From positions 6,185,470-6,249,469 of the forward strand of contig NZ_CP059557.1 of assembly GCF_022828475.1 (NCBI RefSeq): a stretch of DNA of 64,000 bases, in the 5' to 3' direction. A program made the translations under genes and the position numbers. The notes beneath the pieces are model-generated. The model saw nothing but the letters and a program-made list of their open reading frames with translations. It was not told the origin of the DNA and did not search any database. The first letter of the stretch is position 1, and each line of letters starts with the position of its first letter. The DNA comes from Saccharopolyspora gloriosae (GTDB lineage Bacteria; Actinomycetota; Actinomycetes; Mycobacteriales; Pseudonocardiaceae). Shown one piece after another: positions 1-64,000 of the stretch.

Positions 1-895
1 TGAACACCTGCTGGCGCACCACGCGGTCCAGGTCGGTGCGCGGCAGCCCGTACCGCTGGCGCACGAAGGACAACGCGTCCCCACCGGAGATCGTCTGCGG
101 CCCGGCGGGGAACACCGCGCCGGAGTGATCACTGTCGTCCACGGCCTGGTTCAAGCACACGTCCACGCCGCCGACGGCCTTGGTGATCTCGTAGAACCCG
201 AGCAGGTTCACCTCGGCGTAGTGGTCGATGGTCACGCCGGAGAGGTCCTCGATCGTCTCGATGAGGAACTTCTGCCCGGCGGTCCGCGCCTGCTGCTCCT
301 GCTCCCGCGGGTCGGTCACGCCGTCGCTCTCCAACTCCTCGAGGGCGGTCATCCGCTCGGTGTTGTACGCCTCGGTGAGCAGGTGCTTGCCGTGCCCGTT
401 GCCGAGCTGAACCTGCGTGTCGCGGGGGAAGGACACGGCGCTGGCGCGCGCACCGCCGTTGGGGATGCGCATCAGGATCATCGTGTCGGTGAGGTTGCCG
501 CTCTCATCGGTGGTGCGCAGTTCGCGCAGCAACTCCTCCGAGAGCGGATTGCCCTCCGCGTCGGTCCGGCTGTCGTTGCCGACGAGGAGGATGTCCACGG
601 CGCCGTCCGGGGCGCTGACACCGCCACCGATGACATCGCTTTCGGTGATCCCGCCGTTCCAGCCGTTGAGCGTGCTCCACGCGTACGCGCTGGTGCCGAG
701 GATCGCCACGGACAGCAAGGCGATCACCGTGCGGCCGAAGATCCGCCCGGCACGTCGTTTCGGCTCGGGCCTGCGGCGATTCCCGTGATCCGGCGGCGGT
801 ACGACGACGGGGTGGCGGACCGTCGTCTCCTCACCGGGCCGGGACGGCCCCGGAGGGCGAGAGCTCGGGCGCTGCGGTCCTCGTGCACGATCCAC
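1..895 (-). CDS. LCP (LytR-CpsA-Psr) family cell-wall glycopolymer ligase, C-terminus cut by window edge
   Basis: LCP enzymes transfer lipid-linked glycopolymers such as arabinogalactan or teichoic acids onto peptidoglycan outside the membrane. The minus-strand frame shows a basic, Pro/Arg-rich cytoplasmic tail, one membrane helix at about residues 53-73, and then the LCP domain opening with VDILLVGNDSRTD. Further typical blocks are DTMILMRIPNGG with the conserved SFPRD arginine/aspartate, and VGGVDVCLNQAVDDSD. The last visible part is the DALSFVRQRYGLPRTDLDR block, so most of the catalytic domain is present and only the C-terminus is missing. I chose GTG at 895 because an AGGAC sequence lies a few bases upstream. 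It lies downstream of mfd on the same strand, 255 bp apart. The family call is firm; the substrate is unknown. Confidence 0.88.
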   Translation of the reverse strand, partial: MDRARGPQRPSSRPPGPSRPGEETTVRHPVVVPPPDHGNRRRPEPKRRAGRIFGRTVIALLSVAILGTSAYAWSTLNGWNGGITESDVIGGGVSAPDGAVDILLVGNDSRTDAEGNPLSEELLRELRTTDESGNLTDTMILMRIPNGGARASAVSFPRDTQVQLGNGHGKHLLTEAYNTERMTALEELESDGVTDPREQEQQARTAGQKFLIETIEDLSGVTIDHYAEVNLLGFYEITKAVGGVDVCLNQAVDDSDHSGAVFPAGPQTISGGDALSFVRQRYGLPRTDLDRVVRQQVF

Positions 896-993
896 ACCTC
901 GTCCTTTCCCCTACCGGCAGAACCAGGCGACACGTCGATGATTCGGCGAGTCCACCCACCAACTCAGACGCACCACGCAGCCGATGGTTGCCC

Positions 994-1013
994 GGTGGCG
1001 AATCATCGCCACC
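994..1013 (-). terminator. Hairpin between mfd and the LCP gene
   Basis: A perfect 8-bp stem (GGTGGCGA / TCGCCACC) with a 4-nt loop sits in the 255-bp gap downstream of mfd. It has no clear T-run, so it is only a possible terminator. Confidence 0.35.
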
Positions 1014-1150
1014 GATCGGCCGACTCCCGTGGTCCGCGGATCGTGCCGAATCCGGACGGGAGAACGGTCGTCCGCACGTTTCCGCCACCGAACGCATCCT
1101 GATCATGCCCGGCCCGGCGGACCCTCGCCAGCCGCACCGCGGGGAACGGA

Positions 1151-4100
1151 TCAGACGGCGACGGGGCGGCCCGCCAGCGACGTGAGCAGGTCGGCGCACC
1201 AGTCCAGCAGCGCCTCGTCGCGCAACGGCGGTGCTCCGATGCGGCCACCGGCGGCGCCCTCGGTCGGGCGGGGAACCGACACCGTGCGCACCGTCGCCTT
1301 GTACACGGCCTTCGGGTACAGCCGCTTGAGCCGCATCTGCTGCGAGTCGGCCAGTTCCATCGGCGCGACCCGCAACGAGGACCCCTGCAAGGTCACCTCG
1401 GTGACGCCGTGTTCGCGGCACACCTGGCGGAACGCGGCGACCTTGAGCAGCCGTTGCACCGGTTCCGGCAGCGGGCCGTAGCGGTCCTCCAGTTCGGCGC
1501 GCACCGCGTCCAACTCGGCTTGATCACCGGCGGCGGCGATCTTGCGGTAGCCCTCCAGCCGCAGCCGCTCACCCGGCACGTAGTCGTGCGGAATGTGCGC
1601 GTCCACCGGCAGATCCACCCGCACCTCGGCCAATTCTCGTTCCAGGTCACCGGTCTCGGCACCCGCGTGCTGCTTGAACGCCTCGACGGCCTCGCCGACC
1701 AGCCGCACGTACAGGTCGAAGCCGACGCCCGCGATGTGCCCGGACTGCTCGGCGCCGAGGATGTTGCCCGCGCCGCGGATCTCCAGGTCCTTCATGGCGA
1801 CGGCCATGCCCGCGCCCAGTTCCGAGTTCTGCGCGATCGTCGCGAGCCGGTCGTGCGCCGTGTCGGTGAGCGGTTTCTCGCCGGGGTACAGGAAGTACGC
1901 GTAGCCGCGTTCCCGCGCGCGCCCGACGCGGCCGCGCAGCTGGTGCAGCTGGGAGAGCCCGAGCATGTCGGAGCGCTCCACGATCAGCGTGTTCGCGTTC
2001 GAGATGTCCAGCCCGGTCTCGACGATCGTGGTGCACACCAGCACGTCGTGCTCGCGTTCCCAGAAACCCTGGATGATCTTCTCCAGGCGCTCCTCGTTCA
2101 TCTGCCCGTGCGCCGTGACGATCCGCGCCTCCGGCACGAGTTCGCGCAGCTGGCGAGCCGCCTTCTCGATGGTCGACACCCTGTTGTGCACGAAGAACAC
2201 CTGGCCGTCGCGCAGCAGTTCGCGGCGGATCGCCGCCCCCACCTGCTTCTGGTCGTAGGCGCCGACGTAGGTGAGCACCGGGTGCCGTTCCTCCGGCGGG
2301 GTCAGGATCGTGGACATCTCGCGGATGCCCGCCATGCTCATCTCCAGCGTCCGCGGGATGGGCGTCGCCGACATCGTCAGCACGTCCACGTGGGTGCGCA
2401 GCGCCTTGATGTGCTCCTTGTGCTCAACGCCGAACCGCTGCTCCTCGTCGACGATCACCAGGCCGAGGTCCTTGTAGCGGACGCCGGTCTGCAGCAGCCG
2501 GTGCGTGCCGATCACGATGTCCACCGAGCCGTCGGCGAGGCCCTGCACGGTCTGCTCCGACTCCCGCGGATCGGTGAACCGGGACAGGCCCTTGATCGTC
2601 ACCGGGAACGAACGCATCCGGTCGGCGAAGGTGTTCAGGTGCTGCTGCGCCAGCAGCGTCGTCGGCACCAGCACCGCGACCTGCTTGCCGTCCTGCACGG
2701 CCTTGAACGCGGCGCGCACCGCGATCTCCGTCTTGCCGTAGCCCACGTCGCCGCAGATCACCCGGTCCATCGGAACGGGCCGCTGCATGTCCGACTTGGC
2801 CTCGTCGATCGCGGCCATCTGATCACCGGTCTCGGTGTACGGGAAGGCGTCCTCCAGTTCCCGCTGCCACGGGGTGTCCGCGCCGAACGCGTGGCCGGGG
2901 GCGGACTGGCGCGCGGCGTAGAGCTGCACCAGCTCGGCGGCGATCTCCTTGACCGCCTTGCGCGCCTTGGCCTTCGTGTTCTTCCAGTCGGAACCGCCGA
3001 GCTTGTTCAGCGCGGGGAGTTCGCCGCCGACGTAGCGGGATACCTCGTCGAGCTGGTCGGTGGGCACGAACAGCCGGTCGCCGGGCTGGCCGCGTTTGCT
3101 GGAGGCGTACTCCAGCACCAGGTATTCGCGGGTAGCCCCGCCGACGGTGCGCTGCACCATCTCCACGTACTTGCCGATGCCGTGCTGCTCGTGCACCACG
3201 AAGTCACCGGCCTTCAGCGCCAGCGGGTCCACGGCGTTGCGCCGCCGCGACGGCATCCGCCGCATGTCCTTTGTGGACGTACCGCCGCGACCGCCGGTCA
3301 GGTCGGTCTCGGTGAGCACCACCAGACCCACCCCGGGCGCGGCGAAACCGTCCTCCAGGTCCCCGCGCACCACCGTGATCACGCCGGTCTCCGGCGTCGC
3401 CCCGATTCCCTCGGTGGCGTGCTGCACCGGCAGGTCACCATCCCGGAACTGCTGCACCGCGCGCTGCGCCGTGCCCTGCCCCGGCACCACCAGCACGGCG
3501 GCCCCACCGGACGCGGTGTGAGCGCGCAGGTCTGCGAACGCGCGCTCCACCTCACCGCGGTACGCCTCGACCTGCTTGAGGCCCAGGTGCACCACCCCGT
3601 GGTCCTCGCTGTCGCTGCTGAGCTGGGACAGCGTCCACCACGGCAGACCGATCTCCCTGGTGCGCTCGGCGACCTCCGCGAGCCCCCGGTACGCCGAAGC
3701 GCCCAGGTCGATGGGGGCCTTGCCGCCGTCGGCGGCGACCATCCAGGACGCCTCCAGGAATTCCTGGCCGGTGCGCACCAAGTCCGCGGCCCGCGCCCGC
3801 ACCTTCTCCGGATCGGACAGCAGCACGTGGGTGCCGTCCGGGACGAGTTCGGTGAGCAGCCGCATCTCCCCCGCGCACAGCGCCGGGATCAACGCCTCCA
3901 TGCCCTCGACCGCGGCACCGCCTGCGATCTTGCCGAGCATCTCCGCGAGCTGCGCGTCGGCCGTGTGCTCCCGGGCGAGCTCCTCGGCGCGCTCCGCCAC
4001 CTCCGGCGTGATCAGCAGTTCGCGGCAGGCCGGGGCGTAGAGCGAGGTGTCCGAGGCGTCCGGCAGGGACCGCTGGTCGGCCACCGAGAACGGGCGGATC

Positions 4101-4768
4101 TCGGTGACCTCGTCACCCCAGAACTCCACCCGCAACGGGTGCTCCACGGTCGGCGGGAACACGTCCACGATGCCGCCGCGCACCGCGAACTCGCCGCGCT
4201 TCTCCACCATGTCGACGCGGCTGTAGGCGAGGCCGGCGAGCCGTTCCACCAGCTGCTCGAAGTCGTGCTCGTCGCCCAGTGCGAGCCGCACCGGCGCGAG
4301 CTCGCCCAAGCCCGGCGCGATCGGCTGAATCAGGCTGCGCACCGTCGTCACCAGCACCCGGATCGGGCCTTCGGCGTGCTCCTCGGGATGCGCGAGCCTG
4401 CGCAGCACCGCGAGCCTGCGCCCCACGGTGTCCGCGCGCGGGGAGAGCCGCTCGTGGGGCAGCGTCTCCCAGGACGGCAGCACCGCCACCCCGTCCGGGC
4501 CGATCAGGTCTTCCAGCGCCGCCGCCGTCTCCTCGGCCTCCCGGCCGGTGGCGGTCACCAGCAGGACCGGCGCGGCCGCACCGGAGTCCGCGGCGAGCAC
4601 CGCGGCGGCCAGCGGGCGCGCGGCGACCGGGCCTTCCAGCGCCAGGTGGGGGCGCCCCGCCGACGACACCACTCGGCGGAACGTCTCCTCCCGCAGCAGC
4701 GCGTCGAGCAGCCCGTGCAACACGGCCGGAGCCGCATCCGTCGCCGTGGCAGGACCAGCCTGGGTCAT
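1151..4768 (-). CDS. mfd: Transcription-repair coupling factor Mfd
   Basis: Mfd is an ATP-dependent translocase that removes RNA polymerase stalled at DNA lesions and recruits UvrA. The 1205-residue protein has the full family length. It shows the UvrB-like N-terminal module, then the RNA-polymerase-interacting CarD-like domain ([18 protein letters not shown]). The translocase motor follows with Walker [15 protein letters not shown], the DEEQ box [10 protein letters not shown] and motif [16 protein letters not shown], then the C-terminal TRCF domain. I start at ATG 4768 ([11 protein letters not shown]), preceded by GAGGGA; an in-frame start 13 codons upstream is less likely. It diverges from the sugar dehydrogenase gene. 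As in M. tuberculosis, it lies near glmU and prs. Confidence 0.97.
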
Positions 4769-5034
4769 CGCAATCCCTCGCACCGAGAAAACATCGGAAA
4801 CGCGCACAGACCCGTCCCCGGGACGACAGCTTCCAGGTCCGCAGGCCGAGCCGGCTCACGGCCGGTCGCCGGGCGACCGCTCGCGACCGGTCCGCCCCAG
4901 GCGGACCACGGACCGATACCGGGTGACGGGAGTCCGTTCCAGCCTACGACTCCGCACCGACAGCGTCCGGTCGCCCCGCGCCCGCTGCGCCGAGAGGACC
5001 ACTCGCGGTGGCCGGGCAGTGTCACACTGTGGTG

Positions 5035-6222
5035 ATGCGCGCTTGTCGAGTCGCCGCCATCGCCCTGATCACCGTGCTCACGGCATGCGGTGCCCCGGAC
5101 GGAGCGCCTCCCGCGCCGAACACGAGGGCACCCGACCCGGTGCAGTCGACGCTGCGGGTCGAAGTGCTCGGCCGCGGCCTCGAACACCCGTGGGACATCG
5201 GGTTCCTGCCCGACGGCACCACGCTGATCACGCAACGTCCCGGCCGGTTCGCACTGCTGGCCGACACCAGCCCCGGCGCGCAGATCCGCCCGGTGCGAGC
5301 GGACCTCGACGACGTGCTCGCCGAAGGCGAAGGCGGCCTGCTGGGCCTGCTCGTGCACCCGGACTTCGCCACCAGCAGACGGTTCGTCACCTGCCAGACG
5401 CACCAGGAGGCGGGCCGGGCCGTGGACGTGCGGCTGGTGACCTGGCGGCTCGCCGACGACGGCGGCAGCGCCGAACGCGTCGGCGAACCACTGCTGACCG
5501 GCCTGCCGGTGAACGCGAGCGGCAGGCACTCCGGATGCCGCCCGACCCTGGCCGAGGACGGCTCACTGCTGGTCACCACCGGCGACGCCGCCGAGCCGGG
5601 CGCCGCGCAGGACCGCACCGGACTCGGCGGCAAGGTCCTGCGGATGGATCTGCGCACGGGCGAGCCGTTGCCGGGAAATCCGTTCCTCGACTCGCCGGAC
5701 CCGGCCGAACGGCTGATCTTCAGCTACGGGCACCGCAACCCGCAGGGCATCGCACCGCGACCCGGTGGGCAGGTGCTCGTCGCCGAGCACGGCCCGGAAT
5801 CCGACGACGAGATCAACCTGCTGCGGGCGGGCGGCAACTACGGCTGGGACCCGTCGCGCGGCGGAAGCTCGGACTCCTACGACGAGTCGGTGCCGATGAC
5901 GGATCTCCGGCGGTTCCCGGACGCGGTGCCCGCGGGGTGGTCCTCGGGCCGCTCGACGGAGGCGGTGTGCGCGGCGACGCTGCTCACCGGGCCGCAGTGG
6001 GGCCGGTTCGACGGGATGCTCGCGGTCACCGCGCTGAAGGGTTCGAAGCTGCTGCTGTTCGGCCTCGGCCCGGACGGGAAAGTGCGGGAGGTGCTGGTGC
6101 CACCGGAACTCGACGGCCTGCACGGACGGCTGCGCGCCGCACGCCAAGGACCCGACGGCGCCCTCTACGTCACCACGTCCAACGGCACCGACGACCGAAT
6201 CCTCCGCATCACCTCGGCGTGA
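5035..6222 (+). CDS. Secreted lipoprotein, PQQ-dependent glucose/sorbosone dehydrogenase family
   Basis: This 395-residue protein belongs to the GSDH family of six-bladed beta-propeller enzymes that oxidise sugars, often with PQQ. The N-terminus is a lipoprotein signal with lipobox LTAC (Cys about residue 17), so it should be anchored outside the membrane. Family blocks visible are HPWDIGFLPDGTTLITQRPG, EGGLLGLLVHPDF, the catalytic-histidine region HSGCRPTLAEDGSLLVTTGD, GKVLRMDLRTGEPLPGNPF, YGHRNPQGIA and AEHGPESDDEINLLRAGGNY. ATG 5035 directly begins the signal peptide; there is no clear ribosome-binding site, so it may be leaderless. Whether it really uses PQQ cannot be told, as no PQQ synthesis genes are nearby. 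It converges with the Uma2 gene, leaving 3 bp between them. Confidence 0.85.
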   Translation: MRACRVAAIALITVLTACGAPDGAPPAPNTRAPDPVQSTLRVEVLGRGLEHPWDIGFLPDGTTLITQRPGRFALLADTSPGAQIRPVRADLDDVLAEGEGGLLGLLVHPDFATSRRFVTCQTHQEAGRAVDVRLVTWRLADDGGSAERVGEPLLTGLPVNASGRHSGCRPTLAEDGSLLVTTGDAAEPGAAQDRTGLGGKVLRMDLRTGEPLPGNPFLDSPDPAERLIFSYGHRNPQGIAPRPGGQVLVAEHGPESDDEINLLRAGGNYGWDPSRGGSSDSYDESVPMTDLRRFPDAVPAGWSSGRSTEAVCAATLLTGPQWGRFDGMLAVTALKGSKLLLFGLGPDGKVREVLVPPELDGLHGRLRAARQGPDGALYVTTSNGTDDRILRITSA

Positions 6223-6225
6223 GGA

Positions 6226-6822
6226 TCACGCCTTGCCGAGAGCCAAGTCGTACAGCCGGTCCACATCGAGGTCGACCGGAACGGGCGCAGCCTTGACTGT
6301 GACAGGGCTACCGGACTCCACAACGCAGGATTTGGTGTAGACCCCGTTCGCCAGTTCAAAGCACAAGATCGTTGGCGGCTCGCCTGGGATCGGTTCGACC
6401 CGCCAGTAGAACGGGACACCTGCTTGCGCGTAAGCAGCAGGTTTGATCACGCGATCGTTTCTGCGCGTTCGCGGAGAAACGATCTCAACGGCGAGAAGCA
6501 CTTCCATTGCTTCGACCTGGATCGTTCCGTCGTCCTGAGCCCGAAGCACGCTGATGTCCGGGACGAATCCCATTCCTTTGAACAGACTGACCCCGAGTCC
6601 GTTCTTCGGAATGAGATCCGATCGCCCTTCCGCACGCAAAGCCTGGCGCAGCACGAGCCATAGTTCCTCGTTCAAACCTTGCTGGACATAGCTGGGCGCG
6701 GGAGCCACCTGGAAATGTCCGCCAATCAACTCCACCCGGTTGCCGTCCGGGTCGTGTTCGAGCGACTCCCAGTCGGCCAGCGTGAACGGCGGGCCGCTAG
6801 CGTACGCGAGTGCACTACTCAT
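6226..6822 (-). CDS. Uma2 family (DUF820) PD-(D/E)XK nuclease-like protein
   Basis: The 198-residue protein matches the Uma2/DUF820 family, which has a restriction-endonuclease-like fold; the biological role of the family is not settled. Family features are the opening FTLADWESLEHDPDGNRVEL with the conserved glutamate, the central FVPDISVL strand with the catalytic-type aspartate, and LLAVEIVSPRTRRND carrying the second acidic residue and SP/R motif. KPAAYAQAGVPFYWRVEP follows. I start at ATG 6822 (MSSALAYASG); an upstream in-frame ATG adds ten residues. Base composition is less GC-rich than in the neighbours, which fits a mobile or recently acquired gene. No toxin or methylase partner is adjacent. 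Confidence 0.85.
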   Translation of the reverse strand: MSSALAYASGPPFTLADWESLEHDPDGNRVELIGGHFQVAPAPSYVQQGLNEELWLVLRQALRAEGRSDLIPKNGLGVSLFKGMGFVPDISVLRAQDDGTIQVEAMEVLLAVEIVSPRTRRNDRVIKPAAYAQAGVPFYWRVEPIPGEPPTILCFELANGVYTKSCVVESGSPVTVKAAPVPVDLDVDRLYDLALGKA

Positions 6823-6952
6823 AGTGTCATCATCACCGCACACCGTGATCACCCCATGTCGGCGCGGCCAATATGCTTGATATTACGCACTTGTTCGCCG
6901 CCTGACAGATCAACGCGGCCGCCCGAACAGCAGGCGAGCTTCGACCTGCCCG

Positions 6953-7624
6953 TCAGCGCCAGCTGCCGAGCTTCGGCTTGTGCTCCAAGTGGGAGAGGCC
7001 GTTCCAGGCGATGTTGACCAGGTGCGCGGCGACCTCGTCCTTCTTCGGCTTGCGCGCCTCCAGCCACCACTGGCCGACCAGCGCCACCATGCCCACCAGC
7101 GCCTGGCTGTAGAGCGGAGCCAGCTTCGCGTCGTAGCCCTTCGCGGTGAACTGGAGTCCGAGGATGTGCTCGACCTGGCTGGCGATGTCGTTGAGCAGCG
7201 ACGAGAACGTGCCCGTCGTGCTGGCCACCGGGGAGTCGCGGACGAGGATGCGGAATCCGTCGGTGGAGGTGTCGATGTACTCCAGCAACGCCCCCGCGGC
7301 CTGCTCCAGCAGCGCCCGGGGATGCCCGGCCGACAACGCCGAGACCATCGAGTCGAGCAGCGCGCGCATCTCCCGGTCGACCACGACCGCGTAGATGCCC
7401 TCTTTGCCGCCGAAGTGCTCGTAGACGACCGGCTTGGACACACCGGCCCGGTGCGCGATCTCCTCGATCGAGGCGGCTTCGAAGCCCTTCTCGGCGAACA
7501 GCGCCCTGGCCACATCGAGCAGCTGCTGCCGCCGTTCCTCACCGGTCATCCGGACTCGGGCCGTGCGCGCCGAACGGCGCCTCGTCTCCGAGTCCGGGGA
7601 GCTGCGCCTACGCCGTCCCGCCAC
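6953..7624 (-). CDS. TetR/AcrR family transcriptional regulator
   Basis: A 223-residue TetR-type repressor. After a basic N-terminal extension rich in Arg, the helix-turn-helix is clear at about residues 27-75: RRQQLLDVARALFAEKGFEA, then ASIEEIAHRAGVSKPVVYEHFGGKEGIY. The rest is the ligand/dimer domain, with SSLLNDIASQVEHILG among its helices. It lies downstream of, and on the same strand as, the acyl desaturase gene, with a terminator hairpin between them. The two may form a regulator/target pair: a paired palindrome occurs upstream of the desaturase. This link is inference; the ligand is unknown, though acyl-CoA would fit such a pair. Confidence 0.9.
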   Translation of the reverse strand: MAGRRRRSSPDSETRRRSARTARVRMTGEERRQQLLDVARALFAEKGFEAASIEEIAHRAGVSKPVVYEHFGGKEGIYAVVVDREMRALLDSMVSALSAGHPRALLEQAAGALLEYIDTSTDGFRILVRDSPVASTTGTFSSLLNDIASQVEHILGLQFTAKGYDAKLAPLYSQALVGMVALVGQWWLEARKPKKDEVAAHLVNIAWNGLSHLEHKPKLGSWR

Positions 7625-7719
7625 GCCGCCACCCTATCCGTGCGGGCCGGGTGCGAACTGCCCGGATCGCCGCGCAGGTCGTGAGAGATTTTCCGCCGCC
7701 GCGGACCCACCGACGTGAA

Positions 7720-7762
7720 ACGGCCCCGGCCCGCACAGCAGTGCTGCGCGAGCCGGGGCCGT
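7720..7762 (-). terminator. Terminator-like hairpin after the desaturase gene
   Basis: Arms ACGGCCCCGGC (7720-7730) and GCCGGGGCCGT (7752-7762) are perfectly complementary over 11 bp. They lie between the 3' end of the desaturase gene and the start of the TetR gene on the minus strand. There is no long T-run. Confidence 0.7.
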
Positions 7763-7816
7763 CGCGAAACGCGTGCGCCGCAGCGCCGCCCGATCTTCCC
7801 CCACCTAGCCGAAACG

Positions 7817-8785
7817 TCAGCCCTTGTAGTCGGTGACCGCGATCCGAGCCAGGCGCTTGTCGTTCGGCCAGCGGACCTTCCAGGCCCAGCCGGCCTTCTC
7901 GAAGAACCAGATCACCCGCGCCGAGATGTCCAGCTGTCCGCGCAGCACACCGTGCCGGGCGCAGGTCGGGTCGGCGTGGTGGGAGTTGTGCCAGGACTCG
8001 CCGAACGACACGATCGCCAGCGGCCAGAAGTTCGCCGCCTTGTCGCGGCTCTTGAACGGGCGCTCACCGATCATGTGGCAGATCGAGTTCACCGACCACG
8101 TGATGTGGTGCAGCAGCGACACCCGGACCAGCCCGGCCCAGAAGAAACCGGTCAGCGCGCCCCACCAGGACCAGGTCAGCAGGCCGCCGAGCACGGCGGG
8201 CAGCGCCAGGCTCAGCACCGTCCACAGCACGAACAGGTTGTTCAGGCGGACCAGCCGGTCCTCCTTGTGCAGGTCCGGCGCGAACCGCTCCTCGTTGGTC
8301 ATGTCGCGGTCGAACAGCCAACCCATGTGCGCGTGCCAGAAGCCCTTGGCCAGCGCCCCCGGGGTGCTGCCGAAGCGCCACGGCGAGTGCGGGTCGCCCT
8401 CGCGGTCCGAGTAGGCGTGGTGCCGACGGTGATCGGCCACCCAGGTGATCACCGGACCCTGCAGGGACGTCATGCCCGCGATGGCCAGCGTGGCGCGCAC
8501 CGGCCAGTTGGACTTGAACGATCCGTGCGTGAACAAGCGGTGGAACCCGACGGTCACGCCGAGGCCGCTGAACACGTAGAAGAAGGCCGCGAGGCCGACG
8601 TCCACCCAGCCCAAGCCCCAGCCCCAGGCGAACGGGATCGCCGCGACCAGCGCGATGCACGGGATCAGGACGAACGCGTAGACGAGGAACTGGGCGAGCC
8701 TGGGCCGGGTGCCCGCGGTCAGCGGTTTCGGCCCGGCGGACTCGGCTCCGGAAGCGTCGGGAGCAACGTCGGTCGCTGCGGTCAT
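7817..8785 (-). CDS. Acyl-CoA/fatty acid delta-9 desaturase (membrane di-iron)
   Basis: The 322-residue membrane enzyme introduces a double bond into acyl chains, keeping the membrane fluid. The three histidine boxes that bind the di-iron centre are present: HRLFTH, DHRRHH and WHNSHH. They are separated by pairs of hydrophobic helices (FLVYAFVLIPCIALVAAIPF near the N-terminus, then two more near the middle), the topology of the DesA3/stearoyl-CoA desaturase group. The start is ATG 8785 (MTAATDVAPD). An upstream in-frame start in the longer frame lacks support and would run toward the operator region. A double palindrome 77-103 bp upstream is the likely control site, possibly for the TetR protein encoded next to it. 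An electron-donating reductase is not encoded nearby. Confidence 0.93.
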   Translation of the reverse strand: MTAATDVAPDASGAESAGPKPLTAGTRPRLAQFLVYAFVLIPCIALVAAIPFAWGWGLGWVDVGLAAFFYVFSGLGVTVGFHRLFTHGSFKSNWPVRATLAIAGMTSLQGPVITWVADHRRHHAYSDREGDPHSPWRFGSTPGALAKGFWHAHMGWLFDRDMTNEERFAPDLHKEDRLVRLNNLFVLWTVLSLALPAVLGGLLTWSWWGALTGFFWAGLVRVSLLHHITWSVNSICHMIGERPFKSRDKAANFWPLAIVSFGESWHNSHHADPTCARHGVLRGQLDISARVIWFFEKAGWAWKVRWPNDKRLARIAVTDYKG

Positions 8786-8861
8786 AAGCACTACCTCAAC
8801 TGGGTCAGGTGGTGGAAATCGATCGGCATGGCCGGGAATTCGGCGTCGACCCCGCATATCC

Positions 8862-8888
8862 TACGGGACCGTAACCTACGCCAGCGTA
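8862..8888. promoter_or_regulatory. Two tandem palindromes upstream of the desaturase gene (putative operator)
   Basis: TACGG-GA-CCGTA (8862-8873) is followed after 3 bp by TACGC-CA-GCGTA (8877-8888). Both have 5-bp arms and a 2-bp centre, and the centres are 15 bp apart. The second extends to AACCTACGC/GCGTAAGTT with one mismatch. This looks like a site for one or two dimers of a TetR-type regulator controlling the desaturase. Confidence 0.7.
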
Positions 8889-9109
8889 AGTTGGTGGATG
8901 CACAATCGTCACCCCCCGGCGGCGGAAACGCGGCGTGTCGCGACGTCCGGGCGTGTCCGAATCGCCGTTCTCGGTCGCCGCTCTCGATCATTCGGGTACC
9001 CGTGAGAACGATCACGCTGGACGGGCATGCCACGATGTCGACTGGGCGGACACGGGCGGCCGGCGTGGCGGTAAGCTCTGTCGCCGGGTCCGCGGACCAC
9101 ATCGCCCGA

Positions 9110-9180
9110 TCCGCCGTGGTGTAAAGGCAGCACCTCAGATTTTGGTTCTGATGGTCCAGGTTCGAGTCCTGGCGGCGGAG
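9110..9180 (+). tRNA. tRNA-Gln (anticodon TTG)
   Basis: The cloverleaf folds from the sequence: acceptor TCCGCCG pairs with CGGCGGA, the anticodon stem is TCAGA/TCTGA around loop TTTTGGT (anticodon TTG), and the T arm contains GGTTCGAGTCC. The discriminator base is G and CCA is not encoded. A possible -10 (TAAGCT) lies about 33 bp upstream. Confidence 0.95.
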
Positions 9181-9232
9181 CAGCGGTCCCGCGGGCGAAC
9201 CCGGTACGACGAGCTCACGGCACGACGAGCCC

Positions 9233-11059
9233 GTGGCCATCGGGCGGGCGATGCCCGATGGGAACCGTGGTCGATCGCCGACCTCCCGGCCCCGGCCGGG
9301 CCTGGATGCCAGCAGGGGGTGTGCGCCGCTGCGCGAGGACACGACGGACGTACGCGACGATGCGGCAACCGCGCTGAGCGAGGTCAGCGACGCGTGGTTG
9401 GTGGGTCGCGCTCGCGAACTCAACGCCGTCGGCCAGAACAGCGACGCCCTGGGGCAGCGCAGCACCATTCGGGAAGCCGACGGGCTGCTCGCCGAGGCCC
9501 AGCGCCGCGGTGAACCGCGCATCGTCGCCCAGCTGCTGCGGCACTGCGCCGCGATGCGGCTGTCCACCTCCGGGCTCGCGCACGGCGCGGAACCGCTGCT
9601 CGACGAACTGCTCACGCACAGCCGCAGGCACGGCCTCACCGTCCTGGAAGCCGACGCCTACGCCCTGCGCGGCAGGCGCGCACTACTCACCGGCAGCGAG
9701 GACAACGCGATCACCGAGGTGGCCAGCGGCCTCGCGATGCTGGAGGACGAACCCGTCCCGGACACCGCGCTCGGTCGGCGGCCCTGGGACCGGTTGCTGG
9801 CGACCGCGCTGATCGACTTGGGTTCGGTGCTCACCCAGCTCGGGGTGTACGAGACCGCCGACGAGGTGATGGCCCGCGCGCTGCACCGGATCCGGGAGAG
9901 CGGCGGCCCGCACGAGATCGCGCTGCACATGATGAACCGGTGCCGGATGTTCCTGGGCTGGGGCCTGCGGCTGGAACGCATCGGGCAGCAGGACGCGGCG
10001 GTGGAGCGGTTCTCCACCGCTTCCGGGCTCGCGCTCGGCGTCGAGGTGCCGTGGCGGGAGTCGTTGTTCCCCCGGCTCGCCGATCGTTCCGCGGCCGACC
10101 AGATCCCGGTGCTCGGTGCCGCGCACGCGTTGGCCCAGCCGAGTTCGGAGTACATCGAGCGGCTGCGGCGGCTGCGCTCGCTGGACCGCGCCATCCACCC
10201 CCGCGAGAAGATCATCGTGGCGATCGCGCTGGCCCGGTGCCTGGTCAACGCGGGACAGCGGACCGAGGCGGTGCAGATGCTCGGCGACACCCGCTCCAAG
10301 GTGACCGGCGACGCGGCCGACCCGACGCTGCGGATCTCGCTCGCCCGCGAGTACGCGCAACTCACCGAAACCGACCAGGACCGGCCGACCAGCGACGCGG
10401 TGCACGACTACGTGTTGGACCTGGAGAACGAGCTGTGGGCCATGCGGGAAGGCCGGTACCTGACGCTGAGCACGCGGCTGGAGAACTCCCGGCTGAACCT
10501 GCGCCACGACGCGATCACCCAGCAGGCGTTGCAGGACCCGCTGACGGGGCTGTCCAACCGGCGTGCGCTCGACGAACGGCTGGACACGCTGCTGGACACG
10601 CCCGAGGCGCAGCCGCTGTCGGTGGCGCTGGTGGACCTGGACGGGTTCAAGGAGGTCAACGACCGCTGCTCGCACGCCGAGGGCGACGACGTGCTGCGGG
10701 TCGTGGCGAGCACGCTGCGGGACACGCTGCGGGTGGACGACTTCGTGTCCCGCTACGGCGGTGACGAGTTCGTCGTGCTGCTCCCCGGGGTGACCTTGAA
10801 CGCGGCGGAGTCGGCGCTGCAGCGCACCGTGGAGGCGATCGCGCGGCTGCCGAAGGCCCTGTCCCGCGGGGTGACGTTATCGATCGGTGTGGTGGCGCGG
10901 CGCCCGCAGGAGTCCGGCGCGCAGGTGCAAGCGCGGGCGGACGCGGCGATGTACCAGGCGAAACGCGGCGGTGGAAACCAGGTTGCGACGTTCGCGGTGG
11001 ACACCGGGAACGGCGAATCCGACGATCAGGAGTCGTGGATCCCGCCGCAGCCGCACTGA
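9233..11059 (+). CDS. Diguanylate cyclase with N-terminal TPR-like helical region (GGDEF)
   Basis: It makes the second messenger c-di-GMP from two GTP. The C-terminal domain carries an intact GGDEF motif at about residues 509-513 (SRYGGDEFVVLLPG). RVDD placed five residues upstream fits the RxxD inhibitory I-site, so feedback control by the product is expected. Entry to the domain is marked by DPLTGLSNRRALDERL and the metal-binding VALVDLDGFKEVND. The first ~400 residues are alpha-helical repeats of TPR type, with no membrane segment, so the protein is probably cytosolic and partner-controlled. The start is uncertain: ATG 9233 gives 608 residues, but the first 35 are Arg/Pro-rich and may not be translated. 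A similarly built protein lies at the other end of the window. Confidence 0.9.
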   Translation: MAIGRAMPDGNRGRSPTSRPRPGLDASRGCAPLREDTTDVRDDAATALSEVSDAWLVGRARELNAVGQNSDALGQRSTIREADGLLAEAQRRGEPRIVAQLLRHCAAMRLSTSGLAHGAEPLLDELLTHSRRHGLTVLEADAYALRGRRALLTGSEDNAITEVASGLAMLEDEPVPDTALGRRPWDRLLATALIDLGSVLTQLGVYETADEVMARALHRIRESGGPHEIALHMMNRCRMFLGWGLRLERIGQQDAAVERFSTASGLALGVEVPWRESLFPRLADRSAADQIPVLGAAHALAQPSSEYIERLRRLRSLDRAIHPREKIIVAIALARCLVNAGQRTEAVQMLGDTRSKVTGDAADPTLRISLAREYAQLTETDQDRPTSDAVHDYVLDLENELWAMREGRYLTLSTRLENSRLNLRHDAITQQALQDPLTGLSNRRALDERLDTLLDTPEAQPLSVALVDLDGFKEVNDRCSHAEGDDVLRVVASTLRDTLRVDDFVSRYGGDEFVVLLPGVTLNAAESALQRTVEAIARLPKALSRGVTLSIGVVARRPQESGAQVQARADAAMYQAKRGGGNQVATFAVDTGNGESDDQESWIPPQPH

Positions 11060-11542
11060 GGTCCCGAGGTTCCGCGAAACGATCACGTCCCCGTTCCTGA
11101 ACGGACCGAGGTGAGCCTCATTACACAGAATCCGAACTCAGTCAGGCGAAATGGTCGATTCACCCGGAACGGCTTACAGAATGCTTGCGCGCGCACTCTC
11201 CGTGAGCGCCGAGTCGCCGCGGCGAATGTCCGCGGTTTTCCCGGGGAATCCGTGTCGCCCGCCTGGCGACAACCCGCCACCTTCCTCGGCGCTTGATCAC
11301 ATAGTCGCAGCTCGGGAAGGCCGTGACGGCCAGAGTGCGGTGGACCGGACAGGTAGCATCGGCTTCCGCCGGACAAGCGGGAAGGGCCACCGGCGCGAGA
11401 ACGAAACGCCCCGGTTACCCTTCACCCGCTTGGACGCCACCAGCAGCCGGTTCACGATGAAAATGCTCACCGTGACCGCACCGACCAGGGCGACTCCGGC
11501 GTGTCGGCGTCGAACCCGCTTGAGACCCAAGGGAGTGCGTTG
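11060..11542. other. Intergenic region before glmU
   Basis: The 483-bp gap between the diguanylate cyclase and glmU contains no convincing gene. It must hold the glmU-prs promoter, and AAGGGAG lies just before the glmU start. I could not assign a clear -35/-10 pair or any known RNA element. Confidence 0.5.
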
Positions 11543-13126
11543 ATGCCTCAGGGCGAGAACGCCCGGCCCGCCCCCCGCAGCACGTCCGGCGCGGCTTCCT
11601 CCGATTCCTCCTCCGTACTCGCGGGCTCCGCGGTCAGCACCATCGTGCTCGCCGCGGGCGAAGGCACTCGGATGCGCTCGGCAACGCCGAAGGTGCTGCA
11701 CCCCATCGCCGGCCGACCGCTGGTCGAGCACGCGGTGCGGGCTGCGGCCGGGACCGGACCGGACGACCTGGTGGTCGTGATCGGGCACGGCCGGGACGCC
11801 GTCGGCGAGCACCTCGCGCAGGTCTCCGACGACCTCGGCCGCAAGGTGCACACCGTGGTGCAGGACCGGCAGCTCGGTACCGGGCACGCGGTGGCCTGCG
11901 GTCTGACCGCGCTGGCGAACCAGCGGCAGGGCACCGTGCTGGTCAGCTACGGCGATGTGCCGCTGCTGGACACCGCCACCCTCACCGCACTGCTCGCGGA
12001 GCACCAGGAACGCGGCAACGCCGTGACCGTGCTGTCCGCGGTGGTCGACGACCCCACCGGCTACGGACGGCTGGTCCGCGACGAGGCCGGCCAGGTCACC
12101 GGCATCGTCGAGCAGAAGGACGCCACCGAGGCGCAAGCCGCCATCGGCGAGATCAACTCCGGTGTCTACGCGTTCGACGCGACGGTGCTCGCCGACGCGC
12201 TCGACCGGCTCTCCACCGACAACGCCCAAGGCGAGCTGTACCTGACCGACGTGCTGTCCATCGCCCGCTCCGACGGCCACCCGGTGGGCGCGCTGGTGTG
12301 CGCGGACACCTGGCTCGTCGAGGGCGTCAACGACCGGGTGCAGCTGGCCCGGCTCGGCGCGGAACTCAACCGGCGCCTGGTGCTCGGCTGGATGCGCGAA
12401 GGCGTCACCGTCACCGACCCGGCGTCGGTGTGGCTGGACTGCGACGTGAGCCTGAGCCGTGACGTGACGCTGGAGCCCGGCGTGCAGCTGCGCGGCGGCA
12501 CCACCGTCGGCGAGGGCGCGCTGATCGGCCCCGACACCACGCTCACCGGCTGCACCGTGCACCCCGGCTCCTCCGTCGTGCGCACGCACGGCGAAGGAGC
12601 GGAAGTGGGTCCCGGCGCCTCCGTCGGCCCGTTCGCGTTCCTGCGCCCCGGCGCCCGGCTCGGCGAGAAGGGCAAGATCGGCACCTTCGTCGAGGTCAAG
12701 AACTCCGAGATCGGCACCGGCAGCAAGGTCCCGCACCTCACCTACGTCGGGGACGCCGAGATCGGCGAAGGCAGCAACATCGGCGCGGCGAGCGTTTTCG
12801 TGAACTACGACGGCGTCGCCAAGCACCGCACCGTGATCGGCTCCCACGCGCGGACGGGGGCGGACAACATGTTCGTCGCGCCCGTCGAGGTGGGGGACGG
12901 CGCTTACACCGCCGCCGGTTCGGTCATCACCCAAGATGTCCCCCCGGGCGCCATGGCGGTCGCCCGTGGGCGGCAGCGCAACATCGAAGGCTGGGTGGCT
13001 CGACGCCGCCCGGACACCGCCGCCGACCAGGCCGCTCAGCAGGCTCAGGAGCGGTCCGGATCTGACCTGACCACCAATCCGATGAGTGACACCCGGTCCA
13101 CGGGGGTCAACGGGGAGGGACGATGA
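11543..13126 (+). CDS. glmU: Bifunctional GlmU: GlcNAc-1-phosphate uridylyltransferase / glucosamine-1-phosphate acetyltransferase
   Basis: GlmU catalyses the last two steps to UDP-GlcNAc, the precursor of peptidoglycan and of actinobacterial thiols. After an unusual Ser/Ala-rich N-terminal extension of about 35 residues, the nucleotidyltransferase domain opens with VLAAGEGTRMRSATPKVLH. It continues with VQDRQLGTGHAV, YGDVPLLD and EINSGVYAFD. The C-terminal left-handed beta-helix is shown by hexapeptide repeats and by GPFAFLRPGARLGEKGKIG, FVEVKNSEIG and NIGAASVFVNYDG. ATG 11543 follows AAGGGAG. It overlaps prs by four bases (ATGA), so the two are co-transcribed and probably translationally coupled. 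The pairing is also found in mycobacteria. Confidence 0.97.
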   Translation: MPQGENARPAPRSTSGAASSDSSSVLAGSAVSTIVLAAGEGTRMRSATPKVLHPIAGRPLVEHAVRAAAGTGPDDLVVVIGHGRDAVGEHLAQVSDDLGRKVHTVVQDRQLGTGHAVACGLTALANQRQGTVLVSYGDVPLLDTATLTALLAEHQERGNAVTVLSAVVDDPTGYGRLVRDEAGQVTGIVEQKDATEAQAAIGEINSGVYAFDATVLADALDRLSTDNAQGELYLTDVLSIARSDGHPVGALVCADTWLVEGVNDRVQLARLGAELNRRLVLGWMREGVTVTDPASVWLDCDVSLSRDVTLEPGVQLRGGTTVGEGALIGPDTTLTGCTVHPGSSVVRTHGEGAEVGPGASVGPFAFLRPGARLGEKGKIGTFVEVKNSEIGTGSKVPHLTYVGDAEIGEGSNIGAASVFVNYDGVAKHRTVIGSHARTGADNMFVAPVEVGDGAYTAAGSVITQDVPPGAMAVARGRQRNIEGWVARRRPDTAADQAAQQAQERSGSDLTTNPMSDTRSTGVNGEGR

Positions 13127-14109
13127 CCGTGAGTGCCATGTCTGCGACCCCGAAGAAGAGCCTCAAGCTCTTCTCCGGGAGCAGCCACCCGGAACTTGCC
13201 GAGGAGGTGGCCAAGCAACTTGACGTGACGGTCACGCCCCAGGCGGCATACAAGTTCGCGAACGGCGAGATCTTCGTTCGCTACGACGAGTCGGTCCGCG
13301 GCTGCGACGCCTTTGTGATCCAGTCGCACTGCACACCGCTCAACGACGCCATCATGGAACAGCTGATCATGGTGGACGCGCTCAAGCGCGCCAGCGCGAA
13401 GCGCATCACCGTGGTCATGCCGTTCTACGGCTACGCCCGGCAGGACAAGAAGCACAAGGGCCGCGAGCCGATCTCGGCACGGCTGATGGCGGACCTGTTC
13501 AAGACCGCAGGCGCCGACCGGATCATGACGGTGGACCTGCACACCGACCAGATCCAGGGCTTCTTCGACGGGCCGGTGGACCACCTGCTCGCGCAGACGG
13601 TGCTGTCGGACTACATCCGGCAGACCTACGTGGACGAGAAGATCACCGTGGTCTCGCCCGACTCCGGCCGAGTCCGGGTCGCCGAGAAGTGGGCGGACAA
13701 CCTCGGCGGGACTCCGCTGGCGTTCATCCACAAGACCAGGGACCCCACGAAGCCGAACCAGGTCGTCGCGAACCGCGTCGTCGGTGACGTCGAGGGCCGG
13801 CTGTGCGTGCTGGTCGACGACATGATCGACACCGGTGGCACGATCACCAAGGCCACCGAGCAGCTGCTGGAGTCCGGCGCGAAGGACGTGATCATCGCGG
13901 CGACCCACGGCGTGCTGTCCGGTCCCGCGGTGGAGCGGCTGTCCTCCTGCGGCGCCAAGGAGGTCGTGCTGACGAACACGCTGCCGATCCCGGACGACCA
14001 CTACTTCGACACGCTGCGCGTGCTCTCGATCGCCCCGCTGGTCGCGGAAGCGATCCACCAGGTGTTCGAGGACGGTTCGGTGACGAGCCTGTTCGACGGC
14101 CACGCCTGA
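13123..14109 (+). CDS. prs: Ribose-phosphate pyrophosphokinase
   Basis: Prs makes PRPP from ribose 5-phosphate and ATP, feeding purine, pyrimidine, His, Trp and, in this group, arabinogalactan donor synthesis. The 328-residue protein has normal length. Visible motifs are KLFSGSSHPELAEEVA, ANGEIFVRYDESVRG, the PRPP synthase signature DLHTDQIQGFF, the flexible loop VVSPDSGRVRVAEKWAD and the PRPP-binding loop VLVDDMIDTGGTITKA. It starts inside the last codons of glmU (overlap ATGA) after a GGGAGGG sequence. The operon ends at the strong hairpin 15 bp further on. Confidence 0.97.
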   Translation: MTVSAMSATPKKSLKLFSGSSHPELAEEVAKQLDVTVTPQAAYKFANGEIFVRYDESVRGCDAFVIQSHCTPLNDAIMEQLIMVDALKRASAKRITVVMPFYGYARQDKKHKGREPISARLMADLFKTAGADRIMTVDLHTDQIQGFFDGPVDHLLAQTVLSDYIRQTYVDEKITVVSPDSGRVRVAEKWADNLGGTPLAFIHKTRDPTKPNQVVANRVVGDVEGRLCVLVDDMIDTGGTITKATEQLLESGAKDVIIAATHGVLSGPAVERLSSCGAKEVVLTNTLPIPDDHYFDTLRVLSIAPLVAEAIHQVFEDGSVTSLFDGHA

Positions 14110-14124
14110 GCCTGCTCAGCCACG

Positions 14125-14156
14125 AAAGGCCCGGTCCCCCCTCGGGCCGGGCCTTT
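14125..14156 (+). terminator. Terminator hairpin of glmU-prs
   Basis: AAAGGCCCGG (14125-14134) pairs perfectly with CCGGGCCTTT (14147-14156) around a 12-nt C-rich loop. The 3' arm ends in TTT. It lies 16 bp after the prs stop. Confidence 0.85.
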
Positions 14157-14253
14157 GGCGTGCGCGGGTCGCTCCCGCAACCCCTTGAGCGATCCCCGCC
14201 AACGATCTTCTGATCGTTGCCCCGTCGGAGGCGCAGCCGACTCCTAGCGGCCG

Positions 14254-14421
14254 AAGGCCGTGCCTGGATGCGCGAAGCGCACAGCCCACGTCGAAAATCG
14301 ACCACCCGCGGGTTCTCAACCGTCTTCTCGCCAGGACAGCAATGTGCTCGTGACGGAGCCACCAGTGAAATTGATCCCGCAGCGAGAAGGCAGCTGAGGT
14401 TCCGCCACCCGGACACCCCCT
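14254..14421 (+). repeat. Dispersed palindromic element, copy A (subtype II)
   Basis: Hairpin arms CTCAACCGTCTTCTCGC (from about 14314) and GCGAGAAGGCAGCTGAG (from about 14382) share the family core but have several mismatches, so this copy is worn. The left flank GCCGTGCCTGGATGCGCGA with AGCCCACGTCGAAAA matches copies C and D; the right flank GGTTCCGCCACCCGGACACC matches C and E. The inner part keeps CTCGTG-CGGAGCCAC. It lies between the prs terminator and the convergent nitroreductase gene. Confidence 0.8.
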
Positions 14422-14437
14422 CAGCCCATCGGCGGAG

Positions 14438-15052
14438 TCAGACGGTAGTGACGATTTCGTCGTAGTCGTGGCGGGGCAGGCGGTCGAACCAGGGGTCCTC
14501 GCCGGGCTTGCCGATGTTGACCACCACGAGCACCTTCTCGCGGCCTTCGGGGAAGAACTCGGCGTTGACGCCCGCCGCGTCGAACCCGGTCATCGGACCG
14601 GCCGCCAGGCCCGCGGCGCGGACGCCGAGGATGAAGTACGCGACCTGCAGGGTGCCGTTGAGCTTGGCGTGGTCGGCGCGGAACCCGTCGTCACCGGCCC
14701 ACATGTCCTTCGCGTTGGGCGCGTGCGGGAACATCCGCGGCAGGTTCTCGTGGAAGTCGGTGTCGGCGGCGAGCACGGCGACCAGCGGTGCGTTCTCCGT
14801 CTTGGCCCGGTTGCCTTCCGACAGGTGCGGCAGCAGGCGCTGCTTGCCTTCGTCGGACCGCACCAGCACGATCCGCAGCGGCTGCTGGTTCATCGAGGTG
14901 GGACCCCACTTGACCAGGTCGTGGATGGCGCGCAGCTGCTCGTCGGTGACTTCTTCGGAGCTGAAGGTGTTGGCGGTGCGGGCATCCCGGAACAGCAGGT
15001 CCTGGGCTTCCGGGGAGAGCTTGATCCCGGTGGTGGCGTCGGTCGAAGTCAT
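14438..15052 (-). CDS. Nitroreductase family protein, RutE/HadB-like (malonic semialdehyde reductase type)
   Basis: The 204-residue protein belongs to the FMN-dependent nitroreductase superfamily, subgroup RutE/HadB. Members reduce 3-oxopropanoate-type aldehydes or nitro compounds with NAD(P)H. Typical blocks are LLFRDARTANTFSSEEVTDE, KWGPTSMNQQPLRIVLVRS (FMN-binding SxMNxQPxR), AAGLAAGPMTGFDAAGVNAEFF and VVNIGKPGEDPWFDRLPR. ATG 15052 follows AAGGAAG. The gene is alone on its strand here: the Nramp-like gene upstream is 101 bp away. The real substrate is unknown; there is no pyrimidine-catabolism cluster around it. Confidence 0.88.
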   Translation of the reverse strand: MTSTDATTGIKLSPEAQDLLFRDARTANTFSSEEVTDEQLRAIHDLVKWGPTSMNQQPLRIVLVRSDEGKQRLLPHLSEGNRAKTENAPLVAVLAADTDFHENLPRMFPHAPNAKDMWAGDDGFRADHAKLNGTLQVAYFILGVRAAGLAAGPMTGFDAAGVNAEFFPEGREKVLVVVNIGKPGEDPWFDRLPRHDYDEIVTTV

Positions 15053-15153
15053 GATCACTTCCTTGTTCGCGGTTGTCCCGACCAACGTATTTGAAGCTTC
15101 CAGAATTCCGGAACCCGTTCCGCATAACCGAGTCCGCGGCCACACCGGCTCGA

Positions 15154-16470
15154 TCAGAACAGCCCGACGAGCTCGTTCGCCGCCACCCCGACGAACAGCA
15201 GCAGGCACAGCGTGAGCAGCGTGTTCGACAGCCACCGGGAGCGGTGCGCGGCAGGCATCATCGAGCGCGAGTTCAACAGCACCAGCAACGTGCCCGCCAG
15301 AAACGGCATGAACAACGCGCCCAGCACGCCGTACACCAGGGTCAGCTGGAACGGCTTGCTGAAGATCAGCAGCAGCATCGGCGGGAACGTGAGCCACAGC
15401 AGGTAGATCCGGTACGGCGCGCTGTGCATGCCCGCCTTGTGGTCGTAGGCCTCCGCCGTCTCCACCGGTGCGTCCTTCGGCAACCGCCAGGTCCGCCACC
15501 AGTCGGCGAACAGCAGGCTCACGCCGTTCCACACGCCGATCACCGAGCTGAACGCGACGGCGAAGAAGCCCACCAGGAACGGGATCCGAGCCCACTCGCC
15601 GTAGTCCGCGGCGAGCACGTCACCGAGGTTGAGCAGGCCCTTGTCGCTTTCGGTGAGGTCCTGCCCGAGCAGGATCTCGGCTCCCACCACCAGCATCGCC
15701 ACCACGAAGATCCCGGTGGTGACGTATCCGACGGCGTTGTCCATCCGCATGATCGGCAGCCACTTCGGCGACCGCCAGCCCTTGGCGAAGGTCCAGTAGC
15801 CGTAGGCCGCCATCGTGATGGTGCCGCCGACCCCGCCCATCAGGCCGAGCACGTAGGCCACCGAACCGTCCGGCAGCGTCGGGACCAGGCCCGTGGCCAG
15901 CTCGGGCAGGTTCGGCCCGACCAGGAACGCGGTGCCGACGACGGTCACGAACATGACCCCGACCAGCACCGTCATGATCTTCTCCAGCACGGCGTACCGG
16001 CCGAACCAGACGAGCGCGAGGCCCAGCAGCCCGCACACGATGGCCCAGCCGCCGACCGGCAGCACCGGGAACAGCGCGTTGAGCGGCAGCGCCGAGGCCG
16101 ACATCGCGGTGGCGCCGTAGACGAAGCCCCAGATCACGATGTAGACGCCGAAGTAGGTGGTGGCCCACCGGCCGAGGGAACGCCAGCCGGAGAGCATGGT
16201 GCGCTCACCGCCGAGGTGCCAGCGGCCGACGGCCTCGCCGAGCGCCAGCTTGAAGATCGTGCCGACCAGGATCGCCCAGAACAGCGTGTACCCGTAGCGG
16301 GCTCCCGCCACCATGGTCGCGACCAAGTCGCCCGCGCCGACTCCGGTGGCGGCCGCCATAATTCCCGGCCCGACCTGTTTGAGCCTGGCCCAGCCGGTGG
16401 CCGGTTCGGCCGCCGGCGGACCGGCGGCGGTGCTCTCGGAGCCGGGATCGGAGCTCGTGTCAGCGGACAT
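15154..16470 (-). CDS. Nramp-like (divalent metal) membrane transporter with altered metal-site motifs
   Basis: A 438-residue polytopic membrane protein of the Nramp superfamily with about 11 helices. TM1 carries GPGIMAAATGVGAGDLVAT where classical Mn/Fe transporters have a DPGN motif. TM6 carries GLMGGVGGTITMAAYGYW in place of the MPH motif. Without these ligands it is unlikely to be a standard Mn(II)/Fe(II) importer; it resembles the Nramp-related branch, part of which moves Mg(II). I start at ATG 16470 (MSADTSSDPG), since longer frames add only a basic leader. It lies in the same direction as the nitroreductase gene downstream. Substrate is not assignable from sequence alone. Confidence 0.82.
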   Translation of the reverse strand: MSADTSSDPGSESTAAGPPAAEPATGWARLKQVGPGIMAAATGVGAGDLVATMVAGARYGYTLFWAILVGTIFKLALGEAVGRWHLGGERTMLSGWRSLGRWATTYFGVYIVIWGFVYGATAMSASALPLNALFPVLPVGGWAIVCGLLGLALVWFGRYAVLEKIMTVLVGVMFVTVVGTAFLVGPNLPELATGLVPTLPDGSVAYVLGLMGGVGGTITMAAYGYWTFAKGWRSPKWLPIMRMDNAVGYVTTGIFVVAMLVVGAEILLGQDLTESDKGLLNLGDVLAADYGEWARIPFLVGFFAVAFSSVIGVWNGVSLLFADWWRTWRLPKDAPVETAEAYDHKAGMHSAPYRIYLLWLTFPPMLLLIFSKPFQLTLVYGVLGALFMPFLAGTLLVLLNSRSMMPAAHRSRWLSNTLLTLCLLLFVGVAANELVGLF

Positions 16471-16685
16471 GCGCGTCAAACTATCTCCGAGTCGGGCGAC
16501 GGTCATCCGCAAGCGACCAAACCGTGACGGTGGCTTGTGCTTCCACTGGTTCTGTGGCGTCCAGTGACGAGTGATCACTTTCCGCCGTCACCGAGTGGAT
16601 CTCTCACTGCCACGAGTGACACCGGTCCGGTTGAACCATGCCTGAGCGCGATCAACACGGCCCGACCGGCGACTGCCCCCGAAGA

Positions 16686-17333
16686 TCAGTAAGCGACGGT
16701 GAAGCGGGTGCGGCGGTGCGCCGGCCGGTCGAGTTCGTCGATGAAGGCGAGCGCGTAGTCGTCGCCGCCGATCGTCGAATTGCCGTCGGCGTCCGACAGC
16801 AACAGATCACCGCCCACGCGGTAGGTGCCAGTGCGTTCCCCCGGCGCGTACGCGCCGAACACCGCGGGCGGGCTCACGTAGAACCAGTCCACGTGCCGCG
16901 GGGCCTCGCGCAGCGCGTCCAGCACCTCCGCGTGCGAGCCCGCCTCCGGCTTGAACTCTTCCGGGAACTCCGGGGTGTCGATCACGCGCGGCCCGCCCTC
17001 GGCCACCCGGAGACTGCCCGCGCCGCCCACGACGCCGAGCCGGAAGCCGTTCTTGCGCGCCGCGTCGAACAGCGTCGGCACCGCGTCGAGCAGCTTCTTG
17101 CCGTCCTCCAGCGGACGTCCCGGCGTCGCGATGAGCACCGCGTCCGCGTCCCGCGTCACGTCCACCACGAAGTCCGCGTCGTGCAGCGAACCCCGGCGCG
17201 CGGTGAGCCCGCCGCCCTGCTCCAGCGCGCTCACGTCCCGGGCCACCCCGACGACCTCGTGGCCCCGCGACAGGGCCTCCTTCGCGAGCCGGCCACCCGC
17301 GTATCCGGTGGCACCGAACAGAACGATCCGCAT
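16686..17333 (-). CDS. NAD(P)-dependent oxidoreductase, NAD(P)H-binding (atypical SDR) family
   Basis: A 215-residue Rossmann-fold protein of the YwnB/NmrA-like branch. The dinucleotide site VLFGATGYAGGRLAKEAL is at the very N-terminus, followed by VVGVARD and ADAVLIATPG. The conserved LGVVGGAGSLRV and VDWFYVSPPAVF segments lie in the middle, and GGDDYALAFIDELDRP near the end. ATG 17333 has a strong GAGGAGG sequence upstream. It diverges from an HxlR regulator, a pairing often seen for electrophile- or quinone-responsive reductases, so the regulator probably controls it. The physiological substrate is unknown. Confidence 0.87.
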   Translation of the reverse strand: MRIVLFGATGYAGGRLAKEALSRGHEVVGVARDVSALEQGGGLTARRGSLHDADFVVDVTRDADAVLIATPGRPLEDGKKLLDAVPTLFDAARKNGFRLGVVGGAGSLRVAEGGPRVIDTPEFPEEFKPEAGSHAEVLDALREAPRHVDWFYVSPPAVFGAYAPGERTGTYRVGGDLLLSDADGNSTIGGDDYALAFIDELDRPAHRRTRFTVAY

Positions 17334-17366
17334 GAATACCTCCTCGATCCAGAACCTGATCCCGAC

Positions 17367-17420
17367 GGTAACCATTGGTAATCAGTGACTTCAAAGTGCT
17401 ATAAGTACCTGATGGTTACC
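17367..17420. promoter_or_regulatory. Inverted repeat in the divergent oxidoreductase/HxlR promoter
   Basis: GGTAACCAT (17367-17375) and ATGGTTACC (17412-17420) are perfect inverted repeats bracketing the short AT-rich divergent promoter. The right arm overlaps the first codons of the HxlR gene. It is a candidate autoregulatory site for HxlR. Confidence 0.5.
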
Positions 17421-17789
17421 GAACTGGTCCCGGACGTGCACAACCCCGCCTGCCCCACCCGCGTCGTGCTCGACCGCATCGGCGACCGCTGGACTTCACT
17501 GGTGGTGCTGAGCCTGGCTCCCGGGCCGATGCGCTTCACGCGGCTGCGCGCGGGCGTCGGCGGGGTCGCGCCGAAAGTGCTCACCCAGACCTTGCGCGCC
17601 ATGCAGCGGGACGGGCTGCTCACCCGCACCGTGCACGCCGAGGTACCGCCGCGGGTGGACTACGAACTCACCGAACTCGGCCGTTCACTGCAGGTTCCCA
17701 TCCAGGCCATCACCGACTGGGCCGAGGCGCACGTGACCGAAGTCGTGGCCGCGCGCGCCGACTACGACGCGGCCCGCGACGAGGCGTAG
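17412..17789 (+). CDS. HxlR family winged-helix regulator
   Basis: A 125-residue HxlR-type DNA-binding protein. The N-terminal NPACPTRVVLDRIGDRW segment is typical and has one cysteine just before the winged helix, as in redox- or quinone-sensing members such as YodB. TRLRAGVGGVAPKVLTQTLR is the recognition region and VDYELTELGRSLQVPI the wing and following helix. ATG 17412 has no ribosome-binding site and sits close behind an AT-rich promoter, so the mRNA is probably leaderless. The divergent oxidoreductase is the likely target. Redox sensing through the cysteine is an inference. Confidence 0.9.
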   Translation: MVTELVPDVHNPACPTRVVLDRIGDRWTSLVVLSLAPGPMRFTRLRAGVGGVAPKVLTQTLRAMQRDGLLTRTVHAEVPPRVDYELTELGRSLQVPIQAITDWAEAHVTEVVAARADYDAARDEA

Positions 17790-17850
17790 CACCACCCGGG
17801 CAACGCACGCCGGGCAAGCAGGCTCTAAACTATTCGGGTTGCCTCGGCGA

Positions 17851-17876
17851 GGCCGGGTTCCTTCCACCCGGCGTGA
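17851..17876 (+). other. Leader region of rplY
   Basis: Within the 257-bp leader before rplY, CCGGGT and ACCCGG form a 6-bp stem around TCCTTCC. A possible -10 (TAAACT) lies shortly upstream near 17826. No known ribosomal-protein leader motif was recognised. Confidence 0.3.
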
Positions 17877-18046
17877 TCGACGCGGCGGCTCGGTGTTCGC
17901 CCTCGTGGACGCGAAGGACGCCGCCGGTGCCGTTCGCACCAGGTGCCGCCCCTTCCGGTACGCGCCGCCCACGCCAGTGGCACACCCGCCGCCGCAGGCC
18001 GCCGACCAGTTTCATTTCCGCCCGACGTCACGAGGAGTGCACCACC

Positions 18047-18679
18047 GTGTCCGAGGTACGTATTTCCGTCGAACCGCGCACCGAGTTCGGTAAAGGCGCC
18101 GCCCGCCGCACCCGCCGCTCCGGCAAGATCCCCGCGGTGCTCTACGGTCACGGCTCCGACCCGAAGCACCTGTCGCTGCCCGCGGTCGAGTTCGCCCGCG
18201 CCGTCCGTGACAACGGGCAGAACGCCGTGCTGACCCTCGAGGTCGCCGGCTCCGACAACGAGCTGGCGCTGACCAAGACCGTCACCGCGCACCCGATCAA
18301 GAACTACATCGAGCACGTGGACCTGCTGCTGGTCAAGCGCGGCGAGAAGGTCACCGTGAACGTCCCGATCGTGCTGGTCGGCGACGCCACTTCCGGCACC
18401 CTCGTCACCCAGACGCTCAACGAGCTCGAGGTCGAGGCCGAGGCGCTGCACATCCCGGAGCAGTTCGAGGTGTCCGTGGACGGCGCCGAGGACGGCACCC
18501 AGATCCACGCCTCCGACGTGAAGCTGCCCCGCGGCGTCACGCTGTCCGCCGACGCCGAGGTCCTGGTGGCGCACATCAGCGAGGCGCCGAGCGCCGCGGA
18601 CATGGAGTCCGAGATCGACGCCGAGGGTGCGGGCGTCGTCGAGGACGAGTCCGAGGACTCGGCCAACGCGGAGTCCTGA
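18047..18679 (+). CDS. rplY: 50S ribosomal protein L25/Ctc, long form
   Basis: L25 binds 5S rRNA in the large subunit. The 210-residue protein is the long CTC-type form: the N-terminal 5S-binding domain runs to about residue 95 (RTEFGKGAARRTRRSGKIPAVLYGHG, given here in outline, then YIEHVDLLLVKRGEKV). A second beta-domain follows, and then an acidic tail ending EDESEDSANAES. GTG 18047 (VSEVRISVEPRTEFGKG) is preceded by GAGGAG; upstream in-frame starts would add a low-complexity leader. It is followed by pth, as in mycobacteria, although 233 bp and a hairpin separate the two. Confidence 0.95.
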   Translation: MSEVRISVEPRTEFGKGAARRTRRSGKIPAVLYGHGSDPKHLSLPAVEFARAVRDNGQNAVLTLEVAGSDNELALTKTVTAHPIKNYIEHVDLLLVKRGEKVTVNVPIVLVGDATSGTLVTQTLNELEVEAEALHIPEQFEVSVDGAEDGTQIHASDVKLPRGVTLSADAEVLVAHISEAPSAADMESEIDAEGAGVVEDESEDSANAES

Positions 18680-18699
18680 GCCCACGACGTCGGGCCGAC

Positions 18700-18729
18700 G
18701 ACCGGGGTGTGGTGCGCCACGCCCCGGTC
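18700..18729 (+). terminator. Hairpin between rplY and pth
   Basis: GACCGGGGTGTGG (18700-18712) pairs with CCACGCCCCGGTC (18717-18729) over 13 bp with one G-U pair and a 4-nt loop. No T-run follows, so it may attenuate rather than fully end transcription into pth. Confidence 0.6.
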
Positions 18730-18912
18730 GCCGCGGTCCGCGGTCGTGATCCGCGGGCTCGCCGACCCTGAATTTCGGCGCTGCGGCGCCACCGAGCCGC
18801 GGCCTGAAGCGCCGCGGCAGCACCACCTCGGCCTCGCGCCGCTCGGCGCGTGCCGTTCGATCGGCCACCGCGAGGTCGCACCACCGCGACCCCCTTCCGA
18901 GGATGCAGCCTG

Positions 18913-19488
18913 GTGACCACTCCTGAAGCGCCCACTCTGATCATCGGGCTCGGCAACCCCGGCCCGCGTTACGAGGGCAACCGGCACAACGTGGGCTTCC
19001 TCGTCGCCGACGAGATCGCGGCCCGCATCGGCGGCAAGTTCAAGGCGCACAAGGCGAATGCCGACGTCGTCGAAGGCCGGTTGGGCGCTCGCCGGGTGGT
19101 GCTGGCCAAACCCCGGTCGTTCATGAACCTCTCCGGCGGCCCCGTCGCGGGCACGGCGAGGTTCTACAAGGTCCTGCCCGAGTCGCTGATCGTGGTGCAC
19201 GACGAACTGGACCTGCCGTACGGCACGGTCCGGTTGAAGCGCGGCGGCGGCGAGAACGGGCACAACGGGCTGCGCTCCATCACCAAGTCCTTGGGCACCA
19301 AGGAATACTTGCGGGTGCGGTTCGGCGTGGATCGGCCGCCGGGCCGGATGGATCCGGCGGACTACGTGCTCAAGGATTTCTCCGGCGCGGAGCGCAAGGA
19401 CCTCGGCTACTTCGTGGACCTGTGCGCCGACGCCGTCGAGGCCCTCGCCGCAGACGGCTTGGAACCCGCGCAAAACCGCTTCCACTGA
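18913..19488 (+). CDS. pth: Peptidyl-tRNA hydrolase
   Basis: Pth releases tRNA from prematurely dropped peptidyl-tRNAs and is essential in most bacteria. The 191-residue protein shows the family N-terminus [20 protein letters not shown], with the catalytic histidine in [19 protein letters not shown] contains the substrate-binding asparagine, and [19 protein letters not shown] with HNGLRSI completes the site. GTG 18913 is chosen because it falls directly before the conserved domain and follows GAGGATG; an upstream ATG would add a poorly conserved leader of 21 residues. It converges with the acyl-AMP ligase gene. Confidence 0.96.
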
Positions 19489-19506
19489 CCTCTTCCCCGG
19501 CTCCGG

Positions 19507-19614
19507 GGTGAATGCCGCCTTTGACCGTTAGCGAGTGGGCCGTTCACCCCAGCAGCGCCACCAGGCGAATGCCCCCATTCGACCGGTGGGAGTCGGGCGG
19601 AGGCGGCATTCACC
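19507..19614. repeat. Long-range inverted repeat between pth and the acyl-AMP ligase gene
   Basis: GGTGAATGCCGCCT (19507-19520) and AGGCGGCATTCACC (19601-19614) are perfect 14-bp inverted repeats separated by 80 bp. The second arm covers the stop codon of the ligase gene. Variants of the motif (GTTCACCCC and GGCGAATGCCCCC) also lie in the loop. It may act as a bidirectional terminator for the convergent genes. Confidence 0.6.
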
Positions 19615-21283
19615 TGAGGTCCGGCGCGGGCTTTTCGGTGGGGACGAGGGACGCGGTGGCGGCGCGTTTGAGCTTGCCGGACGGAGTTTTCGGCAGGGCT
19701 CCCGGCGGGAGGACGACGACCGTGGCGGGGCGTGCGCCCACTGCTCGCGTGACCTTGGCCGTGACGGCGTTGCGCAGTGACTTCTCCTCGTCGGCGGTTC
19801 CGGCGGCCGTCGACTCCAGGACCACCGCGAACCGCTCCCGGCGGGTGTCCGCGTCGAGCCGGACGGCCGCCGCGTTGCCCGCGCGCACCCCGCCGACTTC
19901 GCAAGCGGCGCGTTCGATGTCGACCGGGTAGATGTTGCGCCCGCCCATGATGATCACGTCCTTGCGCCTGCCGCAGATGACGACCTCGCCACCGGTGAGG
20001 TAACCGTCGTCACCGGTGTCGAGCCAGCCGTCCGCGTCCTGCGCCGCCACCGGCCCGTCCGCCGTGAGGTAGCCGGGCGTGACGGCCGCGCCGCGGATCC
20101 GCAGCATGCCGACCTCCCGCTCCCCCAGCTCGATACCCGCGTCGTCGACGACCTGGATCTCCAGTCCGGGCAGTGCGCCGCCGAGCAGCGCGAACGATCG
20201 GGTGCGCTCCGCGCCGGCGGCGGGTTCGGCCCGGTGGTGACGTTCCAAGACTTCGGCGGACACGGTGTCGACCCGCACCGGCCGGTCCAGCGCGGCGAAG
20301 GACACCGCCAGCGTCGCCTCCGCCATGCCGTAGGCGCACACCATCGCCGTCTCGCGGAGCCCGAAGCGTGCTCCGGCTTCGGTGAAGGCGCGCACCGCGG
20401 TGGTGTCGACGGGTTCCGCCCCGTTGAGCGCGAAGCGGAGCCCGGACAGATCGAACGCACCGTCCTCCGCGTTGGCCATCCGGCGTGCCGTGACGGCGTA
20501 GGCGAAGTTCGGCGCGGCGGTCACGGTGCCGCCGTAGCGGCTGATCAGCTTCGGCCACAGCAGCGGCGCGGTGAGGAAGTCCGTCGGGGTCACTTGCACC
20601 GCTTCCATCCCGATGGACATCGGCACGACGAGGGTGCCGACGAGACCCATGTCGTGGAACAGCGGCAGCCAGGACACGGCGACGTCGCGCACCGGGTCGA
20701 GGCGGGCGGAGTCGACCATCGCCGTCGTGTTGGCGTGCAGGTTGCCGTGGGTGATCCGGACGGCTTTCGGGTCGGCGGTGGAGCCACTGGTCAGTTGCAG
20801 CAGGGCTGTCGAGGCCTCGCCGGTCGGCACCGGTTCGTCGAGCGAGTCCGGATGGGCGGCGAGCTCGGCGAGGTCGCGGTACCGGATGTCGTGCGAGCGG
20901 AGCAGGTCGGCGAGCGGCTCGAACGGCGAGCCCAGCAACACCAGTTCGGCGTCCACCACGCCCAGCACGCGCACGGTGTCCTGAGCCCAGCGCGCGAGGT
21001 CGGTACGCGGGGTGGGCTGATGCAGCATGGTCACGCTGTTGCCGGCCAGCCAGCCGCCTTGCACGGCGGGTGCGATCAGCCCCGGGTCGGCGGCGAGCAC
21101 GGCGACGGCCGCGCCGGGCCGGACCGACTCGCGGAGCGCGGCGGCGATGTGCCGAGCCTCCTCGTGCACCTCGGCCCAAGTGCCGCGCCGCGCCGCCCGG
21201 GGCTCCCCGGTGACAAGGCCACGGCTTCCCGCTCCGCCGCAAGCACGCGCCGAGGTCACGATCCTGTCCACGAACCGGCTCAT
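19610..21283 (-). CDS. Fatty acyl-AMP ligase / acyl-CoA synthetase-like adenylating enzyme (Pks16-type)
   Basis: The 557-residue enzyme activates a fatty acid as acyl-AMP. Adenylate-forming motifs are LLQLTSGSTADPKAVRITHG (P-loop, A3), the FAAL-like VSWLPLFHDMGLVGTLV, LNGAEPVDTTAVRAF, YGMAEATLAVSFA (A5), WLDTGDDGYL (A7) and GRRKDVIIMGGRNIYP (A8), with the C-terminal lysine in LPKTPSGKLKRA. The HDMGLVG and LNGAEPV segments favour the fatty acyl-AMP ligase branch over CoA ligases. Position next to pth and ispE matches Rv1013/pks16 of M. tuberculosis. ATG 21283 (MSRFVDRIV) is the best start. No acyl carrier or polyketide synthase is nearby, so the acyl acceptor is unknown. Confidence 0.88.
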   Translation of the reverse strand: MSRFVDRIVTSARACGGAGSRGLVTGEPRAARRGTWAEVHEEARHIAAALRESVRPGAAVAVLAADPGLIAPAVQGGWLAGNSVTMLHQPTPRTDLARWAQDTVRVLGVVDAELVLLGSPFEPLADLLRSHDIRYRDLAELAAHPDSLDEPVPTGEASTALLQLTSGSTADPKAVRITHGNLHANTTAMVDSARLDPVRDVAVSWLPLFHDMGLVGTLVVPMSIGMEAVQVTPTDFLTAPLLWPKLISRYGGTVTAAPNFAYAVTARRMANAEDGAFDLSGLRFALNGAEPVDTTAVRAFTEAGARFGLRETAMVCAYGMAEATLAVSFAALDRPVRVDTVSAEVLERHHRAEPAAGAERTRSFALLGGALPGLEIQVVDDAGIELGEREVGMLRIRGAAVTPGYLTADGPVAAQDADGWLDTGDDGYLTGGEVVICGRRKDVIIMGGRNIYPVDIERAACEVGGVRAGNAAAVRLDADTRRERFAVVLESTAAGTADEEKSLRNAVTAKVTRAVGARPATVVVLPPGALPKTPSGKLKRAATASLVPTEKPAPDLR

Positions 21284-21379
21284 GTGACGCACATTACGTC
21301 CGTCCCGAGACGACCGGAACCGTCCCACCGCGTAATCGCCCGAGGGAACCGGCGCACCGCCCTTGCACCGAAGTGCGGG

Positions 21380-21575
21380 CGAGAAGATCATTTCTTGATC
21401 ATCGTCTTCTCGGCAGCGAAGCCGATGACCAGTGACCAGCTAGAGCAAACCCACCACCGGCGGGTTCTCAGCGGCTTCCTCGCGCGGACAACAGCCCGGA
21501 CCCGGATTTCGCCGTGCAGCGGGCTACATGAGAAACGGATCTCGCAGCGAGGAAGCCGCCGAGCGAGCCACTACG
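21380..21575 (-). repeat. Dispersed palindromic element, copy B (subtype I)
   Basis: Core arms CTCAGCGGCTTCCTCGC (21467-21483) and GCGAGGAAGCCGCCGAG (21547-21563) match at 16 of 17 positions. The flank GCCGATGACCAGTGACC (21421 on) corresponds to flanks of copies E and F. An outer palindrome, CGAGAAGA (21380-21387) with TCTTCTCG (21405-21412) around GATCA-TTTCT-TGATC, probably belongs to the element because AGACGAT-ATC is also found in copy F. It fills the gap between the acyl-AMP ligase start and the ABC-F stop. Confidence 0.8.
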
Positions 21576-21592
21576 CAGGAAATCCGGACGCC

Positions 21593-23380
21593 TCAGTCCA
21601 GTTGGTCGGCGAGTTCGAGCCAGCGGGCTTCTACGTCGTCCTTTTCCTGCTGAAGCGTCCGCAGGTCCGCGTTGAGGCCCTTCAGGCGGTCCGGTTCGGT
21701 GGCCGCTTCGGCGAGCTTCTCGTGCAGTTCCGATTCGCGTTTGCCGAGCTTGTCGAGCTGCCGTTCGAGCTTCGCGAGGTCCTTGCGCGCGGCCCGGTCC
21801 TCCGCGCCGGAAAGCTTGTTCTGCTTGGCCGTCACTACGTCCTCGGCCTGCTTGCCGACGGCGCCGTCGTCGGCGGAGAGCAGCGAGCTGCGCCGCCGCA
21901 GGTATTCCTCGATGCCGCCGACGAGGTCGCTGAGCTTCCCGTCGCCGAACAGCGCGACGACCTTGTCGCACACCCGCTCCACCAGGTAGCGGTCGTGCGA
22001 CACGACCACCAGCGTGCCCGGCCAGCCGTCGAGCAGGTCTTCGAGCTGCTGCAAGGTGTCGATGTCGAGGTCGTTCGTGGGCTCGTCGAGCACCAGCACG
22101 TTCGGCTCGCCCATCAGCAGCCGCGCCAGCTGCAGGCGCCGCCGCTCACCGCCGGAGAGGTCGCCGACCGGCGTCCACTGGCGGCCTTTGCCGAACCCGA
22201 ACCGCTCGCCGAGCTGGGATGCGGTGAGCTCGTACTTGCCGAACTGCACCCGTTCCGCCACGTCCTCGATGGCTTCGAGCACTCGCCAGCCGCCGGGCAG
22301 GTCGTGCAGTTCCTGCGTGAGGTGGGCCAGCCGCACCGTGGTGCCTTCGCGGCGGGTGCCGCCGTCCGGTTCGCGTTCGCCCGCGAGCAGCCGCAGCAGC
22401 GTGGTCTTGCCGGAACCGTTGACGCCGACGACGCCGATCCGGTCACCGGGTCCGATCTGCCAGGACAACCCGCTGAGCAACGTGCGATCCCCGATCCGCA
22501 GGTCCACGTCTTCGAGGTCGATCACGGTCTTGCCGAGGCGCCGCTTGGCGAAGCTCACCAGTTCCACGGTGTCCCGCGCGGGCGGGACGTCCGCGATCAG
22601 CGCTTCGGCCGCCTCGACCCGGTAGCGCGGCTTGGAGGTGCGCGCCTTCGCCCCGCGCTGCAGCCAGGCGAGTTCCTTGCGCGCCAGGTTCTGCCGCTTG
22701 TCCTCGGCCTGCTGGGCGAGCCGGTTGCGCTCGGCGCGCGCGAAGATCCAGTCCGCGTAACCGCCTTCGTACTGCTCGACCTTGCCCTGGGTGACCTCCC
22801 AGGTGCGGTTGCAGACGGTGTCCAGGAACCACCTGTCGTGCGTGACGATCACTAACGCGCAGCGGCGGGACAGCAGGTGGTCGGCGAGCCAGCGCACCCC
22901 TTCGACGTCGAGGTGGTTGGTCGGTTCGTCGAGCACCAGCACGTCCAGGTCGCGCACCAGCGCGGCGGCGAGCGCGACGCGGCGGCGTTCCCCGCCGGAG
23001 AAGTCGGTGACCGGCGTGTCCAGCCCGAGCCGCGTCATGCCGAGCCCGGTGAGCACCGACCGCACTCGCGCGTCGGCGGCCCACTCGTGTTCGGCGGTGA
23101 ACCCGTGCGGGTCGAGCACCGCGTTGCGCACGGTCGATTCGGGCGGGAGTTCGGTGCGCTGGGTGACCACGGCCATCCGGGTGTCCCGGGAGTGGCTGAC
23201 CCGGCCGGAGTCAGGCGGCTCCGCCCCGGAGAGGACTTCCAGCAGCGTCGTCTTCCCGCCGCCGTTGAGGCCGACGACCCCGATGCGTTCGCCTTCGTTG
23301 ATACCGAGCGAAACGCCGTCCAGCAGCGGTCGCACTCCGTAGCTCTTGCTCACCGATTCGAGATTGATCAGGTTCGCCAT
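21593..23380 (-). CDS. ABC-F family ATPase (Uup/EttA-like ribosome-associated)
   Basis: ABC-F proteins carry two ATPase domains but no membrane domain and act on the ribosome, in translation control or antibiotic protection. This 595-residue member has Walker A motifs GLNGGGKTTLLEV and GVNGSGKTTLLRL, signatures DFSGGERRRVALAAALVRD and DLSGGERRRLQLARLL, and Walker B with the ABC-F hallmark VLVLDEPTNHLDV / VLVLDEPTNDLDI. A charged coiled coil ends the protein (about residues 500-595), as in Uup. ATG 23380 (MANLINLESVSKSYG) is the true start; the longer frame upstream overlaps ispE out of phase. It is 37 bp after ispE and probably co-transcribed with it. A housekeeping role is more likely than resistance given the context. 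Confidence 0.93.
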   Translation of the reverse strand: MANLINLESVSKSYGVRPLLDGVSLGINEGERIGVVGLNGGGKTTLLEVLSGAEPPDSGRVSHSRDTRMAVVTQRTELPPESTVRNAVLDPHGFTAEHEWAADARVRSVLTGLGMTRLGLDTPVTDFSGGERRRVALAAALVRDLDVLVLDEPTNHLDVEGVRWLADHLLSRRCALVIVTHDRWFLDTVCNRTWEVTQGKVEQYEGGYADWIFARAERNRLAQQAEDKRQNLARKELAWLQRGAKARTSKPRYRVEAAEALIADVPPARDTVELVSFAKRRLGKTVIDLEDVDLRIGDRTLLSGLSWQIGPGDRIGVVGVNGSGKTTLLRLLAGEREPDGGTRREGTTVRLAHLTQELHDLPGGWRVLEAIEDVAERVQFGKYELTASQLGERFGFGKGRQWTPVGDLSGGERRRLQLARLLMGEPNVLVLDEPTNDLDIDTLQQLEDLLDGWPGTLVVVSHDRYLVERVCDKVVALFGDGKLSDLVGGIEEYLRRRSSLLSADDGAVGKQAEDVVTAKQNKLSGAEDRAARKDLAKLERQLDKLGKRESELHEKLAEAATEPDRLKGLNADLRTLQQEKDDVEARWLELADQLD

Positions 23381-23417
23381 CGGGGGTGTTGATCTCCAGA
23401 GGAACGTGAGGGGTGGT

Positions 23418-24374
23418 TCAGGCGTGGACCTGGGGCGGGGTCGGCCGGTCCGCGCGTTCGTCGCTGACGATCCGGGCACCGGGCACCGGGCCTTGCGCGA
23501 CCCGCACGGTGCGGCAGACGCCGGCACCGGAAAGCTCGGCGGCCACCCGGACCGCGGCGTCGTTGTCGGTGCACAGAAAGGCGCAGGTCGGCCCGGAACC
23601 GGAGACGATGCCCGCCAGTGCGCCCGCTTCCACACCCGCGCGCAGCGTGCGGCGCAGGTTCGGCCGCAGCGACACGGCCGCGGACTGCAGGTCGTTGCCC
23701 AGCAGCAGCGCCAGCTGCCGCGGATCACCGGAGGCCAGCGCCTCCAGGAGGGGTTCGACTTCGCTGTCGCCGTGCGGTCCGGTGTCGCCGCGCAGCCGGT
23801 CCAGTTCACCGTAAACACCGGGCGTTTCCAGTCCGCGCCGGTCGAGCGCGATCACCCAGTGGAAGGTGTGCCTGGCCAGCACCGGCACCAGCCGCTCGCC
23901 ACGGCCGGTGCCCAGCGCGGTGCCACCTTGCAGGGAGAACGGCACATCGCTGCCGATCTTGGCGGCGATATCGCTGAGCTCGTCCCGCCCGATCTCCAGG
24001 CGCCACAACGTGTTCAGCGCCAGCAGCGCCGCGGCGGCGTCGGCACTGCCGCCCGCCATACCGCCCGCGACGGGAATGCCTTTGCGGATCGAGAGCCGCA
24101 CGCCGGGCTCCTCCGGGTCGCGCCCGGAGTGTTCGGCGAGCAGGCGGACGGCGGTCCACGCGAGGTTGCTGGGGCCGGTCGGCACCGAGTCGGCGCCTTC
24201 ACCGTGCACCTCGATGCCGGGTTCGTCGGCGGTCTGCACGGTCACCTCGTCGGTGAGCGACAACGCCTGGAAGACGGTGACCAGCTCGTGGTAGCCGTCC
24301 GGGCGAGCATCGCCGACCGACAGATGCAGGTTCACCTTGGCCGGCACACGCACGGTGATGGGGGTGGGTACCAC
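23418..24374 (-). CDS. ispE: 4-diphosphocytidyl-2-C-methyl-D-erythritol kinase
   Basis: IspE is the fourth enzyme of the non-mevalonate isoprenoid pathway and phosphorylates CDP-methylerythritol. The 318-residue GHMP kinase shows [20 protein letters not shown] at the N-terminus, the ATP loop [36 protein letters not shown] and the C-terminal [15 protein letters not shown] 24374 is preferred over GTG 24383 because an AGGAG sequence lies eight bases upstream of the former. In mycobacteria ispE directly follows rsmA; here metNIQ, a repeat element and an IS element intervene. Confidence 0.95.
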
Positions 24375-24439
24375 GGAGAGCACTCCTAGAGCCTACGTGT
24401 CCGCGCGAGCCAGGTGCCGACCGCGACCTCGGATCGTTC

Positions 24440-24650
24440 GTCCGGGGTGTCCGGGCGGCGGAACCTCAGCGGCCTTCTCACTGCTGGATCAATTTCGCCA
24501 GTGGCCCGCCACGAGCGAAATCGCTGTCCTCGCGAGAAGGCCGCTGAGAACCCTCCGGTGGTCGGCCTGCGCACGTGGGCTATGCGCTACGCGCATGCGG
24601 GCACGGCTACACCGCAAGGCACGGCCTTCGGCCGCAAGGCCGGAAGCAAT
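24440..24650 (-). repeat. Dispersed palindromic element, copy C (subtype II)
   Basis: Arms CTCAGCGGCCTTCTCAC (24465-24481) and GCGAGAAGGCCGCTGAG (24532-24548) match at 16 of 17 positions. A nested inner palindrome ATTTCGC-CA-GTGG / CCAC-GA-GCGAAAT lies in the loop. Read on the minus strand, the left flank carries GCCGTGCC, ATGCGCGTAGCGCAT and AGCCCACGT as in copies A and D; the other side reads GGTTCCGCCGCCCGGACACC. It lies between metQ and ispE. Confidence 0.85.
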
Positions 24651-24685
24651 CCCCTGAAACCGACCCTCCACGCACCACAGCAACC

Positions 24686-24796
24686 ACACGCCAAGCCGGA
24701 GAAGGCTTTGAAACCCGCCCCCACACGCCAAGCCGAGCAAGACTTCGAAACCCTCGCCCACACGCCAAGCCGAACAAGACTCCAAAGCCCGCCCAC
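24686..24796. repeat. Three 37-bp imperfect tandem repeats, C/A-rich
   Basis: The phrase ACACGCCAAGCCG recurs at 24686, 24723 and 24760, exactly 37 bp apart, each followed by a diverged continuation with AAGACT and AAACCC/AAGCCC. The plus strand is rich in C and A and poor in T. It lies between copy C and the 3' end of metQ. Confidence 0.85.
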
Positions 24797-24820
24797 CCGG
24801 CACGTGAGATTCGACCTTGA

Positions 24821-25636
24821 TCAGTCGGCCGGGATGACCGAGATTCCGCCGTAGGTCTTGTTGATGTAGTCCTTCACCTCGGGCGAGCGGAGCAGTTCGG
24901 CGAGCTTCTGCACGCGGGGGTCCTTCGCCATCGCCGGGGAGGCGACGAGGCCGTTCGCGTACGGGTTGTTCTCCGCCTTCTCCACGACGAGCGGGTCCGT
25001 CAGGTTGGCCTTCAGTGCGAAGTTGCCGTTGACGATCGCGGCGTCGGAGTCGTCCACCGCGCGGGGCAGCTGGTCGCTGGAGAGCTCCTGGAACTCGACG
25101 TTCTTCGGGTTCTCCGCCACGTCGCGCACCCCGGCGCCCTGCTCGGAGCCCGGCTTGAGCTTGATGATCCCGTTGTCCTCCAACAGCTTCAGGCTGCGGG
25201 TCAGGTTCGACGGGTCGTTGGGCAGCGCGATCCGCGCGCCGTTGGGCAACTCCTGGAGGGACTTGACCTTCTTGGAGTAGATCGACAGCGGCTCCAGGTG
25301 CACGGTCTGCACCCATTCGAACTCGCCGCCGCGCTGCGCCTGGTACTCGGCCAGGTACGGCTTGTGCTGGAAGTAGTTCGCGTCCAGCTCGCCGTTGGCG
25401 ACGGCCTCGTTCGGCCGGTTGTAGTCGTCGAACTGCTCGATCTCCAGGTCGATGCCCGCCTTCGGAGCGAGGTTCTCATCGACGTACTTGAGGATCTCGC
25501 CGTGCGGCTGCGGGCTCACGCCGATCGCCAGCGGGGCGTTCGGGTCCTGCGCCGCATCGGTGCCGCCGCCACCGCAGCCCGCCAACGCCAGTGAAGAAAC
25601 GGCGGTGAGCACGACCGCCAGGGAACGAATACGCAT
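24821..25636 (-). CDS. metQ: Methionine ABC transporter substrate-binding lipoprotein MetQ
   Basis: MetQ captures methionine outside the membrane and delivers it to MetNI. The 271-residue protein has a lipoprotein signal (MRIRSLAVVLTAVSSLALAG then Cys about 21). The NlpA-family domain follows, with IGVSPQPHGEILKYV, DDYNRPNEAVANGELDANYF, the highly typical QHKPYLAEYQ, IALPNDPSNLTRSLKLL and the late VSPAMAKD-like segment. ATG 25636 sits after GAAAGGA. It is the last gene of the metNIQ operon, 113 bp after metI, and is followed by tandem repeats and copy C. Confidence 0.95.
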   Translation of the reverse strand: MRIRSLAVVLTAVSSLALAGCGGGGTDAAQDPNAPLAIGVSPQPHGEILKYVDENLAPKAGIDLEIEQFDDYNRPNEAVANGELDANYFQHKPYLAEYQAQRGGEFEWVQTVHLEPLSIYSKKVKSLQELPNGARIALPNDPSNLTRSLKLLEDNGIIKLKPGSEQGAGVRDVAENPKNVEFQELSSDQLPRAVDDSDAAIVNGNFALKANLTDPLVVEKAENNPYANGLVASPAMAKDPRVQKLAELLRSPEVKDYINKTYGGISVIPAD

Positions 25637-25749
25637 CAGTGCGTCCTTTCTGGTATGGAGGCCGACCGGTGACGCGCACCGGTTCCGGCAGCGGACCCCC
25701 GAGGTCCCTGCCGTCGGCCGTTCGGCTGAAGCAGTGGGAGTGCGGTGCG

Positions 25750-26433
25750 CTACCCGGTCGCGGAGCGACGGCGGTCCACGGCTTTCGCCGTGAAGTCGGT
25801 GAGCAGCTGCATCCCGAAGGCCAGTACCGCGAGGACGATCACCGATCCGTAGAGGACCCGATCGTCGTAGGCCTGATAACCGTCTTGAATGGCGGTGGTC
25901 CCCAGCCCGCCGCCACCGATCGCGCCCGCCATCGCCGCGTAACCGATCAGCGTCACGGCGGTGACGCCGACGGCCCCGACCAGCGCGGCTCGCGCCTCGC
26001 CGATCAGGACCGTCCGCACGATCCGCCACCGGCCGGAACCGGTGGTGATGGCCGCTTCGACGACGGTGAAGCTCACTTCGCGCAGCGCGTTCTGGGTCAG
26101 CCGCGCGAAGAACGGCACCGCTCCGATGGTCAACGGCACGATCACCGCGGTGCTGCCGATGGACGTGCCCACCAGCAGCCGGGTGAACGACGCGAGGATC
26201 ACCAGCAGCACCACGAACGGCACGGACCGGACCACGTCGACGATCACACCGAGGATCCGGTGCACCGTCGGCCGCGGGGTCAGCCCGACCGGGGAGCTCA
26301 GGTGCAGGAACACGCCGAGCGGCAGGCCGCCGGCGACTGCCAGCACGGTCGTCACCACGACCATGTAGAGCGTTTCCCCGGTGGCTTCACCGAGCATCTC
26401 CACGACTTCCGCCCAAGGGGTCGGATCACTCAC
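25750..26433 (-). CDS. metI: Methionine ABC transporter permease MetI
   Basis: This 227-residue membrane component forms the methionine channel as a dimer with MetN. Five hydrophobic helices are visible, starting with TLYMVVVTTVLAVAGGLPLG. The permease motif is ALREVSFTVVEAAITTGSGR with the EAA-loop variant. VTLIGYAAMAGAIGGGGLG is the hallmark segment of MetI proteins. It overlaps the end of metN by four bases (start codon inside the metN stop region), so the two are translationally coupled. Confidence 0.95.
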   Translation of the reverse strand: MSDPTPWAEVVEMLGEATGETLYMVVVTTVLAVAGGLPLGVFLHLSSPVGLTPRPTVHRILGVIVDVVRSVPFVVLLVILASFTRLLVGTSIGSTAVIVPLTIGAVPFFARLTQNALREVSFTVVEAAITTGSGRWRIVRTVLIGEARAALVGAVGVTAVTLIGYAAMAGAIGGGGLGTTAIQDGYQAYDDRVLYGSVIVLAVLAFGMQLLTDFTAKAVDRRRSATG

Positions 26434-27452
26434 GCAGCTACTCCATCAACACTGACCGGAGCGCGCCGCACGTGCGCGTCGCGGTCGACCATCCATTTCA
26501 GCGCCTGCTCCGAGCGCTCGCCGGTGAGTCCGACGCGGAACTTCGCGACGGGCGTGTCGCCGAGCCTGGTCAGGCCGCCGCCGAGGATGGACAGTTCCAC
26601 CCCGAAGCGGCTCGACGCTTCCGGCAGCAGTGCCCCGACGGCGGCGAAGCCGACGAGGACCACTTCGGCGACCACGTCGTGGCGCACGCCGGGCACCGCG
26701 GGTGCCTGGTCGGTCTCCGGCAGCAGGCTGGTGCTGACGCGGCTGCCGGGTTCGGCGACCAGGTCGAGCACCTTGCCGTGTTCGGCCACGCGTCCGTCTT
26801 CGAGCACCGCGACGTCATCGGCGATGCGGCGCACCACGGCCATGTCGTGGGTGACCACGAGCACCGTGACGCCCAGCTCGGAGCGGGCTCGGTCGAGGAC
26901 CGTGAGCACCGAGTCGGTGGTGCTCGGGTCCAGCGCCGACGTCGGTTCGTCGGCCAGCAGCACCGAGGGCTTGGCGGCGAGGGCGCGGGCGACCGCGATC
27001 CGCTGCCGCTGCCCGCCGGAGAGCCGGTCGGGGTAGACGGGCGCCTTGTCGGTGAGCCCGACGAGGTCGAGCAGTTCGGCGACGCGGCTGCGGCGCTGCG
27101 GCGCGGCCATCCCGGCCGCCTCCAGCGGCAGCGCCACATTGCCCGCCGCGGTGCGCTGTCTGAGCAGCGAGTCGCCCTGCGGCACGACGCCGATGTGCCG
27201 CCGCGCCGCACGCAGCGCGGCGCCTTCGAGCGACACGAGGTCGGTGCCGTCGACGCGGATGGCGCCGCGGTCGGGCTTCTCCAGCAGGGCGATGCACCGC
27301 GCGAGGGTGGACTTGCCCGCACCGCTGGGGCCGACGACGCCGCACACCGCTCCGGCGGGGACTTCCAGGGAAACGTTGTCGAGTGCGACGACGTCGGCCC
27401 GACTCGACTGGTCGTGCCGGAAGGACTTGGTGAGGTTCTCGACTGTGATCAC
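26430..27452 (-). CDS. metN: Methionine ABC transporter ATP-binding protein MetN with C-terminal NIL domain
   Basis: MetN drives methionine import by ATP hydrolysis. Walker A is GPSGAGKSTLARCI, the signature LSGGQRQRIAVARALA, Walker B VLLADEPTSALDP and the switch histidine VVTHDMAVV. The C-terminal ~95 residues form the NIL domain (EVVLVGFAAVGALLPEASSR), which binds methionine and shuts the transporter by trans-inhibition. GTG 27452 follows GGAG. The gene opens the metNIQ operon and is preceded by a 275-nt leader downstream of a SAM riboswitch, so control is both transcript-level (SAM) and protein-level (methionine). Confidence 0.96.
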   Translation of the reverse strand: MITVENLTKSFRHDQSSRADVVALDNVSLEVPAGAVCGVVGPSGAGKSTLARCIALLEKPDRGAIRVDGTDLVSLEGAALRAARRHIGVVPQGDSLLRQRTAAGNVALPLEAAGMAAPQRRSRVAELLDLVGLTDKAPVYPDRLSGGQRQRIAVARALAAKPSVLLADEPTSALDPSTTDSVLTVLDRARSELGVTVLVVTHDMAVVRRIADDVAVLEDGRVAEHGKVLDLVAEPGSRVSTSLLPETDQAPAVPGVRHDVVAEVVLVGFAAVGALLPEASSRFGVELSILGGGLTRLGDTPVAKFRVGLTGERSEQALKWMVDRDAHVRRAPVSVDGVAA

Positions 27453-27726
27453 GATCGCTCCGCATCAGCTCACACCGGACCGCGGGCATGCCGCATGAGG
27501 CCGGGAAAGACGAACAGAAAGGCTGGGGAAGGGACTGCGACGGCCTCGGCCGTCAGCGGACGCGGCGACAGGCCGTGGTGGTGCGGCGTCCGTGATCGAT
27601 CACTCGACGCTGCGTCAACGCGAGTCCGTGCGGACCGGATCCGGTGCGGGCGCGGCCGCCACGGGCCTGCCGTCGGTTGATCCGGGGCGCGCGTTCGCCT
27701 GCGAGCAGAGTTTCAGACACCACAAC

Positions 27727-27812
27727 TCCATCGACCCTGGCGTTAGCACCTGCTCGCGTTGAGTGGTTGCTGCGGCGTCGTGGAGCCAGGTCTCTCAGCC
27801 GCTCGGGATGGA
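27727..27812 (-). ncRNA. SAM riboswitch (S-box, SAM-I type), metNIQ leader
   Basis: Read on the minus strand, P1 is TCCATC (27807-27812) paired with GATGGA (27727-27732). P2 is GCGGC...GCCGC around GAGACCTGGCTC. The conserved junction GACGCCGCAGCAACC corresponds to the S-box GAAGCCNGGCAACC, and AGGTGCTAACGCC matches its AGGTGCTAA-CC. High SAM should lower metNIQ expression. The expression platform lies somewhere in the following 275 nt and could not be assigned. Confidence 0.85.
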
Positions 27813-27985
27813 TTTCCCGAATAGTAGAACGCAGCGATGTCGGCGAACGCAAGCCGCATACGGTCACTATGTGGAATCGTTTGACAAATCACATCACCCC
27901 GACGAGCAGGGGTTCTTGATCAACTCAACTTATTCCAGTGACCATATGTGACCATCGCAACGCTTTTGGGGTGCCGTTCGGCTAG

Positions 27986-28999
27986 GCGCTGTTTAGGAAC
28001 GTGGGGCCCGCTGTTTGAAGGCAGTGAGGTCTCCGGTAGATGGATCAACGACCAAGAAGATCGACATCTATCCGGAGACCTCGGTGGGAAGCGTATCGGT
28101 TGGCGCGCGTCAGGATCTGACGGACCGGCAGTGGGTGGCGTTGCAGCGTGTGTTGCCGCCTCAGCCGGTGGTGGGTCGTCGTCCGAAGTGGACACGGCGG
28201 CAGTTACTCGATGGGGTCCGGTGGCGGGTGCGGGTCGGTGCTCCGTGGCGGGACGTACCGGAACGTTATGGGCATTGGCAGTCGATCTACCAGCTGTTTC
28301 GCCGCTGGCAGCGTGAGGGTGTGTGGCCCTGGATCCTCTCGGCACTGCGAGCGTGGGCCGACTGCGTAGGGCTGATCGACTGGCAGGTGTCGGTGGACTC
28401 CACGATCAACCGGGCCCACCAGCACGCCGCCGGAGCCCGCCGCCGGCCTGACAAGCAGATCGAACCGCCCGGCGACGAACCGGCCGATCACGCACTGGGG
28501 CGGTCGCGGGGCGGATTCGCCACGAAGATCCACTTGGCTTGCGAGCAAGGCCGGAAACCGTTGACGCTGTTGATCACTGCTGGTCAACGCGCTGACAGTC
28601 CGCAGATGGTCACCGTGCTCAAGTCGATCCGGGTCGCACGGCCCGGGCGCGGACGCCCGCGCACTCGCCCGGAGCGAGTACTTGCCGACAAGGCATACTC
28701 CTCCCGCGCGAACCGCTCATACCTGCGCAAACGCGGGATCACCGCGACGATCCCAGCCCCGAAAGACCAAGCCGCCCACCGGCGCGCCCGCGGATCGGCC
28801 GGAGGCCGACCGCCCGCTTTCGACCCCGAGACCTACCGACAGCGTCACGCCGTGGAATGCGGGATCAACCAGCTCAAACACCACCGTGCCGTGGCCTGCC
28901 GCTACGACAAACTCGCCCTCCGCTACGAAGCCACCGTGCACATCGCTGCCATCGACATCTGGCTACGCAGCCTCACCAAGATCAATTTCTAAACAGCTC
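27986..28999 (+). mobile_element. IS5-family insertion sequence, intact, with CTAG target duplication
   Basis: The 1014-bp element is bounded by imperfect inverted repeats: left GCGCTGTTTAGGAACG (27986 on), right, read inward, GAGCTGTTTAGAAATT (ending 28999). CTAG flanks both sides (27982-27985 and 29000-29003), consistent with a 4-bp duplication. Rejoined, the empty site reads CGG-CTAG-CCG, a palindrome. One full-length transposase frame lies inside. It sits between the metNIQ leader and rsmA. Confidence 0.9.
28084..28992 (+). CDS. IS5-family transposase, single uninterrupted frame
   Basis: The 302-residue DDE transposase should move the element that contains it. The N-terminal DUF4096-type domain is [20 protein letters not shown] and [20 protein letters not shown]. 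The catalytic domain shows [19 protein letters not shown] (first Asp), [33 protein letters not shown] (second Asp) and [23 protein letters not shown] (catalytic Glu, YREK-like region, quoted in part). Unlike many IS5 relatives there is no -1 frameshift. I start at GTG 28084, after GGAG; in-frame starts at 28024 and 28015 are possible. No disabling mutation is visible, so it may be active. Confidence 0.92.
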
Positions 29000-29037
29000 C
29001 TAGCCGACAACGACTCCGGGTGTCCGGCCGCGAACCC

Positions 29038-29913
29038 TCAGCGCACCAGCTCGGCCGCCGCATCGGCCACCCGGGCGAAATCCGCCACCGCGAGCTGCTC
29101 GCCGCGCGCCGTCGGATCCGCCCCGGCGGCCCGCAGCACCTGCTCCGCGCGCGCCGCCGAACCGGCCCAGCCGGACAGCGCGGCCCGCAGCGTCTTGCGC
29201 CGCTGCGCGAACGCCGCGTCGATCGCCGCGAACACCTGCTTGCGCGGGGCCGTCGACGGCGGGTCGATCCTCGTGAACGACACCAGCCCCGAATCCACGT
29301 TCGGCACCGGCCAGAACACGTTGCGCGGCACCGGCCCCGCACGGCGCACCTCGGCGAACCACGCCGCCTTCGCGCTAGGCACGCCGTAAGTCCGGTTGCC
29401 GGGCTTCGCGGCCAGCCGGTCGGCGACCTCGGACTGCACCATCACCAGGCCCGTGCGCAACGTCGGCAGCTCGGCCAGCAAGTGCAGCACCACCGGCACC
29501 GCCACGTTGTACGGCAGGTTCGCCACCAGCGCCGTCGGCGGCTTCGCACCGAAGTCCGCGGCCTGCACGCGCAGCGCATCCGCGGCCAGCACCCGCAGGT
29601 CGCCTTCGTGTTCCGGGACGAACTCGGCCACGGTGCGCGGCAACCGCTGCGCCAACACCGGATCGATCTCCACCGCGACCACTCCGGCCGCCGCGGGCAG
29701 CAATGCCAAGGTCAGCGAACCGAGCCCCGGGCCGACCTCCAGCACCACGTCATCGGCGGTGAGCTCGGCGGCCCCCACGATGCGGCGCACCGTGTTGGGG
29801 TCGTGCACGAAGTTCTGCCCCAGACGTTTCGTCGGGCGAATCCCCAGTTCCTCGGCCAGCCGGCGAACATCGGCCGGCCCGAGCAACCGCGCCCTGCTCG
29901 CATGCTGTTCCAC
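29038..29913 (-). CDS. rsmA: 16S rRNA (adenine1518-N6/adenine1519-N6)-dimethyltransferase
   Basis: RsmA (KsgA) dimethylates two adjacent adenines near the 3' end of 16S rRNA during small-subunit assembly. The 291-residue protein shows [20 protein letters not shown], the SAM-binding motif [28 protein letters not shown], the catalytic [16 protein letters not shown] and the C-terminal region [15 protein letters not shown] 29913 ([13 protein letters not shown]) has no clear ribosome-binding site. It lies 125 bp downstream of rpfB with a strong terminator between, so it probably has its own promoter. Resistance to kasugamycin follows from its loss in other bacteria (family knowledge). Confidence 0.95.
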
Positions 29914-29986
29914 GGGGTAGAAGTTACTCGGCCATCCCGCCTGAGCTGCGGAGTGGGGCGGCCAACCGAGGCCTGGACGACAAAAA

Positions 29987-30020
29987 CGACCGCCCACCGG
30001 GCGATGCCGGTGGGCGGTCG
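29987..30020 (-). terminator. Rho-independent terminator of rpfB
   Basis: CCGGTGGGCGGTCG and CGACCGCCCACCGG form a perfect 14-bp stem with a 6-nt loop. On the minus strand it is followed directly by TTTTTG. It lies 18 bp after the rpfB stop. Confidence 0.92.
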
Positions 30021-30038
30021 TGGAAGTCGATCGCTCGA

Positions 30039-31598
30039 TCAGAGACCGAGTTTGGACGAGCAGCCCGGCCAGGCGCCGTAGCTGCCGCCGCGGGCGTCGC
30101 GGACCTTGGTGGCCACCGAGATCTGCTGCTCGCGGCTGGCCTGGTGCGGGTAGGCCGCGTACTGGTCGCCGCCGTAGGCGTCCCAGGTGCTCTTGTCGAA
30201 CTGGAGACCGCCGTAGTAGCCGTTTCCGGTGTTGATCGCCCAGTTGCCGCCGGCCTCGCACTGCACCAGCTTGTCCCAGACGGCGCCGTTCGGCGGCTGC
30301 TTCGTGCCGACGCGGACGACCTTCTCCTTGGCTTCCTTGGTGACCTTCTCCCCCACCGCTTCGCGGCCGGTCTCCTCGCCGTTGCGAGTGCTCACCCGAG
30401 TGAAGACGATCTTCTCGCCGGGCGAACCCGGGTCCTCGACCTTCTCCTCGCCCTTGAGCATCGAGTCGTCCTCGATCTCCTTGACCGGCGGCTCGACCGG
30501 CACGGTCACGTTCACCACGGAGCTGCCGGTGCGGTCGATCTGGACCTGCGCGCCGCTGGTGATCTTCTGGTCGCCGCCGGGCGTGATGTGGTCTTCCGGC
30601 CCGAGCTGGAGATTCTGCTCCTTGACCAGTTCGTCCACGGTCACCGCGGTCGTCGTCAGCTGCCGCGCCTCACCGGAGCCGTCGGTGATCGTGATGTCCT
30701 TGGCGGTCTTGATCGTGAGGTCCATGCCCTGCTCGGGCACGGCCATGCTGCGCGCGGACGACACCCAGGCGCCGTCGTCGGCGACGCCGAGCTGGCGCAT
30801 CGCCTGGCCGACGGTCACCGACCGCACCCATTCCTCGCGCTGCTCACCATCGATGGTCATCTTCAGCAGACGCCCGCGGTCGAGGGTGATCGTGTCGTTG
30901 TGCCCGACCTTGGACTGCGGGGAGGGGCTCAGCGCGTCGTGCTCGCCGATGTTGATGCCCTCGTCCTCGAGGACTTCACCGACGGTCGACTCGTAGGTGT
31001 TGACCTGGCGTTCCTTGCCGTCGACCTCAACGGTGACGGACTTGTCCATCGCCGCCGCGGCACCACCGGACCCGGTCAGGGTGAGGATGACCGCCGCGAC
31101 CGCGCCCTTGAGGAAGCGCTGCTTCCACGAGGTGATCGCTTCGACGACCTCCGGGGACGGGGCGACCGCGCTCTGCGGCTCGGAAAGCTCGTCGGGCAGG
31201 ACCAGTGGCGGCATCACCACGGTCTCCGCGTTGATGAGCCGGATCAGCTCTTCGACGTCGATGTCGGCCGTCGCGAGCATTTCGTCGGCCTGCGGACCGA
31301 GTGCCTCGAGCACGTCGTCCGGCGTGATCTCCAGCGCGCCGGGCGGGAAGCTCGGGTGGTCCTGGGCCGGGTACCGGCCGGTGATGGGGGCGAACGGCTG
31401 TTCTGCCGTGATCTCGGTGTCGCTCTCGCGGTCGAGCAGGCCGACCGAGGTCTGCTGCTCCGAGCTCACCGGGCTGAACCAGTCCGTTGACGCGTTGAAG
31501 GATTCGGCCCAATAGCCGTGATCCTGGCGTGCACCGCCCAGCGGTTGATCGCTGTACGCAGTACTGCCGTGGGCACCGGGGATGCCTCGTCCGTTCAC
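30039..31598 (-). CDS. rpfB: Resuscitation-promoting factor RpfB-like, membrane-anchored
   Basis: Rpf proteins are lytic-transglycosylase-like enzymes that cleave peptidoglycan and help dormant cells resume growth. The 519-residue protein has an N-terminal acidic region of about 160 residues, a membrane anchor at about 164-183 ([20 protein letters not shown]), and three DUF348 repeats. A G5 domain follows ([20 protein letters not shown] onward), then the C-terminal Rpf domain [20 protein letters not shown] with the catalytic Glu and [15 protein letters not shown]. The long cytoplasmic N-terminus is unlike the short lipoprotein signal of M. tuberculosis RpfB. GTG 31598 follows GAGGTAG; a longer frame adds 31 residues. 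A promoter lies about 280 bp upstream. Confidence 0.92.
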
Positions 31599-31877
31599 AG
31601 GGTCGCTACCTCTCGAAAGCGAGAAGCCGTCCGCGGCGCGCGGGTGATCAAGGGGAGTTCGCCGAACATGTCTGCCGTCGAACTCCTTCACCTGCCGCTA
31701 CGCGACTTCGTGCTTCGTTTCCGTATCCGACTCCCGTAGCCAAGCGCCTTATTAGACAGTGCCTGATGCGTGCTGGTCTTGTTTCCAGCGCGATCGGCGG
31801 CACCGACTTCCCCGACGTACCCGGCGGCGACTAGCGGGCGTTTCCGTGACTTCGTTGTCATCGGTTACGAGGCCGAG

Positions 31878-31906
31878 ACTCTAGCGTGATCCAGCGAGCC
31901 CGCCAA
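31878..31906 (-). promoter_or_regulatory. Putative housekeeping promoter of rpfB
   Basis: Minus-strand -35 TTGGCG (31901-31906) and -10 TAGAGT (31878-31883) are separated by 17 bp, giving a leader of roughly 270 nt before the GTG at 31598. Confidence 0.55.
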
Positions 31907-32149
31907 GGGGCCACCCCGCCCTGTGACCTGGGTTACGCCGAAATGCCGCGCAACCGTGCACCGTGAGTGATCGAACGGTGCGTTTCAGGGCGGGCCGATC
32001 CCCATTTTCCCATTGCCGCAACGGTTTCTCAGCCGATCATGCAAATCGGTCGATCAGTCCATTGAGGACAACATGATCGTTCCTGGTGAGAGGATCACGA
32101 GTCCGGACGATTCGCGGCGCGTTGCGGGCGCCTCGGCGGGCTTCGGAGC

Positions 32150-32188
32150 GCGGGCGGCGGAAGAGCACGATCATCTCCCGCCGCCCGC
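32150..32188 (-). terminator. Hairpin after the small rpf gene
   Basis: GCGGGCGGCGG (32150-32160) and CCGCCGCCCGC (32178-32188) are perfect 11-bp arms with a 17-nt loop. They lie about 100 bp downstream of the small rpf stop; no T-run is present. Confidence 0.55.
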
Positions 32189-32285
32189 GACGGACGAGGA
32201 ACCGGCCACCCGGATGCGAAGCGTGATGACGAAGGTCACTTGCTCACACTCGCGGGCGATCTCGAGCGCCGGGGCGGTTCGACGC

Positions 32286-32660
32286 TCAGCGGGGCAGCCC
32301 GAGCTTGCGGGCGCAGGACGGCCAAGCGCCGTAGCCGCCGCGGTCCTCGCGCAACGTGCTCGCCACCGAGATCTGCTGATCACGCGAGGCCTGGTGCGGC
32401 AGGCCGGCGAACGAGTCGCCGCCGTAAGCGGCCCACGTGCGGCGGTCGAACTGGAGGCCGCCGTAGTAGCCGTTGCCGCTGTTGGTGGCCCAGTCGCCAC
32501 CGGATTCGCAGTGCGCGAGCCGATCCCAGACCGAACCGGAGCGAGCCTCCCGCTCGGGTCCTGGGCCGTTCCCGGCGACGGGCGAAGCGGTAGCGAGTGG
32601 AGCGCCGCACAACGTGATCACTGCGGCGATTCCGATCCTGGTGATGCCACGGATGCGCAT
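32286..32660 (-). CDS. Small secreted resuscitation-promoting factor (Rpf domain only)
   Basis: The 124-residue protein is a signal peptide (MRIRGITRIGIAAVITLCGA, cleavage likely after ATA or ASP) followed by a single Rpf domain. That domain reads VWDRLAHCESGGDWATNSGN with the catalytic Glu, then GGLQFDRRTWAAYGGDSFAG, and ends CARKLGLPR. It is secreted and should act on peptidoglycan like RpfC/RpfE-sized proteins. The domain is very close to that of the adjacent rpfB (same YYGGLQFD and QASR-QQISVA blocks), which suggests a local duplication or domain copy. ATG 32660 starts at the signal peptide; a longer frame adds 28 unlikely residues. Confidence 0.92.
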   Translation of the reverse strand: MRIRGITRIGIAAVITLCGAPLATASPVAGNGPGPEREARSGSVWDRLAHCESGGDWATNSGNGYYGGLQFDRRTWAAYGGDSFAGLPHQASRDQQISVASTLREDRGGYGAWPSCARKLGLPR

Positions 32661-32846
32661 ACAGGTCCTGACTGCCGTGCTTCCGGGCGGACGCCCCGGC
32701 CGGGCCGCGGACCTTCCGGTCCACTGTGGCCGATCGCCGAGCACGTCCCCTCCCGGCTTCCGCAGGGGACGCTAGGTCGCCGGACGGGCGCCGCAAGTTC
32801 GTGCGCACCCCCGGCGCATTAGCACAACACGCTCAGTCAGAGCAGG

Positions 32847-33692
32847 TCAGGAGGCGGGCACCTGATCGAGACGGAAGACCCGCTCGGCCGTGGCGGTCGT
32901 GGCCACGATCAGTTCAGCGAGATCCCCGTCACGCCACTCCGCCAGGTCTCGAAAGGTGTAATTGGCGCAGTACGGCTCGTTCGGTCGTCCGCGGAACGGG
33001 TGCGGGGTGAGGAACGGCGCGTCGGTCTCCACCAGCATCTGCTCCACCGGCACCAGCCGGGCGGCCTCGCGCAGGCCGACGGCGTTGGCGTTGCGGAAGG
33101 TCGCGGTGCCCGCGAACGAGAGCACGTAGCCACGGTCCACGCAGGTGCGGGCGAACTCGGCGTCGCCGGAGAAGCAGTGGAAGATCACCGTCTCCGGGGA
33201 GCCCTCCTCGGTCAGGATGCGCAGGATGTCCTCGTGCGCGTCCCGGTCGTGGATCATCAGCGGCTTGCCGGTGCGCTTGGCCAGGTCGATGTGCCAGCGG
33301 AACGCCTCGTGCTGCGGCTCCGGCGGGGAGAAGTCCCAGTAGTAGTCCAGTCCCGTCTCGCCGATCGCGACGACCCGCGGCCGCAGCGCCAGCTCCTCCA
33401 GCACCCGCCGGTCCGCTTCGGTGAAGTCCTTGGCCCTGGTCGGGTGCAGGGCGACCGCCGCGAACACTCGATCGTCCCAAGTGGACGCTTCGGCGGCCCA
33501 GCTCGCGGCTTCGATGTCGTCGGCGACCGTGACCACCCGGGTGATGCCGGCGGTCTCCGCCCGGTCCACCAGCGCCCGCACGTCCTCGGCGGTCTTCGCG
33601 CCGCACGCGTCGAGGTGGGTGTGCGCGTCCACCGCGGGCGCGGGCAGCGCCTCCGGCATCGGCGGCCGTTCCTTCTTGTCCTTCTTGCTCAC
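32847..33692 (-). CDS. tatD: TatD family metal-dependent deoxyribonuclease
   Basis: TatD-family enzymes are TIM-barrel hydrolases with 3'-5' DNase activity. The 281-residue protein shows the metal-binding VDAHTHLDACG, AVALHPTRAKDF, AIGETGLDYYWDFSPPE (metal-binding Glu), PLMIHDRDAHEDILRIL, VIFHCFSGDAEFA and ETDAPFLTPHPFRG (catalytic Asp). GTG 33692 follows AGGGG. The gene precedes the rpf and rsmA genes on the same strand, as in mycobacteria, where metG usually lies upstream; metG is not found here. Confidence 0.94.
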   Translation of the reverse strand: MSKKDKKERPPMPEALPAPAVDAHTHLDACGAKTAEDVRALVDRAETAGITRVVTVADDIEAASWAAEASTWDDRVFAAVALHPTRAKDFTEADRRVLEELALRPRVVAIGETGLDYYWDFSPPEPQHEAFRWHIDLAKRTGKPLMIHDRDAHEDILRILTEEGSPETVIFHCFSGDAEFARTCVDRGYVLSFAGTATFRNANAVGLREAARLVPVEQMLVETDAPFLTPHPFRGRPNEPYCANYTFRDLAEWRDGDLAELIVATTATAERVFRLDQVPAS

Positions 33693-33799
33693 CGTCAACC
33701 CCTCGTGGACCGCGCAGGCCCCCACGTCGTGCCTCGCTCATGCCGATTTCGCGGCGAATCCGAGCCTACGGTCCCCGCGCGCCACCCCGGGAACGGGCA

Positions 33800-34816
33800 T
33801 CACGCCAGGTCGGCGCGCACGAAGGACACGTTGTACGGCCGCCACTGGGTCATCGTGAAGTAGACCGCGGGCCGATCCGCGGCCCACGGGTGCTGGAAGC
33901 CGCCGTAGAGCGCGGGGAACCGAGCGCCCGCCGCCAGGACTCGTCCGGCCGACCACGGCCCGGTGAGCCGGTCCGCGGTGCGCAGCACGATCGCGGCTCG
34001 CCGCTCATCCAAGTGCACCGCGAACCAGCAGCCGAAGTGCTCGTTGAACTGCACGGACAGTTCCGCGACCGGCGCGTCGAGCACGGGCAGCGCCGCATGC
34101 GGGTCCGCCGCCCAGCCCCGCGCCGTCCAGTACTCGTAGGCCGCCGGGTCGAGCAGCTCGTGCACGCCGACCCGCGCGAGATGCCCGGCGCCGAAGCGTC
34201 CGCTCGGCGTGCCCAGCAGGTGCACGTGGCCGTCGATGATGCCGGCGAACGCGATCAGCTGGAACGGGTGCCCGCCCTGGTCGCGGCGGCGGAACCGGCT
34301 CAGGAACCGTTGCCCGTGGTTGCGCCAGACGGCCGTGTCCGACTTCGTCCAGCTCCGCCCGCCGTCGTCGGAGTAGGCCAGCGCGCCGTAGTTGGTGTGC
34401 CACACGCCGGGCGTTCCCCACCGCCGCACGGACATGTAGTGCAGGTAGTTGCGTTCCCCGACGGCGATTCCGGCGGTGGGGATCACGGTGTGCTCGCGCG
34501 CCCCGGTCCGGTCGCCGGGCAGGAACTGTCCTGCGGAGCCGTCCTCGCGCCGCACGAGCCAGTCGAAGGTGAGGCCGGAGTCGAGATCGGTGTCGGTGGA
34601 CCGGGCGAGCACGTTGCACCGCCAGTCCGCCTTCCGCGGCCCCGCGCCGTTGCCGCCCCAGCGGTCGCCGTAGGTGTCGCCGAACGCGGCGAGCACGCCA
34701 CCACGACCGTCGTCCCAGAGGATCCCGAGGTCGGTCGCGGTGACGCCGGATCCCGCATTGCGCGACTCGGCCCCCGTGATCGCCGCCAACCTGGTCGTAC
34801 CGGTCACCCGAACCAT
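33800..34816 (-). CDS. DUF4185 domain protein
   Basis: A 338-residue protein that is essentially one DUF4185 domain, a beta-propeller-like fold related to sialidase/glycosidase-type proteins. Recognisable blocks are TDLGILWDDGRGGVLAAFGD with the following DTYGD, WRCNVLARSTDTDLDSGLTF, REHTVIPTAGIAVGERNYLH, YSDDGGRSWTKSD (an Asp-box-like motif) and GWAADPHAALPVL. No signal peptide or membrane segment is seen, although many relatives are secreted. Function is unknown. The start at 34816 follows a short weak upstream region. It lies alone between tatD and element copy D. Confidence 0.82.
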   Translation of the reverse strand: MVRVTGTTRLAAITGAESRNAGSGVTATDLGILWDDGRGGVLAAFGDTYGDRWGGNGAGPRKADWRCNVLARSTDTDLDSGLTFDWLVRREDGSAGQFLPGDRTGAREHTVIPTAGIAVGERNYLHYMSVRRWGTPGVWHTNYGALAYSDDGGRSWTKSDTAVWRNHGQRFLSRFRRRDQGGHPFQLIAFAGIIDGHVHLLGTPSGRFGAGHLARVGVHELLDPAAYEYWTARGWAADPHAALPVLDAPVAELSVQFNEHFGCWFAVHLDERRAAIVLRTADRLTGPWSAGRVLAAGARFPALYGGFQHPWAADRPAVYFTMTQWRPYNVSFVRADLA

Positions 34817-34929
34817 GTCCGAACGTTACGTCGCCGCACGTCACCACGACCATCGAACAAGTAGGCCCCGCACCCTCCCGCCCCGTCAGCGGCAAAGCCC
34901 CGAAGGACGAGGCGAAGCAAGCCTGCCTT

Positions 34930-35101
34930 ACGGCGAAGCCGTGCCTGGATGTGCGAAGCACGTAGCCCACGTCGAAAAGGTGGCCACCCGCGGGTTCTCA
35001 GCTGTCTTCTCGCGAGGACAGCTTTTTCCCTCGTGGCGGAGCCACTAGGGAAAAAGATCCCGCAGCGAGAAGACAGCTGAGGTTCCGCCACCCGACCACC
35101 C
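34930..35101 (+). repeat. Dispersed palindromic element, copy D (subtype II), best-preserved nested hairpin
   Basis: Outer arms CTCAGCTGTCTTCTCGC (34997-35013) and GCGAGAAGACAGCTGAG (35065-35081) are perfect over 17 bp. Inside, CTTTTTCCCT (35022-35031) pairs with AGGGAAAAAG (35047-35056), and GTGGC (35033-35037) with GCCAC (35041-35045). The left flank GCCGTGCCTGGATGTGCGA and AGCCCACGTCGAAAA matches copy A. The core differs from other copies by compensated changes (GCTGTC against GACAGC), which keep pairing. Confidence 0.9.
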
Positions 35102-35134
35102 AAGCAAAACGACCCCGACGACAGAGAAAAAGTG

Positions 35135-35980
35135 TCACTGGCGGGCGGCGAGTACTGCTGTGTAGAGGTCGTTTTTGCGGGCGCCGCTGAGTTCGGCGAC
35201 TTCGGCGACCGCGTCCTTGAGGCGCATGCCGTCCGCCGCGCGCTCTTCGACCTGCGGAACCAGATCGGCCGGGTCCTGCGAAACGGGCACGGCGCCCGCG
35301 ATGACCACGGTGATCTCGCCACGCACCTCGCCGCCCGCCCATTCGGCCAGCGAACCGAGGTCGCCGCGGCGCACTTCCTCGTAGGTCTTCGTCAGTTCCC
35401 GGCACACCACCGCCGCGCGGTCCGGGCCGAGCACCTCGACCGCGTCCGCCAAGGTGTCCCCGAGCCGACGCGGCGATTCGAAGAACACGCAGGTCCGCTG
35501 CTCCGCCAGCAGCCGCCCGAACCAGCGGCGCCGCTCACCGGACTTGCGCGGCGGAAACCCTTCGAAGCAGAACCGGTCCGAGGCGAGCCCGGACACCACC
35601 AGCGCCGTCGTCACCGCGGACGGCCCGGGCAGGCAGGTCACCACCAGCCCCTCCGCGGCGCAGGCCGACACGAGCCGGTAGCCGGGATCGGACACGCTCG
35701 GCATGCCCGCATCGGTCACCAGCAGCACGTCGCGCCCGTCCCGCAACGCCTCCAGCAGTCGCGGAGTGCGTGCCGCTTCGACGTCCTCGTAATAGCTCAC
35801 GATCTTCCCGGACGGGCTCACCCCCAGCGAAGTCGCCAGCGCACGCACTCGGCGGGTGTCCTCGGCAGCGATGATCGCGGCCGAGCCCAACGCGTCGATC
35901 AGCCGGGCCGACGCGTCGCGGGGATCACCGAGCGGAGTCGCGGCGAGCACCAACGTGCCCGATCCGGATTCGAGGTCCAT
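35135..35980 (-). CDS. rsmI: 16S rRNA (cytidine1402-2'-O)-methyltransferase
   Basis: RsmI methylates C1402 in the decoding centre of 16S rRNA. The 281-residue tetrapyrrole-methylase-fold protein shows LVLAATPLGDPRDASARLID, AAEDTRRVRALATSLGV, SYYEDVEA, VLLVTDAGMPSVSDPGYRL (SAM site), CLPGPSAVTTALVVSGL, FCFEGFPPRK and ELTKTYEEVRRGDLGSL. ATG 35980 has no ribosome-binding site and faces the start of the mannosyltransferase gene only 23 bp away, so its mRNA is probably leaderless. The divergent arrangement with pmt is the same in mycobacteria. Confidence 0.95.
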   Translation of the reverse strand: MDLESGSGTLVLAATPLGDPRDASARLIDALGSAAIIAAEDTRRVRALATSLGVSPSGKIVSYYEDVEAARTPRLLEALRDGRDVLLVTDAGMPSVSDPGYRLVSACAAEGLVVTCLPGPSAVTTALVVSGLASDRFCFEGFPPRKSGERRRWFGRLLAEQRTCVFFESPRRLGDTLADAVEVLGPDRAAVVCRELTKTYEEVRRGDLGSLAEWAGGEVRGEITVVIAGAVPVSQDPADLVPQVEERAADGMRLKDAVAEVAELSGARKNDLYTAVLAARQ

Positions 35981-36003
35981 GAGGTCAACCCTACGATTCA
36001 GGT
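35981..36003. promoter_or_regulatory. Compact 23-bp bidirectional promoter between rsmI and the mannosyltransferase gene
   Basis: On the plus strand TACGAT lies a few bases before GTG 36004. On the minus strand TAGGGT lies seven bases before ATG 35980. The two -10-like hexamers overlap, and neither gene has room for a ribosome-binding site, so both transcripts should be leaderless. Confidence 0.6.
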
Positions 36004-37578
36004 GTGAGCGTGCTCGTGCCGAACTCCGCCGGCGGCCAAGCCGACAACATGGTCGAACCCGGCCGCACTCCCCCCGCCGCCGAACCCGGCTCTTGGGACG
36101 CTCGGGCATTGCTCGCCCCGAAGATGCCCGCGGACCGGTTGCGCAGCTGGATCATCACGCTGGCCATCGGGCTGATCGCGGGCGTGGTCCGGATCTGGGA
36201 CCTGGGGCGCGCGACCGACAAGGGCACTCCGGTCTTCGACGAGAAGTACTACGCCATCCAGGCGTGGCAGATGCTGCGCAACGGTGGTTACGAGGACAAC
36301 CCCGGCTACGAGGTCGTCGCGCACCCACCGGTCGGCAAGCAGCTGATCGCCATCGGTGAGTGGATCTTCGGCTACAGCCCGTGGAGCTGGCGCATCGCGG
36401 CCGCGCTGGCGGGCACGGTGATGGTGGTGCTGCTGGTGCGCATCGCGCGCAGGCTCACCCGTTCCACGCTGCTCGGGGCGATCGCCGGGGTGCTGCTGAT
36501 CTGCGACGGGGTCAGCCACGTGCAGTCGCGCGTCGGCATGCTCGACATCTTCCAGGCGTTGTTCGTGCTGGCCGCGTTCGCGCTGCTGCTCGTCGACCGC
36601 GATCAGATGCGGGCGCGGTTGGCCGTGGTGGTCGCCGAGGGGCGCATCGGGGACAGCCGGTGGGGGCCGCGGATGGGCTTCCGCTGGTGGCGGTTCGCCG
36701 CCGGGTTGTCGTTGGGCCTGACCTGCGGGGTCAAGTGGAACGGCATCTACTACATCATGGCCTTCGGGCTGCTCAGCGTGATCTGGGACGCGCTGTCCCG
36801 GCGCACCGCCGGAGTGGAGCGGCCGTGGGCGGGCGCACTGGTGCGGGACACGGTGCCCGCGCTGGGCTCGCTGCTGGTGCTGCCGATCGCGGTGTACTTC
36901 GCTACGTGGGCGAACTGGTTCGCCAGCGAGACCGCCACCGACCGGCACGCGGCGATCATCTCCGAGGACGTGGGGCTGAACTTCCTGCCCGATCCGCTGC
37001 GGTCGCTGCTGTTCTACCAGTTCAACGTGCTGGACTTTCACACTCATCTGGACACCGGCAGCAATCCGCATCCGTGGGAGTCGAAGCCGTGGGCGTGGCC
37101 GATGGGCATGCGCCCGATGCTCTACTACTACGAGTCGGGGCTGACCGGCTGCGGCGAGTCGAACTGCGTGCAGGCGACGATGTTGCTGGGCACGCCCGCC
37201 ATGTGGTGGCTGGCGCTGCCGGTGGCGGCGTGGGCCGCGTGGCGCGCGGTGAGCCGGCTGGACTGGCGCTACACCGCGGTGCTGGTGGGATACGGCGCCG
37301 GGTACCTGCCGTGGTTCGTCAACCTGGACCGGCAGATGTACTACTTCTACGCGACGCCGATGGCACCGTTCATGGTGCTGGGGATCGTGCTGATCTTGGG
37401 CGAGATCCTCGGCGCGGCGCAGGAGCACACGGAGCGGCGCAAGACGGGGCTGCTGGTGGTGGCGTTGTACGTGGGCATCGTGGTCGCGAACTTCGTGTGG
37501 TTGTGGCCGATCCTGAACGGGAACTTGATCACCCAGGAGCTCTGGCAAGCAGAACTCTGGCTCCCCTCCTGGCGTTGA
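36004..37578 (+). CDS. pmt: Dolichyl-phosphate-mannose--protein mannosyltransferase (PMT family)
   Basis: PMT enzymes attach mannose from polyprenyl-phosphate-mannose to Ser/Thr of exported proteins on the outer face of the membrane. The 524-residue polytopic protein shows the GT39 features: VFDEKYYAIQAWQMLRNGG with the catalytic Asp-Glu in loop 1, HPPVGKQLIAIGEWIFGYSP, GVLLICDGVSHVQSRVGMLD, GLTCGVKWNGIYYIMAFGLL, and the luminal NPHPWESKPWAWPMG with YYYESG. About eleven helices are visible. GTG 36004 is the start. The neighbour relation with rsmI matches Rv1002c-Rv1003. Substrates probably include secreted lipoproteins and Rpf-type proteins; that is inference. Confidence 0.94.
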   Translation: MSVLVPNSAGGQADNMVEPGRTPPAAEPGSWDARALLAPKMPADRLRSWIITLAIGLIAGVVRIWDLGRATDKGTPVFDEKYYAIQAWQMLRNGGYEDNPGYEVVAHPPVGKQLIAIGEWIFGYSPWSWRIAAALAGTVMVVLLVRIARRLTRSTLLGAIAGVLLICDGVSHVQSRVGMLDIFQALFVLAAFALLLVDRDQMRARLAVVVAEGRIGDSRWGPRMGFRWWRFAAGLSLGLTCGVKWNGIYYIMAFGLLSVIWDALSRRTAGVERPWAGALVRDTVPALGSLLVLPIAVYFATWANWFASETATDRHAAIISEDVGLNFLPDPLRSLLFYQFNVLDFHTHLDTGSNPHPWESKPWAWPMGMRPMLYYYESGLTGCGESNCVQATMLLGTPAMWWLALPVAAWAAWRAVSRLDWRYTAVLVGYGAGYLPWFVNLDRQMYYFYATPMAPFMVLGIVLILGEILGAAQEHTERRKTGLLVVALYVGIVVANFVWLWPILNGNLITQELWQAELWLPSWR

Positions 37579-37599
37579 TGTCGGGCTGGTCTGCGTTGC

Positions 37600-37668
37600 G
37601 GGCCAGGTAACGGAACCTCGGCGTTGGTGCCGGTTGCTCGGGCGGTCACTGCTCAGCGACTGCGCCGC
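37600..37668 (-). repeat. Dispersed palindromic element, remnant copy G
   Basis: GTAACGGAACCTCGGCG is followed by TTGCTCGGGCGGTCACTG and CTCAGCGACTGCGCC. These equal the two outer ends of the subtype I element: compare GTAGCGGAACCTCAGCG in copy E and GCTCGGGTGGTCACTGCTCAG in copy F. The hairpin core between them has been deleted. It lies downstream of pmt. Confidence 0.6.
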
Positions 37669-37694
37669 CGACGCGCTGGAGATCAACAGCTGCT

Positions 37695-37747
37695 GAAGTG
37701 AACGGACCGTTCGTCCGATCTGATCGGGCGAACGGTCCGTTCACTTC
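37695..37747. terminator. Perfect 19-bp hairpin between convergent pmt and lat
   Basis: GAAGTGAACGGACCGTTCG (37695-37713) and its exact complement (37729-37747) flank a 15-nt loop. The hairpin ends 14 bp before the lat stop and can serve both convergent genes. The arms themselves contain the palindrome CGGACCG/CGGTCCG. Confidence 0.85.
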
Positions 37748-37761
37748 GTTTCGGGTGCGGT

Positions 37762-39108
37762 TCAGGAGATCTCGGTGAGGGCGGCGCGGAGGACTGCGAC
37801 GGCCTCGGTGATCTCCTCCGGCGTCACCGACATCGACGGGCGGAAACGCAGCGAGTCCGGGCCGGAGGGCAGGAACAGCGTCCGATGCCGCTCGCGCGCC
37901 GCCGCGATCGCCGCATCCCGAGCGGCCGGTTCGCGGAAGCTCACCGCGCACATCAGTCCGCGTCCGCGCGCCGAGCGGATCATCGCGGGGAACTCGGCGG
38001 CCAGCGCACCGAGTTCGCCGAGCAGCAGCTCACCCATCCGGCGGCTGTGCTCGAACAACCCGTCCCGTTCGACGACCTCCAGGATCCGGGTGGCCCGCAC
38101 CATGTCCACCAGCGAGCCGCCCCAGGTGGAGCTGATCCGGCTCGGCTCACGGAACGCGTTGTCGGCGATGTCGAGCACCCGGCGCCCGCCCATCACCCCG
38201 CACACCTGCAGGCGCTTGCCGAAGGCCACCAGGTCCGGTTCCAGCCCGAGTTCCTGATGCGCCCAGACGGCACCGGTCAACGCCCCGGTCTGCACCTCGT
38301 CGGCGACGGTGAGCACGTCGTGCTCGCGGCACAGCTCCTGGACGGCGGTGAGGAACCGGGGACGCAGGTGCCGGTCACCGCCCTCGCCCTGGATCGGCTC
38401 GTACACGAAGCAGGCGATCTCCGCCCCGTACCGGCGCAGCGCGGCCTCGGCGGCGTCGAGCGCGACCTGCTCTTCCGGCAGCAGCTCCGGGGTGTCCCAG
38501 CGCGGGCCGGGTTCGACCGCCGGGCTGGGGATGCGCGGCCAGTCGAACATCGGGTAGTCGCGGATCTTCGCCGGATCGGTGTTGGTCAGCGACAGGGTGT
38601 ATCCGCTGCGGCCGTGGAACGCGCGTTCCAGGTGCAGCACTCGGCTGCCTCGGACGCCGACGCCCCGGCGGGCGTTGTGCTTGGTCTTCCAGTCGAAGGC
38701 GACTTTGAGCGCGTTCTCCACGGCGAGCGTGCCGCCGTCGATGAAGAACAGCAGCGGCAGCTCCGGCACGCCCGCGACCCGGCGGAAGGTCTCGGCGAAC
38801 CTCGCCTGTTCGACGGTGGCGAAGTCCGGGTTGGCGGGCTTGACCCGCGCGGTCCGCAGCAGCGCGGCCTCGAACGCGGGGTCCCGCAGGTCGGGGTGTC
38901 CGTGGCCGAGCGGGGCGGAGCTGAAGAACATCGTCATGTCGAGGTATTCGGTGCCGTCGCGCAGGTCGCGCAGGCGGCAGCCGTTCCCGTTGTCGAGGTC
39001 GACCACGATGTCCAGCAGGTCGCCGGTGACCTGCGCGCGCAGCGCAGGCACCGCCTGCTCGGCCTCGGTGGTGGGCTGGTCGAGAACGGCTTCCTGCTGT
39101 GCGGTCAT
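37762..39108 (-). CDS. lat: L-lysine 6-transaminase (lysine epsilon-aminotransferase)
   Basis: Lat is a PLP enzyme that moves the epsilon-amino group of lysine to 2-oxoglutarate, giving piperideine-6-carboxylate. This is used in lysine breakdown, in beta-lactam precursor supply and in mycobacterial stationary phase. The 448-residue protein shows YLDMTMFFSSAPLGHGHPDL, FIDGGTLAVENALKVAFDWK, the RAFHGRSGYTLSLTNT block, CFVYEPIQGEGGDRH, VADEVQTGALTGAVWAHQEL and FGKRLQVCGVMGG with the PLP lysine. ATG 39108 follows GAGGAGG. A 172-bp AT-rich regulatory gap with repeats precedes it, downstream of a MarR gene. No piperideine-6-carboxylate dehydrogenase or beta-lactam genes are adjacent, so catabolism or stress is more likely. 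Confidence 0.94.
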   Translation of the reverse strand: MTAQQEAVLDQPTTEAEQAVPALRAQVTGDLLDIVVDLDNGNGCRLRDLRDGTEYLDMTMFFSSAPLGHGHPDLRDPAFEAALLRTARVKPANPDFATVEQARFAETFRRVAGVPELPLLFFIDGGTLAVENALKVAFDWKTKHNARRGVGVRGSRVLHLERAFHGRSGYTLSLTNTDPAKIRDYPMFDWPRIPSPAVEPGPRWDTPELLPEEQVALDAAEAALRRYGAEIACFVYEPIQGEGGDRHLRPRFLTAVQELCREHDVLTVADEVQTGALTGAVWAHQELGLEPDLVAFGKRLQVCGVMGGRRVLDIADNAFREPSRISSTWGGSLVDMVRATRILEVVERDGLFEHSRRMGELLLGELGALAAEFPAMIRSARGRGLMCAVSFREPAARDAAIAAARERHRTLFLPSGPDSLRFRPSMSVTPEEITEAVAVLRAALTEIS

Positions 39109-39153
39109 GTCAGCCTCCTCGTGCGTCGTGCGGTCGCGGTGGCGCCCGTCACT

Positions 39154-39229
39154 CTTCACGAAAAATTATGACCACATCGACAGAAGATCACAATATTCTT
39201 CTTGAAACTGCCTACCTTCACGAAAGATT
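39154..39229. promoter_or_regulatory. Repeated motifs in the lat promoter
   Basis: CTTCACGAAAAATT (39154-39167) and CTTCACGAAAGATT (39216-39229) are direct repeats 62 bp apart. Between them lies the inverted repeat AGAAGA (39182-39187) / TCTTCT (39197-39202) around an AT-rich centre. Spacing near six helical turns suggests an oligomeric regulator such as an Lrp/AsnC protein; the nearby MarR protein is the alternative. Confidence 0.5.
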
Positions 39230-39280
39230 TCCTTTCGCTGATCTCGCGGCCGCACCTGAGCACCATCAGGACGCGCACGA

Positions 39281-39787
39281 TCAGCGTCCTTCGCCGGGAC
39301 CTTCCAGTGCCCACAGCAAGTCCGCCAACCCGCCCGCCAGCGAGTCCCGCTGCCGAGCCGCCAGTCCGGACAGCAGCGCCTGCTCCGCCTCCAAGACCCG
39401 GGGGAACAGCTCATCAACGAGCCGCTCGCCCTGCTCGGTGAGCCGCACCCGCGCGCTGCGCCGATCGCGCTGATCCGTGGACCGCTCCAGCAGCCCGCGC
39501 TCGGTGAGCTCGCGGAGCCGCTTGGTGGTCGCCGCACCGGAGGAGACGGTCAACTCGTTGAGCCGCCCCGGCGTCATCGCCGCCCCGCCCCGGCGCAACG
39601 CGCACAGCAGGTCGAACTCCGCGCGATTGAGCCCACCCTCGGCGATCGTCGCGTCCAGTCGGCGCCGCAGCACCGCCGCCCCGCGCAGCACCCGGCCGAT
39701 CACGTCCATGCTGCTCGTGTTGATGTCCGGGCGTACCTCGCTCCACTGCGACCGGGCCGCGTCGATGAGATCCGGTGTTCGCTTCAT
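39281..39787 (-). CDS. MarR family transcriptional regulator
   Basis: A 168-residue MarR-type winged-helix regulator. After an N-terminal dimer helix (DVIGRVLRGAAVLRRRLDAT), the DNA-binding part reads LNRAEFDLLCALRRGGAAMT, PGRLNELTVSSGAATTKRLR (recognition helix) and the wing STDQRDRRSARVRLTEQGER. It diverges from a FUSC-family exporter with a palindrome in the 45-bp gap, so it probably represses itself and the exporter, as MarR proteins often do with efflux genes. It is also upstream of lat on the same strand, so read-through into lat is possible. Confidence 0.92.
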   Translation of the reverse strand: MKRTPDLIDAARSQWSEVRPDINTSSMDVIGRVLRGAAVLRRRLDATIAEGGLNRAEFDLLCALRRGGAAMTPGRLNELTVSSGAATTKRLRELTERGLLERSTDQRDRRSARVRLTEQGERLVDELFPRVLEAEQALLSGLAARQRDSLAGGLADLLWALEGPGEGR

Positions 39788-39795
39788 CTCACCAT

Positions 39796-39810
39796 CGTTT
39801 CACTAGTAAA
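39796..39810. promoter_or_regulatory. Putative MarR operator in the MarR/FUSC divergent promoter
   Basis: GTTTC-ACTAGT-AAAC lies in the 45-bp intergenic region. GTTT and AAAC are inverted around the self-complementary ACTAGT, with one extra base on one side. Position between both start codons suits an autoregulatory site. Confidence 0.55.
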
Positions 39811-39832
39811 CTATTTTCGCTACGCTGTCCGG

Positions 39833-41440
39833 GTGACCGGAACCGTCCTGACCCGCAATCTTCGGGACACGCTCCGGCTCCGCCGGAACGGCCCCTTCCT
39901 CTGGCCCGCCGCCCGCGCGCTGCTGGCGTTGGCCGTCCCGCTGAGCGTGCTGCTGTTCACCGACCGGCTCGACCTGCTGCCCGGCGCCGTGTTCGGCGCG
40001 TTGAGCAGCGTCTACGGCCGCACCGAGCCCTACTACCGGCACGCCAGGACGCTGGGCGCGGTGGCGCTGGGCATGGTGCTGGCCGTGATCGTGGGCGATG
40101 TGATCGCCGTGTTCGCGGGTGGCACCCCGTGGCACGAGGCGGTGGCGCTGACGGCCACCGCGCTGATCGGCGCCCTGGCCACCGTGCTCTGCGCGGCCGT
40201 CAAGGTCGGGCCGCCCGGCGGGCTGATCTTCGCATTCGCCGTCGGAGCCTGCGCGCACCTGCCGCTGGTCGCCGCCGACCTCGGCCCGCACTTCGCGACG
40301 GTCGCGCTGTGCGCGGCGTTCGCCTGGGTGGTCAACGTCGCCGGAGCGGCGGTCATCGGCATGGCACCGCAACGCCACGCGGTGGCGGCGGCGCTGGACG
40401 CCACCGCGGCCGCGCTGGCCGAACGCTCTGACCTCGCCGTGCGACACCGGGCCGCGGTGGCGGTGGAGTCGGCGTGGCACAGCGTCGCGCTCGTCGGCCA
40501 TCGCCATCGCGATTCATCCGCGCACCGGAGCCTCGTCCGCGCAGTGCACGCGAGCGAGGTGCTGCTCGGCCCGGACGCCCCCGAGGTCACCGCCGACGAC
40601 GTTCGAGCAGCCGCCACCGCGATCCGCGCCGGTGAACCGGCCCCCGACCTGCATCCGGCGGGTTCGGCCGAAGTCTTCGCACCCATCCCCGCCTCCCGGT
40701 GGCGGATCATTCGCGGAGTGCTGCGCGCGGCGGTCCGGCCGCGTCGCGCCGGGTCCTGGCTGCTGCCCTACGCCGTCCGCATCTTCGTGGCGGCGCTGCT
40801 GGCCGGAGTCGCCGCCGACCTGCTCGGCATCGGTCACGCCTATTGGGCCGCGGTGTCCGCGGTGTCGGTGTTGCAGGCGACGAGCACCGCGACCTCCGTC
40901 CCGCGGATGCTGCAACGCGTGTCCGGCACCGTGCTCGGGGTGCTGATCGGGGCGGCCGTGCTCTCCGCGCACCCGGCGGTCTGGGTGCTGCTGGTGGTGC
41001 TGGTGCTGTTGCAGTGGGGAGCGGAGATGACGGTGACGATCAACTACGGGATCGGCCTGCTGTTCGCCACACCGGTCGCGCTGCTGGTCAGCGCGCTCGG
41101 CGCCCCGGCGGATCCGGGAGTGCTCGCCTCGAACCGGTTCTGGGCGACGCTGCTGGGCGCGGCGATGGCCGTCGCGATCTCCTGGCTGCTCCCGAACCGC
41201 GCCTGGCTCTCCCGCGTGCACACGGCCTTGGCCCGGGTGCGCACGCTCAGCGCGGCGGAGCCGATCCACCCGCCCGCGCTGCGCGGCGCCTTGATCGAAC
41301 TGCACGAGGCTTACGAGCTTGCGGCGGGCGAGATCCGCCCGGCACTGCTGCCCACCGAGTCGCTGCTGACCGCCTCGCACGAGGCTTACGCGCAGCTGGA
41401 CGCCGCCGCACCTCACCGCGGTCTCGCCCCGGAACGCTGA
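39833..41440 (+). CDS. FUSC family inner-membrane protein (aromatic/phenolic exporter-like)
   Basis: The 535-residue protein has the FUSC/YccS/AaeB layout: an N-terminal block of about six helices (ALLALAVPLSVLLFTD onward), a cytosolic region rich in Ala and charged residues (about 190-295), and a second block of about six helices. The second block starts at RIFVAALLAGVAADLLGIGH and contains YWAAVSAVSVLQATSTATSV, the conserved FUSC segment, and QRVSGTVLGVLIGAAVL. Relatives export aromatic acids or other small organics. GTG 39833 is used; AT-rich sequence lies directly upstream. The divergent MarR gene suggests induction by an aromatic compound, which is inference. Confidence 0.88.
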   Translation: MTGTVLTRNLRDTLRLRRNGPFLWPAARALLALAVPLSVLLFTDRLDLLPGAVFGALSSVYGRTEPYYRHARTLGAVALGMVLAVIVGDVIAVFAGGTPWHEAVALTATALIGALATVLCAAVKVGPPGGLIFAFAVGACAHLPLVAADLGPHFATVALCAAFAWVVNVAGAAVIGMAPQRHAVAAALDATAAALAERSDLAVRHRAAVAVESAWHSVALVGHRHRDSSAHRSLVRAVHASEVLLGPDAPEVTADDVRAAATAIRAGEPAPDLHPAGSAEVFAPIPASRWRIIRGVLRAAVRPRRAGSWLLPYAVRIFVAALLAGVAADLLGIGHAYWAAVSAVSVLQATSTATSVPRMLQRVSGTVLGVLIGAAVLSAHPAVWVLLVVLVLLQWGAEMTVTINYGIGLLFATPVALLVSALGAPADPGVLASNRFWATLLGAAMAVAISWLLPNRAWLSRVHTALARVRTLSAAEPIHPPALRGALIELHEAYELAAGEIRPALLPTESLLTASHEAYAQLDAAAPHRGLAPER

Positions 41441-41646
41441 TCCAACGGCACGGGGACAGCGCGGTCCCGCAGCACGCCCAGAAGGCGCCATTCAGCAGAC
41501 ATCGGCGGCCCACGAAGATTGCTACCGTCCAGTAGCCAGTGGGAGCCGGCTGCGCGCCCCGGCCGACCGCGAACACCGGGCGGCGCGAACCGACGGCCGG
41601 ACGCGCCCGGGAATCCGTTCCCTACCCCGATGTGGAGGACTCAACG

Positions 41647-43437
41647 ATGAGTTCGGCAGAAGACCGCGGCATCAGCCGTCGCGACGTACTGGCCGCCGGA
41701 AGCACGGTCGCCGTGAGCGGCGCGCTGCTCGGCATGTCCACCGGTTCGGCGAGCGCCGCCGCGGACACCGCGGCCGACGCGATCGTCGTCGGAGCGGGAC
41801 TCGCCGGGCTGGTCGCGACCGCCGAGCTGGTCGCCGCGGGTCGGCGAGTGCTGCTGGTGGACCAGGAGCCCGAAGCGAGCCTCGGCGGGCAGGCGTTCTG
41901 GTCGTTGGGCGGACTGTTCTTCATCGACTCCGTGGAGCAGCGGGCCGCGGGCATCAAGGACTCCCTCGAGCTGGCGCGGGCCGACTGGTTCTCCAACGCG
42001 GGTTTCGACCGCGGCGTCGACGACCCGATGGGCGAGGACCACTGGGGGGCTCGCTGGGCCGACGCGTACCTGGAGTTCGCCGCCGGGGAGAAGCGATCCT
42101 GGCTGGCCGGACTGGGCATGACGTGGGTGCCGATCGTCGGCTGGGCGGAACGCGGCGGGCAGCTCGCCGACGGGCCGGGCAACTCGGTGCCGCGCTTCCA
42201 CCTGACCTTGGGCACCGGACCAGGGGTGATGGAGCCGTTCGAGAAGCTCGTGCGCGAGGCGGCCACCGCCGGGAAGGTCGTCTTCCGGTTCCGCCACCAG
42301 GTGGATTCGCTGAGCACGACCGGCGGCGTCGTCGACGGCGTGCGGGGCAGCGTGCTGGAACCCAGCAACGCCGAGCGCGGCACGCCCAGCTCCCGCACCA
42401 AGGTGGGCGAGTTCGAGCTGCACGCCCCGATCGTCATCGTCACCTCCGGCGGCATCGGCGCCAACCACGACCTGGTGCGCAGCAACTGGCCTTCCTACCT
42501 CGGGAAACCGCCCGAGCGGCTCATCACCGGCGTACCCGCCCACGTGGACGGGCGGATGCTCGGCATCAGCGAAGCCGCGGGCGCCCGCCTGGTCAACCGC
42601 GACCGCATGTGGCACTACACCGAGGGCCTGATCAACCACACGCCCATCTGGCCCGGCCACGGGATCCGCGTTCTCGCCGCTCCGTCCTCGCTGTGGTTCG
42701 ACGCCACCGGCCGCCGCTTCCCCAATCCGGGCGTCCCGAGCTACGACACGCTCGGCACCCTCGAACTGATCACGCGCACCGGGCACGACCACTCCTGGTT
42801 CGTGCTCAACAAGCGGATCATCGACAAGGAGTTCGTCCTCTCCGGTTCGGAGCAGAACCCGGAGCTCACCCGCAAGGACCTGGCCGCGTACCTCGCCGGG
42901 CGCCTGTTCAACGACACCCCGCCCCCGGTCAAGGCGTTCATGGACGACGGCGAGGACTTCGTCATCGCCGACGACCTCGCCGACCTGGTCAAAGGCATGA
43001 ACGAGCTGACCGGCGCCGACCTGATCGACTTGGACGACCTCCGCAGGCAGATCACCACCCGGGACCAGCAGGTCGACAACCCGTTCACCAAGGACGGCCA
43101 GATCCTGGGCATCCGCAACTCCCTGGCGTACGTCGGCGACAGCCTCGCCCGGACGACACCGCTGCACAAGATCCTCGATCCCGCCGCTGGACCGCTGGTC
43201 GCCATCCGCATGAACATCCTCACCCGCAAGACCCTCGGCGGATTGCAGACGGACCTGTCCGGCCGAGTCCTCGACGCCGCCGGGCGGCCCGTTCCCGGCC
43301 TCTACGCGGCGGGCGAGGTGTCCGGGTTCGGCGGTGGCGGCGTCCACGGCTACCGCGCCCTCGAAGGAACGTTCCTCGGCGGCTGCCTCTTCTCCGGCAG
43401 ACAAGCGGGCCGCGCTGCCGCCCAGGAGAGCGCCTGA
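41647..43437 (+). CDS. Tat-exported FAD-binding dehydrogenase (fumarate reductase/3-ketosteroid dehydrogenase-like)
   Basis: The 596-residue flavoprotein has a Tat signal (ISRRDVLAAGSTVAVSGALL, twin Arg at about residue 10) followed by the dinucleotide motif AIVVGAGLAGLVATAELVAA and VLLVDQEPEASLGGQAFWS. Further FAD_binding_2 features are IVTSGGIGANHDLV, GHGIRVLAAPSSLWFDATGR with RFPNPG, the C-terminal KTLGGLQTDLSGRVLDAAGR, and VPGLYAAGEVSGFGGGGVHG. The closest family is the large FAD-binding dehydrogenase group; a true steroid 1-dehydrogenase is not implied. ATG 41647 follows GGAGG. It stands alone, upstream of a C/A-rich repeat region. Substrate unknown. Confidence 0.88.
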   Translation: MSSAEDRGISRRDVLAAGSTVAVSGALLGMSTGSASAAADTAADAIVVGAGLAGLVATAELVAAGRRVLLVDQEPEASLGGQAFWSLGGLFFIDSVEQRAAGIKDSLELARADWFSNAGFDRGVDDPMGEDHWGARWADAYLEFAAGEKRSWLAGLGMTWVPIVGWAERGGQLADGPGNSVPRFHLTLGTGPGVMEPFEKLVREAATAGKVVFRFRHQVDSLSTTGGVVDGVRGSVLEPSNAERGTPSSRTKVGEFELHAPIVIVTSGGIGANHDLVRSNWPSYLGKPPERLITGVPAHVDGRMLGISEAAGARLVNRDRMWHYTEGLINHTPIWPGHGIRVLAAPSSLWFDATGRRFPNPGVPSYDTLGTLELITRTGHDHSWFVLNKRIIDKEFVLSGSEQNPELTRKDLAAYLAGRLFNDTPPPVKAFMDDGEDFVIADDLADLVKGMNELTGADLIDLDDLRRQITTRDQQVDNPFTKDGQILGIRNSLAYVGDSLARTTPLHKILDPAAGPLVAIRMNILTRKTLGGLQTDLSGRVLDAAGRPVPGLYAAGEVSGFGGGGVHGYRALEGTFLGGCLFSGRQAGRAAAQESA

Positions 43438-43793
43438 GAACTCCTCACAGGGTGATCGTTCGATCCTTGGGCGGTCGACTCCGCGCCGCCGTGCGCCCCG
43501 CCCTGTGCGGGACGCACGGCTCGGTCGCCGCGGTATCCGGCTCAGCCGTGCTCCCCGCTACCACGAAGAGCGTGCTCGACGACCGACTCTGCAGGTCCGG
43601 TAGCCATCACCACCGAACGCACACAACCGACGACGCCAGGCTCTTCAACGCAGACAACAACACCCCACCGATTCCACCGACCTCAACATGGCCACCGAAC
43701 AACACAAGACCACCCGCTGTGCCCTGCAAGCCCATCAGGAAGGCACACACCCCACCAGAACAAACCGAACCGACGAAAAGCCGAACCACCCCA

Positions 43794-43945
43794 GCCCGAA
43801 AACCCCACCCACAGCAAAGGACCGAACGAAAAGCCGGCCCACACACCCAAACCGGGAACGCCAACCACAGCAAGGACCAAACAAAACGCTGGTCAACACC
43901 CAAACCGGGAACGCCACACACAGCAAGGAGCCACCACAAAGCGAC
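43794..43945. repeat. Degenerate 53-bp tandem repeat
   Basis: CCCAAACCGGGAACGCCA occurs at 43846-43863 and 43899-43916, 53 bp apart. CACAGCAAGGA-type phrases occur at about 43810, 43866 and 43919. A more diverged unit lies upstream with CAGCCCGAAAACCCC. The units share the C/A strand bias of the 37-bp repeats at 24.7 kb. Confidence 0.75.
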
Positions 43946-44005
43946 CACCGCACCGTGGGGGTCCGCGGGGGCTCGGCCCCCGAGACAAACACGCGGAACG
44001 CAAAA

Positions 44006-44034
44006 AGGCCCGCACCCTCCGCGGGCACGGGCCT
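44006..44034 (-). terminator. Rho-independent terminator of tRNA-Ala
   Basis: On the minus strand AGGCCCG (44028-44034) pairs with CGGGCCT (44006-44012), with a smaller GC-rich stem in the loop. TTTTTG follows directly. Confidence 0.8.
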
Positions 44035-44043
44035 CCTACTGCG

Positions 44044-44116
44044 TGGAGCTGAGGGGAATCGAACCCCTGACCTTCTCGATGCGAACGAGACGCGCTACCA
44101 ACTGCGCTACAGCCCC
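44044..44116 (-). tRNA. tRNA-Ala (anticodon CGC)
   Basis: A 73-nt cloverleaf: acceptor GGGGCTG pairs with CAGCTCC including the G3-U70 pair that identifies alanine tRNAs. The anticodon stem is TCTCG/CGAGA around TTCGCAT (anticodon CGC), the T loop contains GGTTCGATTCC, and the discriminator is A. CCA is not encoded. Confidence 0.96.
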
Positions 44117-44192
44117 TTGCCTGAGTGCTGTCGTAGCTTAGCAGGGCTCCAACAGCACTCCGCGCACCCCCCTCCACTGGGGAGCGCGGAAC

Positions 44193-44975
44193 CTATTCGC
44201 CCACCGCACGGCGGTAAGGCTGCCAGGTTCGCTCGTCGAGCTCGTCGAACATCGGGTCCTCGTCGTCGATCTCGACGACGACGGCACCGGTGTTCCGGGG
44301 CGCCGGGCCGCGCGGCTCGTCCAGCTCGTCCCGCTCGTCGTACTCGTCGAGCGCGGGTTCGCCGTATTCGAGGTCGTCCTCGTCCTCTTCTTCCCGAGCC
44401 GCGGACATCCGCGCGAGACGACGTTCGCGGATCTCTTGCTCGATGTGGACCTGGCGACGCAGGTAGGTCAGGTAGCCGACGATGGCGAGGTCGACGACGA
44501 CGTGCACCGCCCACATCGGAGTCCAGGCGAACACCGCGATCAACGCGGTGGTGATCGCGGTGACCACCATCGCGATCGTGATCCGTTGCCTGCGCGCGTA
44601 TTTGGTGCGCGCGGTGAGCGCGGCCGCTTCGGGATCGAATCCGCCGCGGCCGGGCCGGTACCGGCGGCCGGCGCGGACGTCGTCGCTGTAGACCCGGCGC
44701 CGCTGACCGTCGTCCAACTCGTCGGACTCGTCGAATTCGTCGACCTCCGCGGGGTCGATGTCCTCGTGCCGGTCGGTGTCGGCCATGCCGTACGCCTCCT
44801 GCGCCCTATCCGTTCCCACACCGGTCGCGGACCGGTCACTGCCCCTGCGCACCACTCGTGCCGCCAGTGCCGAGTCCGTCGTTTTGGACACTTCCTGCCG
44901 GCGACGGGCGAACATCGGAACGAGCACGACCAACCACGCCGCCGCAAGCGCCGCGAAGATCAATGAACTGGGCAC
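44193..44975 (-). CDS. sepX: Divisome membrane protein SepX/GlpR-like
   Basis: A 260-residue membrane protein with one N-terminal helix (SLIFAALAAAWLVVLVPMFA), a basic/acidic cytosolic linker, two central helices (MVVTAITTALIAVFAWTPMW and VHVVVDLAIVGYLTYLRR) and a highly acidic C-terminal tail. Topology and position directly after the moeA-like and rimJ-like genes match Rv0996 and the actinobacterial SepX/GlpR, the membrane partner of the gephyrin-like protein Glp at the division septum. GTG 44975 (VPSSLIF) follows GGGGGAGG. The call rests on context and topology more than on a motif. tRNA-Ala lies downstream on the same strand. Confidence 0.75.
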   Translation of the reverse strand: MPSSLIFAALAAAWLVVLVPMFARRRQEVSKTTDSALAARVVRRGSDRSATGVGTDRAQEAYGMADTDRHEDIDPAEVDEFDESDELDDGQRRRVYSDDVRAGRRYRPGRGGFDPEAAALTARTKYARRQRITIAMVVTAITTALIAVFAWTPMWAVHVVVDLAIVGYLTYLRRQVHIEQEIRERRLARMSAAREEEDEDDLEYGEPALDEYDERDELDEPRGPAPRNTGAVVVEIDDEDPMFDELDERTWQPYRRAVGE

Positions 44976-45238
44976 GCCTCGCCACCTCCCCCTGGCTGCC
45001 TGCCGCACACTGCTGCGACCGCCACGCTAGCCACTTCTGTCACATCTGTCTCTGAGCCACGCCGACCGATTTTCGTTTCGCTCCCGAGGCAGAAAACCCC
45101 ACGTCCGAAACGCGAGAGGGGACGCGATGCCCCGGCGTGTCGGCATTCGCACGCCTGGGAGCAGCGGAAATACACTCAGTCGAGCGACGGGCGGCGATGG
45201 CTCGGTGACGAAGGTCTCGGTGGCGCGAACGCCGAATT

Positions 45239-45913
45239 TCAGGTGTATCGGGCTCGTCCGCTGCGCACCAGCGCCGCCGCCGCGCCCGAAGGGTGGTCTT
45301 CGACGGTGAGCCCGAAGACGTAGTGGTCGCGCCAGGCTCCCTCGACGTCGAGGTAGCGCTCGAACAGTCCCTCGCGGCGGAAACCGGCCTTCTCCAGCAC
45401 GCGCAGGCTCGGTGCGTTCTCCGGCCGCACCGTGGCTTCCAGCCGGTGCAGACCGGCCGGGCCGAAGCAGTGATCGACGGTCAGCGCGACGGCCGCCGTG
45501 GCGACACCGCCACCCGACAGGCCTTCGGCGACCCAGTAGCCGACCCAGGCCGAACGCAGCGCCCCCCGCACGATGTTGCCCACGGTGAGCTGACCCGCGA
45601 ACCTGCCGTCCACTGTGATCGCGAACGGCAGCGCGTGACCGCGACGCGCCAGGCCCCGCAGCGCGCTCCACTGCGCGGGCCAGGCCAGCAGTGCGTTGCG
45701 GTCCCGCCAGTCCCCGATCGTCGTCGGCTCCCAGCGTTGCAGGTAGGTCCGGTCGCGCAGCCGCAGCCCGCTCCACGCCGACGCGTCCAACAACCGCGGC
45801 GGCCGCAGTTCGACGGCTCCGGCGGACACCAGCAGCGGTCCCGGCCGCGCCGGCCAGCCCGGATGGCGGGAGGGGAACAGTGCTTCGGAGTCCTCGGACA
45901 TGGACGGGGTCAC
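45239..45913 (-). CDS. rimJ: GNAT family acetyltransferase, RimJ/RimL type
   Basis: A 224-residue GNAT acetyltransferase. VELRPPRLLDASAWSGLRLR begins the RimJ-like domain, followed by WEPTTIGDWRDRNAL, GQLTVGNIVRGALRSAWVGY, the acetyl-CoA-binding VATAAVALTVDHCFGPAGLH, and the diagnostic RLEATVRPENAPSLRVLEKA with GFRREGLFERYLDVEGAWRD. In E. coli RimJ acetylates the N-terminus of ribosomal protein S5; the target here is unknown. It overlaps the moeA-like gene by four bases, so both are co-translated. The same pair occurs as Rv0994-Rv0995. Confidence 0.88.
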   Translation of the reverse strand: MTPSMSEDSEALFPSRHPGWPARPGPLLVSAGAVELRPPRLLDASAWSGLRLRDRTYLQRWEPTTIGDWRDRNALLAWPAQWSALRGLARRGHALPFAITVDGRFAGQLTVGNIVRGALRSAWVGYWVAEGLSGGGVATAAVALTVDHCFGPAGLHRLEATVRPENAPSLRVLEKAGFRREGLFERYLDVEGAWRDHYVFGLTVEDHPSGAAAALVRSGRARYT

Positions 45914-47133
45914 GCGCGCTGGGACAGGAACCGGACCCGCACGTCCTCTCCGGTGCCGACCTCGGTGACGTCCTCGTCGATCAAGATCAGGCAGTTCGCC
46001 TCCGCCAGCGACGCGAGCAGATGCGATCCGGAGGTGCCCAGCGGCTGCACCATGTAGGAATCGGTCTCCGGGTCGCGCAGCAGCTGTCCTCTGAGGAATC
46101 CGCGGCGTCCCGAAGTCGAGGTCACCGGGGACAGCAGGTTCGCCGTGACGATGCGGCGGTGCGGATTGCCGCGGCCCAGCGCGGAGCGGATCAACGGTCG
46201 CACCAGCACTTCGAAGACGACCAGCGAACTCACGGCGTTGCCGGGCAGCAGGAACGTCGGCACCTCGTCCGGGCCGAGCCTGCCGAAGGCCTGCATCGAA
46301 CCGGGCTGCATCGCGATCCGCGTGGCGTCGAGCTCGCCGAGGTCGCCCAGCGCTGCGCGAACCTCGCCGCCGAGCGCGCCGCCGACGCCACCGGCGATCA
46401 CCACGATCTCGGACAGCAGCAACCGGCCCTCGACGACCTCGCGCAGCCGCTTCGGATCGGTGCTGACGATGCCGACGCGGGTGACCTCGGCACCGGCGTC
46501 GCGAGCCGCGGCGGCCAGCGCGTAGGAGTTGACGTCGTAGACCTGTCCCTGGCCCGGCGTCCGGTCCACGTCGACCAGCTCGTCGCCCAGCGACAGCACC
46601 GACACCCGCGGCCGCGGATGCACCAGCACCTTGTCCCTGCCGACCGCCGCGAGCAGCCCGACCTGGGCGGACCCGATCGCCGAGCCGCGGCGGACCGCGA
46701 GATCACCGGTCTGCACGTCCTCGCCCGCTCGGCGCACGAACGCCGCGGAGGGCACGCCTTGGCGGACCGTGACCTTCGCGGGGTGCTCGTCGGTGTAGTC
46801 CAGCGGTACGACGGCGTCGGCCAGCGTCGGCAACGGCGAGCCGGCCGTCACCCGCACCGCCTGGCCGGGCTGCAGCCGCCGAGCCTGCCGGGAACCGGAG
46901 GTGATCTCGCCGACCACCGGCAGCACCGAGGCCTCGTCCGCGTCGTTGTGCACGTCGACGCTGCGCACCGCGTAGCCGTCCACGGCGGCCTGGTCGAAAC
47001 CGGGAAGTGCCTGTCCGGCAACGATCTCCTCAGCGCACAACAATCCTTGCGCTTCGGAGATCGCCACCCGTACCGGCGCGGGCCGCACCGCGGCGGTGAG
47101 AACACGCGCGAGCTGCTCGTCCACTGACCTCAT
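45910..47133 (-). CDS. glp: MoeA/gephyrin-like protein (probable Glp)
   Basis: A 407-residue MoeA-fold protein. MoeA inserts molybdate into molybdopterin, but in Actinobacteria a paralogue, Glp, binds FtsZ at the septum. Family blocks are ALPGFDQAAVDGYAVRSVDV (the active-site Asp region), VSVLSLGDELVDVDRTPGQG, VYDVNSYALAAAARDAGAEV and PTFLLPGNAVSSLVVFEVLV. The segment that in MoeA reads SGGVS is here VIAGGVGGALGG, which weakens the case for molybdenum insertion. Together with the downstream sepX-like gene, this favours Glp. GTG/ATG choice: the frame from 47133 (MRSVDEQLARVL) has a good fit. It is 42 bp after galU. Confidence 0.85.
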   Translation of the reverse strand: MRSVDEQLARVLTAAVRPAPVRVAISEAQGLLCAEEIVAGQALPGFDQAAVDGYAVRSVDVHNDADEASVLPVVGEITSGSRQARRLQPGQAVRVTAGSPLPTLADAVVPLDYTDEHPAKVTVRQGVPSAAFVRRAGEDVQTGDLAVRRGSAIGSAQVGLLAAVGRDKVLVHPRPRVSVLSLGDELVDVDRTPGQGQVYDVNSYALAAAARDAGAEVTRVGIVSTDPKRLREVVEGRLLLSEIVVIAGGVGGALGGEVRAALGDLGELDATRIAMQPGSMQAFGRLGPDEVPTFLLPGNAVSSLVVFEVLVRPLIRSALGRGNPHRRIVTANLLSPVTSTSGRRGFLRGQLLRDPETDSYMVQPLGTSGSHLLASLAEANCLILIDEDVTEVGTGEDVRVRFLSQRA

Positions 47134-47175
47134 GGCACTCGACCTCTTCCGGGCGGAGCCGAGGTCGCATCGACG

Positions 47176-48075
47176 TCAGCTCCTGTTCAGCCTTGCTCCG
47201 AGCCAGTCCCGCAGATCCGGCCCGTACTCGGGATCGTCCAGCGCGAAGTCCACCGCAGCTTTGAGGAAACCGCCAGGATTTCCCAAGTCGTGTCGCGTGC
47301 CTCGGTGTACGACGACATGCACCGGATGACCCTCGGAGATCAGCAACGCTACGGCATCGGTGAGTTGAAGCTCACCTCCGGCACCGGGTTCGATGCGCTT
47401 GAGCGCGTCGAACACCGCCCGATCGAGCAGGTAGCGCCCGGCGGCCGCGAAGCTGGACGGAGCGTCCTGCGGCGCGGGTTTCTCCACCATGCCGCGGACC
47501 TGCTTCACGTCGTCCTCGTCGGTGTCGGCGACGTCGAAGACGCCGTACGAGGAGACCTGCTCACTCGGCACGTCGAAGGCGCACAGCACGCTGCCGCCGT
47601 GGCGGGCGCGGGTCTCCGCCATCTTGGTCAGCACTCCGTTGGGCAGCACCAGGTCGTCGGGCAGCAGCACCGCGACGGCGTCGTCGGCGGCGTCCAGGTT
47701 GTCCTCGGCACAGCTGACGGCGTGCCCGAGGCCGAGGGCCTCGTTCTGCAGGGCGGTCTCCGCCTTGATCAGTTCGGGGGCGCGTCGGACCTTCTCGAGC
47801 AGGGCGTCCTTGCCCCGCTCGCGCAGCGTCCGCTCCAGTTCAGGGGCGGGCTGGAAGTAGTCGGTGACGGCCTTCTTGTCCGGGGAGGTCACGATCACGA
47901 GGCGCTCGGCGCCCGCTTCGGCGGCTTCGGTCGCCACCAGTTGGATCCCCGGGGTGTCGACGACGGGCAGCAGTTCCTTGGGTACGGCCTTGGTGGTCGG
48001 CAGGAACCGGGTGCCCAGGCCCGCTGCGGGCACGATGGCAGTGCGGAACGCGGGGTTGCTGGCAGCGGTGTTCAT
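47176..48075 (-). CDS. galU: UTP--glucose-1-phosphate uridylyltransferase
   Basis: GalU makes UDP-glucose, the donor for UDP-galactose, arabinogalactan, trehalose and glycogen-type products. The 299-residue protein shows AIVPAAGLGTRFLPTTKAVP, KELLPVVDTPGIQLVATEAA, VTSPDKKAVTDYFQ, AVLLPDDLVLP, GMVEKPAPQDAPSSFAAAGR and the terminal HDLGNPGGFLKAAVDFAL. ATG 48075 is in a 37-bp divergent promoter shared with the cyclo-ligase gene; a -10-like GATAGGCT lies about 12 bp upstream, so the leader is very short or absent. It begins the galU-glp-rimJ-sepX run. Confidence 0.96.
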   Translation of the reverse strand: MNTAASNPAFRTAIVPAAGLGTRFLPTTKAVPKELLPVVDTPGIQLVATEAAEAGAERLVIVTSPDKKAVTDYFQPAPELERTLRERGKDALLEKVRRAPELIKAETALQNEALGLGHAVSCAEDNLDAADDAVAVLLPDDLVLPNGVLTKMAETRARHGGSVLCAFDVPSEQVSSYGVFDVADTDEDDVKQVRGMVEKPAPQDAPSSFAAAGRYLLDRAVFDALKRIEPGAGGELQLTDAVALLISEGHPVHVVVHRGTRHDLGNPGGFLKAAVDFALDDPEYGPDLRDWLGARLNRS

Positions 48076-48112
48076 GACCGGAGAGCCTATCGGGCGCACC
48101 TATGGTGGAACT
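48076..48112. promoter_or_regulatory. Compact divergent promoter between galU and the cyclo-ligase gene
   Basis: Only 37 bp separate the start codons. TATGGT lies six bases before GTG 48113 on the plus strand, and GATAGGCT lies about 11 bases before ATG 48075 on the minus strand. There is no ribosome-binding site for the plus-strand gene, so its mRNA is probably leaderless. Confidence 0.5.
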
Positions 48113-48730
48113 GTGACCTCGCTGGGAGAACTTCGGGAATCCAAAGCGGAATGGCGGCGAACGCTGGCCGAACGCAGACGGAGCATCGACGAAACCACAC
48201 GATCAGTGGAAGCCGAGTCGCTGCGTTCGGTGGTGCTGCACTGGTCCGAGCAGCGCATGCCTCGGGTCTTGGCCGCGTACGTGCCGGTGCGGGGCGAGCC
48301 CGGGTCGACGGCGATGCTCGACGCCCTGCGGGAAGCCGGAAGCCGGGTGCTGCTGCCGGTAGTGGTCGGCGCGGCCCCGCTGGAGTGGGCGGAGTACACG
48401 GGCGCCGACTCCTTGGATCCGGCTCGGTACGGCTTGCTGGAGCCGAACGGGCCGCGGCTCGGGGCCGCCGAGATCAGGACCGCCGATGCGATCCTGGTGC
48501 CCGCGCTGGCGGTGGATCACCGCGGTGTCCGGTTGGGCAGGGGCGCCGGGCACTACGACCGGTCGTTGCCGTTGGCGGCCCCGGCGGCTCGGGTGATCGG
48601 GGTGGTGCGTGATTCCGAGTTCGTGGCGTCGTTGCCCGGTGAAGAACACGACGTGCGGATGCATGCGGTGATGACGCCTGGTCATGGCGTCGTCGAGATC
48701 GGCGCCGCGGACTCCGGGCACGCAGTGTGA
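48113..48730 (+). CDS. 5-formyltetrahydrofolate cyclo-ligase
   Basis: This 205-residue enzyme converts 5-formyl-THF to 5,10-methenyl-THF using ATP, returning a storage folate to one-carbon metabolism. Family features are the N-terminal basic region LRESKAEWRRTLAERRRSID, YVPVRGEPGSTAMLDAL, GRRGAGHYDR-like VRLGRGAGHYDRSLP (the substrate/ATP loop), VIGVVRDSEFV and EEHDVRMHAVMTPGHGVVEI. GTG 48113 is used because it directly follows a -10-like TATGGT. Its place opposite galU matches Rv0992c-Rv0993. Confidence 0.94.
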   Translation: MTSLGELRESKAEWRRTLAERRRSIDETTRSVEAESLRSVVLHWSEQRMPRVLAAYVPVRGEPGSTAMLDALREAGSRVLLPVVVGAAPLEWAEYTGADSLDPARYGLLEPNGPRLGAAEIRTADAILVPALAVDHRGVRLGRGAGHYDRSLPLAAPAARVIGVVRDSEFVASLPGEEHDVRMHAVMTPGHGVVEIGAADSGHAV

Positions 48731-48775
48731 CCTAAGAGTGTTTGCGCTGGGCACCTCGTTTGACGCATCATCGTG

Positions 48776-48802
48776 CTGGCACTCTGTTCATTCGAGTGCC
48801 AA
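48776..48802 (+). promoter_or_regulatory. CIRCE operator (HrcA site)
   Basis: CTGGCACTC-N9-GAGTGCCAA corresponds to the CIRCE consensus TTAGCACTC-N9-GAGTGCTAA. The nine-base spacer is exact and the arms are mutually complementary. It lies 28 bp before the start of the FmdB/Ruc gene, with a TTGACG -35-like box just upstream at 48760. HrcA should repress the gene at normal temperature. Confidence 0.9.
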
Positions 48803-48829
48803 CACGATGACGCCCGGAGGTTGACGGCC

Positions 48830-49183
48830 GTGCCCACCTACCAGTACGCCTGCACTGAATGCGAACACCGTTTCGAGACGGTGCAGTCCTTCAGTGAGGA
48901 CTCGTTGACCGAGTGCCCGCAGTGCACCGGTCGGCTCCGGAAGCTGTTCAACGCGGTGGGCATCGTGTTCAAGGGCAGCGGCTTCTACCGCACCGACAAC
49001 CGGTCGAACTCGAATTCCGGTTCGGGTTCGTCGTCGGGATCCTCGTCGTCCGGGGAGTCTTCGAGCTCCGGCTCGTCGAGCTCGTCCACGGACTCGTCTT
49101 CGTCCTCTTCGTCCTCTTCGTCGTCGAATTCCTCTTCCGGCTCTTCGTCGAGTTCCTCGTCGACGACCGCGGCGGCTTCCTGA
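48830..49183 (+). CDS. ruc: FmdB-family zinc-ribbon protein, Ruc-like redox/heat-regulated chaperone
   Basis: The 117-residue protein has an N-terminal zinc ribbon, PTYQYACTECEHRFE and ECPQCTGRLRKLFNAVG with four cysteines in two CxxC pairs, then VFKGSGFYRTDNRS. The last ~60 residues are almost all Ser with some Gly, Asn, Glu and Thr. In M. tuberculosis the positional equivalent Rv0991c (Ruc) is a chaperone activated by oxidation that works with DnaK and has a disordered tail. The CIRCE site upstream and the cyclo-ligase before it match that locus. GTG 48830 follows CCGGAGG. Chaperone activity is inferred from context and family. Confidence 0.87.
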   Translation: MPTYQYACTECEHRFETVQSFSEDSLTECPQCTGRLRKLFNAVGIVFKGSGFYRTDNRSNSNSGSGSSSGSSSSGESSSSGSSSSSTDSSSSSSSSSSSNSSSGSSSSSSSTTAAAS

Positions 49184-49212
49184 GCGGTTTCGCCCCGGCT
49201 CCGCAGGATCGT

Positions 49213-49240
49213 CGACCGCTTTTCGCGGTCGGCGATTTTT
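49213..49240 (+). terminator. Rho-independent terminator of the ruc-like gene
   Basis: CGACCGC (49213-49219) pairs with GCGGTCG (49225-49231) around TTTTC/TTTTC-type loop, followed by GCGATTTTT ending at 49240. Confidence 0.85.
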
Positions 49241-49277
49241 CTGCGCTAGTGGCAAATTTCAGCCTTGAGGCTTGAAG

Positions 49278-49305
49278 TTGTCCACAGGCAGTCGATTCAT
49301 CCACA
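49278..49305 (+). promoter_or_regulatory. DnaA-box-like pair upstream of the SAF-domain gene
   Basis: TTGTCCACA (49278-49286) is a full actinobacterial DnaA 9-mer, and TCATCCACA (49297-49305) is a near match 19 bp downstream in the same orientation. They lie about 80-105 bp before the next start codon. Chance occurrence is possible. Confidence 0.4.
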
Positions 49306-49383
49306 GATTCCGAACTTGCCCCTGTCCGCGATCCGAGACCTCTTCTAGCGTCGATCACAGCTGGTCGACGACGAGGAGGAATC

Positions 49384-50043
49384 ATGAGCGGGCGGCACGA
49401 GAACGGACCATCGGAAGAATCCACGCGGACGACCGGTCAAGTCCCATTCACCGATTCGCACGGTTCGCGACGCGCGGATTTCGCGAGACGAGATCGACCA
49501 CCGGGACCACCGAATTCCCCCCGGCGGATTCGACACCGGACCGGACGCGCGAGAGACCGCTCCCTCACCCCGAACCTGCGGGACCGAATCAGAGCGCTGC
49601 TGCCCGGACCACCGCCACCACGCGGAACCCGAGCGCTGCTCGCCCGGCGCATCACGGCGGGTGGGCTGTTCGCGCTGGCCGGTGCGCTCGCCGTGCTGCC
49701 CACCGGTACTCCCGGAGAACAGGTGAACCTCGTCGACGCCGAGTCAGCGCAGGCCACCGCAGGCGCGTCGCCGGATCCCGGTCAGGTAGCGGTACCCGTC
49801 CGGCTCGCCGACCCGGCCGTGGCCGACCTGCTGCGACCCGGCGTACGGGTGGACCTGGTCACAACTCCGGAGCACTCCGCCGCCGGCTCGGTGCTGGCCG
49901 AGCGCGTGCCGGTGCTCGCCGTGCACGCCGCCGGAGACGGCGCGGACCAGGGACGACTCGTGCTCGTCGGAATTCCGGAGCAACGGGCCTCGGTGGTGGC
50001 CGGAGCGTCATTGATCCATTCGGTCACCGTTACCCTCCGCTGA
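49384..50043 (+). CDS. SAF-domain/CpaB-RcpC-like membrane-anchored protein
   Basis: A 219-residue protein with a basic, Arg/Pro-rich N-terminus of about 85 residues, one membrane helix (RRITAGGLFALAGALAVLP, about 88-106), and an outer part. The outer part, VAVPVRLADPAVADLLRPGV followed by RVDLVTTPE, resembles the SAF/RcpC region of pilus protein CpaB. No pilus genes are nearby. In position and length it corresponds to Rv0990c, a hypothetical protein reported to be co-regulated with Rv0991c, although a terminator separates the two here. ATG 49384 follows GAGGAGGA. The function is unknown. Confidence 0.75.
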   Translation: MSGRHENGPSEESTRTTGQVPFTDSHGSRRADFARRDRPPGPPNSPRRIRHRTGRARDRSLTPNLRDRIRALLPGPPPPRGTRALLARRITAGGLFALAGALAVLPTGTPGEQVNLVDAESAQATAGASPDPGQVAVPVRLADPAVADLLRPGVRVDLVTTPEHSAAGSVLAERVPVLAVHAAGDGADQGRLVLVGIPEQRASVVAGASLIHSVTVTLR

Positions 50044-50132
50044 GCAGCCGCATGGATGCCTCCCGATCGGCTTCCGCGGCTCCACCGCCCGGGACGGTCT
50101 CGGGCACTTTCGGACGAACAAAGGAGTATGCC

Positions 50133-50624
50133 GTGCTCAAGGGCTTCAAGGACTTCTTGATGCGAGGCAACGTGATCGACCTCGCGGTCGCGGTCGTCGT
50201 CGGCAGCGCGTTCACCGCGCTGGTCACCGCGGTCACGACGAGCGTCATCAAGCCCGTGATCGCCGCGACCGGCGGATCCAACGTGACCGGGCTGTCGTTC
50301 CAGATCCGCGCAGGCAACGACGCCTCGATCATCGACTTCGCCGTGGTGATCAACTCGATCATCACGTTCCTGATCACCGCCGCGGTCGTGTACTTCCTGT
50401 TCGTCATGCCGATGCAGAAGATCCAGGAGCGCCGCAAGAAGGGGGAGGAAGAAGGCCAGTCGGAGCCCACCGACGTGGAGCTGCTGCTGGAGATCCGCGA
50501 CCTGCTGCGCCGCGAGCAGGGCCTGCCCATGGTGAAGGGCCTGTACGAGGTGGACGAGACGACGAGCACGACGAGCACCTCGGTCGCCGCGAAGTCCTCG
50601 AACGGCGACGCCAGCAAGAACTGA
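50133..50624 (+). CDS. mscL: Large-conductance mechanosensitive channel
   Basis: MscL opens under membrane tension and releases solutes during osmotic downshock. The 163-residue protein starts LKGFKDFLMRGNVIDLAVAV (S1 and first helix) with VVGSAFTALVTAVTTSVIKP. The second helix is FAVVINSIITFLITAAVVYF followed by the basic RRKKGEEEGQ. The C-terminal helix DVELLLEIRDLLRREQ is typical of actinobacterial members, and a Ser/Thr-rich tail follows. GTG 50133 has AAGGAG upstream. It follows the SAF gene by 89 bp and lies in the same neighbourhood as Rv0985c. Confidence 0.95.
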   Translation: MLKGFKDFLMRGNVIDLAVAVVVGSAFTALVTAVTTSVIKPVIAATGGSNVTGLSFQIRAGNDASIIDFAVVINSIITFLITAAVVYFLFVMPMQKIQERRKKGEEEGQSEPTDVELLLEIRDLLRREQGLPMVKGLYEVDETTSTTSTSVAAKSSNGDASKN

Positions 50625-50635
50625 CGCCGGCGGAG

Positions 50636-50824
50636 TCAGCCGCCGTGGTGCGGCGGCCGGTTCTCCCGGTACCAGCGCTCGGTCTCCCGCTGATCACCTT
50701 CTCGACGGTCCGGCCCCTCCGATCGTTCGTCGGAAGTGGTCTGCGGGAGCACCTCGCCGAAGATCTCCGCGAGGCGGCGTTTGCGCTGCCGTTCGGTTTC
50801 CGTCACCTCACCATCGTCCCCCAT
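50636..50824 (-). CDS. Small conserved acidic/basic protein, function unknown
   Basis: A 62-residue charged protein (MGDDGEVTETERQRKRRLAE then IFGEVLPQTTSDERSEGPD) ending in YRENRPPHHGG. I recall similar short proteins with RLAEIFGDVLP-TTSDER next to mscL in related actinomycetes, but cannot confirm this. It converges with mscL, 11 bp apart. ATG 50824 is chosen over an upstream in-frame start at 50851. No motif gives a function. Confidence 0.6.
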   Translation of the reverse strand: MGDDGEVTETERQRKRRLAEIFGEVLPQTTSDERSEGPDRREGDQRETERWYRENRPPHHGG

Positions 50825-51007
50825 CCTGGGGAAGTGCGGACGACGGACCACGGCTCGCTTCCTCCGTCAAGATCGTGATGCCACCATGGGTCGCGCACCC
50901 GGGGAGTCCCCGGTGACGGCCGGGACGCGCGATCCCCGCGGCTTCGGGCCGCACGGCAGCACGGCGTTCCGGCCGCCGACAGCGGCAAAGCCACCTGGAG
51001 GCAGCGG

Positions 51008-51415
51008 ATGAGCTTCATGGACAAGGCGAAGGACCTCGCCAATCAGGCCAAGGACAAGGCGGGCGAGCTCGCCGACAAGGCGGGTCCGAACGCCACGAAG
51101 GGGCTGGACGCCGCCAAGTCGAAGCTGGACAAGGCCACCGGCGGCAAGTACCACGACCAGATCGAGAACGTGAGCAGCAAGGTCGAAGGCGTGCTCAAGC
51201 GCGACCAGGAGGGCTCTGGGGGCAGCGCGGACGGCTCGGGCGGTACCGCGCAGCCGGGCACCTCCGGCACCGGCTCCGCAGGACCTGGCTCCTCGGCCAC
51301 CGGTTCTTCGAGCACGGGTTCGCCCGGCGCCGATTCCGCAGGACCCGGCTCGGCGCAGCCCGGTGAGACGCCGCGCAAGCCGGACGGCGACGGCCCCGGA
51401 AAGCCCTCGGCCTGA
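51008..51415 (+). CDS. Antitoxin-like protein (Rv0909/MT0933 family), orphan
   Basis: The 135-residue protein starts with an amphipathic, Lys/Ala-rich helix, MSFMDKAKDLANQAKDKAGE and LADKAGPNATKGLDAAKSKL. It contains the family segment GKYHDQIENVSSKVEGVL, typical of the MT0933-like antitoxin family. The remaining ~65 residues are a low-complexity Gly/Ser/Pro tail. No gene resembling a toxin lies on either side, so it may be solitary or act as a stress/DNA-protecting helix protein. ATG 51008 has GGAGGCAG upstream. The antitoxin label is a family name, not evidence of a working system. Confidence 0.75.
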   Translation: MSFMDKAKDLANQAKDKAGELADKAGPNATKGLDAAKSKLDKATGGKYHDQIENVSSKVEGVLKRDQEGSGGSADGSGGTAQPGTSGTGSAGPGSSATGSSSTGSPGADSAGPGSAQPGETPRKPDGDGPGKPSA

Positions 51416-51437
51416 TTGCACGCTCCCCGAAACGACG

Positions 51438-51472
51438 ACGGTGGCGGCACCCGTCCAGGGAGCCGCCACCGT
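51438..51472. terminator. Bidirectional hairpin between the antitoxin-like gene and moaB
   Basis: ACGGTGGCGGC (51438-51448) and GCCGCCACCGT (51462-51472) form a perfect 11-bp stem with a 13-nt loop between two convergent genes. Confidence 0.75.
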
Positions 51473-51488
51473 TGTGCCGATGCGAAAG

Positions 51489-51989
51489 TCAGGCCTGTTC
51501 GAGCCCCGACAGCTGCTCGATCACGTGCGTCACCAGCGGCGACAACGTCGCCATCCCGTCGCGAACCGCGGCCCTCGACCCGGCCAGGTTCACCACCAGC
51601 GTGCTGCCGGACACTCCCGCGAGCCCGCGCGAGACACCGGCGTCGACCGCTCCGGCGGCCAGCCCCGACGCCCGCAACGCCTCGGCGATACCGGGCACCG
51701 GCATGTCCAGCACACCAGATGTGGCGTCCGGCGTGACGTCCCGAGGTGACACCCCCGTGCCGCCGACCGTGATCACCACGTCCACCCCACCGATCACCGC
51801 GGTGTTCAGCGCGTTGCGGATGTCCACCGTCTCCCCGGCCACCGCGACGGTTCCGTCCACGATGAATCCGGCTTCCTCCAGCAGTTCGGTCACCAGCGGA
51901 CCGATGCTGTCCTCCTGCTCGCCCTGCGCGGCCCGGTCGTCCACCACGACCACCAGGGCGCGTCCCAGCCGCTGCGCGCTGCGTTCCAT
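51489..51989 (-). CDS. moaB: MoaB/Mog-type molybdopterin-binding protein
   Basis: The 166-residue protein is a single MoCF-binding domain, which in molybdenum cofactor synthesis adenylates molybdopterin. Visible motifs are ALVVVVDDRAAQGEQEDSIG, LVTELLEEAGFIVDGTVAVA, VDVVITVGGTGVSPRDVTPD (the GGTG signature) and SGVLDMPVPGIAEALRASGL. A catalytic role is not certain because no other Mo-cofactor genes are near, apart from the Glp-like MoeA relative. ATG 51989 (MERSAQ) is chosen; GTG three codons upstream is equally possible. It lies downstream of pepD, as Rv0984 lies after Rv0983. Confidence 0.9.
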   Translation of the reverse strand: MERSAQRLGRALVVVVDDRAAQGEQEDSIGPLVTELLEEAGFIVDGTVAVAGETVDIRNALNTAVIGGVDVVITVGGTGVSPRDVTPDATSGVLDMPVPGIAEALRASGLAAGAVDAGVSRGLAGVSGSTLVVNLAGSRAAVRDGMATLSPLVTHVIEQLSGLEQA

Positions 51990-52181
51990 GCCGTTCACCG
52001 TAGTGGCAAGGAGTTCCGGGGGAGATCCAGTGACCCGCCGGGCTCGACCAGCCGAGCTCGGTCCTGGTGAGGCCGGTGCGGAATGACATGACCGTTTCGT
52101 TCGGACATCTGTCGCGTTCTCCTTGTCACCGCGGCCCGGTGGGCCGTTCGGGAATGGCCGCCACGGCGGCCGGGTCGATGA

Positions 52182-53690
52182 TCAGCCCTTCTGGCCGGCG
52201 AGCACGACGTCCACCGTCCGCTCACCGCCACCGTTCGCGCCGGCCAAGGTCACCTGGACCTTCTGTCCCGGCTGGTGCGCACGCACCGTCGCGACGAGCG
52301 TGTCCGCATCCTCGATGAACCGGCCGTCGAACTTGGTGATCAGTTCGCCGTTCTGGAGGCCCGCCTGCTGCGCCGGACCGTTCGGCACCACCTCGTGCAC
52401 CACGGCACCGCCCTGGGGTGCGCTCATGATGCTGACGCCCAGCGTGGTCTGGGTGGCCGAGCCGGTGTCCTTGAGCTCCTTGGCGATGCGCTGCGCCTGG
52501 TCGACCGGGATGGCGAAGCCGAGCCCGACCGAACCGCCCTGCTCCTGCCCGGAGCCGGGGCTGTAGATGGCCGAGTTGATGCCGACGACCCGTCCGTCCA
52601 TGTCGACCAGCGGACCGCCCGAGTTGCCGGGGTTGATCGCGGCGTCGGTCTGCAGGGCGTTGAGCACGGTTTCCTGGTCGCCGCTCTGGCCGCCCGCTCG
52701 CACCGGCCGGTCCTTCGCGCTGACGATGCCGCTGGTCACCGTGCCGGACAGGCCGAAAGGAGAGCCGATCGCGACGACGGGCGAGCCGACGGGCAGATCG
52801 TCGGAGCGCCCCAGTTCGGCGGGCGTCAGGCCGGTGATGTCGGCCTTGACCACGGCGAGGTCGGACCTGGGGTCGGAACCGACGACCCGGACCGAGGCGG
52901 ACCGGTTGTCGTGGAACATCGCCGTCAGCTTGCCCTGGCTCGCGCCTTCGGCGACGTGGGCGTTGGTGAGGATGTAGCCGTCCTGGCTGAGCACGATGCC
53001 GGAGCCCTCACCGGAGCCCTGCGCGCTCTGCATCTGCAGCTGCACGACGCTCGGCAGCACCTTCTGCGCCACGCCCTGCACCGACCCTTCCGGGGCGGCG
53101 CTGGCGCTGCGTGCGGGCGGCTGCTGTTCGAGGCTGGTGGCCTGCGATTCGGAGCCGGAGGAACCCAGCTGGTAGCCGACGAATCCGCCGACGCCACCAC
53201 CGATGAGGCCGATCGCCAACGCTCCGACCAGAGCCGTGGCGACGAGTCCGTTGCGCTTGCCCGCCCGGTTCTGCTGCACGGGCACGGTGCCCATCGGCTG
53301 CTGGTACCAGCCGTGGTGCTGGTGCGGCGGACCCATGTGCGGGTACTGCCCGCCCGTGGTGCCGCCGATGCCCTGCTGCTCGTAGCCGCTGTAGGGACCG
53401 GGCTGCTGCTGGGTGGCGGCGTAGCCGCCGGGCTGCTGGTCCGGGTATCCGTACGCCGCGTCGCTGGACTGGCCGGGCTGCTGGGGTCCCTGCTGCTGGG
53501 CTCCGGGCTGCTGGGCTCCGGGCTGCTGGGGTCCCTGCTGAGACGCCGACTGCTGGACTGCGGACTGCTCGAACGCCCCGGCAGGCGGCGTGTCGCCCGT
53601 CTCCTGCGGAATGTGGGCCGTTCCGCTGCTGTCCTGCTGCCGCGGTTCCTCGGACGGTTCGCCCGAGCCGCGCTGGGGCTGGTCGCTCAT
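52182..53690 (-). CDS. pepD: Membrane-anchored HtrA-like serine protease with PDZ domain (PepD)
   Basis: PepD degrades misfolded proteins outside the membrane and takes part in envelope-stress signalling with MprAB. The 502-residue protein has a ~120-residue cytosolic region of Gln/Pro/Gly repeats (QQPGAQQPGAQQQGPQQPG), one helix (LVATALVGALAIGLIGGGVG), then the protease. The triad appears in ILTNAHVAEGA (His), RSDLAVVKADI (Asp) and INPGNSGGPLVDMDGR (Ser). The PDZ domain is at the end (AVVHEVVPNGPAQQAGLQNG). ATG 53690 is taken; GTG three codons upstream is an alternative. An 11-bp tandem repeat identical in type to that before mprA lies 24 bp upstream of the start. Confidence 0.95.
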   Translation of the reverse strand: MSDQPQRGSGEPSEEPRQQDSSGTAHIPQETGDTPPAGAFEQSAVQQSASQQGPQQPGAQQPGAQQQGPQQPGQSSDAAYGYPDQQPGGYAATQQQPGPYSGYEQQGIGGTTGGQYPHMGPPHQHHGWYQQPMGTVPVQQNRAGKRNGLVATALVGALAIGLIGGGVGGFVGYQLGSSGSESQATSLEQQPPARSASAAPEGSVQGVAQKVLPSVVQLQMQSAQGSGEGSGIVLSQDGYILTNAHVAEGASQGKLTAMFHDNRSASVRVVGSDPRSDLAVVKADITGLTPAELGRSDDLPVGSPVVAIGSPFGLSGTVTSGIVSAKDRPVRAGGQSGDQETVLNALQTDAAINPGNSGGPLVDMDGRVVGINSAIYSPGSGQEQGGSVGLGFAIPVDQAQRIAKELKDTGSATQTTLGVSIMSAPQGGAVVHEVVPNGPAQQAGLQNGELITKFDGRFIEDADTLVATVRAHQPGQKVQVTLAGANGGGERTVDVVLAGQKG

Positions 53691-53713
53691 GTTCCCCACT
53701 TTGGGGCATTCAG

Positions 53714-53735
53714 CTGAGAACCGCCTGAGACCCGC
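53714..53735 (-). promoter_or_regulatory. Putative MprA box upstream of pepD
   Basis: Plus strand CTGAGAACCGC-CTGAGACCCGC: two 11-bp direct repeats, read on the minus strand as TCTCAG-N5-TCTCAG. The same arrangement, at the same distance from the start codon, precedes mprA. Spacing of one helical turn suits an OmpR-family response regulator. Confidence 0.75.
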
Positions 53736-53831
53736 CTGTGGAGTGTCCGACGAAATATCGACAGCGCCTCATCCCGCGTGCCCTGAACGAGGGTTCGGCG
53801 GCCGCTGCCACTCACTCCGCGTAGCGCGGTT

Positions 53832-54908
53832 TCACTGCGTGCGGAGGCGGTCCGCGATCTGCTCCGGGGTGACGTCGTTGACCCACACGCCCATGCCGGA
53901 CTCCGAGCCGGCGAGGTACTTCAGCTTGTCCGCCGACCGCAGCACGGAGAACAGCTCCAGGTGCAGCCAGGACAGGTCGCGGCCGGTCCGGGCCGGGGCC
54001 TGGTGCCAGGCCGCGATGTAGGGCAGCGGGCGGTCGTACAGGCCGTCGAGGCGGCGCAGCACTTCCAGGTAGGTCGTGGCGAAGTCGTCGCGTTCCTCGT
54101 CGGTGAGCGCCACGAGGTCCGGAACCTGCCGGTGCGGCACGACGTGCACTTCGACGGGCCAGCGGGCGGCGGCGGGCACGTACGCGGTCCAGTGCTCGGA
54201 TTCGACGATCACCCGGCGGCCCGAGGCGCGTTCAGCGGCGAGCACGTCTCCGAGCAGCGGCCTGCCGTGTTCCGCTCGGTATTCCTCGGCGGTGCGCAGC
54301 ATCCGCTCCGTCTTGGGCGTGACGAACGGGTACCCGTAGATCTGGCCGTGCGGGTGGTGCAGCGTCACCCCGATCTCCTCGCCCCGGTTCTCGAAGCAGA
54401 AGACCTGTTCCACGCCGGGTGTTTCGGCGAGCGCGGCGGTGCGGTCGGCCCACGCCTCCACGACGGTCCGCACCTGCGCGGGCGTGAGCTGGCCGAACGA
54501 GGTGTTGTGGTCGGAGGTGAAGCACACGACCTCGCAGCGCCCGCGCGCGGGACCGGTCGGCACCATCGGCATTTCATCCACTGTGGACGGATCGGGTGCG
54601 GCGGCGGCGAAGGACGGGAACTGGTTCTCGAAGACCGCGACTTCGTAATCGGGCTCGGGGATTTCGGTGGGCCTGCCGGGCGTGCTCGGACACAGCGGGC
54701 ACTGGTCGGCCGGTGGCTTGTAGGTGCGGGTCTGGCGATGGGCGGCCATCGCGACCCACTCCCCCGTCAGCGGATCCCGCCGCATCTCGGAGACCGGGGG
54801 GCGCGGCGGCAGGTCGCGGGTGTCCACCGCTTCGCGCACGCGCTCCGGATCGGTGTCGAAGTAGTGGATCTGCCTGCCGTCGGCCAGTTCCCGAACGGTG
54901 CGCTTCAC
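53832..54908 (-). CDS. galT: Galactose-1-phosphate uridylyltransferase
   Basis: GalT exchanges UMP between UDP-glucose and galactose 1-phosphate in the Leloir pathway. The 358-residue protein has the HIT-fold features MRRDPLTGEWVAMAAHRQTR, DQCPLCPSTPGRPTEIP (zinc-binding Cys pair), VAVFENQFPSF, the active-site TLHHPHGQIYGYPFVTPKTE with the nucleophilic histidine, VPHRQVPDLVAL and AWHQAPARTG. It starts with GTG overlapping the stop of the DeoR gene by four bases, so the two are co-translated. No galK or galE follows, so the pathway is completed elsewhere. It intervenes between mprAB and pepD. Confidence 0.95.
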   Translation of the reverse strand: MKRTVRELADGRQIHYFDTDPERVREAVDTRDLPPRPPVSEMRRDPLTGEWVAMAAHRQTRTYKPPADQCPLCPSTPGRPTEIPEPDYEVAVFENQFPSFAAAAPDPSTVDEMPMVPTGPARGRCEVVCFTSDHNTSFGQLTPAQVRTVVEAWADRTAALAETPGVEQVFCFENRGEEIGVTLHHPHGQIYGYPFVTPKTERMLRTAEEYRAEHGRPLLGDVLAAERASGRRVIVESEHWTAYVPAAARWPVEVHVVPHRQVPDLVALTDEERDDFATTYLEVLRRLDGLYDRPLPYIAAWHQAPARTGRDLSWLHLELFSVLRSADKLKYLAGSESGMGVWVNDVTPEQIADRLRTQ

Positions 54909-55750
54909 CGCGCGACCTCCTGATCGCCGCCGGCCCGTTCGGGGCCGGGCTTGTCTGCTGTGGACTCCGCGGTGAGCACCGGCTCGGCGATCACCAGCTC
55001 GTGCACCTGCTCCGCGAGCAGTTGCCTGGCGTCGGCGGGCAGGCCGTCATCGCTGATCAGGACGTCGACTTCGGCGAAGTCGACGATGGTGGAGATGCCG
55101 ACCGTGGACCACTTCGCGTGGTCGGCGACCACCACGAGCCTGCTGGCCGCTTCGGCCAGCGCGCGGTTCGTTTCGCTTTCGTTGAGGTTCGGCGTGGTGA
55201 ATCCGGCGCGCGGCGCCATGCCGTGCACGCCGAGGAACACCAGGTCCAGGTGCAGGGCGCGCAGCGATTGCACCGCGACCGGGCCGACGAGGGCGTCCGA
55301 CGGGGTGCGGACGCCGCCGGTGAGGACCACGGTCCGATCGGTGCGGCCGCGCTGCTGGAGCACGTCGGCGACGCGGACCGAGTTGGTCACGACCGTCAGG
55401 TCCGGGATGTCGTCGAGGTGCCGGGCGAGGGTCCAGGTGGTGGTCCCGGCGGACAGGCCGATGGCGGTGCCGGGCCGGACGAGACCGGCCGCGGCGCGTG
55501 CGATGGCTTCCTTCTCGGCGAGCTGGCGAACGGATTTGGCTTCGAAGCCCGGTTCGTCGGTGCTGCGGCCGAGGGTGGTGGTGGCGCCGCCGTAGACCTT
55601 CTCGACGAGTCCTTGGCGGGCGAGGGCGTCGAGGTCGCGCCGGATGGTCATGTCGGAGACGCCGAGCCGCAGCACGAGCTCACTGACCTGCACGGCGCCG
55701 GTGCGCCGCACCTCGTCGAGGATCACTTCCTGGCGTTGGCGTGCGAGCAC
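54905..55750 (-). CDS. DeoR/GlpR family transcriptional regulator
   Basis: A 281-residue DeoR-type regulator of sugar metabolism. The helix-turn-helix is at the N-terminus: RQRQEVILDEVRRTGAVQVS, ELVLRLGVSDMTIRRDLDAL (recognition) and LVEKVYGGA. The sugar-phosphate-binding domain follows, with IGLSAGTTTWTLARHL, LTVVTNSVRVADVL, VVLTGGVRTPSDALVGPVAV and VVVADHAKWSTVG. Being coupled to galT, it probably answers to a galactose pathway intermediate and controls its own operon through the palindrome upstream. GTG or ATG near 55750 starts with LARQRQE. Confidence 0.93.
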   Translation of the reverse strand: MLARQRQEVILDEVRRTGAVQVSELVLRLGVSDMTIRRDLDALARQGLVEKVYGGATTTLGRSTDEPGFEAKSVRQLAEKEAIARAAAGLVRPGTAIGLSAGTTTWTLARHLDDIPDLTVVTNSVRVADVLQQRGRTDRTVVLTGGVRTPSDALVGPVAVQSLRALHLDLVFLGVHGMAPRAGFTTPNLNESETNRALAEAASRLVVVADHAKWSTVGISTIVDFAEVDVLISDDGLPADARQLLAEQVHELVIAEPVLTAESTADKPGPERAGGDQEVAR

Positions 55751-56146
55751 TCCACCCGTCCCATCCAGCCGACCCGGATCGCTCGTCTCCGGGCGGCACT
55801 GCGTCGGTGCGCGTCCTGTTCATGAGGCCGCCGCTTCATGGCGAAGCCGCGTCATGCGGAAGCTGCGAACTTGACGAGTCAAGTCAACATGAACCAACAA
55901 TACCCGCAATGACTCACCGGGAAAATCCGGGCATCCACCGAAAGTGATCACCAAATGTGTTCGATGCTGTTGGATTTTCGGGCAGATTGCTCCGATTGAA
56001 CTCTTCCGGACCGTACGAGGATCACACGCGGGCACCAACGCCCGCGAAACAGGTCACCATCGGCCCGGCCGATCAGCCGAGCAGCGCCGCCGACCGGAGC
56101 AGTCCGCGCACTCGATCGAGCCGCACCGCCGCGCGGCCGTGCGAGC
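55751..56146. other. Intergenic region upstream of the deoR-galT operon
   Basis: The 396-bp gap contains the operator palindrome at 55870-55883 and TTGACT/TTGACG boxes that could serve as a minus-strand -35. No other gene, RNA or repeat was recognised. It also contains the 3' untranslated region of mprB. Confidence 0.5.
55870..55883. promoter_or_regulatory. Putative operator palindrome of the deoR-galT operon
   Basis: CTTGAC-GA-GTCAAG is a perfect inverted repeat with 6-bp arms, 120 bp upstream of the DeoR start. TTGACT, overlapping the palindrome on the minus strand, could be the -35, so repressor binding would block the promoter. Confidence 0.55.
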
Positions 56147-57565
56147 TCACGCCACGTGCCCCGGCAGGATCATCCGCAGCAACGCGCCGCCCTCCGGCGC
56201 GGCACCGGCCCAGACGCTGCCGCCGTGTCGCTCCGCCACTTGTTTGACGATCGACAGGCCGAGCCCCGAACCGGGCAAGGTCCGCGCCAGCGACGACCGG
56301 TAGAACCGCTCGAACACGTGCGGCCGGTCCGCCTCGGCGATGCCCGGTCCGCTGTCGGCGACCTCCAGCACCACCGAACCCGCGCCGTCGGCGTACATGC
56401 CGACCCGGACCGTGCCGCCGTCGCGACTCCACTTCGCCGCGTTGTCCAGCAGGTTCAGCACCGCGCGCTCCAGCGCCGTGGCGTCGCCCATCATCGACCA
56501 CGGCTGCAACCGCACGTCGAACTCGACGGGACCCGCGCGCCTGCGCGCCCGGTTCAGCGCCCGTTCGACCACGTCGACCAGCTCGACCGGTTCGTGCACG
56601 GCCTGCGGGGCGTCCTCCCTGGCCAGTTCCACCAAGTCCCCGACGAGCGCGGAGAGCTCGGTGATCTGGCCGCGCACGTCCTCGAACATCTCCTCGCGGT
56701 CCTGTTCGGACAGTGCGGGCGCCCCCGGCTGCGCGGCGGCCATCAGCAGTTCCAGGTTGGTGCGCAACGAGGTCAGCGGCGTGCGCAGCTCGTGCCCGGC
56801 GTCGGCGACGAGTCTTCGCTGCCGTTCCTGGGATTCGGCCAGCGCGCCGAGCATGTCGTTGAACGAGGTGGTGAGCCTGGCGAGCTCGTCGTCCCCGGAC
56901 ACCGGAATCGGCCGCAGGTCCCCGGTCAGCGCGACGCGTTCGGTGGCCGCGTTGAGCCGCTGCACGGGGCGCAGTCCGGCGCTGGCCACGGCGGTGCCCG
57001 CGGCGGCGGCGAGCAGGATCCCCGCGCCGCCGATCACGACCAGCACCAGGCTCAGCTGCGCCAGCGTCGCCTTCGTCGGGCCGAGCGACTGCGCCATCAC
57101 CAGCGCGCCGTTGTCCGCGGGAACGGCCACGATGCGGGTGTCGGTGGCGTCATCGGTGCGGATGGACTTCGGCAGTTTTCCCTGCGCCACGGCCAGTTCC
57201 AGCGGACCGGAGGGCGGCCGCTTGCTCGGCGCCAGCTCCGCGCCGTTCGGGTAGAGCACGCTGATCTGCAGGTTCGCCGCCGAGTAGAACGCCACCGGCA
57301 CGCCCTGCAACCCGGCGGGCGAGGTGATCAGCGGCCCCGCCTCGGCTTCGACGGCACGCCGCAGCAGGCCGTCGTCGAGCTGCTCGTACAGGCTGTCGCG
57401 CACGGTGAAAAACGCGCCGAGCGAGACGAGGGCGACGGCTCCGGCCACGCACATCGCGGCGAGCAGCGTGACCCGGTTGCGCAGCGAGATGCGCTGTAAC
57501 CGGGCCTGGCCGGCGGGTTCGCCGTCGGTGGTCGCGCCGGGTGGCGGTGGAGCGGGAGCGATCAC
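56147..57565 (-). CDS. mprB: Sensor histidine kinase, MprB-like
   Basis: A 472-residue sensor kinase. It has an N-terminal helix ([20 protein letters not shown]), an outer sensing region of about 115 residues, and a second helix ([20 protein letters not shown]). HAMP then follows, and the phospho-acceptor box [20 protein letters not shown]. The ATPase domain shows [17 protein letters not shown] (N box), [20 protein letters not shown] (G1/F) and [17 protein letters not shown] (G2). Length, layout and proximity to pepD and rpmF match MprB, the envelope-stress sensor of mycobacteria. GTG 57565 overlaps the regulator gene by four bases (GTGA). Confidence 0.92.
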
Positions 57566-58257
57566 GGCGGGGTCTCGCGGAGCACGTAGCCGACGCCGCG
57601 CACGGTGTGGATCAAGCGTGGTTCACCTTCGGTCTCGGTCTTGCGGCGCAAGTATCCGATGTAGACCTCCAGGGCGTTTCCCGAGGTCGGAAAGTCGTAA
57701 CCCCACACGTCCTCCAGCAGGCGGCTGCGGGTCAGGACCTGCTTCGGGTGCGCCATCAGCAGTTCCAGCAGCGCGAACTCGGTGCGCGTGAGGCTGATGG
57801 GGCGCTCGCCCCGGCGCACTTCACGGGTGCCGGGATCGAGGTCGAGGTCGGCGAAGTGCAGTGCGGGCGGGCTGTCGTAGCCGTCGTCCTCGGCCGGTGA
57901 GGCGCGGCGCAGCAGGGCGCGCAGCCGAGCCAGCAGCTCTTCGAGCGCGAACGGTTTCGGCAGGTAGTCGTCGGCTCCCGCGTCGAGACCTGCGACCCGG
58001 TCGGACACGGCATCGCGGGCGGTGAGCACCAGGATCGGCAGGTCGTCGCCGGTGCTGCGCAACCTGCGCGCCACCTCCAGGCCGTCCAAGCGCGGCATCA
58101 TCACGTCCAGGACCATCGCGTCGGGCCGCTGGTCGGCCAGCCAGTTCAGGGCCTGTTGACCGTCCGCGGCGAGTTCCACCTGGTAGCCGTTGAACTGCAA
58201 CGAGCGACGAAGCGACTCGCGCACGGCCCGATCGTCGTCGACGACGAGGATGCGCAT
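57562..58257 (-). CDS. mprA: OmpR-family response regulator, MprA-like
   Basis: The 231-residue regulator has a receiver domain ([20 protein letters not shown], phospho-acceptor Asp in [52 protein letters not shown]). The winged-helix DNA-binding domain follows ([56 protein letters not shown]). It is expected to be phosphorylated by the coupled MprB and to regulate itself and pepD through the matching tandem repeats. ATG 58257 is used; TAACAC seven bases upstream fits a leaderless -10. Confidence 0.94.
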
Positions 58258-58279
58258 GCGGACAGTGTTACGCGAAGCC

Positions 58280-58301
58280 CTGAGAAGGACCTGAGAACCG
58301 A
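58280..58301 (-). promoter_or_regulatory. Putative MprA box upstream of mprA
   Basis: Plus strand CTGAGAAGGAC-CTGAGAACCGA: two 11-bp direct repeats containing TCTCAGG on the minus strand, 23 bp upstream of the mprA start. Identical layout to the pepD site. Confidence 0.75.
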
Positions 58302-58412
58302 CCGCCCCTCCCCGCCCGGATGTGACCGACGCCGCCCGGACCGCCGCTTCGTGCACTCGGGCGTACGACCTGCGACCGGTCGCGCGTGCCGTTGCTCCAC
58401 GTGCCCGGGAGC

Positions 58413-58537
58413 CGCCTTGTCAGCGGCGGAGCCGATGAGCAGCGACCACCTGCGCAGCCGGACCACCGAGGGTTCTCAGCGGCCTTCTCGCGAGGACGGC
58501 CGCGAGAAGGCCGCTGAGGTTCCGCTACCCGGACACC
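58413..58537 (+). repeat. Dispersed palindromic element, copy E (subtype I, short loop)
   Basis: Arms CTCAGCGGCCTTCTCGCG (58475-58492) and CGCGAGAAGGCCGCTGAG (58501-58518) are perfect over 18 bp with an 8-nt loop. The inner palindrome of other copies is missing. The left flank CTTGTCAGCGGCGGAGCCGA with TGAGCAGCGACCACC matches B and F (in reverse); the right flank GGTTCCGCTACCCGGACACC matches A and C. It lies between mprA and rpmF. Confidence 0.88.
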
Positions 58538-58566
58538 CGCGCAGATCAAGGCCGAACACGGAGCGT

Positions 58567-58719
58567 TCAGCGCTGCTGGAAGTACCGGATCAGGTTGCGC
58601 GGGACGAGTTTGCGCTCGCCTTCGACGACGATCGGCACGAGTTCGGGCGCGGTCGCCTTCCACTGCGAACGCCGGTGCCGGGTGTTGCTGCGGGACATCT
58701 TCCGCTTCGGAACGGCCAT
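58567..58719 (-). CDS. rpmF: 50S ribosomal protein L32, cysteine-free
   Basis: A 50-residue L32: [50 protein letters not shown]. It has no cysteine, so it cannot carry the zinc site of the C-plus form. ATG 58719 has GGAGAG upstream. It is 13 bp after the L31 gene and probably in one operon with it and the mrf gene. rpmF also lies next to mprA in M. tuberculosis. Confidence 0.96.
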
Positions 58720-58732
58720 GCGGGTGCTCTCC

Positions 58733-58984
58733 TTAACGTGCGCGGTCGCCGTAGCGGCGGCGGAACTTCTCGACTCGGCCTTCGCTGTCGAGGACTCGCT
58801 GGTTGCCGGTCCAGAACGGGTGCGAATCGGCGGTGATGTCGACGACGATCAGCGGATAGGTGGCACCGTCCTCCCAGGTGACGGTGTCCTCCGAGGTGGC
58901 CGTCGAGCGCGTCAGGAACCGGGTTCCGGTGGAGCGGTCCTGGAACACGACCGGGCCGTATTCGGGGTGGATGTTCGGTTTCAC
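58733..58984 (-). CDS. rpmE2: 50S ribosomal protein L31, type B (zinc-independent)
   Basis: An 83-residue type B L31: [60 protein letters not shown] with the typical [19 protein letters not shown]. The CxxC zinc motif of type A is absent. GTG 58984 follows GAGGAGGAAAC. It is 85 bp downstream of the mrf gene and is expected to replace the zinc-binding L31 under zinc shortage. Confidence 0.97.
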
Positions 58985-59069
58985 GTGTTTCCTCCTCGTG
59001 TTTCGTGAGCGGGTTCGCCTGCCGGGGTTACCCCGCGGCATCGCCTGCTCATGCCCGCGGTGCGGGTTC

Positions 59070-60329
59070 TCACCGGTCGCCGCCGCGTTCGCGCGACGCC
59101 GGCGCCTGTTCCGGTTCGTCTTCGGCGCACGGGTCTTCGTGCCATTCGCCGAACGGGTCCGGGAATTCACGCCACGCGGTGTCACCGAGGGCGAGTTCGT
59201 CGTCGGTGAGCAGGGCGGCCAGCAGCGCGTTCCGGATGTCGCCGGGGTTCGCCTCGTGCGCGATGACCACGAGCTCCTGCATCCGGTCGCCGTAGTAGTC
59301 GTCCCAGTTCAGCGAGGCCTTGACCTGGCGTTCCGGGTCCGCTTCGGCCCACTGTTCGGGAGTTTGGGTCGCCAGCCACGGCCCGGCGTGCCCGACTCGC
59401 AGGCCGCCGCCCGCGGATTCGAGCCACAGCGCGGTGTCCGGCTGGCTGGCGACCCAGGCCCGCCCGCGGGTGCGCACGACTCCGTCGAGCAGCACGTCCA
59501 GCGCGTCGTGCAGGCGTTCCGGGTGGAACGGGCGACGCTGCTCGAAGACCACGACGGAGACTCCGGCTTCGTCATCCAGCGGCGGCTGCCCGCGCAGCAG
59601 CGGTCCGTGCGCGCCGTCGACCTCGCCGCGCCGGGCGTTGTCCGGGATGCGGCGCAGCAGCGCGGGCAGGTCGAGGCCGCCGAGCCCGGCGAGCGGTGCG
59701 GCGGGAGTGAGCCGGTGGATCACGGCTTCGGTGCGCACGGTCGGCCAGCGGTCGGCGTCGCCCGCGAGAACAACGGCGTCGGCGAACTCGACCTGTCCGA
59801 CGCCGACTTGGGCGATGGTGCGCTCGTCGTCGGGACTGCCCGCGAGACCGCGTTCGTAGAGCGGCTCGTCGCCGCCCGCGTCGGTGAGCCAGCTCGGCAC
59901 GTCGACGGCCGCGACGACGGCCTGGATCTCGACGTCCTCGGCGACCGGCGTCGAGTCGACGACGACGTGCTCGATGGCCCAGCAGATCGCCTCGGGTTCC
60001 AGGGAGGGGTCGAGGCGCACGACGATGCGCCGCACGTCGGGCGCGGCGGCGAGCCTGCGCAGCAGCGGCAGGAAGTCCTCGCGCAGCGTGCAGGAGACGC
60101 AGCCGTGGGCGAGTTCGAGCACGGTGAGCTGCTCGGAGTCGCCTTGCCGGAGGCGGCGGCGGACGACTCCGCCGGTGACTTCGCGCAGGTCGTGGTGGAC
60201 GACGGCGGTGCCGTGCGGGTCGGTGGCGCGGACGGATTCGGCGGTCGCCGCGACGTGTTCTTCGTGCAGCCCGGCCACCATGATCAGCGGCACTCCGGCG
60301 GTCCGGGACGGTTCGGTTCTGTTGCCCAC
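59070..60329 (-). CDS. mrf: CobW-family protein, orthologue of mycobacterial Mrf (Rv0106-like)
   Basis: The 419-residue protein aligns by eye with Rv0106/Mrf, which recruits the hibernation factor Mpy to zinc-free ribosomes. Shared blocks are [20 protein letters not shown] (CxxC in place of CxCC), [74 protein letters not shown] and [13 protein letters not shown]. The usual CobW P-loop GxxGxGKT is missing ([14 protein letters not shown]), as I recall it being in Rv0106. GTG 60329 is taken, TTG 60341 being the alternative. It diverges from the cysteine-free ribosomal protein operon, with Zur-like boxes between. Confidence 0.9.
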
Positions 60330-60346
60330 CTGCGGCCCCAATCAGG

Positions 60347-60358
60347 AACGGTTTTCAT
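60347..60358 (-). promoter_or_regulatory. Putative Zur half/box near the mrf start
   Basis: AACGGTTTTCAT, read on the minus strand ATGAAAACCGTT, resembles the actinobacterial Zur core TGAAAACG/TGAAAATG. It lies 18-29 bp upstream of the mrf start. Confidence 0.5.
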
Positions 60359-60384
60359 CTGCTGCCGCGACACGCTACCCTTAC

Positions 60385-60402
60385 TGAAAACGAATGTCGT
60401 TA
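60385..60402 (+). promoter_or_regulatory. Putative Zur box upstream of rpmB
   Basis: TGAAAACGAATGTCGTTA contains the inverted pair AACGA-ATG-TCGTT and resembles the actinobacterial Zur consensus TGAAAACG-type. A possible -10 TACCCT (60377-60382) directly precedes it, so a bound repressor would cover the transcription start. The ribosome-binding site AGGAGG and GTG 60416 follow. Confidence 0.65.
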
Positions 60403-60415
60403 CCAGGAGGCTGCT

Positions 60416-60652
60416 GTGTCCATTCGCTGCCAAGTGACCGGGAAGGAACCCGGCTACGGCAAGCAGGTGTCGCACTCGCACGTGCGCACCAACCGCCGCT
60501 GGCTGCCCAACGTGCAGCGGCGCCGGTACTGGCTGCCGTCGGAGAACCGCTGGATCCGCCTGCGGGTGTCGACGAAGGGCATCAAGACCATCGACAAGCG
60601 CGGCATCGAGTCCGTCGTCGGCGAGATCCGAGCCCGCGGGGAGCGCGTCTGA
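60416..60652 (+). CDS. rpmB: 50S ribosomal protein L28, zinc-independent paralogue
   Basis: A 78-residue L28: [40 protein letters not shown] and [20 protein letters not shown]. Only one cysteine remains, so a zinc site of the C-plus type cannot form. GTG 60416 has AGGAGG at good distance. It leads the rpmB-rpmG-rpsN-rpsR operon and overlaps rpmG by one base (TGATG). Such operons are Zur-repressed and expressed in low zinc in mycobacteria and streptomycetes. Confidence 0.96.
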
Positions 60653-60816
60653 TGGCGAGCAACGACATCCGTCCGGTGATCAAGATGCGGTCCACCGCAG
60701 GCACCGGATTCACCTACGTGACCAGGAAGAACCGCCGCAACAACCCGGATCGGCTGCGGCTGCGCAAGTTCGATCCCGTGGTGGGCGGGCACGTGGAGTT
60801 CCGCGAAGAGCGCTGA
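60652..60816 (+). CDS. rpmG: 50S ribosomal protein L33, cysteine-free
   Basis: A 54-residue L33: [40 protein letters not shown] and [14 protein letters not shown]. The four zinc cysteines of the C-plus form are absent. Its ATG shares the A of the rpmB stop codon, indicating translational coupling. rpsN follows after 27 bp. Confidence 0.96.
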
Positions 60817-60843
60817 GGCGCTCGACTACCCGAAGGAGGCCAG

Positions 60844-61149
60844 GTGGCCAAGAAGTCCAAGATCGTCCGCAACGAGCAGCGCAAGGTGATCGTGGCCCGG
60901 CACGCCGAGCGGCGCGCGGAACTCAAGAAGATCATCTCCGCGCCGGACGGCTCCCCCGAGCAGCGCGCCGCCGCCGTGGCGGAACTGTCCCGCCAGCCGC
61001 GCGACGCCAGCGCGACCCGCGTTCGCAACCGCGACGCCGTCGACGGCAGGCCGCGCGGCTACTTCCGCAAGTTCGGGCTCTCCCGGGTGCGCCTGCGCCA
61101 GCTCGCGCACAACGGTGAGCTGCCCGGCGTGACCAAGTCGAGTTGGTGA
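60844..61149 (+). CDS. rpsN: 30S ribosomal protein S14, long zinc-independent form
   Basis: A 101-residue S14 of the long type: [60 protein letters not shown] with [20 protein letters not shown] at the end. No CxxC motif is present, in contrast to the short zinc-binding S14 found in ribosomal operons. GTG 60844 follows GGAGGCCA. Third gene of the operon. Confidence 0.96.
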
Positions 61150-61154
61150 TCACG

Positions 61155-61394
61155 ATGCCGAAGAACGCCCAGCGGCCGCCCCGCCGCAAGCAGAACCTGC
61201 TGCAGAAGGAGGGCGTCATCGAGGTGGACTGGAAGGACACCGCCCTGCTGCGCAAGTTCCTCTCCGACCGCGGCAAGATCCGCTCCCGGCGAGTCACCGG
61301 GCTGACCATGCAGGAACAGCGCGAGGTCGCGAACGCGATCAAGAACGCCCGCGAGATGGCCCTGCTCCCCTACCCCGGCCCCGCCAAGCGCTAG
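61155..61394 (+). CDS. rpsR: 30S ribosomal protein S18, paralogue
   Basis: A 79-residue S18: [60 protein letters not shown] and [19 protein letters not shown]. No cysteine is present. ATG 61155 lies five bases after the rpsN stop; an in-frame start four codons earlier overlaps rpsN. It is the last gene of the low-zinc ribosomal operon and is followed by element copy F. Confidence 0.96.
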
Positions 61395-61404
61395 GGATCT
61401 TTGC

Positions 61405-61575
61405 TGAGCGGCCTGCACAGCGGGTCGCTCATCGGGTTCTCAGTGGCTTCCTCGCCGCGGGATCCATTACCCGAGTGGTTCCCCACGAGGAAGCCGCTGA
61501 GAACCCGCCGGTGGTCCTTTTTGCTCGGGTGGTCACTGCTCAGCGGCTGCACCGCTGACAAGACGATCATCCTGT
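61405..61575 (+). repeat. Dispersed palindromic element, copy F (subtype I)
   Basis: GGGTTCTCAG-TGGCTTCCTCG (61434-61454) and CGAGGAAGCC-GCTGAGAACCC (61486-61506) pair over 21 bp with one mismatch. The right flank, GCTCGGGTGGTCACTG then CTCAGCGGCTGCACCGCTGAC and AAGACGATCATC, is shared with B, E and remnant G. It lies directly after rpsR and may form the end of that operon's transcript. Confidence 0.88.
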
Positions 61576-61722
61576 TGACCGTGGATTCGTGCACAGGCCG
61601 TCCCGGTAGCGGTCGTTCCAGCCGCACCGGCGGGTGCCGTGCCGTGCACAGCGGGTCATCGAAGGTCCCGATGTGCTCCCCACCATCACGGCCGGAGGCC
61701 GGAACACGGCAGGATCGAGCCA

Positions 61723-62382
61723 ATGACCACCGCTCGATCCACCGACCCGATGCCCGCGGCCGACCTCTACGACGTGCTGCAGCGCCGCCGCGACGTCCGT
61801 TCCGAGTTCACTGGCGGCGAGATCCCCGCCGACGTGCTGCGCAGGGTGCTGACGGCCGCGCACAGCGCGCCCAGCGTGGGCCTGAGCCAGCCGTGGGATT
61901 TCGTGCTGGTCCGCGACGAGTCCACCCGCCGGGCCTTCCGCGAACACGTGCTCGCCGAACGCACCGTGTTCGCCGACGAACTCAGCGGTGAGCGCGCCGA
62001 GACCTTCTCCAAGATCAAGGTGGAGGGCATCGTCGAGTCCGGCCTCGGCATCGCGGTCACCTACGACCCGGACCGGGGCTCACCCGCCGTGCTCGGCAGG
62101 CACGCCATCGCCGACGCGGGCCTGTACTCGGTGTGCCTGGCCATCCAGAACCTGTGGCTGGCCGCCACCGCCGAAGGCCTCGGCGTGGGCTGGGTGAGCT
62201 TCTACCGGGAGGACTTCCTGCGCAGGTTGCTGGACATCCCCAGCGGTGTGCGGCCCGTCGCGTGGCTCTGCGTCGGCCCGGTGCACGCTCTCGCGGAGAC
62301 GCCCGACCTGGAGCGGCACGGCTGGCGACGGCGGGCCCCGCTGGAGGACGTGGTTCATCACGACAAGTACCGACGCGCCTAG
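61723..62382 (+). CDS. bluB: Nitroreductase family, 5,6-dimethylbenzimidazole synthase (BluB)-like
   Basis: BluB breaks down FMNH2 to make dimethylbenzimidazole, the lower ligand of vitamin B12. The 219-residue protein shows DLYDVLQRRRDVRSEFTGGE, the BluB-type AHSAPSVGLSQPWDFVLVRD, FSKIKVEGIVESGLGIAVTY, DPDRGSPAVLGRHAIADAGL, CLAIQNLWLAATAEGLGVGW and VSFYREDFLRRLLDIPSGVR. These fit BluB better than ordinary nitroreductases. ATG 61723 (MTTARSTDP) is taken; a longer frame adds 28 unlikely residues. I found no cobalamin riboswitch in the 328-bp upstream gap, and no other cobalamin genes nearby. Confidence 0.87.
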   Translation: MTTARSTDPMPAADLYDVLQRRRDVRSEFTGGEIPADVLRRVLTAAHSAPSVGLSQPWDFVLVRDESTRRAFREHVLAERTVFADELSGERAETFSKIKVEGIVESGLGIAVTYDPDRGSPAVLGRHAIADAGLYSVCLAIQNLWLAATAEGLGVGWVSFYREDFLRRLLDIPSGVRPVAWLCVGPVHALAETPDLERHGWRRRAPLEDVVHHDKYRRA

Positions 62383-62444
62383 CCCCCGGTAGCCTGAAGC
62401 AGAACGCGGGGAACGGGGCACGAGGACACGATCTCGGAGACGCC

Positions 62445-63956
62445 GTGCGACAGGATGATTCGTTGATGTCGGGGCACATCCCCGCGCAGGATCGTCGCGT
62501 GCGGCTGCTGCTGGACTCCGGCCGCCTGCACGAGGCCGATGTGGCGTTCGACGAACTCATCGCCGCCGGGGTGAACCGGGTCGACGAGCAGTGGAACCGG
62601 GCGACGGTGCTGGTGCACCGGGCGTGGTTGTCGTGGCGGCTCAACCGGATTCCGCAAGCACTCGAACTGGCCGCGGAGGGCTGGACCGAACTGGATTCGG
62701 ACCAACCCGCGGGCAAGTCCGCAGCTCAGACCATCAGCATCCTGGGCAATCTGCTGGAGACGATCGGGCACCGCGCGTCCGCGTTGGAACTGATGACCCT
62801 CGGCGTTCAGGTGGCCCGCAAGTCCGGTGATCCGGAAACGCTGGCGCATTGCCTGGTGCGCCAGGCCAGTGCGCTGATCTTCCGATCGGTGGCGAGGGAC
62901 TCTGAGTCGGTGGAGCAGCTGTTCACCACGGCCCGCGACCTGTTCGACGAGGCGTTGCTGGTGGTCGACAAGGGCCAGCTGCAGCGGGTGGCGCTGGCCG
63001 GCGGCGCCCGAGCGCTGGCAGGACTGGGGCGGCTGCCGGAGGCGGCTCGGCTCGCCCGGCGTTCCCTGGAATTGAGCAAGCAGGCCGAGGACTGGTTCTG
63101 CCTGGCGGTGGCGAACTGGGTGCTGGCCGTGGTCCACCGGGACGAGGGCGATCTGCAGGAGGCGCGGACCTTCGCCAGCCGCGCCCTGGACAACGCCGAG
63201 AGCATCGGCGACACGATGCAGATGATGCGGTACTCGCTGGATTTGGCGGCGATCTGCGTTCAGCTCGGCGACTCGGTGGGTGAGGCTGCGGCGTTGCGCC
63301 GCACGGTGCGGGCGAGCGGCATCGCGGTGGAGGCCTTGCAGGAGGGCTTGGGCCAGGCGTTGGAGCAGCGCCGGGTGGCGGTGCAGGCGCAGCGGATGGC
63401 GACGGCCGCGCAAGAGGCCGCGGTGCGGGATCCGTTGACCGGCCTGGTCAACCGCCTCGGTCTGCAACGCCAGGCACCGGTCCTGCTGGAGACCACGGCG
63501 GCTCAAGGCCGGATCCCGTGGTTGGTGCTGCTCGACGTGGACTGGTTCAAAGATGTCAACGATCTTGCAGGTCATGCTGCCGGTGACGCGACGTTGCAGG
63601 AAGTCGCGCACTTGTTGCGACGCGAGTGCCGTGCCGACGATCTGCTCTGCCGCTGGGCAGGCGACGAGTTCGTGGTGCTGCTGGTGGACGACGCGGAGGG
63701 CTCCCGCCACGCCGGCCCGCTAGTCGCCGAGCGGATCCGGGCGGCCGTGGACCGGCACGACTGGCGCCTGGTGCTAGGCCGCACCAGGAAGCCACCGACG
63801 GTGAGCATCGGGGTCGCCGGTGGCCCCGCGAAGCTGGATCACCTGTTCGCGGCCGCGGACATCGCGTTGTACCGGGCGAAACGCGCAGGCCGGAACCGGG
63901 TGGAGATCGACACCGGTGATCCGGAATGTGATCGGCCGCAGATCCAGGGCGGTTAG
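62445..63956 (+). CDS. Diguanylate cyclase with N-terminal TPR-like region (AGDEF)
   Basis: A 503-residue cytosolic protein of the same build as the diguanylate cyclase at 9.2-11.1 kb. Helical TPR-type repeats (HEADVAFDELIAAGVNRVDE, NLLETIGHRASALELMTLGV and more) fill residues 1-~325. The GGDEF domain is entered at VRDPLTGLVNRLGLQRQAPV. The active-site motif is AGDEF at about 405-409, a variant usually compatible with activity, preceded by VLLDVDWFKDVND. RADD placed five residues before AGDEF fits the inhibitory I-site. GTG 62445 follows GGAG; ATG 62466 is an alternative start. It lies 62 bp after the bluB-like gene. Confidence 0.9.
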   Translation: MRQDDSLMSGHIPAQDRRVRLLLDSGRLHEADVAFDELIAAGVNRVDEQWNRATVLVHRAWLSWRLNRIPQALELAAEGWTELDSDQPAGKSAAQTISILGNLLETIGHRASALELMTLGVQVARKSGDPETLAHCLVRQASALIFRSVARDSESVEQLFTTARDLFDEALLVVDKGQLQRVALAGGARALAGLGRLPEAARLARRSLELSKQAEDWFCLAVANWVLAVVHRDEGDLQEARTFASRALDNAESIGDTMQMMRYSLDLAAICVQLGDSVGEAAALRRTVRASGIAVEALQEGLGQALEQRRVAVQAQRMATAAQEAAVRDPLTGLVNRLGLQRQAPVLLETTAAQGRIPWLVLLDVDWFKDVNDLAGHAAGDATLQEVAHLLRRECRADDLLCRWAGDEFVVLLVDDAEGSRHAGPLVAERIRAAVDRHDWRLVLGRTRKPPTVSIGVAGGPAKLDHLFAAADIALYRAKRAGRNRVEIDTGDPECDRPQIQGG

Positions 63957-63967
63957 GATCGGCGGCC

Positions 63968-64000
63968 ATGTCCGCTGCGCCCTTCGACCCCGCCGAGCAT
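63968..64000 (+). CDS. Start of a gene cut by the right window edge
   Basis: ATG 63968 opens a frame MSAAPFDPAEH that runs off the window, 11 bp after the diguanylate cyclase stop. The eleven residues do not identify the product; the close spacing suggests an operon with the preceding gene. Confidence 0.45.
   Translation, partial: MSAAPFDPAEH

Follow-up and report, generated by a model that had tools for sequence, protein, structure and literature searches.

Two old questions about REP palindromes are why they sit behind bacterial stop codons and whether they act as parasites or belong to the gene ends; work on them has centred on proteobacteria. According to PMC3733652 and PMC12306157, REPs are extragenic and follow closely on stop codons, in convergent and co-directional gaps alike; their classes carry a GTAG or CGTC tag on a palindrome of 20–40 nt (PMC3733652). 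The REP, BIME and REPIN sequences of Escherichia coli and Pseudomonas are also high in copy number. MITEs and enterobacterial RU-type repeats are palindromic and intergenic, of non-autonomous size, and present or absent between relatives. Bidirectional intrinsic terminators, by comparison, are hairpins at gene ends, often between convergent pairs.

Here we describe a palindromic repeat family, a foldable element of about 120 bases dispersed through the genome of a soil actinobacterium, mostly next to the ends of unrelated genes, and establish by computation its structure, its position and orientation bias, an estimate of its copy number, its host range in the genomes drawn, its differences between species and the copy at gatB. 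It resembles REP, BIME and REPIN sequences in being extragenic, palindromic and high in copy, and in lying behind stops in convergent and co-directional gaps. Unlike them, it has no tetranucleotide tag, no RAYT domain was found in its host, its larger three-part hairpin contains a variable yet complementary arm segment, its orientation to the gene is strongly biased, and it has been seen in one actinobacterial group only. The family adds a case from another phylum in the same location, with no RAYT domain detected, a strong orientation rule, empty sites in close relatives and a low-copy case kept at gatB, a combination that makes direct tests of insertion choice versus selection possible. Saccharopolyspora includes antibiotic producers, and recognising the element would aid their annotation.

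The source DNA is a 64,000-nt stretch of Saccharopolyspora gloriosae (contig NZ_CP059557.1, 6,185,470–6,249,469), hereafter the window, to which the coordinates below are relative. It contains six copies (A–F) and a remnant (G). Each copy consists of a 5' module, of type I or II, and a core hairpin of about 119 nt; the 5' modules were read from the sequence, with boundaries set by eye.

14254..14299, plus strand: copy A, 5' module type II
14300..14417, plus strand: copy A, core hairpin; a minus-strand nitroreductase-family gene has its stop (14438) 20 nt from the right end
21404..21451, plus strand: copy B, 5' module type I
21452..21583, plus strand: copy B, core; a minus-strand ABC ATPase gene has its stop (21593) 9 nt away
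24446..24563, minus strand: copy C, core; sense to the preceding NlpA lipoprotein gene (24821-26029), with a GHMP kinase gene (ispE-like) starting about 62 nt away
24564..24640, minus strand: copy C, 5' module type II
34936..34981, plus strand: copy D, 5' module type II
34982..35100, plus strand: copy D, core hairpin; a minus-strand rsmI-like gene has its stop (35135) 34 nt away
37606..37672, minus strand: remnant G; right-end tail fused to the 5' module, hairpin absent; a plus-strand mannosyltransferase gene has its stop (37578) 27 nt before it
58416..58460, plus strand: copy E, 5' module type I
58461..58537, plus strand: copy E, core, its loop shortened; a minus-strand gene, by eye that of ribosomal protein L32, has its stop (58567) 29 nt away
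61420..61516, minus strand: copy F, core, its loop shortened and its outer stem perfected; 25 nt past the stop (61394) of rpsR (S18)
61517..61564, minus strand: copy F, 5' module type I

The arm CTCAGCGGCCTTCTCGC occurs 13 times in the window at up to three mismatches, against 0.65 expected; twelve occurrences are the paired arms of copies A–F, and the thirteenth, at 33585, is unpaired. Copies A, C, D and E carry the 3' tail GGTTCCGCCACCCGGACACC (up to three mismatches; 0.02 expected); the right ends of B and F are altered. The hairpin foot reads GGGTTC/GGTTCC, and the type II 5' module, as in copy A, comprises the mini-hairpins GGCCGAAGGCC and GCGCGAAGCGC. Three folded copies (D, E and one from elsewhere in the genome) reach −50 to −72 kcal/mol, with z-scores of −5.6 to −9.0. 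The core hairpin that an earlier, sequence-only reading had drawn for copies A–F is borne out by these folds and by paired arms in all six. Across copies, the stems covary: 92.6% of cells are paired, versus 39.7–50.7% in slid versions, and 76 cells carry double changes, versus 26.1 after shuffling.

Sampling upholds that reading's suggestion, made from the six copies and remnant of the window, that the genome could hold hundreds. Sixty evenly spaced 20-kb samples contained 50 unique copies, giving an estimate of 287 (about 290) per 6.88-Mb chromosome. A model search of the element's own genome found at least 150, since all 150 candidates scored, the best 150 of 8,766 first-look candidates, were matches. 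Because this search scored at most 150, 88, 22 or 14 candidates per genome, its counts are lower bounds, and its zeros are less sensitive in large draws; genomes G000–G003 have at least 88 copies each, G018 has 86 and G012 none. The element was found in Saccharopolyspora, Actinopolyspora, Halopolyspora, Saccharomonospora and Prauserella, motif matches outside these genera being put down to chance, and among the genomes drawn it was seen only in this one family-level group of actinobacteria. No named family had been recognised from the sequence, and none emerged: an Rfam search of the window gave three gathering-score matches, none at any copy, and copy D yielded just two sub-threshold microRNA matches (E 0.19 and 0.73). 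A search of the open literature found no account of the family.

The elements sit at gene ends, predominantly in one orientation. In 115 of 174 copies, a converging stop codon is no more than 60 nt from the fixed (right) end, mostly at 7–37 nt, which makes the element antisense to that gene and its first 3'-UTR hairpin. By set, the counts were 21/30 in the G000 block, 26/47 in the samples, 14/24 in G001, 7/10 in G003 and 47/63 at other loci; copies less than 500 nt from a sequence end were left out (47 of 50 samples and 63 of 81 unique other-loci matches were used), the other-loci set contains G002-derived records of the same genus, and the G000 block and the samples have two copies in common. 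When place and orientation were randomised within each copy's own gap, 4.9 were expected against 22/30 seen in the G000 block (maximum 13 in 20,000 runs), 4.9 against 15/24 in the 24-copy set (maximum 13) and 3.3 against 8/10 in the 10-copy set (maximum 9). Of the 36 copies in co-directional gaps, 25 run antisense and 11 sense. A crude scan leaves 59 of 174 copies more than 60 nt from any converging stop, with gene calls from a simple codon-score script that misses small genes (L32 at copy E); the orientation rule has a genuine exception in copy C. The sequence-only statement that copies lie mostly just after 3' ends therefore stands, and its "both orientations" holds on the chromosome strand but not relative to the attached gene, where one orientation prevails. 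Targeting of a replication strand was considered and rejected: 88 of 150 copies are oriented against the fork, which gene orientation accounts for with close to the same bias (60% in the G000 block), although the smaller, unbiased sample was stronger (38/50).

We favour, at a probability of about one half, the reading that this is a REP-like interspersed palindrome that does without a RAYT, acts as a portable 3'-end hairpin and has spread by copying of a non-RAYT/Y1 kind. With the core ending mostly 7–37 nt past the host stop codon and antisense to the gene, the attached mRNA would carry, straight after its stop, a long imperfect hairpin and then the mini-hairpins of the 5' module. This hairpin could, as a putative role, end or protect the transcript and may shield the neighbouring gene, often convergent, from read-through. 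Non-autonomous copies would spread and be replaced through a copying mechanism other than the RAYT/Y1 pathway; we infer mobility in trans, and the gene-end placement may have arisen from target choice or from selection. The predominant placement just behind stops in one orientation suggests a mobile sequence turned standard piece of gene ends. "REP/MITE-like" and "structured 3'-end element", offered earlier as alternatives, are thus compatible with each other, and the latter gains from stem covariation, stop distance and orientation, and a gatB copy kept in 4 of 6 genomes of one genus. Running counter to a 3'-end role are the lack of a regular U tract, the 59 off-stop copies, the 11 sense copies in co-directional gaps, copy C, GNA triloops on the antisense strand and the gatB junction missing in 2 of 6 genomes.

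Like bidirectional intrinsic terminators, the element forms a hairpin where genes end, often (25 of 64 copies) in convergent gaps. Unlike them, it is repeated and mobile and lacks a regular U tract: no more than 43 of 174 copies have a TTTT run in the 30 nt following the hairpin on the mRNA strand, and the element is therefore no canonical intrinsic terminator. At three sites, moreover, the native hairpin of the empty site is still visible beyond the element (by eye).

Occupancy differs rapidly between relatives. At 83–95% identity, sites may be empty, hold unrelated copies or hold copies in opposite orientations. The site of copy A is empty in G002, G003 and G005 and holds another copy in G001; that of copy B is empty in G001 and G002, holds a different copy in G003, and in G005 is occupied by about 1.4 kb of other DNA without a copy. 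When 27 G000 copies were placed in G001, 13 sites had a copy, 6 of them in the opposite orientation, and 14 (13 of them displayed) had no intact copy, one (316415) being a remnant. Common descent of site-sharing copies is mostly unsupported by pair similarity: such pairs average the 62nd percentile of similarity among all pairs, two of the 13 reaching the 95th and 99th. The empty sites that the sequence-only reading had proposed to seek in close relatives do exist, along with re-occupied ones. Its suggestion of an element moved by a transposase encoded elsewhere fares well as to mobility, but for the enzyme no PF01797 was found in G000–G003 and no arm-flanked autonomous element in the stretches examined.

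The missing enzyme bears on a strict REP/REPIN family mobilised by a RAYT. Hundreds of extragenic palindromes (by estimate), close behind stops in convergent and co-directional gaps, would fit such a family as PMC3733652 and PMC12306157 describe it. Yet PF01797, the Y1 domain of RAYTs, had no match in G000–G003 (at least 88 copies each) or in G018, whereas, as a control, it did match in 5 of 14 genomes (G004, G005, G010, G012 and G017), including G012, which has no copy. The hairpin foot also lacks both tags, GTAG and CGTC, and the core, at about 119 nt, exceeds the 20–40 nt given in PMC3733652. RAYTs and other Y1 transposases were accordingly rejected as candidates in G000–G003; for the known Y1 domain, a strict RAYT-driven family is contradicted, and we consider it very improbable. 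The Y2/IS91 domain (PF04986) matched 0 of 41 genomes, a count that carries no inference because its control likewise matched nowhere.

A MITE, derived by deletion from a DDE-type insertion sequence that has terminal inverted repeats, would account for the empty sites and for the outer inverted repeat, such as GGAATGATC/GGCCATTCC, seen by eye in some copies. At the cleanest empty site, however, no target duplication is readable, the flanks having diverged, and among 190 left-arm motifs in the stretches examined none formed split arms around a transposase: four spans were tried for an autonomous copy, and none held a transposase recognised by eye. Nor were transposase-like genes recognised by eye between close copies. 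In contrast to MITEs and RU-type repeats, the family showed neither target duplication nor parental insertion sequence in the stretches examined, and its orientation is tied to the stop. Strict gene orientation is unusual for DDE elements, and we give a MITE origin little credence.

A GNA rule describes the triloops of stable DNA mini-hairpins; here such loops lie on the antisense (element) strand rather than the mRNA strand. In 80 G000 copies (two counted twice), the 5'-module triloops are C(GAA)G 119 times, GCA 12, GGA 8 and GTA 4, and 43 have C(GGA)G at the core apex; away from the elements, C(GNA)G makes up 109 of 3,429. Extraordinary stability has been described for DNA mini-hairpins of the GCGAAGC type. 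These loops, with nearly fixed G-U and U-G pairs on the element strand and fast site differences between relatives, would suit a purely selfish single-stranded DNA element, whose antisense strand folds and is copied by a single-strand transposase, gene ends being an accessible or tolerated target and the mRNA gaining no function. Against this, the second commonest triloop is C(CGT)G (38), not a GNA loop; orientation tracks the gene rather than replication, though the smaller, unbiased sample runs more strongly against the fork; G000–G003 have no Y1 match; and a copy has been retained behind gatB. We hold a purely selfish element to be possible but not probable. Unlikely, in our judgement, is insertion coupled to transcription ends, in which GNA mini-hairpin single-stranded DNA would be copied into one strand behind stops by an unrecognised kind of enzyme, re-installing standard 3' UTRs, with the arms changing in concert by palindrome correction.

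Strand tests also bear on whether the copies are structured small RNA genes in their own right, with transcripts read from the element strand and convergent to the host gene. Internal loops common to several genera (GCGAGGACRGC and GATCCCGCAGC), stem covariation, the gatB copy and an excess of G-U over A-C pairs in the other-species set (56 versus 20) would fit such genes. But 24 of those 56 fall in one column and may be one inherited change, and within the genus, two fixed columns excluded, the counts are level (20 versus 19, A2; 19 versus 19, A3), so this comparison was rejected as a call of the folding strand. Folding energies were set aside likewise, with no clear winner: RNA parameters make the mRNA strand slightly more stable (113 copies versus 79), DNA parameters the element strand (119 versus 73). 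The single 600-nt stretch scanned held no promoter-like site, by a consensus that may not fit the host. Small RNA genes seem improbable to us.

One G001 element lies between two genes that are just 18 nt apart in G002, a place where a strong terminator should be costly.

The gatB copy is a low-copy case retained at one gene. In genus g50, an element stands directly behind gatB at the same junction in 4 of 6 genomes, the junction being missing in the other two; the preceding gene is GatB by Pfam, the stem shows two compensatory changes when the G114 and G087 copies are compared, and the gatB junction of Prauserella aidingensis (L127) is identical in kind.

The repeated arm and tail in the window, as the sequence-only reading first described them, occur far above chance. 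Inspection of the seven window loci and 30 loci of further matches gave one consensus core of ~119 nt, built from 32 sequences and preceded upstream by one of two 5' modules, whose types were sorted by eye.

Core, in order: GACCACCGGCGGGTTCTCAG, variable arm, CTCGCGAGGACRGC, inner stem with loop, GATCCCGCAGCGAG, complementary arm, CTGAGGTTCCGCYACCCGGACACC
5' module type I: resembles CTTGTCAGCGGCGAAGCCGATGAGCAGTGACCACC
5' module type II: series of GGCCGAAGGCC-like mini-hairpins, with an end resembling TATGCGCGAAGCGCATAGCCCACGTC
Window 24600-24900 and loci L016, L022, L023 and L030: a second repeat type adjoining type II copies, tandem units resembling CACACGCCAAGCCGAACAAGACTCCAAAACCC and GGAAGTAATCACTAAA

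Among copies from a 464-kb block of the host genome, the GGCACGGCTTCGCCGCAAG-like mini-hairpin arrays of type II modules beside the core are very variable in length.

The host genome holds many copies. A single-arm search returned 421 matches versus 64 for the reversed control, and all 150 scored candidates (150/150) matched the model, so at least 150 copies are present. Unbiased samples (50 copies in 1.2 Mb) put the number at ~287 per genome, unevenly spread, with 30 of 60 samples empty. A 0.49-Mb bin of the host chromosome (about 5.40-5.90 Mb) has 2 of the 150 best-scoring copies versus 17 and 20 in neighboring bins; lower-scoring copies do turn up in samples there.

Of 160 genomes sampled from the host's family, Pseudonocardiaceae, 40 gave matches, representing 13 of 46 genera, and all 17 positives among 249 genomes drawn order-wide are marked as the same family. 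Among the matches listed by a strict pattern scan were Saccharopolyspora, Actinopolyspora (a separate family at NCBI), Halopolyspora, Saccharomonospora and Prauserella, whose loci also fit the model; the other matches listed look like chance.

Copies are tied to stop codons. In the 464-kb block, most have their right end, the core end facing the stop codon, 8-36 nt from it, and a separate scan placed 115 of 174 pooled copies within 60 nt of a stop; in many, judged by eye from aligned sequences, conserved outer sequence starts even closer. When each copy was re-placed at random, in position and orientation, within its own gap in 20,000 runs, 4.9 of 30 were predicted near a stop versus 22 observed (maximum of runs 13), with 4.9 versus 15 of 24 (maximum 13) in a second block and 3.3 versus 8 of 10 (maximum 9) in a third. 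Across the three blocks, convergent gaps hold 25 of 64 copies, co-directional gaps 36 (25 antisense, 11 sense) and divergent gaps 3. In the window, the rule holds for copies A, B, D, E and F and for remnant G; C is the exception.

Stem positions covary strongly. Over a tested structure of 41 pairs, 92.6% of cells pair, falling to 39.7-50.7% when partner positions are slid, and 76 cells carry both-sided changes versus 26.1 in shuffles. The outer stem varies in its central part, with 10 different segments in the host-genome sets; this variable part is perfectly complementary in 73 of the 106 copies (of 174) that could be parsed. If one RNA strand evolved stepwise, G-U departures would be expected to be favored, whereas within the genus G-U and A-C are even (20 to 19 and 19 to 19, two fixed columns excluded). 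Part of the pattern may therefore come from one arm being corrected against the other as the DNA replicates, although the other-species set (G-U 56 versus A-C 20) lacks this equality.

A low-copy case comes from genus g50, where each of six genomes has one to three model matches. In two (G114, G087), a copy starts immediately after the double stop codon of the preceding gene, which a Pfam search in G114 identified as GatB, and the two copies differ at two stem positions, with both sides changed. Since g50 has few sister copies, gene conversion is an unlikely source of this covariation, although weaker fragments do exist there. The junction is present in four of the six genomes (absent in G054 and G150) and occurs as well in Prauserella aidingensis, which may belong to that genus.

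Position and structure together make the hairpin the first 3'-UTR structure of the attached mRNA, and its simplest use would be to end or protect that transcript. The lack of a regular U tract argues against a simple terminator, and the copy kept behind gatB argues against a simple selfish element. REPs are reported to sit chiefly beyond the 3' ends of coding regions (PMC3733652) and, at 15 nt or less from a stop codon, to affect translation (PMC12306157).

Site occupancy turns over between relatives. In G001, a relative (mean identity 87% in aligned parts), 27 of 30 host copies could be placed: 13 sites are occupied and 14 have no intact copy. In a second relative, G003 (83%), 29 sites could be placed and 7 of them carry a copy, and a family genome, G005, has no copy in 80 kb syntenic to the window. 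Three sites lacking an intact copy bear scars with the hairpin missing. Copies sharing a site show no clear excess of similarity over pairs chosen at random (mean 62nd percentile; 2 of 13 at or above the 95th). Orientation is reversed at 6 of the 13 occupied G001 sites; three of the six are accounted for by gaps convergent by our own gene calls, where the element is attached to the other gene.

No Y1 transposase was found in copy-rich genomes, nor any autonomous partner in the stretches checked. One hint of a single-strand DNA stage is the presence of GNA triloops on the element strand, though C(CGT)G loops are frequent there as well. No description of the element turned up in the open-licence literature searched, including PMC3610266, PMC12306157, PMC4210621, PMC3733652 and PMC6006769; one may exist elsewhere.

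Other features were seen in the window and on the host chromosome (G000:C1).

Window 27725-27814, (-): SAM riboswitch RF00162, 61.6 bits
Window 58567-61394, between copies E and F: cluster of L31, L32, S18 and a CobW-like reading frame
G000:C1:1534200, 2948987 and 5992292, all (-): DnaA-domain matches in 269-aa frames, equal score 31 bits

Pfam assigned only L31 and S18 in the cluster, which was not placed in the G001 block and which, judged by eye, resembles a zinc-starvation ribosomal-protein set. The three DnaA-domain matches probably mark copies of a single insertion sequence that carries an IstB-like ATPase.
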